This document shows positions 1 to 64,000 of a stretch of DNA of 64,000 nt, piece after piece. The position numbers were made by a program, and so were the translations under genes. The stretch spans positions 16,900,780-16,964,779 of the forward strand of contig NC_089280.1 in NCBI RefSeq assembly GCF_963678975.1, in the 5' to 3' direction. Under the pieces are notes generated by a model, which was not told the DNA's origin, searched no databases, and saw only the letters and a program-made list of their open reading frames with translations. The stretch comes from Dysidea avara. Its lineage: Eukaryota > Porifera > Demospongiae > Dictyoceratida > Dysideidae. Within the stretch, counting starts at the first letter, position 1. Every line of letters starts with the position of its first letter.

Positions 1-1507
1 TGGTCATTTGCATGGATAATGCTCTACATACGTTGGCATTGATACTTCCACAGGAGCAATACAAACACAGATAATTGACTGAGTTTTTATCACTATCATT
101 TAAAGGCTTGCACTGTACTAACATAATTAAAGCCAGTACATTGTACCCCCAACCTTTGATCCACAAATGCACACATTATCACACAACAGCTCGCCTTAGG
201 GCTTGCATCCCTTGGTTACCATGCTTCTAAATATTTAAATTTCATGGGTATGTTGTTGTAACTTTTACCTGTATTTGTTGCTGGATATATTCTCACCAGA
301 CAATTCTGCAGATGTACAAGCACAAACACTTGTTGAATTAACTGCAAGTAAAGCATCACTTTTGATTTGAACACTTTGGCCGAGGAATAGTTATCAGCCA
401 ACATAAATTTTTGCAAATACTGGCCACAAAAAATTACACGAGAATGTTCATCTTGAAAGATGAACATTTATACAAAATGACAACTTGTGTAACTACAAAT
501 TTATAGAAATATGTAAACAACATAAGAATAGGACCAAGTCTGTACATCACACATTAGATACTACTTCAACATGATGGGACTTCATAATCTGTATAACACA
601 ACAAAACAACATGTCAGTCTAACTACATGTAGCTACACAACTTATGAGTGTTAGCTATTAGCTATAGGTGTGAGCTAAATATGGTAGCCTATATCATATC
701 TTCATACTGAATAGCTGTATTGTCAACAAATTTAAAGCCTTTACATGGAATTTAACATTTCTTTAGTCCAATTTCATACAAAGCGTGTTTGTATGCACAT
801 GTGTGTTTATGCTGGCAGTTTATTCAGTGCTTGTGTGGTGGTGGCTGTCTTAGAATCAAAAACAATCGCATTTACCATAAAAGCAATATAAGTAGAGATT
901 TAGTACTTCTTGCAATTTCATACAAAGTGCATTAATGTATTGTGTGGTTTTGTATGAGAGAAAAGGTAAACCCACACTATATGCCATCCCTGCAAAATCA
1001 TTCACTTGTATATATATAGCCACGTAAATGATTTCAAATAGTGATATATGGAGTTAAAACTAGTGCAGTATATACTCCCCCATGAGACATAATCTTTGTT
1101 ATTATTTTATGAACCACGATACCATTTCCATTGAATGCTAAATGGTAGATTGTAAACTTTGTGAGTTGAAATTTACTGATAACTGCAACACCATTTTGCT
1201 GACAATAATATGGCAGCTTCATGATGAATCTTGATGGAGAGTAAGAAAGTGGAAGGTATTGTGTAGAATAAACCATTTGTGACTTGCTGAATTCCCTATT
1301 GTTTACTTCCTACCTATCAGTTTGCAGGTGTTTATTACATTGTCTGTTGTGTAATTAAACCACTACAAGTTTCTCATTTTCATTCACTAGAAAACTTTCC
1401 CCCCAAGTAATTAATTCTGGTATATTAGCTTCAATTTGATTATGAGGAAATACACCACATGGGGAAGTACTGATACCTATAGCATTACATGTGGTTGTTC
1501 TTTGTAG
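1..1507 (+). other. Intron 1 of the unit 1 pseudogene (3' part)
   Basis: Non-coding. 711-780 matches 31287-31345 in intron 1 of unit 3, and the last 60 bp match the other exon B acceptors (ATTACATGTGGTT). No exon A or other gene seen. Confidence 0.6.
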
Positions 1508-1951
1508 GTAATAACTTATTGAATGGTTATAGTGGCTTGAATCTGTTAAAAGGCAATAAGAAAAGAAAGTTACATACATGTGTAAAGCCCAAGCTCCCAC
1601 TACTGCAGAGTCATTGGAAGTGGGTGCTTATTAAGAGAGTAGAAAACTTATTATTAAAGATGATGTTTCTGGTCACCTTCCGTTTCACAGTACCAAATCT
1701 GTTTCCCATGCTAAGATGGTACATAATGCCAAAGAAAAGAAAAGGTAGATGTAATTTGTGGTTATATGCTAAATGTGATTAAGTTGTTATACTATTAGAC
1801 GAAGAAGTTTAAAACAAGCACAGCTGACACTTCACCAAGAGCTCCAACCCTACACACACCAAAAGCCAATTCTAAGAACTATCCTGTGTACTGCAGTAGA
1901 GGAGATAAAGGTTAGACAACAACACAGAATAGTAGTGAGTGAATTGCTGAT

Positions 1952-3150
1952 ATCATACAGTACAGTAGTACTGTATATTAGGGATAATTGAGGTTTGCAC
2001 TTTCTTACAAAAAATACTGACCAGAAACCAGTCTCACAATACCTTCATGGTGCCTTGGCAGTATTGGTTGGGTACAACTAATGGAAACGCTTCTAATATG
2101 TTACTATGAATTTTTAATTAGTGGAATTTTCTACTGCCTGACTGAATGACTGGCTGATGCCTTCAGCCAAGTGGATCTCAACAGCTAAGGCTACAGGCTT
2201 GTTTTCTTCACTGTTCAGCATCGCTTCAGTCTGAAAGGTGCCTTTTGGCATACCACAGTAAATAAAATGCACTCATCATGGACTTACCTTTGTGTCTAGC
2301 TGAAAATGAAGCATAATCGCCACTTCACTTTTTCAGTAATTGATAGTTGGGGAGTGCATTCAGATGAAAACAAAAGGTCTGGTGCCATTCTTTCTTTTGA
2401 TGTGGTATGCACAACTTCATCAGTCCATAGGTGGTGGAACAAGGGATCCCCCACTTTCATTAGACAATGCTAGCAAGAAAAGATTGAGATACTCTAATAG
2501 AGCAGTCAACTACTCTAATAGAACAGTCGCTTCTCTACATTTCTTTCAAAAACTGTAAGTGGCTGTTTAACAAGTAATAACATAGTGAAATCATCTAAAA
2601 TTAGTTTCTGAATGTGCATCCCAACCATCAATTACTTAGGTGGCCATGGCCATTACACTTCGTTCCATATGTTCAGCCTATTACACAATGTTATTAATGA
2701 AGAACAGTATAAGAAGCGCCTCTGCAATTAATCCAGTCACTACAGAAAATATGGGTGAAACATGATAGTTACCCACAGGGAAGCCATTTTGCACTACCGT
2801 GGATCAGCACCTTGTGCTGCCAGTGAAAAGAAATAGGACACAAAGGAGGACAAAAGCAAGTCCATGATGCATGCATTGTACACACTGCAGTATGCCAAAA
2901 GGCACCTGTCAGGCTGAAGCAACATTTAACAGTGAAAAAAAACCCCTGTAGCCTTTTGAGTTACACTTGTCTGAAGGCATCGGTCAGTCAGTCAGCAGAA
3001 AATTCTACTGAATAAGTGAAGGCACTTTTGGGCCTGATTTCTAACCAATACTGCCAAGGCCCAATGAAGTATTGTTTCTGGTCAATATATTTTGTAAGAA
3101 AGTGTAAACCTCCATGATCCCTAGTATACAGTACTATTGTACTGTATGAT
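1952..3150. repeat. Long inverted-repeat element R1, copy a
   Basis: Ends are ATCATACAGTACARTAGTAC and its complement. The two arms (1952-2280 and 2820-3150) pair along about 330 bp, through CCAATACTGCCAAGGC, the CTGAAGGCAT/CAGTCAGTC stretch and CAAAAGGCACCTGTC. The core holds a variant of the AT-rich site into which the DIRS element inserted elsewhere. No transposase is visible. It occupies intron 3 of unit 1. Confidence 0.7.
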
Positions 3151-5146
3151 TAAACAAACAACATGTGACATACACATGTGTTGTTGACTTCCTTACATGG
3201 TAGAGCACATTGTAACTAAATTTCACACATATTACCAGATTTTCTGGATCACTATATAGTCACTTTTGTCTGGGTCAAGAAAGTTTATCCATATCAGAAA
3301 AATCTCTCTTTTTCTGACTTCCATGTCAACTCTGGGCCACATCCATTGAGTCAATAGGTCATCCAGATTAGCAACCATACCCAGTTTGAATCCTGTTACA
3401 AAGATATTTTATTTTATAACAGCTTTTTTTGCACTAGTACAAAGAGTTCAGAGAGATAAGACTAATACAGTATGAACTGCGTGTCAAAGTGAGCTAACTT
3501 TAATACAACTAAGGCAACAGGTACAGTATATTCAAGCTTGTGTTGCCATTAGGAGCAAGCCCAGAAACATCAGTCTGTAGGAAGCAATGCCATGTGAACA
3601 TCTGTAGTTACCATTGCTTGGTGTCGTGCTAGCTACTGTCTCACAAGTTGAACTTGCTGTTATGTTATACTGAGCTAAAAATTCCTTCTGCTGCTCTTCT
3701 TGAAGTGAAGGAATTCCAGTAGAATAATTGTGAAAAGCATAAAGCCTAGGGATTGTTTCCACTTTTAATGCATTGATCATAATAACTTAGCTTAATGTGA
3801 ATAAGTAAGATGTAAGACAACTATTTCCATTTCCAGGTCATGTGACACTATAACTAGGTCAAAGTGAACCATGCTTTTAATGTTTGCTCAACAGCACTAA
3901 ATGTTCTTGATCTCAAGTTTGTCATCAGAATTATACTTTGACAATCTTGTTTTCTTTTAGTTGATAAAATGATGTGACGTTAAAAAATATTTCAGTAGCA
4001 GTTCTTCATTTTGGCACAACAACCAGTTGTGAAATTAATTTTTGTCATTTGACATTCTGTTATGCCATTCATGTACTGCAATGTGTATAGAACTGATGAA
4101 TGAGTACTAGCATGTATGGTAGGAACAAGTGTCCATGTATGAAGAGCAGCTAAGATGAGTGCATACTCTGTGTGTATTTTATATTGTTAATAAAAATAAC
4201 CTATTACCATGCTTTAAAGAAGGTTGCTAGTTGTCTTTAACCACAGTGTGGTACAAATAGATAATACCACTATACTTGAACTATAATAATGAGTAAGCTG
4301 TATTATTATAACTAAAGTTTGTGCACCTATCATCATCATCATATGTGTCTGTGTTTATTTGTAGATGGTGTTCATCTGCAAAGTAACGATCAATTCTTGT
4401 GAATATCCATAATGTTGTCTGTGTTGAAAGGCAATAAATACCTAGTAGTCCACAGCAGAGCTGAAACCAGATCAGTACTGCTGACCCAGCTGACACACTG
4501 ACTCAAATTGGGACTCAGATCTGACCCAGACGTTCATTAAAACAGATGCATGCATCAAGAGCTACACTGTAACTTTTGTCATCATACAGTACAGTAGTAC
4601 TATATATTAGGTTAAGTCAGTTAGAGACCACCCACTCAGATCTTCGTGGCTTTAGAAAACCTCAGCTTTGCTTCAGGTTTTTAAAATCACAAAGATCCTC
4701 ATAGCTATCTAACTATTACTTTAAATTTTTTCCTTATAGTTTAGATAATAAGCAAAATAGTTTTAGCGCGACATTGCAAACCCAACCTCTGCTAGTGAGA
4801 GACACCTGCACTTATAGCATAGATTATAGAGGTTACTTCACTGTAATAAGGATTATCTACAAGAGGAAATAGTGAATGAATAGCTACCAAGCATCGATAA
4901 GTGGGTGTGGCTAAACATAATATAGGCCTATGGACAGCAACCCAATGAATAGGTGTGGCTCCACAGCGACACACATTCCTCCTGATAATTGGCATGTATA
5001 CAGACAGCAGCACACAATTCCAATATGTGGGTGTGTGGTTCTATGCATACCTGTAGACTGCAACACACCATCCTGATAAGTGGGCATGGCTCCCAAGTTT
5101 CTCAAGTATATACAATTGCATTTCCATTAGTACAATTAAGCTTGTT
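3151..5146. other. Intron 3 of unit 1, non-coding
   Basis: Outside listed repeats I see only decayed repeat text shared with unit 3 (3230-3300 with 36620-36690; 3540-3680 with 36910-37030) and an imperfect hairpin at 4639-4695. Confidence 0.5.
4850..5100. repeat. Diverged tandem repeat of about 65 bp
   Basis: GATAAGTGGGTGTGGCT, ATGAATAGGTGTGGCT, ATATGTGGGTGTGTGGTT and GATAAGTGGGCATGGCT recur at regular spacing with GACAGCA/GACTGCA in between. Confidence 0.45.
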
Positions 5147-6065
5147 AATTGTGACCTGCTGAGCAAAAACCTGACCAGTTCGCATTTTTCTCAAGCTTCT
5201 TTTAATGACTTCTTTGTTATCTGGAGGGAAAAACCAATGGGCCGTTCAAGTTTCAGCCTTATCTGGTGATTACTCTTGGAATTATAATAATAGACAACAA
5301 GAAGAGCAAAAAAATTGATTTGCACAGTGACTATACTGACAATAAATTACAGGTGCTCACATAATTATGTCACAAGTGCAACAGGCTATGGAGTTGGGTC
5401 TTGTCTCATTGTGTTCACCATGAACTGGGGAATTCATCAAGGTACAGTGTTTGGCCTATATCCACCCATCCTTTCAAGCAAGAAGATTATCCAAGCTTAC
5501 AAATGGCGACAATAAAGTTGTATTTTGCTGCAAACAAACACACATAACTCACGTTACAGAAATGAAACAAGATCACAGGCAGATCTGATGATGTATAAGT
5601 TCAATCAATTCAAGTCTTTTTTCAATGTTTACTGAAGTGATTAAAACATGCATAGTACATAGCATGCATTTTTTACCCTTCAATGCAATTTAATATTTTA
5701 AAAATTCAAACTATAGTCAGTACGCATTCACCTGAGTCCCTGCCAAATATAGTAATATCAAAGAGGTGAACATGTATTCACTCCCAATGGTTTGTACTGG
5801 AACAAGCATGTTTTCATGTTGCAAACATGTTTGCGTGCCTGAATTGTCCATACTAAATGTATGGGATATTTTAAAAGCCTCATAACTCACTTGTTCTTGC
5901 CCGTACCAAAGCACTTTTTTACTACTAGTTCTGCTGTTTAAGGGTTTCACAGCACTACTAAATGTTTGGGCAGCTGGCCCATGTAACAAGAGTTATTAAC
6001 AAGAAACCAGGGCTCAGGTGAACGCAAACAGACTAGTCGGGTTATTGCTCAGCAGGTCACAAATT
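5147..6065. mobile_element. Terminal-repeat DNA element, about 920 bp
   Basis: AATTGTGACCTGCTGAGCAA at the left pairs with TTGCTCAGCAGGTCACAAATT at the right, less one base, and weaker pairing continues inward for about 20 bp. Superfamily unknown; internal frames of 66 and 90 codons show nothing recognisable. Confidence 0.55.
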
Positions 6066-6324
6066 ATTATCACATGTAATATGATCCAGGTCAGACCCGG
6101 ATATTCTATAAAGCAGATGAGACTCACTTGATCAACCAGGACAAAATGTGACCCAAATAATCTGGACAACCCTATTTGGTTTTAACCGTGGTCCACAAAG
6201 TACAACCACTCTTTAAAACCCCCTACAGCTTAAAAAGAAAAATTCAAAAATTTGAATGTCTATATCTCACAAATGGCTGGGCAAATTTAATCAAACTTTC
6301 TATGCTGCCTACCCTACCTGGCAG

Positions 6325-6670
6325 TAGGGCTGGGCGATAGTGGATTTTTCAATGTCCGAACGATAGTAAGACACTGTTCACGATAGATGAAAGCACAACG
6401 ATAGTGAAAATTCACCTATTTTCTACTTATCACCTTCAAGAGATATGCAAGTAGGTATGTTACCTATGGATATGTTTTCACAAAGAGACAAAACAGTCTT
6501 TTTAGACTAATTTTTGCTCCCAAATATTATTTTTTTAAAGCATTTTGCAATAATATCTACATATTTTTACATGTTAATTACTGTCCGATAGTAATTTTTC
6601 TAACGATAGGCGATACCGATAGTGATACTATCCTGATATTCCGATATGTTCATACTATCCCCCAGCCCTA
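6325..6670. mobile_element. hAT-like MITE, copy 1
   Basis: Termini TAGGGCTGGGCGATAGT and its complement, flanked by exact 8-bp duplications CCTGGCAG (6317-6324 and 6671-6678). 346 bp, no coding capacity. Eight-bp duplications and TAGGG ends are hAT traits. Confidence 0.85.
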
Positions 6671-6880
6671 CCTGGCAGACAACTATAATGCAAAAATGGT
6701 GTGATTTGGAGAACGGGCCATGGAGCTATGCATGCGTGAAAATAAGATATTCTTTCTTCCTGTAAATATACCCACAGTGTGGCATGCTGGCTTTCTTGGC
6801 AGCACAACACACTACCGTGTGTCTTGATAAATCTGCGCACTTTTAAAACTACAAAAACTTTACACATGAAAAATTGCCTT

Positions 6881-7533
6881 TTAATTAGGTAATGGGTTTC
6901 TCTTTTCAACATTTCCTGTAGTTTTCACAACACTACATTTAACAGCTGAACAGTAACTTTCTGACCCAACTTCTTTCCTTACATGTCCATTGACTCCATT
7001 CAATACCTGTAAGTGTTGTTTTTCATATAAACTATTAGTTCCATTCACTTGATTTCCAGTAACAGTGGAATATAAACTGTTTAGATTGGGCCAGACAAAT
7101 GGTGGCAGCCATATAGGGTTTGTAAATGTTTGTAGCTGAGCCAGTTGAATGGACTGAGCCTGTAAAGCAGCCAATTGTGCTGCGGTAGCGTAGTAGAGTG
7201 GAGAAGTGAATAATGGATTTGCAAAAAGTGAAACTGACTACCATCAATGGTAACATATTCTAAACAAGGAGACATATTATCATAACAGAATGGAAAAAAC
7301 CTCACATTACAAAACCTGTCATACTATGTAACATTTACCTGTGTTACTTGTGCTGGTCATATTATTCTTATCCTCGTATTCTTCTGGCTGGTCTTGTTCA
7401 TCATATTGCTCACTGGAGTCATCTTCTGTAACATCTATCATAGAGTCACACTCCAATGATTGTTGTAGAGAAGTTTCATCATTTTCGTAACTAACATCAC
7501 TGCTGTCTTTCTTTATCTCCTGGAAACTGCTCT
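6881..7533 (-). pseudogene. Inverted exons E and F of the unit 1 bHLH-ZIP pseudogene
   Basis: Read on the minus strand, exon E is 7533-7339 and exon F 7259-6881, with an intron of 79 nt and good AG/GT borders. Exon E has lost two nucleotides in the Lys-Glu-Arg stretch, which brings in a TGA at once. Exon F has lost one nucleotide in its Ser-rich start. The rest of F, from the Ala/Gln-rich stretch to the codons before the stop, looks identical to unit 3 over more than 250 bp. The neighbouring sequence from about 7605 onward is again in + orientation and matches 37725-38139 of unit 3, so one inversion breakpoint lies at about 7580-7605. Confidence 0.8.
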
Positions 7534-8191
7534 CTGTAGTACAATATACAGAAAAGTTGTGTTACAAAGTGATGGACATGTAAGGTAAGTAATTATTTAT
7601 ATTCCACCCATCCACCACATTAAATTCTACGTTAAGATGTTATAAAAGGAGTCCTAACCTATCTCCTCAGCATATTTCAAGCTTAAAATGAAGTCTGTAG
7701 GACATTTTTCACTTCATCATTTATGATACCACATGGAATTGTTAGAAATTATGACTGCACTAGGCATTCATTTGAGACCAGGTGTTTTTGTTCAAAAACG
7801 GGAATTTTTCTATACCCCAAACTAGACCAGGCAGAACCAACCATAATTTGAGGTATTTCCTTGTGTGTGCTATGTGCTATGTTGCATATAATTCCTTAGA
7901 AACTGAAAAGTGTTGCTGAAGAAAACAAAATCTGTTTAGCTGCATTAAGAGAAAAGAAACACTTGCTTACAAAAAGACTAGAGCTGTTAGAATCATTGTA
8001 AGTACATTAACTGAATTCGATAATGATTAATTTATAGCTTCGCTTTGAAACTTTTATACTCATTCTCTCATGTAATTTTCTGATACTCGATATGCTAGAG
8101 TTACAAGAGAAAAACCAAACAACTGTAAATTGCGGGGTCAAAATACTCTAATAGAACTGTCACCATGGGGTAAAAAAGGTGCAAGAAAATG

Positions 8192-8266
8192 TCGAAAAAA
8201 CTTAGCAGTGTTTGAACCAGGAACTTCCATACTGAACACCCAAATCCTTAACCACTGAGCCACTGC
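8192..8266 (-). repeat. tRNA-derived SINE head, minus strand
   Basis: On the minus strand, box A-like GTGGCTCAGTGGTTAAGG and box B-like GGTTCAAAC at the right spacing. It lies between two CTCTAATAGAAC motifs (8146 and 8717). Confidence 0.55.
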
Positions 8267-8805
8267 TATAACCTCACTTAATTTCTACTTTATAACTGAA
8301 AATTCTAGCTAAAATCTACTCAAAATAGTGAAAGTTCATAATTTCATAGATCTACCAATGGAAAATCTATATTGTTCGATCTAAAACATTTTATGTGTGT
8401 TCTATTAGAAATTCTCAAAAAAAATGTGCTCTCTATTTGAGCATTAGAAAAGTAATCAAACAAAAGTACTATTACGACTTCTCTAGTATTCCATCGAATC
8501 AAAGCTGATATTATAGCAATTTTGGTACAGATTGGCAGGTAGTACACTTACTACACTACTATTAAGACCTACTTGTGCCATCATCATAATAAGTGCTACA
8601 CTAATAAAACTTGTGACAACAGGCTGTAAACTGTATTCTAGCATAAAAGATGCAGGATTTGCTTTGTAAAAATTGAGCAACTACAACTTATCACATTTTG
8701 CATGAAAAATCGAGATAGTCTAATAGAACAGTCACTGCTCTTAATGGACAAATAGTATACCTAACTTGGAAGGAATTTACTTTGCTATAAAACACTATTG
8801 CAAAC

Positions 8806-8871
8806 ACTGTAAATACAGGGACTACATACTGTAAATACAGGGACTACATACTGTAAATAGAGGGACTACAT
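8806..8871. repeat. Three tandem copies of a 22-bp repeat
   Basis: ACTGTAAATACAGGGACTAC plus AT, three times, one substitution in the last copy. Confidence 0.85.
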
Positions 8872-8994
8872 ATACGTATATTACAACTTTTTGCAGTTCC
8901 ACAGTCCTGAACACCAGTACCTTTCATAAAACCAAATTGAGAAGCTGGAATATATGAGGAAATATGACAATATATCTGCAAAAAGAAGTGAAAT

Positions 8995-9256
8995 ACATGC
9001 AAAAACAGCCAAGCTATATAAAAAGGGTGCAGCGTTCAAAAAGCCTGGGTCAAAAAAGTGAAATCAAAGGTGGCGGCCATGAAATGGCTGCAATAATGTT
9101 GATCATAAATGTTATCATGTCAATGCACAAAGCCATTTTAAAATTTATTATCCACATCATTGCAGCCATTTCATGGCCGCCACCTTTGATTTCACAACTT
9201 TTTCACCCTGAAGGCCACACTCTTTTTTAATATATAGCTTGGCTGTTTTTGCGTGG
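8995..9256. mobile_element. Palindromic MITE
   Basis: GCAAAAACAGCCAAGCTATATA (8999-9020) pairs with 9231-9252, and the inner arms with GGTGGCGGCCATGAAATGG pair as well. Nearly the whole element folds back, so the open frame across it is not a gene. Confidence 0.75.
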
Positions 9257-9908
9257 ATTGTATTATCATTACAAATTGGGCTTACTAGATGGTAGCTTGA
9301 TGGCAGATGATATTGCACATAAACAGTCAACATAAATTTACTATGTGCTAGCTAGAAAGATAGAGGCTACAGTGCAAGTGCAGTTGTACCTAAAGCATAC
9401 ACAGGCAATAAAATTATGGAGAGCAAGAAGAGAACAGCTAATCTCTTCTAGAAATCAACAATAGGGGATCAAAGGGGTAAAACTGCTTAAAAGCTGCTGA
9501 ACATTGAAATACTCTAATAGAACTCTAATAGAACATTCATCATTAAACTATTAAGAACAACTCGTAGACCCCTTGAACTTCAACAAACCACACTGCAGCA
9601 TATATGCTGTGTCTATGTGAAAGTTAGTTACCACTGTTAGAAAATAATTATTTCACTTAGCTAAAGTGGCTCACAACACTTATAAGATTCAGTCAATATT
9701 ATCGCCAAATTTGATCTCAAAAAGCTAAATTTGCAAACTTTTCCAGTGAGGGCATGCTCTCAGATGTCCTACATAAAGCATACTCCTGAGTGCGCTTACT
9801 ACTTACTACAGTGTAGTTGTATCAACCAGTTGCCACATTTTTTTAGCTGGCACTATAGATGCCTCTGGCTTAGCCCCCCCTTGGGAAATCCTCCCAAAAG
9901 GCTATACC

Positions 9909-10773
9909 CAGGGGCGGATCCAGGGGGGGGGGCTTTGGGGGCTGAAGCCCCCCCCTTCATACTTAGGCTTTACGTGATCAATATGCTGAGTATTATAATG
10001 AAATTTTGTCTTAGCATAATTATATGATCACTAATAATACAAATACTCATAAAACCACCTTATAAACATCTTTCCAAGGTATTATCAGTGGATTTATGCT
10101 AAAGTTTATGTAACAAGGACCCGGATCAGCATTGGAGGTGTACAAGATCGAGATACTCTAATAGAGCAGTCAGCTAACTACTCTAATAGAACATTCACTG
10201 GAAACATGTAGTTGGTTCTGTTAAGGAATTTTTCCAAATCTGCCTGCACCTATACATATATGCAATGAAGTGCATTGGTCTGTTTAAAGGGCTTCATTCA
10301 TCCACTTGTGTAGTTAATATATATGGCAATACTTAATTCAGGTACACAATTTTTCATTGAAAATGCTCAGATTCAATCTTGTATTGTTCAAATTTCAAAA
10401 TTTTCCACATGCAACATTATATTATTCTAACATGCACCTATTCGGTGTTGTGCAATTGTGAGAGGGGTGCATCATGTACTTGGTTGTCTGTACCTACCCA
10501 AACATTTTGATTAGCAAAATGCTTTAGAAAGCCATACCTATAATCTAAAGGCAGTATATGAAATATCTACAGGCAGAAAATATTATGAATTTTATGTGGA
10601 AATGTTTCCAAATTGCAGTATTTTAGCATCTATTTTTCAAAAATTTCCTGGGGGGGGCATGCCCCCAGTTCCAGCATGCAAAGCATGCTGGGAAGTGTGC
10701 TTTGCACACTTCTACCCAACAGATTAGTACCTTGAGTTAGCCCCCCCTTTTATAAATCCTAGATCCGCCCCTG
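9909..10773. mobile_element. Terminal-repeat DNA element, GGCGGATC type, 865 bp
   Basis: Starts CAGGGGCGGATCCAGG, ends CTAGATCCGCCCCTG; ATACC is duplicated at 9904-9908 and 10774-10778. The uninterrupted site is present in units 2 and 3 (GGCTATACCTACCAC near 22188; AGCTATACCTACTAC near 39150), which proves insertion after unit duplication. Confidence 0.8.
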
Positions 10774-11100
10774 ATACCCACCACTCATGATAAGAAATGT
10801 GACATTGAAGAATGACTTGAGGGACCCCACAACAACAAAGATAAATCAAAATTATTAAAGTAAGAATTGTCACTGAGTTCTGTAATGAAGTAATTTGAAG
10901 TGCTTATCATTAATAATTTAGCTTAGGCAATAGCTAGGTAAGAGAACTTTAACAAAGTATAGCTATTTACTTTAAAAGGATGAAAGATGTAGCCTGTCAC
11001 TATAGATATCTCCCTCAATGGTTTGAGAGGTTGTTCTGAAAATCTAGATCATGGGTTGTGCAAATAGTGCACTGGGTTGAGTACCTCACTGTATCAGACT

Positions 11101-11406
11101 TATAGAGTTGTGAATCAATTGGATAATCAGTTATTGTTGAGGATAATTAATTATCAGGCTATGTGGACAATAACCAATTAATCGGTTGGATCACAAGATT
11201 ATTGGTTCATTAGGCATCATCGAGGGTATTTTACATTGTAAAATTACTTCTTTTTTTTATTGCAAACAGTATGTCTGGGGATTATCAATATACAAACTTG
11301 TATGGCAAACAGCATGAAGTCAAAATCAGTAAATCGGTTAATCAATCGGTTATAGAGTCAAGTCAAGAATCAGTTATGGACTCTTTGTCCAAGTCACAGC
11401 TCTATA
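11101..11406. mobile_element. Terminal-repeat element shared by units 1 and 3 (unit 1 copy)
   Basis: TATAGAGTTGTGA and TCACAGCTCTATA ends. The same element sits at the same place in unit 3 (39482-39862) with the same flanks, so it predates the split of those units. Confidence 0.65.
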
Positions 11407-13116
11407 TCAGAGTATGATAAGTGATAAAAATTCATTCTAAGCTGAAGATTCTTGGAACTAGTTTGTTATTGTCCATTATATAGCTTCTTGGTATTGAGTT
11501 GCTTTGCTCATTTTTACAGGCCTGGTCTTTTCCTCAGTAAAGCAATTTGTGGTAGATGAATAATGTAATGACAGTTTAACTGTAATAACAAAATACCAAT
11601 AGCAGGTAAGACAACTGCCTAGCTACTTCACAATATTTATCATTGCTTGGTAGCCAGGCCTAGTTGTAGCACTGTCAGATTATCATATAGGTTAATTTTA
11701 ATTCTATATACTATCTAGCATATACTCTAAAATATTTTATAATTGTAGTAGATCTTCCTTGGCAGACACTTTGCTGTGGGAGTAGAATGTTGATGTGTAT
11801 ATATTATTACAAGAAGCAGGTCATTTCCCCAACAGAGTCACTACAACATTTCACCAGAGTTGTGTGAGCAATTGTGGTCAGTTATAGACTAGATGTCCAC
11901 ATCACCAAATATGTACATGTTATGTGACCATTTCCTCAAAGGTTATCAAAAACAACGATTGGTGGATTTAATGAAACCAAAGCACTTTGCAATTACATCA
12001 TAACAAAGAGAAAAATCCCATGTACCCATGTAGTCGGCAGCAGTAGACTTGACTCACACAAGGGGCATGTTCTGGTCAGTAGTCACACATATACATTTTT
12101 CAGCTAGTGTAATTGTTTTGATCCTATAATGTAATCATTACATAGTAGGCAACTGATCAATTGCGCTAAAGCTATTACTACACATTTCATAGTTAACAAA
12201 ATAAATGTCAGAACAACTTGTCACCCACTACTCCATCATTACTGGGACATTACCAACCCAAGTAGTTAATTCCAGAGTGGTATACACATATCTATGGTGG
12301 TTCACATTATATTACTGAGATTCCGAGAAAGACAGGCTTTTAAGATATATTACCAGGTATTAAGCATTATAGACATTTAGACAGCAATACCCACCCTTGA
12401 CAAATATGAAAAGAACCATAACAATTAGTGGAGCAAGTAGGAGGTTTACAAAATAATTTGGGTCAGACGATTAAATTTCATTTTTGACCACAACAAGACC
12501 AAGACAAAGGAGTATTTTAGTAAACACATTTAGTTGAAGTTATGATGGTATATATGGAACTGTAATTCATTGTATCTATTTAAATAAGTATTTCCTTGTG
12601 TGTATGCGTCACTACCCCTCACATTATATACCTACATAAATGAAAATTCAAGTATATAGCTTTACTGTGCTATATATACAAGAATTTCACATGGATAGCT
12701 CTAAAATTATTTTGTAATGGTTACTCAGTGACTTTCAACCTTGCTAGCTACAAAATACAGTTGACTCCAGCACTCACCACATATACATGCATCAAGTGCA
12801 GGCAACAATTGAACTTCTGTAGGTTATAACCATGTTCATACATGGCAGTTTCCGTAAACTACGTACACCCAGTGTTAATTGACTTGCTATCTGGGCATAA
12901 CAGTTGCTTGCCCAGTTGTGAATCATGTGTGCACCACCCATAACCTCCCATTGACACACCTAACAGTCACACAGCAAGAATGAAGGTCATTTAAGGTCTT
13001 TATTGTGCTAAACTTTTATTACCAAATCACTCATACAGAATTTTTTTTACTTTACAGTGGATCAAATAAATAATAACAAACTGGATATGCAAGGGAGTGT
13101 CACATAGGTACGTGTC

Positions 13117-13324
13117 GTAGGTATAGACCTGCGACTGCAGTCAAAGTCTTGACTCGCTGAAATTTCGCTCTGCCGTTGACCTGTGACTAAGAGCCTTTTT
13201 CAATCTTTGTTAGCAACTATATTTCAGTACTTTTCGATGGTGGGTTGGAATTTTTACCCTTGACTGTTGACTTGGCACGAATTTGGTAGCCTTGACCTTT
13301 GACTGTGGTTGCAGATCTACCTAC
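13117..13324. mobile_element. Short terminal-repeat element
   Basis: GTAGGTATAGACCTGCGACTG pairs imperfectly with the end of the segment (CAGATCTACCTAC), and the CAGTCAAAG stretches also pair. Confidence 0.6.
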
Positions 13325-13639
13325 AGTGAGTGCCTGTGTGTCACGGCACCCCCTTGATATGTTTTGGGCGAAATTGGATATGGACATAACGAGAGGCTAG
13401 TTAGCTAATTAATACTGTAACTGATTTTTCCATTAAAATAAACCCCTCTATTCTGGACACCTTGGGACAATGTCCTTTACGTGAAGTGTCATTTTTCAGG
13501 GGTCAAAATGTATGTACACCCCGGAACTGCACTGATGACAATGTCCTGGTTTTGGGGTATCCGGGTTCCGCCACCAGCTAGCTAGAGGCGGCTAAGATGT
13601 CATAGCGGATCAAATCTACCCCTCTGAATTACTGATGGC

Positions 13640-13712
13640 TAGTCTCGCGTAGCCACTCAGCAGGCCTCCTTTTTTCTTTTGTGTGGGGGCCGCGGGAAGC
13701 TACGCGAGACTA
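13640..13712. mobile_element. Tiny MITE with AGTCTCGCGTAGC ends
   Basis: 13-bp perfect inverted ends (13641-13653, 13699-13711). The matching place in unit 4 (about 41408) lacks it. Confidence 0.65.
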
Positions 13713-13889
13713 TATATACTTGACTACATGTATGACCATAGATTATCTCTCGATAATCTATGGTATGACTTACTATAACAACGGACGCTGCCGTGCCGAA
13801 ACGGAATTGAGTTGATGCAGTGTTGATTGAAGACAAAGGCTATAGCTCGCTTCGTGGCTAAGACGAGCTGAGTTTGTGAAATGAACTCA

Positions 13890-14209
13890 GTTGGATAACT
13901 TATATTCGGTTCGGTCTCGGGTACGGTGGCTTGGAACCCCTTTTCAGAGAAAAACTGCAGTTTCGTTGCATGGTGTTGCCCACGTATTTGAGCAAATTAC
14001 GTCGTCGCTTCGACGGCCACATGCCAATGCTAATAATAGCCATGCGTTCATACAAATTTACGATACGACTAGCTATACGTAATGAGTTAGTCTTGTGGCG
14101 AGTCTGCATTGTCAATAATCTATGGCATTGTGAACGTCGACATTAGATTATATATATATCAAGAGCTTTTACCCGTTACCTGCCGCATCAGTATCCGCAG
14201 TTAGTAGCT
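13890..14209 (+). promoter_or_regulatory. Conserved 5' flank of unit 2
   Basis: The block GCCCACGTATTTG at 13978-13990 is 232 bp before the ATG and recurs before exon A in units 3 (25767) and 4 (41679). A CACATG E-box-like site follows in units 2 and 4. A TATA-like run is at 14147-14160. That this is a promoter is inferred from position and conservation only. Confidence 0.4.
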
Positions 14210-17200
14210 ATGAGCAACAGTCGAGGAGAAGGAAATTTGTTGCTCATTGTCAAAGCTGCAGAAGGAAAGAGAACAAGACCCAATGAACCTGGTAAGAACG
14301 AATTAGATAATGCTGACACATGTGAGGTAGAAATACATGAACTAGCTAGTTGATAGCAATTAAAACTGTCATAGACTCAGTAAACATACCGTATAAGTAG
14401 TTTAGTTTAGTGGATTTGTTATTCAGAACTACAGACTTTCTTGTCAATAGTGAGTATAGTCTTGCCATGGGAGTGCTGAGCAAGTTTTAGCTGACTAGTT
14501 GGTGTTGTTTACTTGAGGCACAGCCACTGAAGTTCTGAGTTCCAAGAAATTAGTGTCATGGATTGTTTGCATGCCAGAATGTGGCTATACAGACCCCGTT
14601 AACTGGTGTGGTGAAATTCTTAGGAGGTTCTGCTTTGCTGCTCTATTACAGGACTTGTTATAAGGTAGTAATAATTGTTGCATGGTATGACGGATCAACT
14701 TTGTATGTGCTGATATAATGGTGCATAATCACCATTCATAAACTTAGTGTGGTTGTAGGAGGCAATGTTTAGGTTAAACTGGTTATATACAGTGCATTGA
14801 TATAAACAGCACTCTGACTAGACTACAATGGCTGTGTATGGGTGCACGTATTAGTAATAGTAATAATAGTAATTATTTGGATAAGCACATCTGTTAGATA
14901 TGCATAATGTGTGTACAACTGTCCAAAATTGGAAAGTGTTATATCTGAGTGTGTATATTATAATCATAGCTATATACTATAAAGTTGTGTAGTATTTGAA
15001 GCATACACATGCATGAATAACCGGAATGGTTGCATTCAGTAAGTATATACGCAGCAATGGATGATTGAAATGTATAAATAATTATAATAATACGATACAC
15101 TAGTATTTAATGTAAGGACATGGCCGACATTGTCTACAAAGTGGTAACATAAGCAACTGATTGTCTCCTTAAACTCCTAATCGGTGAAGGAAGATCCCAG
15201 TTTTCAGCCATCTGCCTTGGCTGTCTTTCAGCTATAAAGGGATCATGGTCCCATTGTTATGGACCCATTCGTTTTAGCACTCGGCAGTATACTACTGAGA
15301 AGACTCTGCAAAGTACCACCGGACCACACGTATATTTTCCATATATAAATTATTGACCAGTTGCTAATATCACTGCATCTGAAAACTCTACCCTGTCCTG
15401 CCATAGATGATGCAATTCAGTGTGTAATAATGTACACGCCCACTAAGTTTCAGATCAATTGTGTGAATGGAACGTGAGGTATAACCATAACCAGTTTAAT
15501 AATACATAAATATTAATACAACAACAAGTAAAACTACAAATCTTTTAACTGGTCTTTGTTTTTTAACATTCTTGAAGACTAACTGGCTGCTTTAGCCACT
15601 TCATTACAAGGGTGAACAAGGGCATATTCAGAGAATTGCGTAGTACATGGTCTAGTTCATCAGTCAGATGTGTTTCAGGCTTCATGACAGTTATAAGGAT
15701 CTATAAACCTTGAGGCTGTATGTTTTAGTTGTTTACAGCACTGTAGTACCTGGTATACTGTTGGTCTTGGCCTTTTTGGGTGATTTGTGATCTCCTCCAT
15801 TGAAATGTTGCAACTTGCCTTCGTGTTATAACACAAACTTGCAAGAGGAAGCAGTTAGTCTAAAATCCTTCTCTGATGGTTAAAACCTATAAAAGGACAG
15901 AAACCATTAGAATAGTCCAACAAAACAAGTATATATAGCTAATTAGCAATGTATCAGCATGGCTAAAGTGTATATATATATATAGGTATCATTAATATAG
16001 GTATCAATTTTTTTTTTTAAGTTGTCTGTTCTGTGATCAATACAAATATACTATATTACAAGCAAACAAAGACAAAAATGACTATAAAATGTCCACACTA
16101 AGGATGGAGATGCCCCTCGTGCATAGGCAGATTAGGTATCCAGGGGAGGAGCAGCAACCACACAGCAGCCGAGCCATTAAGGAAAATCCTATATGGCATT
16201 GAAGCCAGCAAAGCATGTGACTGTGGCGGGTGGCAATGTATGAAGCCAACTTCTTAACATCAGCAGTTGGTCCACAGCCACCAGCACCTGAAAAGACAAG
16301 TGGTGAGAAACATCCCATCTCCACATCACAAACCCACTGGTCATAAGCCCTCCTCTTCTGTTGCTCATTGTGGTGATAACAAGTCGACACTGGTACTGAT
16401 AAGATGGGGTATAGGGATTGAACACACGTACATCAAAGAAAGCACATTGATGTGAAACATCCCAAAAACCAGTACCCAAGTGAGCACCATCATCTACAAT
16501 GGCACTACGGTAAGACAGGCTTCCCCAGTCAATGGCTGAAGACCATGCAGGCTCAACAGAAACATCATGACAAATCTCCTTTAGCAAATGAGCGATAGAA
16601 TCACGAATTTCATTATGGTGGACAAATAAGAATCCTCCCCGAGGACAACTTAAGGCATGCTCAACAGTAAAGAGACACCACACACACGCGCGCACGCGTG
16701 CACGAAGCTGGCAGTAGGCATCCAACCATATCACAGGCAGAGGGCATCATGAAAATCACTTTTACGTAGTTGAAACTCACCTGTGTGTAGATGATAGGTA
16801 TTTAATTTTCCCTCCAGGTGATTCTCTCTTGTTTAAGTACTTTCTTAGACACAAAACAAATTTTTTAAAATTTTAAGCAGCTTATTGGAAGCATATTTGG
16901 GTCACACTGAAAGCACTTTTGGGCCTAACCAATACTGCCAAGGCAACATGAAGGTATTGTGAGGCTGGTTTCTGGTCAATATTAATAATTACCATGTCAG
17001 AAGCCATATCATGCTTTATGTATTCACTCTTACAAGCCCCTATACTACCTTAACTGTGGTTATTATACTTTGTAGCAGACAAAATGGGTGGGGTAGTATG
17101 AGGTTTTGTAGTTGTAGTTGAAACTACAGGCAATCTTAATATGTCATGTACATATTATACTGTTATTAGTACGTGTGTCATTGATGGGAATCTTGTAAAG

Positions 17201-20200
17201 GCACACTAAATTTTAATTTTAGTGTTATGAGGTTGCAGCTCTTATGACATCATGACTTAATTTGGGCGAGCCCCACACTAGCAGGACTTAGATTCATGCA
17301 CAAAAAAACTACGATAAAAATCAGTGATGATCCATATAAGGGTATGTATGTACATTGTTGATAACACAAACAATAATCAGTGTCATTTACTGATGATCCT
17401 TATAAGGGCTTGTTGGCAATCTCCACTCTGATTGTGACAATCATGAATAAAGAGCAGCTTATAGATGACCGTGATAGATCTAGAAGATCAACAGAAACAG
17501 CAGAACAAAGGGAAGTAAGAGAAAAGGACATAACTAAACGGGCTGCAGAGATGCCATGCTTCAAGCAGGCTGAGAGGGTGGTCCAATAAAGAGTTTGTCA
17601 GAGAATTCCCAATTAAGTTAGAGTCACCTTATAGGGTCTACCACCCCAGTAAAATTACACTCTGGTCAATCAACACAGTCGATCACCCTGCCACCCAATA
17701 ACATTGAGCAATACCATCATTCTGCCACTCTGACTGGTGATGTCAATCAACACCATCACCCTACCAACCCAAGAGCATTGATGAACTGACATCACGGATA
17801 CGATTTTGGCTCTTGTTAGCGATCTTTCTATTCTGATCATCAGATTATTACTGTAGCTATGTTGTTAGATTGGATGGATTGACATCATCATCCTGCCAGC
17901 CCAAGAGCATTGATGAATTGACATCATCCTTGGATACGATTTTCATCATTTCATTGGCAATGTCTGTAGCTATAATTATACTCTTATAGCTATTCACATC
18001 ATTATTTATTTTGTGTTCCTGAATTATAACAACATAATTAATCAGCTATTGACATTTAAATCATTAAATGTAATTGTGTGATTAATTACATAGTATAGGC
18101 ATGCAATCAACAAGACAAACTTGTGCATGTATTAGCACATCAATCACTGGCAGAAACTTGCAATACAGTTCAAATTGTATCATCTTCAATCGTGTAAATT
18201 AATGTCGACAATGAAAACAGCTGTTCTACGATTGAACCAACAGCTGATGTTTCAGTTTGTACAACCTCATCACCTCTTCTCTTGCCTTTCCACTCAGAAA
18301 TATACACATTTTTGCCCTTAACTAGCAAGTTATCCTTTTCAGTTGCACAACTTTGCTCAGATCTGCTCATTTTTCTCCACCTACAAAATACCAAAACACA
18401 ACATCACATAGTTAGCTACAGTTAATCATGAATCACACACAAAATTATAAGCAACTCAACCCACTTAGGCTCACCCCACGATGTTAGTCTAGTTATATTG
18501 TGGCTACACCTCTGAGAGGTCACTAAACCAGATGGCCCTAGTGTTAATAGAAATTATCACATTCTTTGAAATAACTGGTGTCAGATGTGGTGGAAGAGAG
18601 TGGTTGTGTGATAGTTTCCAATATTTAATAAATTATTTATAAGCCTAATAAATAATTTCAGGTCAGGGACTATTATCCAATGAGATATAGGTGAATAGAG
18701 ACCAGAAGGATTACAGTGAATTTCAGCTAGGAACTAAGCCACCCAAGCACCACACTATTATGACAACCCACAGAGGACCTGTTAGCAATGACAGCAAATG
18801 CAACCTCTGAAGAATCCATCCACAAGTATTAAATTGTTGCGAAGTTTCAGTTATACTGCTCAGCCAATTGCTTTTCATGGTGAAGGAGGTTTTGTCATTT
18901 AAATGAAAAGTAATAGTATATGGTATATTATCGTTAACGTGCTGTGCAATGACCTCCTTGCAATTGCTTACAAAACATTTAACAAAATGTTATAGCACGT
19001 GTATCTACACATACCACCCTTCCATCAAACTTTCCTCTATAACATTATGACATGCACTGATAACAAAACATCCACAGACTATAGACATTTACAGACCATA
19101 TATAATGAACTAACACAAAACAAACAATTTGGGGAGAAATTAGGCAGCTGGTTGAGGCATTGGTACTGCATAACTGAGACATTCTGCTTTATTACATGTT
19201 GTAGTGCTCATGTCTCTGTATTGCTCTGTAAAGCACATTGTAGTGCTCAGGTTATAACTTGGAACACATTTGCGTCAAACAGTACATTACACATATCATG
19301 TATAACACGAATTGCATCAAACACATTGCATCATAATAGCACATTATGTTGCAACACATAATACATCAAACATGTTAAATCGTAACAGCACATTACACAG
19401 GTCACATTGTAGCACGTATCACGTCATGACAACATATTACACACATCATAACAAATATTATGTCAAGCGTATCACATGGTGACAGCGCTATGCCACATCA
19501 GAGGAAGACATATGAGGCTATAATTGTACAACAAAATGTTCCTTCATTCTAATTACTAATAAACAATGTAGCTGTTTTCAACTATACATGTTCAGCTTGT
19601 TACACATCCCTGCACATGGAGAAGGATACATAGCTAGCCTACAACTAACCTGCTTACTTCAACTGTTGGAGGTGTGGTATAAAAATTATGAACGATTTCT
19701 ATTAACAAGCAAAGCCGTGATGTGCAAATTACACCTTGCACTGTTAGTGAAAAGAATGGGACACAAAGACAAAAGTAAGTACATGATATATGCTTTACAT
19801 GTACTGTGACATGCCTAAGGCATCTACCAGGCTAAAATAACATCTGAAAGTGAAAAATCAAGTCCATAGCCTTAGCGATAATTGAACTGTGCTTGTCTGA
19901 AGGCATTAGTTAGTCAGTCAGCAGAAAATCCACTAACTTAAAAAAAAAAATTGTGGCAGCTTTTTAAAAGCATTTTGGGTCACCCTGTAAGCTTGATTGT
20001 ACCTGCCAAGGCCCTGTGAAGGTTTGTGAGGCTGGTTTCTGGTCAATATGTTTCATGGGAATATGCAATCTCAGGCACTGATCCAGAGGGGGGGATGGGG
20101 TGGCTAGCCACCCACCATGCATGGCATTTAGACCTGCAATATTTACTAAAATGATTCTATAATCATAATGCTAATCATGAATAAATCTCTTTCGTTACTA

Positions 20201-22040
20201 TGTTAACAAACTATTTGCATATTTTGTCACCATGAGTCAATATGAATAAATCCCTGCATTGCATGCCAATCAGATTCCAATGCTACCCACTCTATCACCT
20301 TATACAGAGGTTTTGAGGTTGCTTGATAAATTTTGGCACGATCGTATTACGCATGTGCAACAAATATAGCCAATGAAATTTATTCTTTGTAAAATTTAAA
20401 TATGCTGCTTAAATTTCATTGGCTAGTTACCTCACATGCGCGACATAGTTGTATCAAGCAACCTCAAAACCTCTGTAGTAGCTGGTAGCATTATGCATGA
20501 ATGAACTTAATTAAAATAATCAGCAGTATCAGCTACCACCAGGCAGAGGAGTTCTATATGGGTCTGCTTTAGAGCTGCGTCAAATTTACTATTATTCTTT
20601 TATAATTGTCAGTAAATCATCCTTGGCATAATGTGACTGTATCAAAATTAGTAAAATTTTAAAGTTGGCTATTTAATATAATAACAAGTAGTGAAAAACA
20701 TACAGGGATAGCTATACCTTTAAGGTATAATGTTTCTTCTTTTGAAGCACGTGATTAGTAGGAGATAATAGTTCACATTTACTATACTATTCAATGGAGT
20801 ATACCTAAGCCATCATCTCCTACATATCACATACAGCAGAGAGATATGAATATGCAGTATGTGCACAGGTTTTGTTTGTTTTAACCACTGGTGTTAACTG
20901 ATGATTAGCCTAGCTGTACTGGGACTACAAAATACACGATATGTGCACAAGAGCTATCATGCTACCGTGTGCTTCACTGTACTATCAAATTTCACAATCA
21001 AAATCAGTGAGGCTTGAGTGGTCTGCTTTTCCCAAGCCCAATGGCAAACTGTATGAGCAGTCTGGAGGCTTAATGGAGCTCTGGCCAACCTGGGGGATGG
21101 CTATACAGCTCTGTGGTGTTGAATAAAGTCCTGCGCTGCAAATTTCCTTTTATTTTAGCCAGTTTTGATACTTGAATGCCCTTCATAATTTAGTCTAATT
21201 CATCCCTATGTGTTCCTCTTCATTTTGTAAACAACTTCTTGCCCTACCTCCTCCCACAACCCCTATTGGAGCTCATCTGATACAGCCAACCTTGAGTTAA
21301 ACACTATCTAAATTGGAAGGAAACTTAGCTGTTGGCTACTTTGCTCTAGAATGTAAGGCAGAATTGGTATAAAACAAGTAAAAATTTGGTGCACATAGCT
21401 TCAACCATTGCTATAACACATTAAATATTTAAAACCGGTGGCATTTCTCTATAGGCAATAAGATTAGTTTTCCCAGACTATAGGTCACATATTAGCTTCA
21501 ATGTGATCATAAGAAAACATACTACATAGGGAAGTACTGATACCTATAGTATTACATGTGGTTTGTTCTTTATAGGTTATGACTCGTTGAATGGTTGTAG
21601 TGGCTTGGATCTGTTAAAAGGCAATAAGAAAAGAAAATTACACAAAGCCCAAGCTCCCACTACTGTAGGGTCATTGGAAGTGGATGCTTATGCTGTGGAT
21701 ATTAAGAGAGTAGAAAACCCATTTGTTAAAGATGATGAATATTCATATGATGCTTCTGGTTACCTTCCTAGACTAAAGTTTCACAGATCTGTTTCCCATG
21801 CTAAGATGTTACGCAATGCCAAAGAAAAGAAAAGGTAAGTAATTTATGATTGCATGCTAACTATGGTTAGGCTGTTATATTATTAGACGAAGGAATTTAA
21901 AACAAGCACAGCTGGCACTTCACCAGGAGCTGCAACCCTACACACATCAAAAGCCAATTCTAAGAACTATCCTGTGTACTGGAAATGTTGACAAGAGAAA
22001 CCAATCCTCCATACCACTTAACTCAAAGGCATGTGGATAA
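14210..22040 (+). CDS. Truncated bHLH protein, unit 2 (no helix 2, no zipper)
   Basis: Exons 14210-14291, 21576-21834, 21887-22040; 495 nt, 164 residues. Exon A is 18 nt shorter than in units 3 and 4, in frame. Exon B is intact, but the family's key basic-region His is Arg here (residue 107). Exon C runs normally through helix 1 and loop, then at about 21980 jumps into the last codons of exon F: residues 146-150 are GNVDK, as in the C-terminus of unit 4. The join keeps the exon F frame and ends at TAA 22038-22040. Helix 2, zipper, acidic exon and most of exon F are gone. Family knowledge says such a product should not dimerise or bind an E-box normally. Whether it is expressed, or is a slowly decaying pseudogene, cannot be told from sequence. 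Confidence 0.68.
16082..16734 (-). pseudogene. LINE-like retroelement C-terminal remnant
   Basis: Two overlapping minus frames (16734-16189 and 16390-16082) continue one protein across a frameshift near 16390. Seen: FTVEHALSCPRGGFLFVHHNEIRD, split here as FTVEHALSCPRGGF and HHNEIRD, then DDGAHLGTGFWDVS, FFDVRVFNPY, and EQQKRRAYDQWVCDVE. From memory this block is common at the C-terminus of retroelement proteins in marine invertebrates and may be a PD-(D/E)xK-like domain; that is inference. Lies in intron 1 of unit 2. Confidence 0.55.
17263..18483. mobile_element. 1.2-kb insertion private to unit 2, possibly Helitron-related
   Basis: Unit 4 runs straight across this point (about 44758-44775), so the segment was inserted here or deleted there. 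A 69-codon + frame (17380-17589) has SRRSTETAEQREVREKD, like the repeated Arg/Glu motif found in some Helitron-associated proteins. A minus-strand frame (18360-18170, ending TIEDDTI) starts just after a possible splice acceptor and is unrecognised. Direct repeats with CCCAAGAGCATTGATGAA occur at about 17769 and 17902. Confidence 0.45.
19200..19490. repeat. Degenerate minisatellite-like stretch
   Basis: Loose repeats of ACATTACACA, TCATGACAACA and GTAACAGCACATT texts. Period not resolved by eye. The 120-codon frame at 18999-19361 partly overlaps it and is probably not a gene. Confidence 0.4.
20305..20475. mobile_element. mariner-like MITE with TA duplication
   Basis: 26-bp ends starting CAGAGGTTTTGAGGTTGC are perfect inverted repeats, flanked by TA. 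Subterminal AAATTTCATTGGCTA also pairs. 171 bp. Confidence 0.8.
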
Positions 22041-22717
22041 TATTGTAGAGACCTTATAGTTATAAATGTGCTTAGATTTAAATGTTAGATGTAGCTATAT
22101 ATTTAGTTTTATTTTCATTATGAATTGGGTTTACTAGATGTTTATTTAATTATATTACGCATAAACAGCTGCCATAAAAGGTAGAGGCTATACCTACCAC
22201 ATGCTATGATATGTGACATTGAGGAATGATGTGAGGGGACCCCACAACAATAAAAGTAAATCAAAAACATAATCAATTACAATGAGAATTGCCACTAAGT
22301 TATGTAATGAGATAATTTGAAGTATGTGTGTATTACATTGTATTATGTCTTCTATCATCACCCCTAATAATTCCTTCAATGTTCCGATTTGGCTGCTCTG
22401 ATCATGACATGAGGTGGTTCTGTATAGAGCAGGGGAATACACCATTATGTCAGAGTAAGGTATACACAAGTAATAAGAAAAACAATAAAGTGATTTGGTG
22501 TTATTTCATAGTTTGTTAGTATCCATTTCATAACTTCTTGGTATTCAGTACATACTGTAATGGAATTCTATTATTACAGTTAAAGTGTCACTAGGTTATT
22601 CATTTACCACAAATTGCTTTACTAAGAAACAGACCAGACCAGTCAAAATGTAGAGGATTGTCTTCACAATACTTGGGCAACATTATTATGCCTAGTTACA
22701 CTGTCAGGTTGTCAAGC

Positions 22718-22855
22718 AGTGAAACCTCATTAATAGGGCCACCTATGGGATCAAAAATACTCAATAAATGAGGTGGCCTCATTATTAAGGCATGAAGTAC
22801 ACCTTAGCTGTGTTTGGGGACCTAGTGGAGGTGGCCGCTATAATGAGGTTTCACT
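22718..22855. mobile_element. Small pogo-like MITE
   Basis: AGTGAAACCTCATTA at the left pairs with TAATGAGGTTTCACT at the right; subterminal GGCCACC/GGTGGCC also pair. Confidence 0.7.
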
Positions 22856-23338
22856 ACTTTTAATTTCATACAATCTAGATTATCTTCCCATGTACCTACT
22901 ATGCTGTGTAATAATATTATTAAAAGTATTGTAATAGAGCTTCTATTGGCCTAGGTCAATACTTTGCTGTGGGTTAGTGTTATTACAAGAAGTGGTGATC
23001 ATGGTCAGTTATAGACTAGATGTACTCACCACCAAATACGTACATGATGTGTGACCATTTCCTCAAAAACAATATTGTGGATTTAATGTAACCATAGCAT
23101 TTTGTAATTAAGTTTAGAACAAAGAGACGTCCCATATAGCCACACGTTCACTATAAACTTGACTACACAAGAAGATGCAAGTGTTAGTTGTCACACCTGT
23201 CTATTATCAAGCCCGACTATTATACATATTTCTGATTCTATTGCTGTTCTAATACTTTTCTTATATAACACTAGCAATATAGTGATAGCTGTAAAGTATG
23301 CACGTATGTAGTTATAGCATTTACACACAACTCTCTAC

Positions 23339-23729
23339 TAGGGTTGGGCAATATTTCAATATTATCGCCTGAATGCAATATTATGATGTGCAATACTGAG
23401 TACCGCAGCTTTTTTGAAAATACCACAATACAGTTTGTGCAATATTATCGCATTTTCTGCATAATTGCTAAGAGAGAAATTGTGTTATTAGTGCTTTGCA
23501 GTGACCACAGGATTGACACAAACATTAGAAAGCTGTACCCAGAAGCACTGAAGGTCTGACAGCAACTTGTGCTGCCATTGCATATCAGAGTTGAATACTA
23601 TAGACCCACAATAATGTCTTATTTATGACACATAGTATCTTATAGTGGACATGGCAATATTTGCAATTATCGCATGATCACCTCAGTGCAATAATCGCAA
23701 GTAGAAAATACCAGTACCGCCCAACCCTA
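23339..23729. mobile_element. hAT-like MITE, copy 2
   Basis: Termini TAGGGTTGGGCAATA and TACCGCCCAACCCTA; 8-bp duplication CTCTCTAC at 23331-23338 and 23730-23737. 391 bp, in the unit 2-3 spacer. Confidence 0.85.
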
Positions 23730-25679
23730 CTCTCTACTGACTAATGTTATTTGAGGACAACCACACAATTGATCAGTCGCCCACTATGTGATTGTATTAC
23801 TGATTACTGTCACCCACTAGTCCATTATTAATGGGATGCGACCAACGAATTCTATAATGGAATATACACACCTGTGGTGGCTCAGTATAGACATTTAGAC
23901 AGCAACCTACTGTTGACAGAATATGAAACTAACTATATTATCAAAACAGTTAATATACGTAGCTAGTAAGTAGGAGGACCAGACAATAGATTTATTTTTG
24001 ACCACGATAAGCTTGAGACATAGAAGATTCAAAAAGTTTATGAAACACAGTTCATTTGTTAGCAGTAATAATCCAGCTGTTTTGAAGATTGTGTGTAGTA
24101 CACAGAGCCACAAGTGGCACAGGTACACTTAATAATTAAAGTGATGTGTGGCAGAATTAAAATTGGATGTGTGCATGCTAGGATTAAATTTGGATGCAAG
24201 TCATTTGGGTATTGTTTCAGATCATTTCAAAAGTAGGTATGTCTTTCTTCAGATTGGTATTATAAACAAACTTAAAACACATTACAACATATGTCCTGGT
24301 TATTATACATTTTGTCCCTGGGTTAGACCACTAGCTAGCACTGCAGGGCTGGAAAGCTTGAATGTACCAGCTCACTTGAAGACACCAGAATCAAGGTCAT
24401 AAGTAGGTATACTCACAAGGCAGAAACTTCAACAAATTAAATTGATGCAATACTAGACAAGTCCTGTACCATCTAATGCCTTCCCTATAGAGTGATGCCA
24501 TCATCCAGTACTTAACTGGAAAAGTCGAAAACATGAGTATAGTTATTGTGCTATGTAAAAGGAGGACGTAACTACATGGACGTATATGAAGAAGTTTGCT
24601 ACATGGAACGGACATCATTGTGCTTAATAACGGAATACTGTTATTTTCACAAACTAACCTGCAGAACTAATTCACAATGCTTTTGTTTCATTGCAACACT
24701 AATGTAGTGAAAGTTAATGGGTGTTAAGACATCAAAATAGCTTCAGAGTGTATATCCGCCATTCAATGTGCCATAGAAAAAGTGATTTTCAACCTTAAAA
24801 AATGACGTACTTAAATTTCCTGATTTACCTTTGCTATAGCTCATTTTAATTGCTATTCACTGCTCTTTCCAAATCTGGTCCGGAATCTGAGGTATCTATC
24901 ACGTGTTGTGGGTTATTACACCTTTTATTACATACCCGTGAAACGCTCAATACAAAATGTATGGGGAAATTTGCTACACCAGGTCAATTTAGGCCATTTT
25001 GATGTGCCATAAATTGGACTCCTTCTGCATAGAGAGTTGCTCTACACGTATACACGTATCACACCCAGAAAGTTACTAAACAGACTTGAGATAGGCTGTA
25101 CACAAAAATTAATTTAATTTAAATGGTTTTTCAATCGAAATGTATTGGATATGCCTGTTCCAGCTGGCATTTTTGCTATGAACAAAAGTCCGCAAACTTC
25201 TTGACTCAAACATTTTGTAACATGAACATGATCTATGACTACTCATGCAGTGAGCTACTTTCATAAAATCTTAAGATTGTCATCCCGGCAGAGTTCTTAT
25301 ACCTAACTATGCAAGCTCTCTTTCTGTACACCATGTACATACAACCAGTGTTGAAATAGTAATCTGCTCACCCACTCTGTATTACATGCAGACCACCCAT
25401 AATCTAGAAACACATAACAGTCATGTGGCAAGAGGGGTCACATTAACCACACCAAATGACAGCTACTTAGCCTCAACATCATAGTGAAATTCGTTTGCAC
25501 TTAGTTTGCTAAAGCGCAGGATATCATATCAAATGTAGCTTCTCTTATGAATTGAATGATAGACACTTTATAGTGTATACATACTAAAGTGTAAGTTTCA
25601 ACAAGTACTGTATGACTTACTAATGGCTGGTGCTGAAAGTGCGACGTAGATACTAGGCTCAGTAGAATACCGGCGAATT

Positions 25680-25972
25680 TGATAAATGAATTAAACTCTA
25701 TTCGGTGGTACGTAGCTAATTACGTAGCTAATGGATCCCACTTCAGAGAAAACCACAGTTTTGTTTGCCCACGTATTTGGGGTCGTCAAGTGCACGTGCC
25801 ATGGCAGTGCTATTTTATAGCATGCATTTTCAAGCCATACAAAATACTGACGTGTGTAGAGCCTGCATTGTGAACGCCGAGAGTTTCTGTCATCACAGGT
25901 TGTAAATGTAGCTTATAGTAAGACGTTTATCACACTTTATCGTTACTTGCATTAGCTGCAACTGGTCACGAT
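25680..25972 (+). promoter_or_regulatory. Conserved 5' flank of unit 3 with a CACGTG E-box
   Basis: The shared GCCCACGTATTTG block is at 25767-25779. A perfect palindromic CACGTG lies at 25793-25798. At the matching place units 2 and 4 read CACATG. CACGTG is the classic site for class B bHLH-ZIP dimers, so autoregulation is possible but only inferred. Confidence 0.4.
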
Positions 25973-28900
25973 ACGAGCAATAGCCGAAGCAGTAGAGATG
26001 AAGGAAATTTGTTGCTCATTGTTGAAGCTGCAAACATTTTGGAAGGGAAGAGAACAAGACCCAATGAACCTGGTAAGAATAAGACTGTTACTGAAACATG
26101 TAATGAACCAACTGTCACAATAAACAATACAAATGAAGTAGACAAAGTGACCGGCTCATGAGCAGTTTTTATCACCCAGAACTGACAATAGAGTGTATTC
26201 TTGCCACTGGAGTGCTGATCAAGTTTAGTAGACCAAGAAGTTACTTGATGGCATGACTAAGTCAGTTCCAAAAAATCAGAGCCATGGGATTGTGGATTGT
26301 TTGTTGCCAGAATACCGGCTATGTAAACTCCCCATAATTAACTGCAATATTCTCATGAAGTTGATGCCATTTGGCCCTGCCACTCCGTATTGCAAGACTT
26401 TTTAAACCTGGTTTACTGAAATTGTTTTCGTAAAAGTGTGTGTGTCTATCTATCTATCTACCTATCTATGTTTGTCCGTACGCACCCACGTGAGCAAAAT
26501 CATTAAATGGTAAAGTAGCTTTTACGTGTAAGAAGTAAAAGCGAAATGAAGTCTTTATTAACTTATGCACTGGTGAACTTTGCTCTGAGGTTGTTTCTTT
26601 TCGGCGGTCTGAAATACGGGTGTGGCAACTCTCCTCAGACTTTGTGAATTACCTTCCCTTCAGGTTTTACAGACATTTAACAATTGAGAAACAACAGTGC
26701 AGGCCTTGTAGATTACCAGGAATAGCCTATCCCTTTGGTTGGTTGGAAAGGGGGCATATCCCCAATGTACGCGAACGAAAATGAAGAGCAGCTTTGAAGC
26801 TTTGTTGAGAGAACTTTTAGGAAAAAACACTGTAGTCAAACTATAAAACAGTTTAGAAGATACTTCTGTACGTAATATGTTGTTAAAAGCGGTTTGTTTA
26901 ACATGCGCTTCCTTAGCAGTGCATAGCAACATAATTGAAGAATTACAAAAATTTCATTAATTACAAAATCCAAGAATTACAATAAATTAATTCACAACAT
27001 GATAAATACATAGTAATACGTAGTTGGCTAATTCTGAGTTAGCTAGCTGCATGGCACCTGGTTTTAGAAGTAGCACAACATCAACTTGTTCTACAGTGGT
27101 GCATAGGGTCCGATTGCTTCATAAGACCAAACCACTATATTACAAATGTGATGGTACATGTATCTTAGACATTGTGCCTATAGGCTGGAAGCCATATTTA
27201 ATAGTTGGAGGTTATGCTGGTTGTATACAATATACTGATACATAGAAGTACTCTGACTAGACTACAATGACAGCATGGGGGGTTCTATTCTTTAAATAGT
27301 CCTGCATGCATGTGCACACAGCAAGACATGTAAATGTGTATGACTGTCCATAATTGGTTTAGCATAATATTATATGTCTCTGTACATGTTTTGACTCAAA
27401 TTTGTACAGCATAAGTCGCCAATTATTGACAGGTTATCGTCACGTACCAATATCACACTTGTAAGTATACAGACTACGGATTGAGTATAAGCTATCCAGT
27501 AACACTATGGGCTATTATACCCTCTAAACTTTCTTATAATCATTTTCATTCAGTAATTATTCACTATGCGGTTGGCTAACCATGAAGTTGCATAAAGATA
27601 ATTTTGTATTGGAAGTCAGTATAGTTTTTTTTGTGTCCAACCTGAATATCTCTCGAACGGCAGGTGTCATCTTCATAAATGGTTAAGTAGAGGTTGAATG
27701 CAGAGAAGATCTCAGATCCCAGGTATTGTGGCTCCTCTGGTGCGTGCCTAGACTGCATGTTGCTGGGGATCAAGTCACCACTGGGTCTGCATGGGTTTTT
27801 TTTCTGCATTCTTCAACGTTTTAGTTACATGTTTCTGACTCCCTGTATTCACAGGCTTTAGCCTTCTCACAGGTCCCTAGTGGGATAGCATTTATAAAAC
27901 TTCTATGAAACAGGGTTATTCAAGGACTGCATATCCCACACAAACTACTAACAAGGTACCGGTGAGGTATTACTCACAACTTCGCACAGTCTGTCAATAA
28001 TTGGTTATTTGCTGAATTACAGGGTGCCAATAATAGGTATCTCATGCCAATAATTAGTGCAAGCATAGGCTTTGTGACTTCACTTATAGCACAATGTTCA
28101 CTCATGTGAGGTAATTAAACTTTGGTGCGCTAAGAGACTAAGGACTGCTCTATTGAATAGGAAGTTCATATGTCATATGAATCATTTGACAAAATGATGT
28201 TGATAATTGGTGACTTGCGCTACAATCAGAACTACAGATCTGTATGTATTAGTCATGCACATGTATACAGTACCACTTTAATGTAACGTCGTCTCACAAG
28301 AGTGCAAGCGATTAAAAAACTAACTAATTAAAGGGCGTGACACCCATTTTGCTTGCGAGTATTCATCCTGTTTTATTTGGGATGAATATTCACGAGCAAA
28401 ATGAGTGCCATGTCCTTTAATTAGCAAATTTTTTAATTGCTTGCACTCTTGCAAGATGATGTTACATTTGAGTGGTACCGTATGGATAGCAGTGTTATGC
28501 TATATTCTACGTGTACGTAATTTTGTGTAATAGCTATTTGAACAATAGGTAAGTAGGGATGAAACAAATATTACAAATATTTGCCACTTGTTAAGGAGTT
28601 TGGTACTGTGGATAATACTACTTGAGTACATGTTAAGGTCACGTGATCCGGTGTTTATTAGCTTACATGATGCACTTGTCGATCATCAAAATGTGACACT
28701 ATTAGGGCTTGATTTGTGGAATTAATGCACTTTGATAGTCAGGAATCTTTACATGGGTACTTTAGTACAGAGTATGTATCATGTTGTTACTTGAAAAATT
28801 CATTAACTGTTCAATATAATAGAGTATAAAACAAGTTACATAGGTATGGCTAATATTCAAGAGTGCTCATCCGTTAGTGCTAGAGAGTACTTGAATGCTT

Positions 28901-31900
28901 AAAAATCCATGATCTTTTTAGCCTTATTAGTAAGGACATTTAAAAATGACATCTCTCAAAAGCACCCTCATTTGTATATGATACTACTATCTGAATTTAA
29001 AGGGGAGTAGTGTGCTTTTTTTCCCATAGTGTGCCAAGGTGTGCTTTATTTTCCACTATTTCCTTTGTATGGCAATAAGTACACTCTGTGTGAATGTGAC
29101 ACAATAGAGCACACTTTGTGTATGAACATGATTGTGTGTGAACATGACACAACCATAAACACAACCCACAGAGACACTGGAATACCACAATTACCCCTAC
29201 TAACAAAACTGTCAACAATGTTACCATAGAAATAAATTAACAAATAATAAATGGCCACCCATACAAATGCTTGTAATTTCAGTACAATAATAATAATACT
29301 GACTCAGTCTTAAATATTTAGCTAAACTGTCTATCATTGCAGGCCCAACGAATTCTGGCCAACCTTCAGGCTATATCCATGAACAACAATTAGATAACTG
29401 TGCAAACTGTGCATTACTCAAATAAGCTAGCCTCCCTCAGTCATTTTCCTGTAACAGTGAATTCCAGAATGCAAATTGTGTGATAATCAGCAGTGACCAC
29501 TACAAATTAATTTTCTGCCCTTCTGCTGGTTGTAAGTCGTCACCTATTAGTTTTCTTACTATCACTGTGGCATTCCAGGATGTGATAAACTGTATTTTCG
29601 CTGACTTCTTGATTATAACCTCATAAACCATTAAAAACATCACATATGCTCTTGCACTACAAACAAATATAGCACTTGGGTGCAGTCTCAAGCTAAATGC
29701 AATGCCACGTGCTATACATTTGTCTCTCAACCACACTCTCATGCTATATTTTTCATATTGCATTCACACTGCAGCGCTTTAACTAGTATTGTTTGTATAC
29801 ACAGCTAAAAGGTGCAGGTAGCAGACAAGATGGGTGGGGCAGTATGAGGTTTTGTAGCTAGTTGTGGTTGAAACTGAAACTACTACACGCAATCTAGCGT
29901 GTCATATCAGTAAACATTAACTAATACCACTGAAGTTAGTGATTATGAGCAATATCTGAAATGACGAATTCTGTCGTAACGTGATATCACAATTGGAAAA
30001 TGGTTGTATTAGTGTGGACAATTATTGCTCACAGTTGGAACCAAGACATAATAAAGGTAACAGGTAGTAAACAAATTTAAGCATATTTTGGCGATACAAA
30101 TGGGCTCATTGCATGGGCAAAAGCAAACCAATTTTTTTAATGCTTGCATAAATATGCACATCTGTATTTATATGTCTCACCTTTACGCTTGTTTGATTAT
30201 AAGCGTTATCATAGCAGAACACTATCTTGTCTAATATCTCCCCATACAAAGTTCCCACACTATAGCAGCCATTTTGTTTTGTGACATCAAGAAACATAAC
30301 TGAAATGTCAATAAACGTCATTGCAGATATCACTCATGATGGGCATCTTGTACAGGGACATGTGAGAAAATTTTAATTATTGAGTTGCAGCTTTTATGAC
30401 ATCACAACTTAATTTAATTATATTATACATACACCTCTGAGAAAAGATAGAGGTCACATCAGGGCAGTTAGAAAGTGCTGATATGGTTGGATATGGATAT
30501 GGATGTTTTCAAAATATGTTTTTACATTTGTATAACAGTTAATTTCTATACCCATGTTGTCTTGACTTCCAGACCAAGATATCATCATTGCATAGCACTG
30601 GTATATTTATACATAAGTGCATGTGCAGAGAGTAGGCAATATAGAAGACTACAAATCCTTAGGGCTTTTAGTATAAGCACCCCTTGCCCAGGGTTGGGTT
30701 TCAACCTGGCTTGGGTAAGAATCTGACTAAACACTAAACACCATCAACTGAACCCCTAGAATTCATATAATCCTGCATTAGATTTCTAGAGTACGTGTAC
30801 AACAGTATAGTCTTATGTAGCATATACATGCCACCTTCCAGACTTGTTTACAAATAGACAAGAACTATGATGATGTCTGGGTCTGTAAGTTGAGACTACA
30901 GTAGTACAAAAAAATGTAGGTATGTTGTACGATATGCAAATTTTTAAAAAAAATTACCTGTGTCTGCGTCCATGTCTAAGACCATGTCTGCCTTTTCTAA
31001 CTACCCGTCTCATCATGAAGGATACTGTTTAGACCCTATGGTTCTAGTGTCAAAGAAATTGCCATGACCACATTCTGTAAAATAACTGACTTTACAAAAT
31101 CAGTATGTCAGAAGTGATGCAAGATTGTGACCAATAGATACTCTGTGGTGTGAGATATTTGTCTATTAATATGTCCCAACCCACAGAAGGCCTGTCAGTA
31201 ATGATACTGAAGTAGTACAGCTATATGATTTCTCTATAGCTACTGAAGATTCCATCCACCAACAGTTCAATTATGCTGCAGCATAGCTGTATATTGTCAA
31301 CAAATTTAAAGCCTTTACGTGGAATTTAACATTTCTTTAGTGCAATTTCATACAAATGGTGTATTGTATTTGTATGTACCTTTGTGTTTTATGGTGGTGG
31401 TTTACTCAGTCCTCGAATGGTGGTGGCTGTCTTAGAATCAAAGAATCTCATTTACCATAAAAACAATGTATACAGCCACGTAAATGATTTCTTTAAATAA
31501 CTTCCCCATCTATCAAGACCTATCAAGATGAAGATGTAATCTTTAATATATTTTACATACCATGATACCATTACAGTGATTGTTTTCTATGTACTGAGAT
31601 GCCAAAAGTGCTTGAATGTTTTTGGATGGTTAAAAAATGGTAGATCATAAATTTGTGATGGTGACAGAAATTTCAGTATTGATAGCTGCAACACCATTTT
31701 GGTGACAATAATATGACAGCTTCATGATGAATCAAAAGTAAGTTGACAGAGGACAAGAAAGGGAGGGTAAGCAAAGCCATTTGTGACTTGCTGAATCTCT
31801 CATTGTTTACTTCCTACCCGTGGTATGTATCAGTTTCCAATGGTGTTTATTACATTGTCTGTTGTGTAATAGTTAGACACTTGTAATAGGTGTCTTTTAA

Positions 31901-34900
31901 GAATTTAAAAACCTGAGGTGACATCAATAATTACAAAGGCACAGCCGAGGTAATTATTGACGTCACCAATGATTTTAAAATCCTCAAAGACATATATTAC
32001 AAGTGTCGAAAGTATTTTAGACAAGGGCATACAAGCTGTTAGTTAGTAGTAGAGAGTTTGTGTCGTAAACGCCTCAGCAAGCCACTGTGCCAAAGATTTG
32101 AGAAGTCACAGCAAGCTGTGGAGCATGATAACAGTTTGTAAACTCTGTATTTGAGGCTTGACAATATATGTATGAGAATGGCAGCGAATGTAAAGAGCCA
32201 ATGCCAGCATGGCTGTTTAGGTCTATAGAGTGATGTACATTATGGCAGATGCTATAAAGGAATTTACCGTCTTCTTTAAGTATTAGCCAGTTATGGTGAT
32301 GGTTTAATCACATTTGAATAGCTACAGAAAACAGACACAAAAGATTACTTGCTTGCAATTGTTTTTTGTGACAAGCACATCACTTTGCTTGGTGTTTATT
32401 GATGTGTTATTGTCTACAAGGGGCTAATTGCATTATTGCAGGTCTCAATATGGTTGTAAACAAATGTTTTACTGGACCAGATGTCTCACCAATAAGACAC
32501 CTGCTATCAGGTTTCTTCATAAATAAGAGGCCTCCATACCTCTACTTAAGATATAGTTAAACACCAAATACCAGCATCTAAATGCTGAGTAGGAGGTGAT
32601 AGAATGACACAACATAGAGCCAAGGTTTCTATTGCATCATTCTAGCACGTCCTACAAAGCATATTATACCTTGAAGTTGCTGGTATTGGTGTCCAATTGT
32701 CTTAGAAAATAGTCAACCAGCACAGTGAAAAGGACATTGTAGCTATGCTTTGTGCCACTGAAGAGTTTATGAAAGGCTGCATGGTAAACTTCGCTTGAAA
32801 TAACCTGCCTTTTGAAGAGCCAGTGTGGTAGACTGGTGATACACGCTGCTTACTGTGGTATCAACAAGTGTTGCATCAGTTTGAGCAAGAGAAATACATC
32901 AAAAGTACACCTAAAGTAAATTTTGTTGGTGTAGCTACCAGTCGAGTATCCTCACAACTACCCAGTTGAAATTTTTTAACTACCACAAGCAAGACTCAAT
33001 GGATTGCTTCACTGGCCCTGCTCGTGTAGAAATGAAAGTGGAGTCGCATAGTTATAGCTAGTAACATTATATTGCCACTTATCACGTCACTGCAATGCAA
33101 CCCATTTTCTAGGATAGTAAGACACCAATACCTGCCTTCGCACTGCAGTTAATTCACCGGTATAGGGTGATCAGTGAAGACCACTAGTTAGCTACTAGGT
33201 TGGTTGTGCTATTGTTGACAATATTTCAGCAATTAATAATAAATTCTTGTGGGCACAGTGATGACTAATTAACTGGTGTGGTTAACCACGAGTCTCTTAG
33301 TACTCTGTTGGAGTCTCTTCGTAAATAATTTATTAAACTTCAAAGCATTGCTCACATACCATTTTCTTAAAAGTTTCTCATTTTATTCACTGGAAAACTT
33401 TAGAACTAAACTAATTGGCCTGCCAAATAGTAATTAGTTCTGATATACTGACTTGAAGTATGATTATTGTTATTAGAACACATGCTAATGAGGAAGTACT
33501 GATACCTATAGCATTACATGTGGTTTGTTCTTTGTAGGTAATAACTTATTGAATGGTTGTAATGGCTTGAATCTGTTAAAAGGCAATAAGAAAAGAAAAT
33601 TACATAAAGCCCAAGCTCCCACTACTGTTAACTCATTGGAAGTGGATGCTTATGCTGTGGATATTAAGAGAGTAGAAAACCCATTTGTTAAAGATGATGG
33701 AGATTCAGATGATGATAATGATGTGTCTGGTCACCTTCCTGAACTTAAGTTTCACAGTACTGAATCTGTTTCCTATTCTAAAATGGTACATAATGCCAAA
33801 GAAAACAAAAGGTAGATGTAATTTGTGGTTATACGCTAAATGTGATTAAGTTGTTATACTATTAGACGAAGGAATTTAAAACAAGCACAGCTGGCACTTC
33901 ACCAGGAGCTCCAACCCTACACACACAAAAAGCCAATTCTAAGAACTATCCTGTGTACTGCAATAGAGGAGATAAAGGTTAGACCACAACACAGAATAGG
34001 CATTTGCGAATTACAGTGATCTGGTGTTTTTATAGCCACACAGTAGTTAACTGTTGTGATCTTACAAGTACAAGGAATGGAATCATAGAAATAGAAAAAT
34101 AGTGAAGCAAGGGAGGTCACCTACACCTGAAGATATACATAGTCTATATATAGCCATGGCTAAATTAGTTGTTGAAATATCTCCACTAGTATATTTGCAG
34201 GTGTAGGTGACCTCCCTTGTATCACTACCCTTTATTTCTATAGTCCCTAATCAGACTTAAAATTCCTAATTTTTCCTTGTACTTGTTTGTTTACTTTTTT
34301 GTAATATAATTATCACTGGTGAACCCAATGAAAATAGAAAGAATGATGCCAGACATAATCATAAAATTAGTTTCTGAACGCACTCCCCAACCATGAAAAG
34401 TTAGGTAGCCATTATGCTTTGTTCCATATATTATAAACAAAGAACAGTAAAAGCACCTCTGCAACCCAATCACAATCGAAAGTAGGATAATTACCATTAT
34501 AAACATGATAGTCATCCACAGGGAAGCCATTTTATGCTACTGCAAATCGACACCTGGCACTGCCAGTGAAAAGAAATATGACACAAAGGAGGACAAGGCA
34601 AGTCCATGATACATGCATTGTACGTACTGTGTTATGCCAAAAGGCACCTGTCGGGTTGAGGCGATGTCTTAACAGTGAAAATTCAAGCCGGTAGCTGTAG
34701 CCATCATTTAGTTATGTTTGTCCAAAGGCATATCAGTTAGCCGATCAGTCAGTCAGTCAGTCAGTCAGTCAGTCAGTCAGTCAGTCAGTCAGTCAGTCAG
34801 TCAGCAGAAAATTCCACTAAATAAACACATTGATGCTGTGCTACCTCTAAAAACCTGGCACTCAGTTAAAATAACACACAGCATGATTTTGTAATAATAC

Positions 34901-37900
34901 AATGCAAATTACTTGGTATATTAGAACTGCACGTATTTTCATAACCCACGTATTATTTCATAATTCATCAATTGTGTTGCTATGCATTGCTAAGGAACCA
35001 TAACTTGAACAAACCACTTTAACCGCTGAAGTATCTTCTCAACCGTTTTATAGTTTTTCTGTCATGCTTTCATATGCATATTCTATAGACAAAGGTTCAT
35101 GGCTGCTTTCAATTTTTGTTGTGTATAATGGGGGCATGCCCCTTTCAACTCGAAAGAAAGGATACGCCATCCCTGGTACCTGCTACATTGTTTTTCTGTC
35201 ATTGCACTCCTGTTAGAGCAACATAGGCAAGCCCCACTATGCATTTTCACATGGTTTCAGTAACCAGCCACACACTCTCCAAGTAAATATGATAAAAGCA
35301 GAAATTAACCTTCAATACAGCTTTCATTTGTGAAATGAAGGTTTATTTTCTGTAACTCAAAATTTGTTTGCTTACATGGGTGTGAACAGAGGCGTAGCTA
35401 AGGGGGGGCAAGGGGGGGCATCTGCCCCCCCATCACTAAATGATTTTTTTTTAAACCTTCGTCACAAGTTTACCAGTATTAAACTGACACGCAAATGACT
35501 GTAAATTATGTACACTACTACGCGGTATCACCAGGGGTTACTAGTGAATGCGCACACACAACATTCAACTCGCTCGTCGGTGGATCCATCAAACGAAAAT
35601 ATTAGAGACATACTTCTATATTTAGCCTAGATTACTCGCGTGATAGAACATTTTTGAATCTAAAAAGAGTGACCCGCTTCTCCGCGGGAGGAGTCACAAC
35701 TCACAAGTGACAAATGAGACCAATTGACGCTACGAACCTACTGCCTACGAGATGATAAAGTGTTAGCTAAATAAATGTACCAAGTTTATTTTATCGAGTC
35801 GATCACACTGGATCTTTGTACGTACGGCAGTGCAGTCTGTTTTTACTTCGTCAGTCAGTCAGTAAGGTGGATCAGTCAAGCTTACAAGTTCTGCTAGCAA
35901 GACAGGTGGGATTTCGTGCAATACATGGCATTTGAATTTCGCCGAGTGAAGTGAGTGAATACGTCATCCTGTCAGCAGTGTGCTAGGACTGCAGCACAGG
36001 CTGTGGCTAACGTAAAGTAACCTGTATTTGCACTAAAGTATTAGCTCTACGGGACTGTGGATGAATTTGTTGGAGTACAGTTGTGGCACGTGCGATGATG
36101 CTCGACGAATATAGCTACCTTGATTGGAAGCAGTCAGTACTGAAATAGTTACGTAGCTAGTTATTTAAGCTGTAATAATACAACACCGTATGTTGGCTAG
36201 CCCACCATTGGGTCATTAGCCTTTTTTGCACTCATGAATGATTTTGAGTGTTTCGTGGGGGCATGCCTGCCCCTCCATCACCTTCTGGCTAGCTACGCCC
36301 CTGGGTGTGAACAGACACACAAACATGCAGACACACGGTTTTCCCAAGTCAATTTCAGGAAACCAGGCGTGTTCCCACACCTGACCTTTGGTCGGCTGTG
36401 GGTGCACACCTAATTTAAGAAAATGTTGGATTGCACTGAAGACGCTTTTGGGCTTTATTCAAGGTGTTATGAAGGTATTGTGAGACTGGCTTCTAGTCAG
36501 TATTTTTTTGTGAAAAAGTACAAACCTCTGTGAACCCTAATGTAACAAGATATGACATACACATTTGTTATTGTAATTGACTTCCTTACATGGTAGAGTA
36601 CACTGTAATTAAATCTCACATATGATCAAGATTTTCTGGATCACTATCACTTTTGTCTAGGTAATAATAATGACAGGGTACACAAATGGCTAAGTGCCTG
36701 TACAAGGTGGTCCCCAGCAATACAAAACTAAAAACACACACAAGGTGCAGGTCAAGTAAGTTTATCCATATCAGAAAAATCGGTCACTTTCTGACTTCCA
36801 TGTCATCAACTCTGGATCACATCCATTGAGTCAGTAGGTCATCCAGATTAGCAATCATACCTGGTTTGAATGCACTAGTGCAAAACACAGTTCAGAGAGG
36901 TAACTTTGAGAAGCAATAAGCCCAGAAACAACATTCTGTAGGAAGCAATGCCAGGTGAACACCTGTTACCATTGTTTGTTGTCATACTAGTTGCTGTCTC
37001 ACAATTTGAACTTGCTGTCATGTATCTATGGTGAAAATTGTTAGCCATAGGCAGCAATTAATTTTGTCATTTGATGTTCCATTATGCCATTCATGTACTA
37101 CAATGTGTATAGAACTGATGAATGAGTACTAGCATGTATGGTATCCATTATACTTCATTGTCAGCTATGTTCAACCCATTACACAGCATTACGAATCAAC
37201 AACTGTTCGAAAAGCACCTCTGCAATCAAAATAGCCACTATGAAAAATACGGACAATTTCTGTTTCGTAGGGAAGCCATCACGTGCTACCACCAAATCAA
37301 CACTTTGCTGTCAGCAAAGATGAATGGGACACAAAGGAGGACACTGGTAAGTCCATGAAGAATGCATTGTACATACTGTGGTATGCCAAAAGGCACCTCT
37401 CGGGCTGAAGCGACGTCGAACAGTGAAAAAATCAAGCCCATAGCCTTAGCCATTATCAAGTTACGCTTGTCTGAAGGCATCAGTCAGTCAGGCAATCAGT
37501 CAGTAGAAAATTCCGTTAAATAATATTTTTTTAAATTCCGTAGCAACTTGTTGAAGACGTTTCGGGTCAATCTGAAAGCTTGTTTGGGCTTAGTTTTACC
37601 TAACCAATACTGCCTCATCGTCGTCTGGGAAAATTGAGGCTGATTTTTGGGTGATGTTATTTCGTGGGCAACACCTACTCCTTTGTGGTCCCTACTATAC
37701 AGAACTATTGTACTGTATGATTCTGCCCATCCTCCACACTAAATTCTATGCTAAGATGTTCTGTTTTATAAGCCTATCTCCTCAGCATATTTCATAGATT
37801 CAAGCTTAAAATGAAGTCTGTAAAACATTTTTCACTTCATCGTTCATGGAATTGTGACCTCACTAGGTATTTATTTGAGACCTGGTGTTTATTCGAAACC

Positions 37901-38948
37901 TAAAATTTATTTTCTGTTGTAATGCTATAATATATATATACAGGGCTGTATACCCTGGAAACTAGGTGTTGTACAGAACCAACCATAATTTGAGGCAATG
38001 TGGTATTTCTTTGTGTGTGCTATGTTGCATATAATCCTTAGAAGCTGAAAAGTGTTGCTAAAGAAAATAAAAGCTGTTTAGCTGCATTAAGAGAAGAGAA
38101 ACACTTGCTTACACGAAGACTAGAGTTCTTAAAATCATTGTGAGTACGTTAACTGAATTTGATAAAGATTATAGTAATACTTATTCTCTCACGTAATTTT
38201 CCAAGCACACTGACATTTGATATATTCTAATAATATATTTTTAACTTGAACGTAAGAGAGTCTTACTCATTTTCACTTTGTAACATAATTTTGTCATCTT
38301 GTACTACAGAGAGCAGTTTCCAGGAGACAAAGAAAGAGAGAGCAGTGATATTAGTTATGAAAGTGATGAAACTTCTTTACAACAATCAATGGAGTGTGAC
38401 TCTGTGGTAGATGTTACAGAAGATGATTCTAGTGAGCAATATGTTGAAGAAGAAGAATATGAGGATAAGAATAATATGACCAGCGCAAGTAACACAGGTA
38501 AATATTTATGTACTAGTGTTCTCAACGTTACTCATAGCGTTCTGTACCTTAATGTTATGTTAATGTATCTTCTTGTTTAGAATATGTTACCACTGATGGT
38601 AGTCAGTCGTCACTTTTTGCAAATCCATTATTCACTTCTCCACTCTACCGTACAACTACAGCACAATTGGCTGCATTACAGGCTCAGTCCATTCAACTGG
38701 CTCAGCTACAAACATTTACAAACCCCATATGGCTGCCACCATTTGTCTGGCCCAATCTAAACAGTTTATATTCCACTGTTACTGGAAATCAAGTGAATGG
38801 AACTAATAGTTTATATGAAAAACAACACTTACAGGTATTGAATGGAGTCAATGGACATGTAAGGAAAGAAGTTGGGTCAGAAAGTTACTGTTCAGCTGTT
38901 AAATGTAGTGTTGTGAAAACTACAGGAAATGTTGACACTGGAAACTAA
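25973..38948 (+). CDS. bHLH-leucine zipper protein, unit 3 (start codon replaced by ACG)
   Basis: Six exons: 25973-26072, 33538-33811, 33866-33977, 38042-38139, 38310-38497, 38581-38948; 1140 nt, 379 residues if the first codon is counted. All exons stay open and intron phases match unit 4. bHLH at residues 118-164, zipper heptads continuing to 192. Exon B is five codons longer than in unit 4 and carries a longer Asp run. The basic region reads NAKENKRRR, with Asn for Lys at a non-contact position. The codon aligned with ATG of units 2 and 4 is ACG; the frame upstream is open to a TAA near 25919 with no ATG, and the ATG eleven codons in is out of frame. Either initiation is non-AUG, an upstream exon supplies the start, or the copy is dying. 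The donor of exon B is GTAGAT. ATTAAA at 39012 is a possible polyadenylation signal. Confidence 0.7.
26443..26469. repeat. CTAT microsatellite
   Basis: Short imperfect run of CTAT. Similar small runs: TTTA at 55569-55591 and AT at 57742-57761. Confidence 0.7.
28271..28477. mobile_element. Foldback MITE family TACCACT, copy 1
   Basis: TACCACT ends; long arms containing AATTAAAGG and ATTCATCC pair around a short loop. Two more copies are at 43125-43288 and 44273-44479. Confidence 0.75.
31876..32007. mobile_element. Hairpin MITE in intron 1 of unit 3
   Basis: GACACTTGTAATA ends pair, and so do the inner arms with TAATTATTGACGTCACC. A CGTCA motif sits in one arm. Confidence 0.65.
34083..34242. 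mobile_element. Foldback MITE family GGAGGTCACCTACACC, copy 1
   Basis: Arms hold CAAGGGAGGTCACCTACACC in opposite orientation, around a loop with TATATATAG. Confidence 0.72.
34745..34804. repeat. CAGT microsatellite
   Basis: About fifteen perfect 4-bp copies. It expands the short CAGTCAGTC stretch normally present in R1 repeats. Confidence 0.9.
35387..36303. mobile_element. Non-autonomous hAT-like element, 917 bp
   Basis: Starts CAGAGGCGTAGCTA and ends TAGCTACGCCCCTG, with exact 8-bp duplications GGTGTGAA at 35379-35386 and 36304-36311. G runs near both ends. No transposase frame seen. Confidence 0.85.
37080..37720 (+). repeat. R1 repeat copy in intron 3 of unit 3
   Basis: Runs from the ATTATGCCATTCATGTACT block to the terminal ACAGAACTATTGTACTGTAT. 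Very like 62930-63515, including the short GCCACTATGA...GGACAATTTC segment. Confidence 0.6.
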
Positions 38949-39481
38949 TCCTCAATATCACTTAACTCAAAGGCAACTTTTTGTGTGGGTATCTTGTAGA
39001 GACTTTATAGTATTAAATGTGCATATATATATATACTAGAGGTAGTTATTTGTATAGAGCACTTCATTATTTTCTTATTGCGAACTGGGCTTATCAGATA
39101 GTAGCTTGATGGTAGATGATTTTACACATGAACAGTCAACATAACAGGTAAAAGCTATACCTACTACTCGTGATAAGAAATGTGACATTGAAAAATGACT
39201 TGAGAGATCCCACATTTACAGCAAAGATAAAATTGTGAATTGTCACTGAGTTCTGTAATGAGGTAATGTAAAAACTTAGCTGGTAGCTAGGTAAGCAAAA
39301 ATTGGTAAAGTATAGTCAACTACTTTAGGAAGGATGAAAGACGTAGCACTGCATGGTTATGTATTAGTTATTCCTGCCACCAGATGTTTCCTTCAGTGCT
39401 TTGGTTTGATATTATAGGGTTGTTCTGAATATCTTGACCAAGGATTGTGCAAATAGTGCATCAGATTGAGTGTATCAGACT

Positions 39482-39862
39482 TGTACAGCTGTGAATTGAT
39501 TATGATTAATCTCTGGATGATCAACCATTTATTGCTGAGGATGATAAATAATTGGCTGTGCGGGCAATAGCCAATTAATCGGTTGGATCACAAGACCACA
39601 AGATTGCTTACATTTTTTATCATAATGGATACAGTAAAGTGTAAGAGGAAGTTGATTATTGTTGGTTTTAGTGCTAGGCATTATACATTATAAAGTCTTT
39701 TTTTTTATTGCAAACAGTATGTCTGGTCATGAAAACACTGTCAATATACAAACTTCTAGGGCAATCAGCTTGAAGTCAAAATCAATTTATCGGTTAATCA
39801 ATCGGTTATAGAGTCAAGTCAAGAATCAGTTATGGACTCTTTGTCCAAGTCACAGCTCTATA
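39482..39862. mobile_element. Terminal-repeat element shared by units 1 and 3 (unit 3 copy)
   Basis: Right half nearly identical to 11335-11406; left end degraded (TGTACAGCTGTGA). Contains several TTAATCGGTTGG-like blocks. Confidence 0.65.
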
Positions 39863-41639
39863 TCAGAGTATGGTAAGTGATAAAAATTCATTCTAAGCTG
39901 AAGATTCTTGGAACTAGTTTGTTATTGTCCATTATATAGCTTCTTGGTATTGAGTTGCTTTGCTCATTTTTACTGGCCTGGTCTTTTCCTCAATAAAGCA
40001 ATTTGTGGTAGATGAATAACATAATGACAGTTTAACTATAATAACAGAATTGCCATTAGCAGGTGTAGAGGATTGCTTACTTCACAATATTTCTGTATGG
40101 TGGTCAGGCCTATAGCTAGTTGTTGCACTGCCAGATTATCAAACATTGATTTTAATTCTCCTATCTTACTATGTACCTACTACTCTACATTGTTCTAAAT
40201 ATTTTATGATTGTAATACAGCTTCTTTGGCAGACACTTTGCTGTGGGAGTAGAATGCTGTTGTGTATATATTATTACAAGAAGCAGGTCATTTCCCCAAC
40301 AGAGTCACTACAAGGAGTTGTGCGACTGACACAAGCAACTGTGGTCAATTATTGACTTGATATCCTCACCACCAAATATGTACATGTTATATAATCATTT
40401 CCTCAAAAAACAATGATTCATGCAATGAAACCATGGCATTTCATATAACACAGAGAGACATCCCGTACACCCATATGGTCAGCAGCACTATAGACTTGAC
40501 TCGCACAAGGTGCATGTTCTGATAGTGTTATCACACATATACATTTTCTGTGTAATTGTTTTGACTTTGTAGCAATTACAAAGTAGGTGACTGGTCAGTT
40601 GTGTAGTTGACATTTCAACCATTCCTTATTATCAACTATACAGAGTTGTGCAACTCATTGTGCTAAAACTATTACTACACATTTCATGCACAATTAACAT
40701 CAAAATGTAGAAAAAACCTGTCACCCACTAGTCCATTATTATGGGACATTATATAACTCAAGTAGTAAATTCCATATTGGCATACACACATCTGTGGTGA
40801 TTCACATTTCATTACTGACATTGTGTTATCTGTTTAGGTCATGTCAACTTGATAGTTGTTTCAGGGTGGCACCTTTTTTCAATTAAAATACTCTTGAGAT
40901 TTTCACCACTGAAGCCTTATATGATCTCCACACATTCTCCAGACAACCCACCCTTGACAAATATGAACCATAACAATTAGTGGAGTTTTTTTTGACCACA
41001 ACAAGACCAAGGATTTTAGTGGAGTAAACACATTTATTATTAGCACTTTACAGTGACCAGCACTGAAGGTCTGACAGCAACTTGTGCTGCAGCCTTAGGA
41101 TTATACCAAGAGTTCATCTTTATATTATGAACTCTTGATTATACCTATTAAACCTAATACTGAAGTTTGGACAAATGACAGATTAGCTAGTTATAATAAG
41201 GTGAAAATGGGCCAAAGAAAGCAGAAGTATTAACTCTTTCTTCATGCAGACAACACTTATCCTGCATGGTTAATTTCCCTGCAGGGCTGTCAAGTGCTGG
41301 ACAGCTAGAATGTGTCAGCAACCGAACTGCAACAGTTAGCTACTTGTATCAAGAGTCAGTATGGGTTATAGCTACTCCTCTGAATTAGTGATGGCTACTA
41401 CTACACCAAGCTTGACATATGGCTAGCCTACAAGTATGACTTACTATAACGCCGGACGCTGTCGTCCTGAAGCGGAAGTTAATGGTTGGGTTGATCAAAG
41501 ACATGGCTATATAGACTATAGCTATAGGTGTACCATGTAGCTACGTGACTAGAACAATAGAAAACGAGTTTGAGAAATGAATTCAGTTGCATTTGGTGGC
41601 ATGATATTAACTAGATAATGGATTTTCAACGAATTGGCT

Positions 41640-41924
41640 CAACCCCACTTCAGGTTCTGCTTCGCCCACGTACGGGTCGCCCACGTATTTGGGCAAATTA
41701 CGCCGTCACGTCCACATGCCAATGCTAATTAATTAATAGCCATGCGTCATATATTTAGCGGTACGAACTAGCTACCTGTGTAGTCTATAGTGAGTCTGCA
41801 CTGTGAATGTCTATTCTACATCAAACCTTCTATCACAATTGTAAGTGCAACTTAGTAGCTATATAAGACGTTTGTATTTCACTCATAGCCTACCCACAGC
41901 AGCTGAGCCGAAATTGGTCACGAT
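41640..41924 (+). promoter_or_regulatory. Conserved 5' flank of unit 4
   Basis: CCCACGT occurs twice (41665-41671 and 41680-41686), the second inside the block shared by all three units. The ATG at 41925 is followed by the best-preserved exon A. No TATA box is obvious near the gene start. Confidence 0.35.
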
Positions 41925-44900
41925 ATGAGCAATAGTCGAGGCAATAGAGAAGAAGGAAATTTGTTGCTCATTGTTGAAGCTGCAAACATCTTGGAAGGAA
42001 AGAGAACAAGACCCAATGACGCTGGTAAGACCGGCTATGATATTGTTAGACACATGCATGTGAGACAGAAACACCGTGATGAACTGCCAGCAACTACAAC
42101 TGAGGCTGTCGTAAACTCAGTAGCTAAGTCATTCAGTGAAGTTGACTTTGTTATCCAGAACTACGGACATACTTGTCAATAGAGGGTATGTAGTCTTGCC
42201 ATGGGAGTGCAAGTGTTGTTTACTTGAGGCACAGCTGGCAAGTTCTGAGTTCCAAGAAATTAGTGTCATGGATTGTTTGCATGCCAGAATGTGGCTATAC
42301 AGATCCCATTAACTGGTGTGGTGAAATTCTTAGGAGGTTCTGCTTTGCCACTTTATTACAGGACTTGTTATGAGGTAGTAATTGCATGACATGACTGATT
42401 ATGCAACCATGTACGAGCGTGCTGATGTAATGGTACATAATCGTCATTCATAAACTTACCCATTGTAGGACTTAGTGGTTGTAGGAGACAATACATGGAG
42501 ATTAAACTGATTGTATACTGTGCATTGATACATAGACGGCACTCTGGCTAGGCTACAATGGTTGTGTATGGATATATTCTTTGGATGCTCACATCATGCA
42601 ACCAGACATGTAATACATGCGTGTATATATGACTGTCCGTGTTGTTATATCCGTGTAGATTTAGAGTTCTACACAATAATAATACATGAGTTTGTTTATA
42701 ACACAAGTATACGCTATAAAGTTGTGTATTGTTTGACATACATGAATAACTGAAATGGCTGCATTCAGAAAGTATGTAGGAATGGGTAATGTTTCATGTG
42801 TGACATTTGAAAAATGTTATACAATACACTAGTGTTTAATGTAAGGACATGAAACTGTTTGCAAAACACATGAAAAGTGGTAGCATAAGCAACCGATTAA
42901 TTTGTCCTTTAACTTAGTGAACAAAGATCCTACAACCTCCCAGTTTTCACCATCTGCTTTAATTGGCTGTCATTCAGCTATAAAGTTGTTGTGGTCCCAT
43001 TTTTTGTAGACCCATTCATTTTAATACTCTGTGCGGTAGACTGAGATCATGTAATGTAAGAATTATTGACCACTGGTTCTTGTTATAACCATGCAAACAT
43101 ATATTTTCCACATATAAATTATGGTACTGCTGAAATGCAACGTCGTCTCACAGTGATTAAAAGATGAGCTAATTAAAGGGCGTGGCACCCATTTCACTCA
43201 CAAGTATTCATCCCGGGATGAATACTTGTGAGCAAAACGGGTGCCACGCCCTTTAATTGGCTTGTTTTGAAGTGCACGTTTAATCACTATATCCAGCTTG
43301 GCTCCAGGTAATTCTCTCTAGCTTGTTTAAGTACTTTCTATTGTGATGATCTCTGCTAGCTTGTAAAATTCCTACACTTGTTTGTTAACTTTTTGTAACA
43401 TACCATAGAGTCTGGTTACATGTCGGGCTGAAGCAACGTCTGCCCATGGCTTTAGCCATTACACTAGAGCTGAGCAATAGTACAACTATCATAATCACGA
43501 TTTGATAGTAACTTTTATATCACGATAACGATAGTATCACGATAGTTACTAGCAGTTATTAAAGACACTCAATCTCACTTATATAAACACTTGAATACTC
43601 CAATTATGTACACACCACACATCTGCTTTTCTAACACTCTACTAAAAATTGTTATGTGTCAGTATTACAGTTGTTATCTTTGTTGTCCATGCTCAAGCTA
43701 CTGGTTTTCTGAACTTCAACATTATCATCTTTGCTTTTGTTATCCATATTTTTGACCAAGCACAGATATGGATAAGTAATCACGATAGCACGATAGTATA
43801 CTATCAAGATCACAATTGTTAATAGCTATCACGATAACCGATTAATCGCTACTATCGCTCAGCTCTACATTACACTGGTCTGAAGGCAATCAGTTAGTTT
43901 GTCAGTCAGTCACTAAACAAAATTTTAAATTTTGAAGCAGCTTATTGGTGAGCATTTTGGGTCACATCGAAGGTACTTTTGGGCTTGGTTATACCTAACC
44001 AATACTGCCAAGGCACCATGAAGGTATTGTGATGCTGGTTTCTGGTCAATATTTTAACCCTGACGATCCTTACTATTATGTCTGTGTATACCCAGCAGTG
44101 TTAGACGTTTATTGCATCTTGTGACACAAAAAACAATTATTATAAAACATAATGTGGCTTCCTTAGCTGAACACTGAATGTTGTTGTTGGTATAGTACAT
44201 AATACAAGTGTGAACAGTAGACAACTGTGACTTCCAGAAGTGAATATTTTGTCAGTGAATAATTACAGTACGTACCACTCAAATGCAACGTTATCTCACA
44301 TAAGTGCGAGCAATTTAAAAAACCTCTAATTAAAGGGTGTGGCACCTGTTTTGCTCGCGAGCATTCATCCCAAACAAAATTGGATGAATACTCGTGAGTG
44401 AAACATGTGCCACTCCCTTTAATTAGTCGGTTTTTCAATTGCTCACACTCATGCAAGACGACATTGCATTTGAGTGGTATCAGAAGCTTTATGTATTCAT
44501 TCTCTCTAATGTTACAAGCCCCTGTACTACTTTAGCTTTAGTTAAACTGTTTTAGATGGAAAATGTAGCAGACAAAATGGGTGGGGTAGTATGAGGTTTT
44601 GTAGTTGTAGTTGAAACTGAAACAGCCCCAGGCAATCTTAATGTGTCATGTAAATATTATACTGGTATTAGTAGTTGTGTCATTGATGGGAATCTTGTAA
44701 AGGCACATGAAATTTTAATTATCAAGTGTTATGAGGTTGCAGCTGTTATGACATCACAACTTAATTATATTATGCCTACACCTCTGAGAGGTCACTAAAC
44801 CAGATGGCTCTAGTGTTAATAGAAATTATCACATTCTTTGAAATAACTGGTGTGTAAGATGTGGTGGCCAAAAGATATTCTGTGGTGTGTGATAGTTTCC

Positions 44901-47900
44901 AATAAATCTAACATTTAATAAAATGTTTATAAGCCTAATAAATAATTTCAGGTCAGGGACTATTATCCGATAAGATATAGGTGAATAGAGACCAGAAGGA
45001 TTACAGTGAATCCCCAACTAAGAATTAAGCCACCCAAGCACCACACTATTATGACAACCCACAGAGGACCTGTTAGCAATGACAGCAAATGCAACCTCTG
45101 AAGAATCCACCCACAAGTATTAAATTGTTATGAAGTTTCAACTATACTGCTCAGCCCATTGCTTTTCATAGTGAAGGAGACTCTATCATTTAAATAATAG
45201 TAATGGTATATTACTGTTTTCTCCCCCATCTGTTGAGACGACTTTCCTTATTATAATACAACACAACGTCATTACTGTTATGACTACTTTACCATGTACT
45301 AAGATGTCATCAGTGCTAGAACATTCTTTTGATTGTTATTTAATGTAATTAATTAATTTAACCCATTGATGGCCGTATAGTGGCATGGCATTATAACTTA
45401 TGCATGGAATAATTTTTTTTGTCTCTCTTTAAATTGTTTTGTGTTTCATAGCAAGATGCGCTAGTATTCAAATGGACATGCCAACTCATTTCGACTAGTG
45501 TGTGTTTATTATGTAATCATGTATTAAGTGTAGCTGGAAAGTTGTATTATTGTTCTTCAAGTTAAAACTTGTCTGATAATCAAGACATTACTGTACAATG
45601 ATGGAGACAGCTGGAGATCAGCGTGGATGTGAGATGGTGGACACCAGTACATATACAGTGGCGGATCTAGAAATTTTCAAAGGGGGTTTCAGGTTGAGGA
45701 AGTTTTCAATGATTGTCAGGGGCAGATCTCCACTCTAGAATTGCAATTTTAGCCTAGCTTTAAGTCAAAGACAAAAAAAAAAAGAAAAGTTGAACAACGT
45801 ACTGCTGATTTCAAAGGCAAAAGTATGAAGTTTGGCCAGTAGAAAAAGTCCTAATATAATACACTATGTATAACTCTTGGTGATGTTATCACCCACATGA
45901 TTGCGAATTGTCACCCACATGAATCATCAATAAATTAGGGGTGTGTGCTATTTTCAGAGGGGGTTTCAGCTGAAACCATTGCAACCTCCTTGTATTTGCC
46001 GCTGATATACATATAATGTGAAACACTGATATTCCACATCAGGCTGGTGTTGTCTAATAAATTCATTGTGGTTATTAGTATGTAAACAAAAACAACATAG
46101 TTTAATTCCTTAGTTTATATATGTGTTTAGATATACACATGCAGAGGAATATACGTATTCACACTTATACACATGCGCAACACTGAGTTAGTTAGGATTA
46201 AACATAAACAACACCTTTTGTGTTTAGATATATGGTTACTAAGTAGTTCTGTGTATTGTAAGGTTGATATGGCACGATTCAGCAATTCAGCCAGTGATTG
46301 CCAGGAATTCAGCCATCAATAGGATTCACTAACTGAAAGACAATCTGCAAAAATACAAGAAGTGTACCCAGAATGTACACATTATATTGAGTCTGCAAAC
46401 GGAGCTTCCAATCCCATGTTGTTAGTATAGTTACAGAGCACTTACAGTGTGATGCTATGGAGGTTAACAGTCGATTACATTGTATGGCAGTTACGATTAA
46501 CTACTACAAGTTTAAAGTCAGAACTAAATAATATGTCCTGTCAAATTCTGGTATATATTAGCTTAAATTTGATTATAAGAAAATACACCAGATGGGGAAG
46601 TATATACCAATAACTATAGCATTACATGTGGTTCTTTCTTTGTAGGTAATAACTCATTGAATAGTTGTAGTGGCTTAAAAGGCAATAAGAAAAGAAAATT
46701 ACACAAAGCCCAAGCTCCCACTACTGTAGAGTCATTGGAAGTGGATGCTTATGCTGTGGATATTAAGAGAGTAGAAAACCCATTTGTTAAAGATGATGAA
46801 GATTCAGATGATGATGTTTCTGGTCACCTTCCTGAACTTGAGTTTCTCAGTACCAAATCTATTTCCCATGCTAAGATGGTACATAATGCCAAAGAAAAGA
46901 AAAGGTAAGTAATTTATGATTGCATGCAACTGTGGTTAGGCTGTTCTATTATTAGACGAAGGAGTTTAAAACAAGCACAGCTAGCACTTCACCAGGAGCT
47001 CCAACCCTACACACACAAAAAGCCAATTCTAAGAACTGTCCTGTGTACTGCAATAGAGGAGATAAAGGTTAGACCACAACACAGAATAGAAGTGGGTGAA
47101 GTTATTTTTAATTTATACATATCTGCAGTACATCTACAGATACATAGGATATGATGGATACACAAACTTTAGTTATAAAGTTTAATGGACTCATACGAAA
47201 TGGTAGTATTGTACAGTACGATAGTACCATATAGTAGGGATCATGGAGGTTTGGGTTGTTTTGTCCAAGAATATCACCCAAATTCAGCCTCACTCTTCCT
47301 TCATAACAGCTTGGTATAGGATTGGTTACAAGCACATAAATGAATCCAGAGTGACCCCCAAACCATTCCAACAAGTTTCTATAAAATTTTAAATAAAAAA
47401 AAATATTTTTAATAAATTTTGTGCTAACTGATGCCTCTAGCCAAGCATAACTCAACTATGGATAAGGGTACAGGTTTGATTTCTTCACTGTTTGACATTG
47501 CTTCAGCCTGAGACATACCTTTTCGTCAACCACAGCAACTACAATACACGCATCATTTGTCCTCCTTTGTGTCCCATTTCTTTCTCCACCACCACCTGGA
47601 GTAGGTGTTGATGGGCGGTAACTCATGACATGGCTTCAGTACTTTAATTTCTGTAGTGTGACTGGATTGATTGCAGAGGCATTTCTTGTATCAGTGGAAC
47701 ATAGCTGGAACTGAAGCAAAATGGCCACTTCGCTATAGTTGGGGCATGCGTTCAACCATAATTTCTGTAGTGGCTGGATTGATTGCAGAAGCAATTGTTA
47801 TACTGTTCTTTGTTTATAACACTATATTGGGTGGAACACAGCTGAAAAATAAGCAGAATGGCAACTTTACATTTCAGTCATTGATAATTGGGGCACGTGT

Positions 47901-50900
47901 TCAGTCACATAATTGAACAATTCCCTGAGGACAAGGTCCGTAAAGGGAGTTGTAATTGTATGAGGAGGTGGAGGATACAAGGTACAGCACTGATTAACAT
48001 ATGGTATTGCCCCTTATAACACTTGCACTACAGCACTTAAAAGCACAAACTCCATAAATAGCATGACATCACTTCCGGTACCAGCCCTTTAGACTTGTGA
48101 ACATGCAGGGCAGTACGTGGTGACACTGTCATGTATTATTAACTGCAGGATAGCTATCCTGAATCATATTTGAGACCAGTTACTCATACAGCACAATTAA
48201 TTTACGTACATAGAACAGTGATCATCGTGTAATACTACTACACAAATGTACATGACAATATGGATGCCATCAGTAATAACAAATCAATATAAATCACTTA
48301 TACATCATACGTCACTGGCAATGAAGTCTTGTCAAAAAATTGCTGGTCTTCACTGCATAAAGAAAGGAGAAATCATAATAGGGAGGGGAAAGTGCTGTAC
48401 CTTGTATCCTCCACCTGCTCATACAATTACAACTCCCTTTACGGACCTTGTCCTCAGGGAATTGTTCAATTGTATTTTGGAGGCTCCGGATACAAGGTAC
48501 AGCACTGATTAACATATGGTACGTTTAAAGCACCTAAATGTATCATTAATACAAGAATGTATAGTACCTTGTTTCTTCAGTTGATTGAAGGATGGCCCTC
48601 TGGAATGAATCTGAGCCATTAGGTCGGTAATAAAACCTCTCAAAGGTTGACTGTGATGACCAATTAGCTGCCTTCAATATGTCACAAACAGGGACTCCCC
48701 TTGTTGCAGCATGAGAGGTACTGGCACTCCTTGTTGAATGTGCTGAGAAGGTCTTGGTATCAACTCCAGCCCTACCTAGGGTAGCTTTGATCCAATGACT
48801 AATAGTTCCTGGCTTTGCCCTGTGTATGGGCTTCCTAGAAGTGACGAACACTGGCCTAGGTGACCTCATTGAAGAAGCTTGCTCTGCTGTTCTATCAAGG
48901 TATAATTGCAGAACTGTGACCGGGCAGACTTCTGTATTCTCTAAAAAGTAATGGTAGAGCACTTTTCTAGGAGTGCTCAACTTTCGGATCTGGTTTTAGT
49001 GAGCTGCACGACTGTGAATTCAACTCCTGTAGGAGTCTGTTTTAAATGATCACGATCAAGTGCAGCAAGGTCAGAACACCTGTCGGCATTAGTTATTGCT
49101 AGCAAAGTAGCTGCTTTCTTGGCAAGCTGTAAAACAGTCAATGATGCTGATTTGTAGTGATTAGTAAAGAAGTCAATCACTGTTCCAATGTTCCATGATC
49201 TGTCATACCTAGGAATTGGAGGTCTGCAGTTAAACATTCCCCTCATCAACCGTGAAACCAATGGGTGGCTTCCTACTGCTGTCCCTTCAATGCCCGGATG
49301 GGTTGTGGAAATTGATGATCGCATAGTGTTAATAGTGCGGTATTGGAGCCCTAAGTCAAACTGATCTGTTAAAAACTCCATGATGCTAGCTACAGTTGCT
49401 GAAATGGGATTGATACCCCGTCTACAACACCAGCTATTCCACTTGCGCCAGGCTGAGTTGTAAGCAGCATTGGTGTTTCCTCTCCAGGACTCGATGACCA
49501 GCTCAGCAACTCTCTGCGAAAAGCCCTGTGCTTCGTAGATTTGCCTGAGATAGGCCAAGCAGTCAGGTACAACCTCCCTTCCACTTGCAGAGGGTTGGGT
49601 TGGTAGTTCGTACTGAGTAATAGGTCGTGGTCCTCCGGAAGCAAAATTGGTAAGTCTGTCAGCATTGACAGTACCTGTGGGTACCAATGTTGTGCTGGCC
49701 ATGCCGGTGCTATCAGGCAAGCAAATTCGACCGAGTCCCGGTGTATCTTCAACAGAGCTCTGCCTACCAGGCAGAATGGGGGGGAAGAGATATGGAGTCA
49801 TTTCGTCCCATGATACTGAGAATGCGTCTATTGTGCATGCACCTGGGTCGGGCCTCCAACTGCAGTATGAAGGTAACTGGTGGTTCATTCTGGAGGCAAA
49901 TAAATCTATCGAAAATGGGCCCAGCATGTGGCTGAGGGTGTCGAAAACTGACGAACATAACTGCCAGTCGCTGCTGTCCTGGTGGTGTCTCGATTCCCAG
50001 TCTGCGGTTGTGTTCTCTATGCCTGGTAGGTATTCTGCTCGTAAAACAATTTGGCGAGCTAGACACCAGTCCCAAACCTGAATAGCAAGACGACAGAGGG
50101 GAGTCAGAGAAGAACTGCCCATCCTGTTCAGATACGCAATTGCTGTCCGGTTGTCCAGTCTCACTAAGACATTCACTGCTTCTTGTTCCTTCAAAAAGGA
50201 CTGAATAGCTAAAAAGGCTGCTTTCAGTTCCAACATATTGATGTGTGATTGGGACTCTTCTGCTGTCCATCGACCTCCAGTTCTCACTCCCTGACAGACT
50301 GCTCCCCAACCCTGAATAGATGCATCTGATGTTATCACTGTGGACGCCTCCAGTCTCAGCAGTGGTGAAGAGCAGTGTACCGGGAGTTGTGAAATCACCA
50401 TCTCAAGTCCTTGCAAGCCTCCTGTGAAAGGACTGTCTGCTCTTGATGAGCAAGAGTGGTGGCGACCTTCAGACTCTGCAGTGCTCGGTAACGTAGTGGA
50501 GCTATATAAACTGCTGGTTTGGTTGCCACAAGTTTCCCTACGAACCGTTCTAAAGACTTGGTTGGAACTGGACTGTGTTTCAACAATCCTGATGCTTCCT
50601 TCTGCAAGTCTGAAATCTTGGCCGGCGGTAAAGCTATGGTCATTGTCTGTGTATTGATCAGGAAACCCAGATACTCCAGCTGTGTACTCGGCATGAGCAC
50701 AGACTTGGGGAGGTTTATTATGAACCCCAGGGCCACGAGGAGCCACATTGTGGTTGCTAGATCCTGAAGCAACTGGTATTCTGACTGGGCTGTTAGTAAC
50801 ATGTCGTCCAAGTATATGACTATGCATACTCCCACCTGTCTCAAAAATCTGATTGCTGGTTTTGTGAGTTTCGTGAAGGTAAAGGGAGTGGTGGAGAGCC

Positions 50901-53900
50901 CGAATGGGAGAGTTTGAAACTGCAGGAGCTTTCCCTGGCCATTTTGAAAGGCCAGCAGAGGGTGGAACTCTTCTGCTACTGGTACTGTTAAGTACGCATC
51001 CTTTAGGTCGATCTTGACCATTAAGGAATCCCTCTGTAGGATTGATGGCATCATGTGCAGCCCTTCAATCTTGAAGTGGGGTGGGTTTAAATACTGATTC
51101 AGATGCCGCAAATCTATAATTGGACGCCACCCTCCTCCGCTTTTGGGGACGACAAAGAGAGGATTGACTAGGTGTGCCTGACTCTTGTGAGCAGGAGCAA
51201 CTACGCCTTTTGAGACCAAGCCTGAAATTTCGATTGCTAGTGCTTCTGCATGAACAGAGTCCAGAGCAAACTGCACCGGAGCCTGCGTGGGACTTGGCCA
51301 TTGCTGCAGGGGTAACCTGTAACCCTTCACAGTGGTAAGGATCCATGGATCCCTTGTCAGCATTTCCCAGTTGCGAGAAAATTGGGCCAGTCTGCCACCA
51401 ACTGGTGTCTGTCTGTGTAATGCTACTAATGACATATCTAAGTCCAAGGAGGAGAGGGTTTTGGCGGGTTTGGGGAGTTGACTCAATTTCTCCTCGATTG
51501 GGGAGCAGGTGATTGGTACTGATGTCTTGGTTGCGATGGTCCCCAGCCTCTGAGTTGGCTGTGATACTGTGAGGGTTGCTGCGATACTGTGAGGGGTGGG
51601 CTCCGCCCCACCGGGCCCCTCAATTTCCGGCAGGGCTCTCTCGAAAAAACTGCTGTTTAGTGCGACCGATGGTCGACGAAAATCGTGGTTTATGCGTGTA
51701 AGGGTGGAATCGTTGAGAAGAAGGTAGTGAAGATATTATTTTTGAAAGGGTGGTATCAGTTTCCACCTGACCTTTCAATTTGGTCGTAAACCCTGGGCCA
51801 AAGAGGAATTCCCCAGCTTGTGGCTGTGGCTCCTGGCCATATTTCGCTAAAGAACTGTTTGCGATTTGTAGTAAGTTTGTTCTCCTCGCCTGGGACAACA
51901 ACTCGTTCGCGTTGCCTAGCAGAACGAGTGTACGCTGCATTATATCCATCACGTCTAGGACGTTTATTGAAGCATCAGGGTCTTCCAACAGGCCATTCTC
52001 GATTAGCTCAGACCAGAGGCATGCGATTGGTCCGCACGTCTTAAGTAGCGCGGACTGTACCTTCGCAAACTCGCCATCTTCCCTCGCAGGGAAACGCGCC
52101 CCTAAGTGGTCCTTAATAAACTTATCCACCTGAGGTGGTCTCATCGCTGGAGTCTTAGGGACCGGGTGCTCTTTGTGCATCAGGGTCCGGTTTTCTTTGT
52201 TTAGTGTACACCTCATGTGTTTCTCCAAGTATTCATTGATACTTGTATGAGCTTCGAACGTGTCAGTGGGCATGGACTGAGGGTCAAATTCACAAACGAT
52301 CCCACAATTGAACGTGGAGTGGTCGGTTCATTATTATTAGTCTCACATACATTTAATTGATGCCCACCTTGGTCTACTCTTCCATTTGGATCACAGACAC
52401 CTACTTGGGTTGTGTCAAGAGAGGCGTTCGCCTCTACCAAAGACGGCATACTGGCTTCGAATACATTTCCACTTCCTGGCTGGCCCGTAGATGTCGTCCA
52501 CAGATTTGCACTTCCCGTCTGGCACATTTGCGTGACCAGGGGGGTTACACTTCTCGACTGGCATGTTTGCGTGACCAGCGAGGCACTGGCACTTCCCGAT
52601 TGGCACATTTGCGTGACCAATGGGGTTACCCTTCCCGGTTGACACATTTGCGTGACTGCCAGGGGAATTCAGTCCTGATTGGTACATTTGCGTACCAAAA
52701 GCAGGGAAACAAGGTAGTGACTGAGATGTAGTCCTTGGCGGGTGGTCGGCACGGCTCACCTGCTGAGAGGAAAAACTGTCGTTTTCATTCGCTCCAGACA
52801 TCAGACGGCCCAGAAGAGCTTCTTGTAAGGAGTTGTCAGCGGATACCGCCTCCAAGATGTTGTCCAACGTAGATCTACGGGCCATGGCTTTATCACACTT
52901 TTAGACTGTACACGTGCTGCTGCGAGCAAGTAAAAGGGCTGGTACCGGAAGTGATGTCATGCTATTTATGGAGTTTGTGCTTTTAAGTGCTGTAGTGCAA
53001 GTGTTATAAGGGGCAATACCATATGTTAATCAGTGCTGTACCTTGTTTCCGGAGCCTCCGAAATACAATTAATGTGTCTGGCGCCATTCTTTCCTTTGAT
53101 GCAGGTAATGAATTATGCTCCTGCAAAAAAAGTTAACAAACAAGTGAAAGGAAATTTTGAGTAGGGATCACAAAAAATGTGATGAAACAAGAGAGGTCAT
53201 CTACACCTGCAGCTATGTACTAGTTGACATTTAATCCCTATAACTATATATTGACAGGATGAATTAGGACAGCAAATATAACTACCGGTGTAGATGATCT
53301 CCCTTGTTTCATTGCTTTTTTTCTGTGATCCCTACTTAAATGTAAAATTTCCTCAAATGTGATTCATGGAGCAACCACATTGCTCTACAATTTTCATTAA
53401 ATTAAGCACAGAACAGAATGACTGTATTTGTATACTGCTGGGTGTTGATACCTTTGTGTTATGTGTTCAGGGAAGCAATACAGGCAAAGTTATAGTTGAG
53501 TGATTTTGGGATGACATTTTGGGCAGGAAAGCCTGAATCATGATTTGTATTGGGTGCAAACAGTGTGTAGATTGAATTAGCAGGCACTTTGATTATATAC
53601 AGATACATTGACTACATGTGTACCAAACACAAGGGACATTAAATACCGTATGTATTTATCTGTATTATTAAAGCCGGGCTGAAATAAACACTGGGTCCTA
53701 AATGAAGGCCAGGGGGTGCTACCTTAATACAAGGTTTTGTACTCGGTCTTGTACAGTACAAGATTACAAAAGCTTAATTTGTAGAACAAGGCTTAGCTGC
53801 TGCTAGGAGAAACACTATTTTCAGCTGGTTTACAAATTATAAGGAATAAATGTCTGGGTACAAACAACTCATTGTTACTGTTCATTGATCACTTGAAGAG

Positions 53901-56900
53901 TCAACTCAAAACTCACCAAGCTATACTATCTTTACAATTTAAATGTCCTCTACGGCCTTCGTTAAAACCCGGAACGGACCGGACCAGAATTTTATTGTTG
54001 AGGAGCGCGTATCCAACTAAAATAAATTTAGGTGCGCTTGCAAGGGATACAGGACGTGGATTCTGTTCTTCATTTGCACTCAGGGCACGATTCTCCACTG
54101 ATTGCCAGAGTGGCTGATGGTGATTTCAAAACAAATATAGTCGTATACTGGTATATACACGTTTACGAAACGGAAATGTAGTGTATTACACGGACTCGAT
54201 ACTTTCACCGTAGCTAACAATGGCGGCGAGATACAAGCTAGCTAAGACTGGTCACAGATAATATACCTGGACTGATCTACATACCGTACACAAGGAAATT
54301 TAGACGTAAGGGAATTTGACGAATCGGTTTGATTAGTCAAATTTTTCTTACGTCTAAATTTCCTTGCGTACAGTATGTATACAGATCAGTCCAGTTAGCT
54401 ATATTATCTATGACCAGTCTTAGCTAGCTTGTATCTCGCTGCCATTGTTAGCTATGCTGAGAGTATCGAGTCCTTGTAATACACTACATTTCCATTTCGC
54501 AAACTTGTATATATACCAGTATACGACTATATTTGCTTCGAAATCACCATCAGCCACTCTGGCAATCAATGGAGAATCGTGCAAATGAAGAGCAGAATCC
54601 ACGTCCTGTATCCCTTGCAAGCGCACCTAAATTTATTTTAGTTGGATACGCGCTCCTCAACAATAAAATTCCAGTCTGGTCCGTTCCAGGTTTTAACGAA
54701 CGCCTGATCAGTAAATATGCAGCGCACACACACACCCCTCCCCCAAGCCATGTTATAAGACAGTTTGAGAACACATGGATCAATACCATAGTCTGGCATC
54801 TCCCATCCCTTTGAAAGAGTAAGGGTCCGGTGAAGTACAGATCCCATATCATTTCTATTGGCAAAATTCTACACTAGCCAATTATGACATTCACACACAA
54901 AATTTAATTGTCTTGGCAATGCAATACTTTTATTCGAATTGGAGGGCAATCATCTGACGTAACCAGCAGGTATGCATGCCGACTAATTGAATTCCTTTGA
55001 AATGATGTAGGACCTTATTTTGCAAGTTTGTGAAAGGGTGGGACTATATCAATATACCCCTCAACTTTATGTCTTTACATAAAGCATTAATTATCCTAAA
55101 TTTCTGACTTATTTATAATTATCTGATTATGCTGTCCAAAACCAAAACCACCAGGTCACAGTTGCTAGGATAAACAGTAGTGCAAGTGACCCAAACAATT
55201 TATGTACACTGATGCCATCATAGTGTTCTGTGTGAGGTATGGTATCCTACCACAAGTAGGATATCATTGTCATCAACCTGAAGCCAAGTTGTTGATAACA
55301 TCAGGTTGATAATAATGATACCCTACGAGTGCAGATGTGGTTTAATAACTAGCTTCTATCCCACACTTTAAAGCACTTGACAATTCACAATTGCTGAAGT
55401 CAACGTGTTGATAACAATGATATCATATAATTATGTTATGATACACCTTTTATCCCACACTTTGAAGCATTTGACTTCATCCAAAGGCTGCAGCACATGT
55501 TGCTGTCAGACCTTCAGTGCTGGTCAACAACAACATCACAATGAGGCTAGATAAACAACCAAGTTGTATATATTTATTTATTTATTTATTATCAATTTTG
55601 TCAAGGACAAGTATGTATGGTTCAATTTTTGCTGTGCTTGTAGTTTTAGGATATAGTATGGCTTCAAGTTGCCTTTGATCCTACTGAATGTGTGAATCAG
55701 GTTGTCTTTCATATTAAAGATTCTCACCTTCTGGGGTTTAACTCAATGTAGGGCTTCCGTGAAATAAAAGAAAAGTAATGTAAAGGCTGACAGAATATTA
55801 TTTGTATTTCTTTATGTGCTGTGTATTTGAATGTGATGTAGTTGCATATAATACTTTAGAAACTGAAAAGTGTTGCTGAAGAAAATGAAAGCTGTTTATC
55901 AGAATTAAAAGAACAGAGAAACTTACTTACAAAAAGATTAGACATCTTAAAATCATCGTAAGTATATTAACTTAATTCAGTACATGACTAATAATATATA
56001 TAAAGCTGAAAAGCCGTCTGTCTGCATTCCATTTAAGTTCACACATTCTTCTCACCAGTTGCTGTATGTATCAAAGCGGTTTTGGCACCAAACGATGCAC
56101 TCATTGTCTAGGAATAAGCTAACGTTTAAATAAAGCTTCTAACTGCCATCGTTCGTCGTTTGTAGTGTGTTTAGTGCAAGGATGTAGAACTTGAATTCTT
56201 TCTGTAAACCGTATGCAAGCCGCAAGTAAACACCTATGCCAGTCAACTCATGCATGCCTTTATAATATGGTTTTTAAGATTGATTGGTAATGTTAGACGA
56301 TTGGCTTAGTAGTTAGGGCACACGCTTTATAAATACAAGTTCCCCAGTTTGAATCCAGCTAGGTTTTTTTTTTTCCGCTCTGGCAACCTTTTTAATGCAT
56401 CTTCTTTTTTCTGTTGCAAGAAACTTTTCATGTAATTTTTTCTCTGATTCTGAACCTTATTGGTGCAACATTCTTTTTTATTTTAACTCTCACATTATAA
56501 AAAATGAAGTGTGCTTTGCACACAAAAGCAATGTCATAGAGCACACTTTGGTGTGACAGGACACACTTTTTGTGTACAAAGCAAACTTCATTTTTAGAGT
56601 GCAGTGGAAACACTTTGACATCAACTTATAATACTTTTGTATAGAAATAAGGATAATTGTAATGTGCTATTGCTGGAAATACATGAGACTATATTATGTC
56701 TATTGAGTAGACTTTGTTTTAATATTGAATGAGTATCCTTCCCTCAAAGTTTAGCTAATAGTATCATACAGTACTGTATAGTAGGGATAATGAAGGTTTG
56801 AGGTTTCCTGCCCAAAAATATCACCCTCAGCCTTACTTTTCCTTCACATCAGCCTGGCAGTATTGGTTAAGCATAATTAAACCCAAAAATGCTTTCAGAG

Positions 56901-59900
56901 CAATCCCAAACTCTTTTAACAATTTTTTTTTAAATTAACAGAATTTTTGCTGATTAGCTAACTGATGCCTTCAGCCAAGCATAACTCGACTTCAGTTAAT
57001 GTTATGGACTTGATTTCTTCACTTGTTTCAGCTCAAGACATACTTTTTTTTGTAAACTGCAGTAGCTACAATGCATGCATTATGGATTTACTTTTATCCT
57101 CCTTTGTATCTCATTTCTTTCTCCACTACTGCATAGATGTTGATTTGTGGTAACACTTCATGGCTGCTATTAAACTATCACGAGAATTGTCCATAATTTT
57201 CCGCAGTGGCTGGAGTGATTGCAGAGGTTTTTATCGTACCATTCTTTGTTTGTAATACCGTATAACAGGTGAAACATATTAATGAAGTAATTGATAATAG
57301 GGGCGTGCATTTGGTTGTAGTCACTGGATTGATTGCAAAGGTGCTTCTTGTACTGTTCTTTATTTACACTGCTGTATAATGAGTGGAACAGAAGTGGAAT
57401 GGCCATTTCACTTTTCAATAATTAAAATCAGGGCATGTGTTCAGTCGCGCAATTAATATGTGTGGTGCCTTTGTTTCCTTTGATGTAGTATGTGCTGAGC
57501 AATGAAACGAGGGAAGTCATCTACACCTGTGACTATACTAGTGGACATTTAATCCTACTTATGCTATTTGCCAGGCTATAGTAGAAATGTCCACTAGTAT
57601 AGTCACAGGTGTAGTGACCTCCCTTGTATTTCTATCATCCCTACTCAAATGTAAAATTTTCATACACTTATAGTATTAGAAGCGTATCACGGCTCAGTGT
57701 GCTCAGAAAATTACATGACAGAACAAGTTTAACAGTTTTGAAATATATATATATATATATAAACTAGCACTGGTACCTGCCATACATGCAGGACTTTATT
57801 TCCCTGATTACACTATATTTCAGTACAGTTATACATGTAACTTACTGCTCAGTGGACTAAAGAACTAAACCGGATCAAATTTGAAGCAGTGTTTGTCGTG
57901 CTGGCTATTTGGACACATGCAGCATAATAATTATGATATCCAATGCAAGTACATCCAACCCAAAGTGGTGTAATTTACTGTAAACACACCTACACTCCTG
58001 CAGTACCGCAACAGTTAATTAATCCTGCCCTGTATGTGCTGGAAATCATTGCCCTATGTGCAGGACTTCATTACACTATTTCAATTAGCAACAATGGTAA
58101 GGATATAAGTATATCTCTGAAACAAAGTCTATAGCCCTGCCCTATAGGTACAGGACTTTATTACCCTGCATGGAAACACTATATTTCAGTACACTTATAC
58201 ATGTATGTGTACAGTGTAACTTAATTAGTGCTGCAAAAAAACTAAACGTTAGCTAATACTCATTCATTTTAAAGCAACATTTGTTGTGCTGGTTCTTTAA
58301 CCCTTAAACATGCATAAGCCTATATATAGGCAGATTACGCATGCCCCTGGAAAACGTATAAGCCTATATATAGGCTTTTACGCATGACTGTAAACAAAGT
58401 GCTGTAACTTTTGAAGCATTCATCATATGGCTTTGTAATTTGTGCCATTCTACTCGTGATGTAATAAGCATTAAAATGATACCTAGGGGTTTACCCTAAT
58501 ACCAAAGTATAGGAACTAAAACTCGCCGTGAAAATAATTCTTAACAAAGAACTACAAAAATGTGCTACATACCTTTAGAAAATGATCCATAACTCCTTGC
58601 CAGTTGGTCCGAATCGCTGCAAACAAGTATTAGTCAAATCGCCATTCAATGGCGAATCAGGCCATATACAGCTCACGTGATTAAACCCACAATCAATATG
58701 ACAGACAAGACAAAGAATGTGCTGTTGCGATAAAGCGAGACGTTATTCTTCTTCGCTTTATAACAAGTAAGCCTTTGTTGTTACAGTGGTTATTTAGCCT
58801 TCCCCAAGTAGGCCAATAATAAGCTTTCTATTGATATCTCGTTTTATGCTAATAGAGTTAGGAAAGGCTATCTTGCCTCACTATATAAGTTTGCTTTGTC
58901 TAAACACGTATTCCTTAAAAGTTACGTGCACATTCACGGCTTAATTCCTTAAAAGTTTTCATGCGTGTTTAAGGGTTAAGACAACAAATGTTCAGTAGCC
59001 TCATCTTATATCCATCACTTTGTTGCATAAGTTAAATTTTGGCAACAGACCTATTGGTATATTACAGAGTGAAGTCACCAGAAGATAAAGAAAGAGACAG
59101 CAGTGATAATAGTTATGAAGATGATGAAACTTCTCTACAACAATCAATGGAGTGTGACTCTGTGATAGATGTTACAGAAGATGATTCTAGTGAGCAATAT
59201 GTTGAACAAGACCAGTCAGTAGAGGATAACAATATAAGCAACACTAGTAACACAGGTACATACATATACATAATGTTTCTAGTATTGTATAGCATGTCAT
59301 TTTTTTTATTTTTGGATATTTCAAAGAGACTTTTCTCTTCGAAAGTGACTTACCTTCATGTGATCAAACATTTTTGTCATGGAAATATTGTCTTTTAGCT
59401 CAGTATTAGTTGTTGTAATGGTTAAACAGTATCATTACTGCATCAATAGCCAGTAAACAGCTGATCCAGAACTGCCATTGTTGGGAATTACTAGCATAGG
59501 CGGTGGTTGATTAGAATTTGCTCCGCTCAAGACTCCCCCAGTCTTCTCTCCAGTGCACAAGAATTCAATAAGTAAGTCAGCTGTTGGCAAGGAGCACGTG
59601 TATCTTTCAGAATTTGTGACACGAATTTGAAATCCACCTGGACTTCAAAATATGCACTCTTAGAACTTTAAACCTTCAAAATTCAGATTTTGTCCCTTCT
59701 GTGAAATATTCTGCTCCAACAATAACCTGCTATATGGTAGACATTCCAGTCTGATTTTTAAATTTTGAAAAATGGACTTTTTATTAGGTCTGTACCAATA
59801 CCAATATTATATTGGTACCGATATTACGAGTATCTGTATCACAAGTCTACAATACAGATATTACACTGGCCAAAGTGACATTGTCAAATGGTAGAGTTGT

Positions 59901-62400
59901 TACCTTGCAAAAGTTGACCTGCATGAGTTCAAATCCCAGGTTGGTCAAAAAATTTTTCTTTTTTTTGTACCACTTTTTTTTTGTTTTTTGGTGGTTGATT
60001 TTTTTGTTCTGTGATTTGCACTGACAAAAACAGACAAGTTTGTTAACACTTGTAAGTACAAAGGATTACATCAATTTGTATGAATTGTAGTAATTTAACA
60101 CATACTCTATTATGCTGTAATGCATATCGGTTCGACTTTGAAGTACCAGCTGTGTATATGATATCAGTTCATTAGAAAACCTGTATTGGAAATAGACAAT
60201 AAATATCAGATATCAGTATTGGATGTAAAATGTGGTATCGGTACAGCCCTACTTTTTATATGCTCAATAAATACCGTAAAAGCAGAAAATTTGACAGGAA
60301 CAATATTTTGGTGAATTGAACAACTTGTATATTTGACAAATTTAAATTTGACTGTTTCTCTTGCTTGCAGGGGCCTGTGTTAATCATGCATGGACCGCAT
60401 TGAAAATTTCATATGGCGTCATGAAAGCCCAAGCAATAGTCATGGCAACTCAAGTGATAGCTTCAAGTAATATAGCTGTATCCAAGGCCGAGACCATGTG
60501 TAATGTAGCTTCAGTAGCTATCTGTCATGGGATTCATCAACGGGAGTAGGAGAATGCACCTTGCAGGTAGGTTCCTTTGGCCTGCATACAAAAAATCTGA
60601 AAGGTACAAAGAAATATCTGGCTGCAGCTGGGGGACCAGGTTGGACCATGCTTAGTAACTATAAATAATATCTTTCAATGTTGACTAGATCTTCGTCAGA
60701 ATAAGCTGTGTAGGTTCACAGGTCTTCCCTTGGATTTCTCTGTGTTTTCAATCTCTTTAGCTAGCCATATATTTGGTGGATTTAAATTTGACAGTTTCAA
60801 TGAAAATTCACCAACTGCCAGATTTAACTCCCTGCCATATTTTCTGCTTATATGGTAGAGTGCTCATTGTCTATCTGAGAAATATATAGTTTGTTAGGTT
60901 GGAATTGGCTACTTTGGCATGCACATTGCTTTGAAACTGAAAAAGGTGCTTCTTCTCCAGGACTCCCTATGCATTTTAAAGGAGAAAAAAGGTGCAATTG
61001 AATTAGAAAGCCATCTAGTAACCTGGGTTGTCTTAATGTTGCAGTTACATACTTCTAGTTGCAAGTTTGTACATGCACTGAGAGTAACATTAGAATCTCA
61101 GTCATCTTTGTACGCTTTTTGACAAGCAAACATGTTTCACCTAATGCACTTGTCAATACAATGGTGCGTACCCATAGGCAGGTGGCTATATCTCAAGTAA
61201 GTAAGTAAGTAAAGGCAAACAACTGAATTGGGGTGTCATGATGATGCAACAGTACCTAAGGTGCAGTTGTGGGTTACTGACTTTGAAGTGGTTAATACTT
61301 TTGAGTTGGTGACACAACTATCAAAAAATTGTTGTGTAGGTATGCACTTTAAAGTAAATACTAATTGATTGGGGTTTTTTTTAACTCCATACAATCAGCT
61401 AAAGCTGTTCTTCCTTGCGAGAGACATTACAATACACAAACATACAGTGGAACCTCAGTTATCTGAACCCCTTGGGACCAGGGTGGTCCATAAGTCTAAA
61501 AAGTCTGTATCTTTGAATCTGTGTTTAAACAACCTTAAAATAGCACAAAGAATATTTTTTTAAATACCAGTAGTTTTTACTACCCTAATAGAGCAGTCAT
61601 TTCCGTAGTTTGGGTAACCAAGAATCCAGATAAGTGGGGTCGGGATAATTGAGGTTCCACTGTACAAAAATTGATGGCAGTAACTACAATATATGATAAC
61701 AATTATGTACCACCAACAGGTTCAACGATTACAAACAAGACAATACATACACATTACAAAAACTATTAAAAATGGCATCCAGTAATGGTATTGTGGGACT
61801 AGTGAATTCCTTCCATCTGACTGCACGTTTTTCAAAGTTTCTAAGTATTCTGTGTGTCATGGCCGGGGTTCTATTGGGAGAATGTTTTTATTTTAAAAAT
61901 GGGTTCTCAATGTGAATCATTGTGTTTTGTATTGTCAGAATGTGCTTTAATGTTATGATAATATGTCTCCTTGTTTAGAGTATGCTGTCACTGATGGTAG
62001 TCAGTCATCACTTTTTGCAAATCCATTATTCACTTCTCCACTCTACTACACTGCTGCGGCACAATTGGCTGCATTGCAGGCTCAGTCCATTCAACTGGCT
62101 CAACTACAAACATTTACAAACCCCATATGGCTGCCACCATTTGTCTGGCCCAATCTAAACAGTTTATATTCCACTGTTACTGGAAATCAAGTGAATGGAA
62201 CTAATAGTTTATATGAAAAACAACACTTACAGGTATTGAATGGAGTCAATGGACATGTAAGGAAAGAAGTTGGGTCAGAAAGTTACTGTTCAGTTATTAA
62301 ATGTAGTGTTGTGAAAACTACAGGAAATGTTGACAAGAGAAACCAATCCTCCATATCAAAGGAAACTTTTCGTGTGGATAATTTTGTCACCACTTTATAG
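41925..62400 (+). CDS. bHLH-leucine zipper protein, unit 4 (complete six-exon gene)
   Basis: Exons by GT/AG and reading frame: 41925-42024, 46646-46904, 46956-47067, 55860-55957, 59068-59255, 61979-62400; 1179 nt, 392 residues. Seen: KKRK patch at residues 48-51; acidic run near 83-90; bHLH at 113-159 with H113, N114, E117, R120 and R121, the residues class B factors use to bind CACGTG-type E-boxes; heptad positions L159, N166, L173, L180, L187 form a zipper; Ser/Asp/Glu-rich 191-252; Gln/Ala/Leu-rich then NPIWLPPFVWP in the C-terminal exon. Spacing from the basic His to the V-L pair of helix 2 equals that of Max, with no gap. Known of the family: such proteins dimerise through HLH and zipper and regulate transcription in the nucleus. 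Inferred: a nuclear DNA-binding regulator; orthology to Max, Mxd, Mnt or Myc cannot be assigned. A DIRS retrotransposon and many MITEs lie in its introns. Confidence 0.82.
43125..43288. mobile_element. Foldback MITE family TACCACT, copy 2 (right end lost)
   Basis: Arms pair almost perfectly through the loop-less centre ATTCATCCCGGGATGAAT near 43207-43224; the outer right end is missing. Confidence 0.72.
43400..44060 (+). repeat. Partial R1 copy interrupted by a hAT-like MITE
   Basis: R1 text before 43465 and after 43868 (CTGAAGGCAATCAGTTAG through GGTTTCTGGTCAATATTT) joins once the MITE and one copy of its 8-bp duplication are removed. Other partial R1 right ends are at about 16905-16985 and 19800-20060. 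Confidence 0.6.
43465..43867. mobile_element. hAT-like MITE, copy 3
   Basis: Termini TAGAGCTGAGCAATAGTA and TACTATCGCTCAGCTCTA; 8-bp duplication CATTACAC at 43457-43464 and 43868-43875. 403 bp, inserted in an R1 copy. Confidence 0.85.
44273..44479. mobile_element. Foldback MITE family TACCACT, copy 3
   Basis: TACCACTCAAATGCAACG and its near complement at the ends. The 97-codon minus-strand frame here is the arms read through, not a gene. Confidence 0.75.
45656..46004. mobile_element. Short GGCGGATC-type element
   Basis: Starts CAGTGGCGGATCTAG and ends in GCCGCTG; ATATA flanks both sides. Subterminal GGGGGTTTCAG occurs at each end. Probably a relative of the element at 9909-10773. Confidence 0.6.
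47977..48090 (+). repeat. DIRS left inverted terminal repeat
   Basis: 114 bp, the reverse complement of 52933-53046; I see no mismatch. Outside it lies a 66-bp left extension (47911-47976) found again only in the internal complementary region. Confidence 0.9.
48392..48522. repeat. DIRS internal complementary region
   Basis: The left part is the reverse complement of the element's left end (47911-47991); the right part is the reverse complement of the right end (about 53025-53070). They meet at one shared AATT, as expected for a copy of the circle joint used as template to complete the ends. Confidence 0.88.
48546..48980 (-). pseudogene. DIRS tyrosine recombinase, catalytic C-terminus in a shifted frame
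   Basis: 144 codons without an ATG at the real join. HSTRSASTSHA supplies the His-x-x-Arg pair, and FERFYYRP supplies the nucleophile Tyr. The preceding frame, with ADRCSDLAALD providing the first Arg, ends 4 nt away, so a single frameshift splits the recombinase in this copy. Confidence 0.85.
48977..50827 (-). CDS. DIRS RNase H, linker and start of tyrosine recombinase
   Basis: A 616-codon open frame; the first 140 or so codons overlap the reverse transcriptase frame and are probably not used. RNase H residues are visible: Asp in VITSDAS, Glu in MLELKA, Asp in VRLDNRTA. Next comes the DIRS linker containing DLFASRMNHQLP. The linker's expected continuation with IAPAWPAQHWYPQ is in another frame at 49752-49390, so RNase H and recombinase probably belonged to two overlapping frames as in other DIRS elements. 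The C-terminal third, from SWRGNTNAAYNSAWRKW, is the N-terminal core-binding part of the recombinase. It stops at 48977. Confidence 0.85.
   Translation of the reverse strand: MHSHILGRHVTNSPVRIPVASGSSNHNVAPRGPGVHNKPPQVCAHAEYTAGVSGFPDQYTDNDHSFTAGQDFRLAEGSIRIVETQSSSNQVFRTVRRETCGNQTSSLYSSTTLPSTAESEGRHHSCSSRADSPFTGGLQGLEMVISQLPVHCSSPLLRLEASTVITSDASIQGWGAVCQGVRTGGRWTAEESQSHINMLELKAAFLAIQSFLKEQEAVNVLVRLDNRTAIAYLNRMGSSSLTPLCRLAIQVWDWCLARQIVLRAEYLPGIENTTADWESRHHQDSSDWQLCSSVFDTLSHMLGPFSIDLFASRMNHQLPSYCSWRPDPGACTIDAFSVSWDEMTPYLFPPILPGRQSSVEDTPGLGRICLPDSTGMASTTLVPTGTVNADRLTNFASGGPRPITQYELPTQPSASGREVVPDCLAYLRQIYEAQGFSQRVAELVIESWRGNTNAAYNSAWRKWNSWCCRRGINPISATVASIMEFLTDQFDLGLQYRTINTMRSSISTTHPGIEGTAVGSHPLVSRLMRGMFNCRPPIPRYDRSWNIGTVIDFFTNHYKSASLTVLQLAKKAATLLAITNADRCSDLAALDRDHLKQTPTGVEFTVVQLTKTRSES
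50395..51486 (-). CDS. DIRS reverse transcriptase domain
   Basis: 363 codons. Seen: a fingers motif with VVPKSGGGWRPIIDLRHLN, LMVKIDLKDAYLTVPV carrying the first catalytic Asp, LPFGLSTTPFTFTKL, and YLDDMLL with the catalytic Asp pair, followed by a thumb with YLGFLINTQTM. All are in the order of DIRS/Ty3-like reverse transcriptases. The frame stops at 50395, where RNase H should continue in line but lies one frame over, so a frameshift separates the two. In a working element it copies RNA to DNA. Confidence 0.9.
   Translation of the reverse strand: MSQLPKPAKTLSSLDLDMSLVALHRQTPVGGRLAQFSRNWEMLTRDPWILTTVKGYRLPLQQWPSPTQAPVQFALDSVHAEALAIEISGLVSKGVVAPAHKSQAHLVNPLFVVPKSGGGWRPIIDLRHLNQYLNPPHFKIEGLHMMPSILQRDSLMVKIDLKDAYLTVPVAEEFHPLLAFQNGQGKLLQFQTLPFGLSTTPFTFTKLTKPAIRFLRQVGVCIVIYLDDMLLTAQSEYQLLQDLATTMWLLVALGFIINLPKSVLMPSTQLEYLGFLINTQTMTIALPPAKISDLQKEASGLLKHSPVPTKSLERFVGKLVATKPAVYIAPLRYRALQSLKVATTLAHQEQTVLSQEACKDLRW
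51620..52885 (-). pseudogene. DIRS ORF1, gag-like, frameshifted
   Basis: Begins at the ATG of 52885. The N-terminal part is open to 52415, the middle continues in another frame (52647-52213), and the C-terminal part returns to the first frame (52273-51620). The middle holds imperfect tandem repeats of a Gly-His-Ala-Asn-Val-Pro plus Gly-Lys-Cys motif, encoded by direct DNA repeats of roughly 45-60 bp at about 52490-52690; slippage there probably caused the frame changes. The downstream block containing LLKTCGPIACLWSEL is the part most like DIRS gag. No zinc knuckle seen. Confidence 0.65.
52933..53046 (-). repeat. DIRS right inverted terminal repeat (5' end of the element)
   Basis: Partner of 47977-48090. 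The gag start codon lies about 50 bp inside it. A 24-bp outer extension ends at AATT, 53067-53070. Confidence 0.9.
53162..53334. mobile_element. Foldback MITE family GGAGGTCACCTACACC, copy 2
   Basis: TAGGGATCACA ends pair with TGTGATCCCTA; inner arms carry the GAGGTCATCTACACC motif. It lies just beyond the split R1 copy. Confidence 0.75.
53960..54702. repeat. Large near-perfect palindrome
   Basis: The left arm 53960-54323 is the reverse complement of 54340-54702, with scattered mismatches and a short centre near 54331. Each arm carries the same outward frame with EEQNPRPVSLASAPKFILVG (minus strand at 54098-53913, plus strand from 54566) and an inward ATGGCGGCGAGATAC-like stretch. No target duplication found. 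It may be a foldback element or an inverted duplication of a gene piece. Confidence 0.75.
56296..56375 (+). repeat. tRNA-derived SINE head
   Basis: Box A-like TTGGCTTAGTAGTTAGGGCA and box B-like AGTTTGAATCC at tRNA spacing, then a T run. The cloverleaf is not intact, so it is not a tRNA gene. Confidence 0.6.
56500..56595. repeat. Palindromic repeat with AAAAATGAAGT ends
   Basis: 11-bp perfect ends, with further pairing of GTGTGCTTTG-like arms. The GTGTGCTTT text is also at about 29000-29190. Confidence 0.55.
56757..57500 (-). repeat. R1 repeat copy with the unoccupied DIRS target
   Basis: Starts at ATCATACAGTACTGTATAG and reads through the same core as 47207-47910. At 57441-57470 the site is uninterrupted, with a single AATT at 57451-57454. 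Confidence 0.65.
57502..57643. mobile_element. Foldback MITE family GGAGGTCACCTACACC, copy 3
   Basis: Arms extend through ACACCTGTGACTATACTAGT and its complement. As in copy 2, it lies immediately after an R1 core, so the two may move as one unit. Confidence 0.72.
58301..58975. mobile_element. piggyBac-like non-autonomous element
   Basis: Termini CCCTTAAACATGCA and TGCGTGTTTAAGGG, flanked by TTAA on both sides (58297-58300, 58976-58979). TTAA targeting and CCC starts are piggyBac traits. Contains two GCCTATATATAGGC palindromes near 58317 and 58363. Confidence 0.78.
59785..60251. mobile_element. hAT-like MITE, copy 4, carrying a SINE
   Basis: Termini TAGGTCTGTACCAATACC and GGTATCGGTACAGCCCTA; 8-bp duplication CTTTTTAT at 59777-59784 and 60252-60259. 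467 bp. The middle contains the tRNA-like sequence at 59882-59950. Confidence 0.82.
59882..59950 (+). repeat. tRNA-like SINE sequence inside a hAT-like MITE
   Basis: AATGGTAGAGTTGTTACC and GAGTTCAAATCCC resemble boxes A and B; poly-T rich sequence follows. Confidence 0.5.
60272..60857. mobile_element. Terminal-repeat element ending in TACCGTAAAAGCAGAAAAT
   Basis: Ends pair over about 90 bp, including GGTGAATT and AATTTAAATTTGAC blocks. A 62-codon frame (60361-60549, Ala/Val/Ile-rich) inside follows an AG-like site; I do not recognise it. Confidence 0.55.
61445..61662. mobile_element. pogo/Tigger-like MITE
   Basis: CAGTGGAACCTCAGTTATC and its near complement at the other end, flanked by TA. 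218 bp, in intron 5 of unit 4, 317 bp before exon F. Typical terminal repeat of the pogo/Tigger branch of Tc1-mariner. Confidence 0.8.
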
Positions 62401-62814
62401 TGCTTAGACATTAGAGGTAGTTAGTTTTATATGTAGAACATTTTATTTTCATCATGGGTTTACTAGATATGTATATAGCCTAATTATGTCAACATAATGA
62501 AAAGGTAAATATGTAATATATGTGACTACTTTTAAAAAAAGATGAAAGACATAACACTGCTTTAGTATTATTTCTTTTCACCATCACCAATATTTCCTTC
62601 AATGCTTTGATTTTGAGATCACGAGGTGGTTCTGAAATAAGGGGTATATGATTAGTGCATCAGATTAAGAGTACATCACTATCCCTACTGTGCATTTCCA
62701 TTATGGTATCTTGAGCACAGTAGGGGTATAACACTTATTGTTTTACTGTGAATTAATATCGTGCGCTACTCCAACTTGTTTCAGTGCTTTTTATCGATGT
62801 GCTATGGTCCCTAC
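62401..62814. other. 3' flank of unit 4
   Basis: Follows the exon F stop, matching the start of the other spacers in places. A hairpin pairs CCCTACTGTGC with GCACAGTAGGG at 62685-62725. No AATAAA close to the stop. Confidence 0.45.
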
Positions 62815-63520
62815 TCTAGTTGAAAATTCCGAATTTTTCTGTGTACTTGTTTGTTAGCTTTTTTTGTAAATAATAATTATGACTGGTGAACCCACGCATA
62901 CCGCATCTGGAATGGTGCCGCACGCCCCAATTATCTGAAAAGTGAAGTATCCATTACGCTTCATTGTCGGCTATGTACATAGCAACATGAATCAAGAACT
63001 GTTTGAAAAGCACCTCTGATATCAAAATAGCCACTATGACAACTACGGACAATTTCCGTTACGAAATGAAGCCATCACGTGCTATCGCCAAATCGACACT
63101 TTTTGCTGTCAGTAAAGATGAATGGGATACAAAGGACAACACTGGTAAGTCCATTGTACATACTGCGGTATGCCAAAAGGCACCTGTCGGGCCGAAGCGA
63201 CGTCAAACAGTGAAAAAATCAAGCCCATAGCCTTAGCCGTTATCGAGTTACGCTTGTCTGAAGGTATCAGTCAGTTACTTACTCAGTCAGTAGAAAATTC
63301 CGTTAAATAAATTATTTTTAAAATTCCATAGCAACTTGTTGAAAGCGTTTTGGGTCGATCTGAAAGCTTGTTTGGGCTTAGTTTCACCTAACCAATACTG
63401 CCTGATCGTCGTTAGGGGAAATTGAGGCTGTTTTTTGGGTGATATTATTTTGTGGGCCACGCCTACTCCTTTGTGGTCCCTACTATACACTACTATCGTA
63501 GTGTATGATAAGAGGATTGT
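62815..63520 (+). repeat. R1 repeat copy downstream of unit 4
   Basis: Same core and terminal CACTACTATCGTAGTGTATG. Its last 85 bp are part of the inverted duplication at 63435-64000. Confidence 0.6.
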
Positions 63521-64000
63521 CTTTACTTCTGAATATTTATGTTGGTCAAGAGTATCAGGTTTATGGCTTATCAGATTGTTGTACATATTTAACTATACGA
63601 TCATAATCTGAAGTATTTTATAATTGTATGTAGTAGAGCTTCTATTGGCTGTGGTAGACATTGCTGTAGGAAATAGTGAAGCAGGTTATTTCCCCAACAG
63701 AGTCACTACAACATTTCATCAGAGTCAGTTGTGTGATTGATATGAGCAATTGTGGTCAGTTATAGACTAGATGTACTCACCACCAAATAGAAGCTCTACT
63801 ACATACAATTATAAAATACTTCAGATTATGATCGTATAGTTAAATACGTACAACAATCTGATAACCCATAAACCTGATACTCTTGACCAACATAAATATT
63901 CAGAAGTGAAGACAATCCTCTTATCATACACTACGATAGTAGTGTATAGTAGGGACCACAAAGGAGTAGGCGTGGCCCACAAAATAATGTCACCCAAAAA
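63435..64000. repeat. Inverted duplication running off the window end
   Basis: 63435-63644 and 63787-64000 are near-identical reverse complements around a 142-bp spacer. The arms include the end of an R1 copy plus ordinary unit spacer sequence, so this is not a simple terminal-repeat element. Confidence 0.85.

Follow-up and report, generated by a model that had tools for sequence, protein, structure and literature searches.

The window (the whole 64-kb stretch of DNA analyzed) contains one six-exon gene repeated as four units, each in a different state. The locus is probably the outcome of lineage-specific gene amplification, the amplified gene being of the Mxd/Mnt type and its products being predicted Myc-antagonist repressors. 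Judged from sequence comparison, a bHLH-zipper repressor of the Mxd/Mnt type is the reading that suits the array protein best. The original prediction of a bHLH-ZIP protein of the Max/Mxd/Myc kind was supported and could be narrowed to Mxd/Mnt on the basis of the SID motif, the introns, and the profile comparison.

Four units of one gene in the window

Unit 1 is a pseudogene. Its exon B (positions 1507 to 1745, plus strand, located by tblastn) is broken by a stop and frame breaks; exons C (1799 to 1910, plus strand; helix 1-loop-helix 2) and D (7900 to 7997, plus strand; zipper) are present, while exons F and E (6881 to 7535, minus strand) are inverted and frameshifted. No exon A match was found near this unit. 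The exons recur in matching phase, as originally claimed, but not strictly on one strand because the unit 1 E-F block (7535 to 6881) lies on the minus strand. All exons of the other three units are on the plus strand. Unit 2 is truncated: exon A (14210 to 14291) has its ATG and an internal deletion that shortens the SID, exon B spans 21576 to 21834, and exon C (21887 to 21980) matches over 30 of 36 residues, after which the DNA is that of the exon F tail.

Unit 3 (W3) is open but has ACG at 25973 where the ATG is expected. Its exon A (25973 to 26072) is itself present with an intact SID, and the ATG is kept in the repeat copy located 100 kb away (L050). Exons B (33538 to 33811; linker and basic region), C (33866 to 33977), D (38042 to 38139; zipper), E (38310 to 38497; acidic), and F up to the stop (38581 to 38948; NPIWLPPFVWP tail) follow. 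Unit 4 (W4) is complete, encoding 392 residues with GT-AG at all junctions. It comprises exons A (41925 to 42024; ATG and SID NLLLIVEAANILE, the evidence including the SID pattern scan), B (46646 to 46904), C (46956 to 47067), D (55860 to 55957), E (59068 to 59255), and F up to the stop (61979 to 62400). These four states (pseudogene, truncated, without ATG, complete) agree with those originally predicted.

Six copies share one splice phase plan. All 30 of their modelled acceptor sites read AG, and GT stands at 29 of the 30 modelled donor sites, the exception being exon E of copy L3, which has a GT 12 bases downstream. Ten ORFs of the window outside the gene were also scanned, two of which had a match, both within a retroelement.

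Extent of the array and signs of constraint

Exons of the same gene were found at about 30 places on the window's chromosome (30 last exons, 23 first exons, and 32 B exons), and the presence of splice-phase-matched exons at so many places indicates that the repetition is not due to chance. Nearly all of the ~30 copies lie inside 0.7 Mb, arranged in 100-kb and 62-kb repeats. The local tandem array originally proposed is therefore real but is not limited to four members, the majority lying beyond the window.

Within the 100-kb block, four stretches were compared between repeats 1 and 2, and in three of them the identity is 99.1 to 99.97%, as might be expected if the copy number had been inflated in the assembly by retained haplotypes or expanded repeats, and unit 3 stretches are 99.1 to 99.6% identical to the copy 100 kb away (two stretches compared). 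We nevertheless consider such inflation very unlikely: the fourth stretch is 96 to 97% identical, repeat 3 matches repeat 1 at 82 to 98% depending on the piece, the start loss is private to unit 3 of repeat 1, and the six spliced copies differ from each other at 6 to 18% of bases.

Six of the 12 readable units between 16.73 and 16.965 Mb are open, and the other six are broken, partial, or start-less. The four-member decaying array originally envisaged is too small a picture, and with half of the readable units open, birth-and-death fits better than plain decay. Tandem and segmental duplication would generate new copies, and frameshift, deletion, inversion, and start loss would remove them.

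The open copies look constrained at the sequence level. pN/pS was <1 in all six exons (0.40 to 0.71 by exon, from pairs that are not independent), and in neutral simulations 1 to 7% remained stop-free for each of the five open copies. A neutral or selfish tandem array, with one or a few working copies and the others merely carried along by unequal crossing-over because the region is rich in repeats, is a real if somewhat doubtful alternative. It would be consistent with the six non-open units, the many inverted repeats and elements around the copies, and the low divergence of exons C and F, which suggests gene conversion. Against it stand the pN/pS values, the fact that five type I copies (those carrying the SID) are open despite differing at 6 to 18% of bases, and an SID core that varies at one position only (I/F) across six aligned copies.

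Protein features of the type I copies

An intact type I copy begins with exon A, which by sequence fits the SIN3-interaction helix (SID) of Mad/Mnt. A basic region and HLH plus zipper follow, then an acidic stretch, and the C-terminal tail is conserved. In W4, the linker from the SID to the bHLH contains few prolines and ~200 residues lie C-terminal to the zipper. The SID core in exon A reads NLLLI/FVEAANILE (K for N in L3). The SID pattern was matched by seven of nine exon A copies examined; across 527,992 six-frame codons it gave nine matches, i.e., these seven plus two by chance. In the published SIN3-PAH2 motif (PMC8657803), position 4 is L, versus I or F in the array. A PDB search with the exon A peptide matched no known SID chain. 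A human-type SID query found no match anywhere in the genome, the array included, and therefore neither supports exon A nor informs on the SID of the Mxd-like gene on C10 (see below).

The type I basic region is HNAKEKKRR (HNAKENKRR in W3), with the class-B residues H5, E9, and R13 present, and in helix 1 a glutamine occupies the position where phenylalanine is usual. A type I protein, if expressed, would most likely pair with the genome's Max, the dimer binding E-boxes and recruiting SIN3/HDAC so that Myc targets would be repressed. The putative partners are encoded: the genome has its own Max exon (L006) and five PAH matches clustered at one C11 locus (SIN3). It also has its own Myc, which is encoded separately on C13 and has its domain within one exon. 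The bHLH complement of the genome looks sponge-like. Upstream of exon A, five CACGTG sites were counted in 13.5 kb, versus ~0.2 per kb overall, too few for a claim of autoregulation.

Probable assignment to the Mxd/Mnt type

The bHLH-zipper profile aligned by hhalign with Mxd/Mnt at 92.3% (78 columns), Max at 70.6%, and Myc at 14.4%. MNT gave the top raw pairwise score among 14 references for all seven array sequences, and shuffle z-scores for Max and MNT were 8.2 and 8.3 with W4 and 5.3 and 8.4 with L1. In the tree, the array joins MXD/MNT at 94/95, on a branch that is not starred and with a very long array stem; support for the array with MNT alone is 63/27. AU tests rejected none of the clades joining the array with Max (P = 0.11), Myc (0.18), MGA (0.31), or Mlx/Mondo (0.14). 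The two bHLH introns of the array (phase 2 in R12, and phase 0 where helix 2 ends) both coincide in residue and phase with those of an Mxd-like gene (L049), single-copy on C10. They are absent from those exons of the genome's Max and Myc that were read, the Max exon being continuous across the R12 intron site.

These data bear on whether the family could be a divergent one derived from Max or Myc, with the exon A helix an independent SID-like motif. Max was the best bHLH match in a PDB profile search, gap-free over up to 78 residues, the z-scores of W4 for Max and MNT are equal, and the array+Max and array+Myc clades were not rejected by the AU tests. The profile and raw pairwise scores favor Mxd/Mnt, however, the introns are those of the Mxd-like gene and unlike those of Max and Myc, and the SID agrees with the Mxd/Mnt plan. 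A Max or Myc origin is considered improbable.

Searches with general HLH models gave low scores. All six spliced copies matched Pfam HLH at an E value up to 10 (best, 0.001), but unit 4 scored 15.1 bits, below the cutoff of 20.7; unit 3 without exon A scored 9.7 bits (E = 0.99). The outcome originally named as a refutation, the lack of any HLH match, thus neither clearly occurred nor was clearly avoided. No array exon was among the 26 places found by a whole-genome HLH search or the three found with an MNT query. In PDB searches, Max (E = 0.8 to 1.6) was outranked by an unrelated coiled coil (E = 0.24), and Myc gave E = 4.9. Sas6_CC was matched by five of six members and ATG16 by one of six. 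These subthreshold scores and coiled-coil matches would be consistent with a coiled-coil protein bearing a basic patch and no bHLH. This is highly improbable, given the presence of H5-N-E9-R12-R13, a loop length as in MNT and Max, and the agreement of helix 2 spacing and both introns with a clear Mxd-like gene. The strongest HLH match (L001), on the same chromosome 0.2 Mb past the main block, was rejected as founder of the array, being by eye a class A bHLH and not a bHLH-zipper. Overall, the Mxd/Mnt-type assignment is the one retained here.

A second class of copies

A second class (type II) has no SID helix and starts inside exon B, keeping the HLH and zipper. Its basic region is RTANEKIRR or RTADEKIRR, with loss of the E-box histidine H5. 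Lacking both the SIN3 helix and this histidine, type II proteins may be anti-repressors. We tentatively propose, as a rather unlikely scenario, a one-locus repressor/anti-repressor system in which type I would repress Max/E-box targets and type II would titrate Max or type I in an Id-like manner. If true, the copy numbers of both classes would tune Myc-network output in the sponge.

Significance and comparison with known systems

The Myc-Max-Mxd network controls growth. With the antagonist arm amplified ~30-fold, signs of constraint, and an SID-less class, this animal would offer a naturally occurring test of how the dosage of Myc antagonists matters. According to the published sources, the network is small in the animals checked (Drosophila and two sponges), unlike in the array-bearing genome: Drosophila Mnt is the single Mxd protein (PMC8465425), and sponge counts are one Mad and no Mnt in Amphimedon and neither in Sycon (PMC5064789), an earlier report giving no Mad for Amphimedon (PMC1828162). 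The published sponge counts fit the original statement that this class is usually single-copy in early-branching animals. Among the papers listed by a search of mainly open-access literature, none was judged from its listing to report a comparable Mxd/Mnt expansion.

Among known systems, MNT (human MNT and Drosophila Mnt) has, like the array, an N-terminal SID and a bHLH-zipper with equal loop length. Its basic region also carries E-K, as in the array. Human MNT, as described in PMC8465425, has six exons, as does the array gene, and 582 residues (392 in the array) with a proline-rich region between the SID and bHLH that the array lacks. The array further differs from MNT in its C-terminus (NPIWLPPFVWP) and its ~30 copies. 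The C10 Mxd-like gene has both bHLH introns placed and phased as in the array, the loop of which is two residues longer (by hand count); in the tree it joins MXD1/MXI1 (86/90), and the array does not. MXD1/MXI1 (Mad) proteins have the SID plus bHLH-zipper plan in common with the array. Mad also has an acidic stretch after the zipper, as in the array.

Max aligns without gaps to the array from the basic region through the zipper. Max is not known to have an SID; type I copies differ in carrying the SID motif, and the genome's own Max lacks the R12 intron. Unlike in Myc, the bHLH-zipper of the array is not at the very C-terminus. Type II resembles the SID-less Mxi1 isoform Mxi1 WR and SID-deleted MNT, for which loss of the SID abolishes or inverts repression according to PMC8984142 and PMC8465425. 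It differs from Mxi1 WR in being a separate gene class rather than an isoform and in having also lost H5.

Four units of one gene in the window

Self-comparison and exon searches revealed four units of one gene in the window, built on a plan of six exons: a SIN3-interaction (SID) helix (A), a linker plus basic region (B), the helix-loop-helix (C), the zipper (D), an acidic exon (E), and the tail (F). Spliced at GT-AG sites in consistent phase, unit 4 encodes 392 residues; unit 3 gives 379 codons up to the stop, its first codon being ACG. Unit 2 carries an exon A whose SID has a deletion, and it is interrupted within exon C; in unit 1, exon B is broken and the E-F block is inverted. This exon-by-exon reading bore out the original prediction of four units in four different states, while the single-strand layout also proposed held for most exons but not for the inverted E-F block.

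Intron C-D of unit 4 contains a DIRS-like retroelement (window 47911-53071, minus strand) with inverted terminal pieces; Pfam identifies its reverse transcriptase as RVT_1 (2e-25) and its tyrosine recombinase as Phage_integrase (4e-6, right on the cut-off). Two long palindromes, at 53954-54704 (88% self-complementary over ~770 aligned bases) and at 63432-64000, reaching the window's end (86%, ~580 aligned bases), are probably foldback elements.

Extent and layout of the array

In the genome from which the window comes (550.8 Mb, 108 contigs), exon searches gave at least 30 matches for exon F, 91 for B-D, 23 for A, and 25 for E, all on contig 9 (C9) at 16.73-17.80 Mb. Merged by position, these represent 32 places for B, at least 30 for F, 29 for C, 27 for D, 24 for E, and 23 for A, and 16.73-17.43 Mb holds them all except one F (among the matches listed for that exon). 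Units lie on the minus strand at 16.76-16.87 Mb; farther on, most are on the plus strand. A ~100-kb block starting at 16.90 Mb is present three times, and a ~62-kb block recurs, starting at 17.23 Mb. Repeats 1 and 2 of the 100-kb block share 99.1-99.97% identity in three of the four stretches compared and 96-97% in the other; between repeats 1 and 3 it is 82-98%, depending on the piece. Because the counterpart of unit 3 in repeat 2 has kept its ATG, the start loss in the window is private to unit 3. Immediately left of the array is a 1,665-codon open frame (C9:16711286-16716281); ankyrin-like repeats were seen by eye nearby, in a different frame, at 16704916.

Probable Mxd/Mnt-type identity

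The line of evidence given most weight is exon A (NLLLIVEAANILE), whose sequence fits a Mad-type SID. The pattern phi-x-x-phi-phi-x-A-A-x-x-phi-[DE], which we take to describe the SID, matched nine times in 527,992 six-frame codons, seven of them array exon A copies. A close motif, phi-x-x-L-phi-x-phi-A, is given in a published study (PMC8657803); it has L at position four, where array exon A has I or F.

All six spliced copies matched Pfam HLH when E values up to 10 were admitted; the best was 0.001. Unit 4 scored 15.1 bits, under the cut-off of 20.7, and unit 3 without exon A scored 9.7. The whole-genome HLH search yielded 26 exon-level candidates, 21 above the family cut-off, and the array was not among these places; one class A bHLH, a type that points to an animal, was noted by eye in the genome. 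Against PDB, the array profile aligned gap-free but weakly with Max from basic region through zipper (E 0.8-1.6); an unrelated coiled coil ranked higher (E 0.24). Among the reference domains compared, MNT gave the best pairwise raw score for seven of seven array sequences, and shuffle z-scores tied MNT with Max for unit 4 (8.3 and 8.2) and put MNT ahead for L1, a copy left of the window (8.4 versus 5.3). Profile-profile comparison gave 92.3% for Mxd/Mnt, 70.6% for Max, and 14.4% for Myc. In the tree, the array joined MXD/MNT with support of 94/95 on a very long branch; clades with Max, Myc, MGA, or Mlx/Mondo were not rejected.

An MNT-domain query of the whole genome matched Myc (E 0.0045), a C10 locus (0.049), and Max (2.1), with no match in the array. 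That C10 locus (L049, C10:27176900-27177400) is an Mxd-like gene that gives RLTHNLLEKHRRAQLRDCLEILRSQVPFTDKLTTLSLLQSARKYIE over two exons and groups with MXD1/MXI1 (support 86/90); this is likely the ordinary Mad of the Dysidea avara genome. Its introns, in phase 2 within codon R12 and in phase 0 after the end of helix 2, coincide in position and phase with both bHLH introns of the array genes. The Max-like basic-helix exon (L006, C6), in contrast, has no break at R12 and apparently ends in the loop, and the Myc-like gene (L002, C13; EIDVVTVE present) carries its entire bHLH-zipper domain in a single exon. The introns are an independent line of evidence beside the sequence scores. Several lines support, short of proof, an Mxd/Mnt-type identity for the array genes, whose function is inferred.

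State of the copies and signs of constraint

Twelve units were readable in the window plus 200 kb to its left, excluding a solitary exon D piece at 16.878 Mb. Open type I copies are L1, L3, L4, L7, and unit 4. L8 is an open type II copy, with B-C translated and D, E, and F each open when read separately rather than spliced. Unit 3 shows start loss only. Broken or partial are units 1 and 2, L2 (exon B frameshifted; exon D looked for and not found), L5 (frame break plus stop), and L6 (only exons A, lacking the ATG, and B).

In neutral simulations with substitution alone, copies remained stop-free in 1-7% of runs. Pooled over pairs, pN/pS was 0.40 for exon A (5 copies), 0.47 for B (13), 0.48 for C (16), 0.45 for D (12), 0.71 for E (12), and 0.585 for F (15); with non-independent pairs and with stop-bearing copies excluded, these values suggest constraint in outline and are no formal test. 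The exon F tail NPIWLPPFVWPNL (e.g., window 38581-38948) is well conserved across copies, with low divergence, and had no match in Pfam or PDB searches. Synonymous divergence is uneven, 0.10-0.11 in exons C and F and 0.28-0.35 in D and E, which hints at gene conversion.

A second class of copies

Type I copies have exon A and the basic region HNAKEKKRR. Type II, recognized at five places by match pattern and read in four (L5, L8, L051, and L052), lacks the SID and starts at an ATG within exon B (MEKAKAPTTVES or MEKATAPTTVES), with in-frame stops directly upstream; positions noted for this class on C9 are L051, L052, 16866140-16866540, and 16823540-16823940. Their basic region, RTANEKIRR or RTADEKIRR, has lost the E-box histidine H5. 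Exons B-C are open in three of the four read (pooled pN/pS, 0.53). According to two publications, SID loss in known family members abolishes or reverses repression (PMC8465425, PMC8984142), making type II a candidate anti-repressor.

Comparison with other sponges

Searches of a paper library with few subscription papers listed no report of such an expansion. The array is genuine: a known kind of gene has undergone a large lineage-specific amplification, which includes a new sub-class. Beside the 26 HLH exon-level candidates of this genome, a set that looks sponge-like, the published bHLH gene counts are 68 for Nematostella and 16 for Amphimedon (PMC1828162). For sponges, one Mad and no Mnt are counted in Amphimedon and neither in Sycon (PMC5064789).
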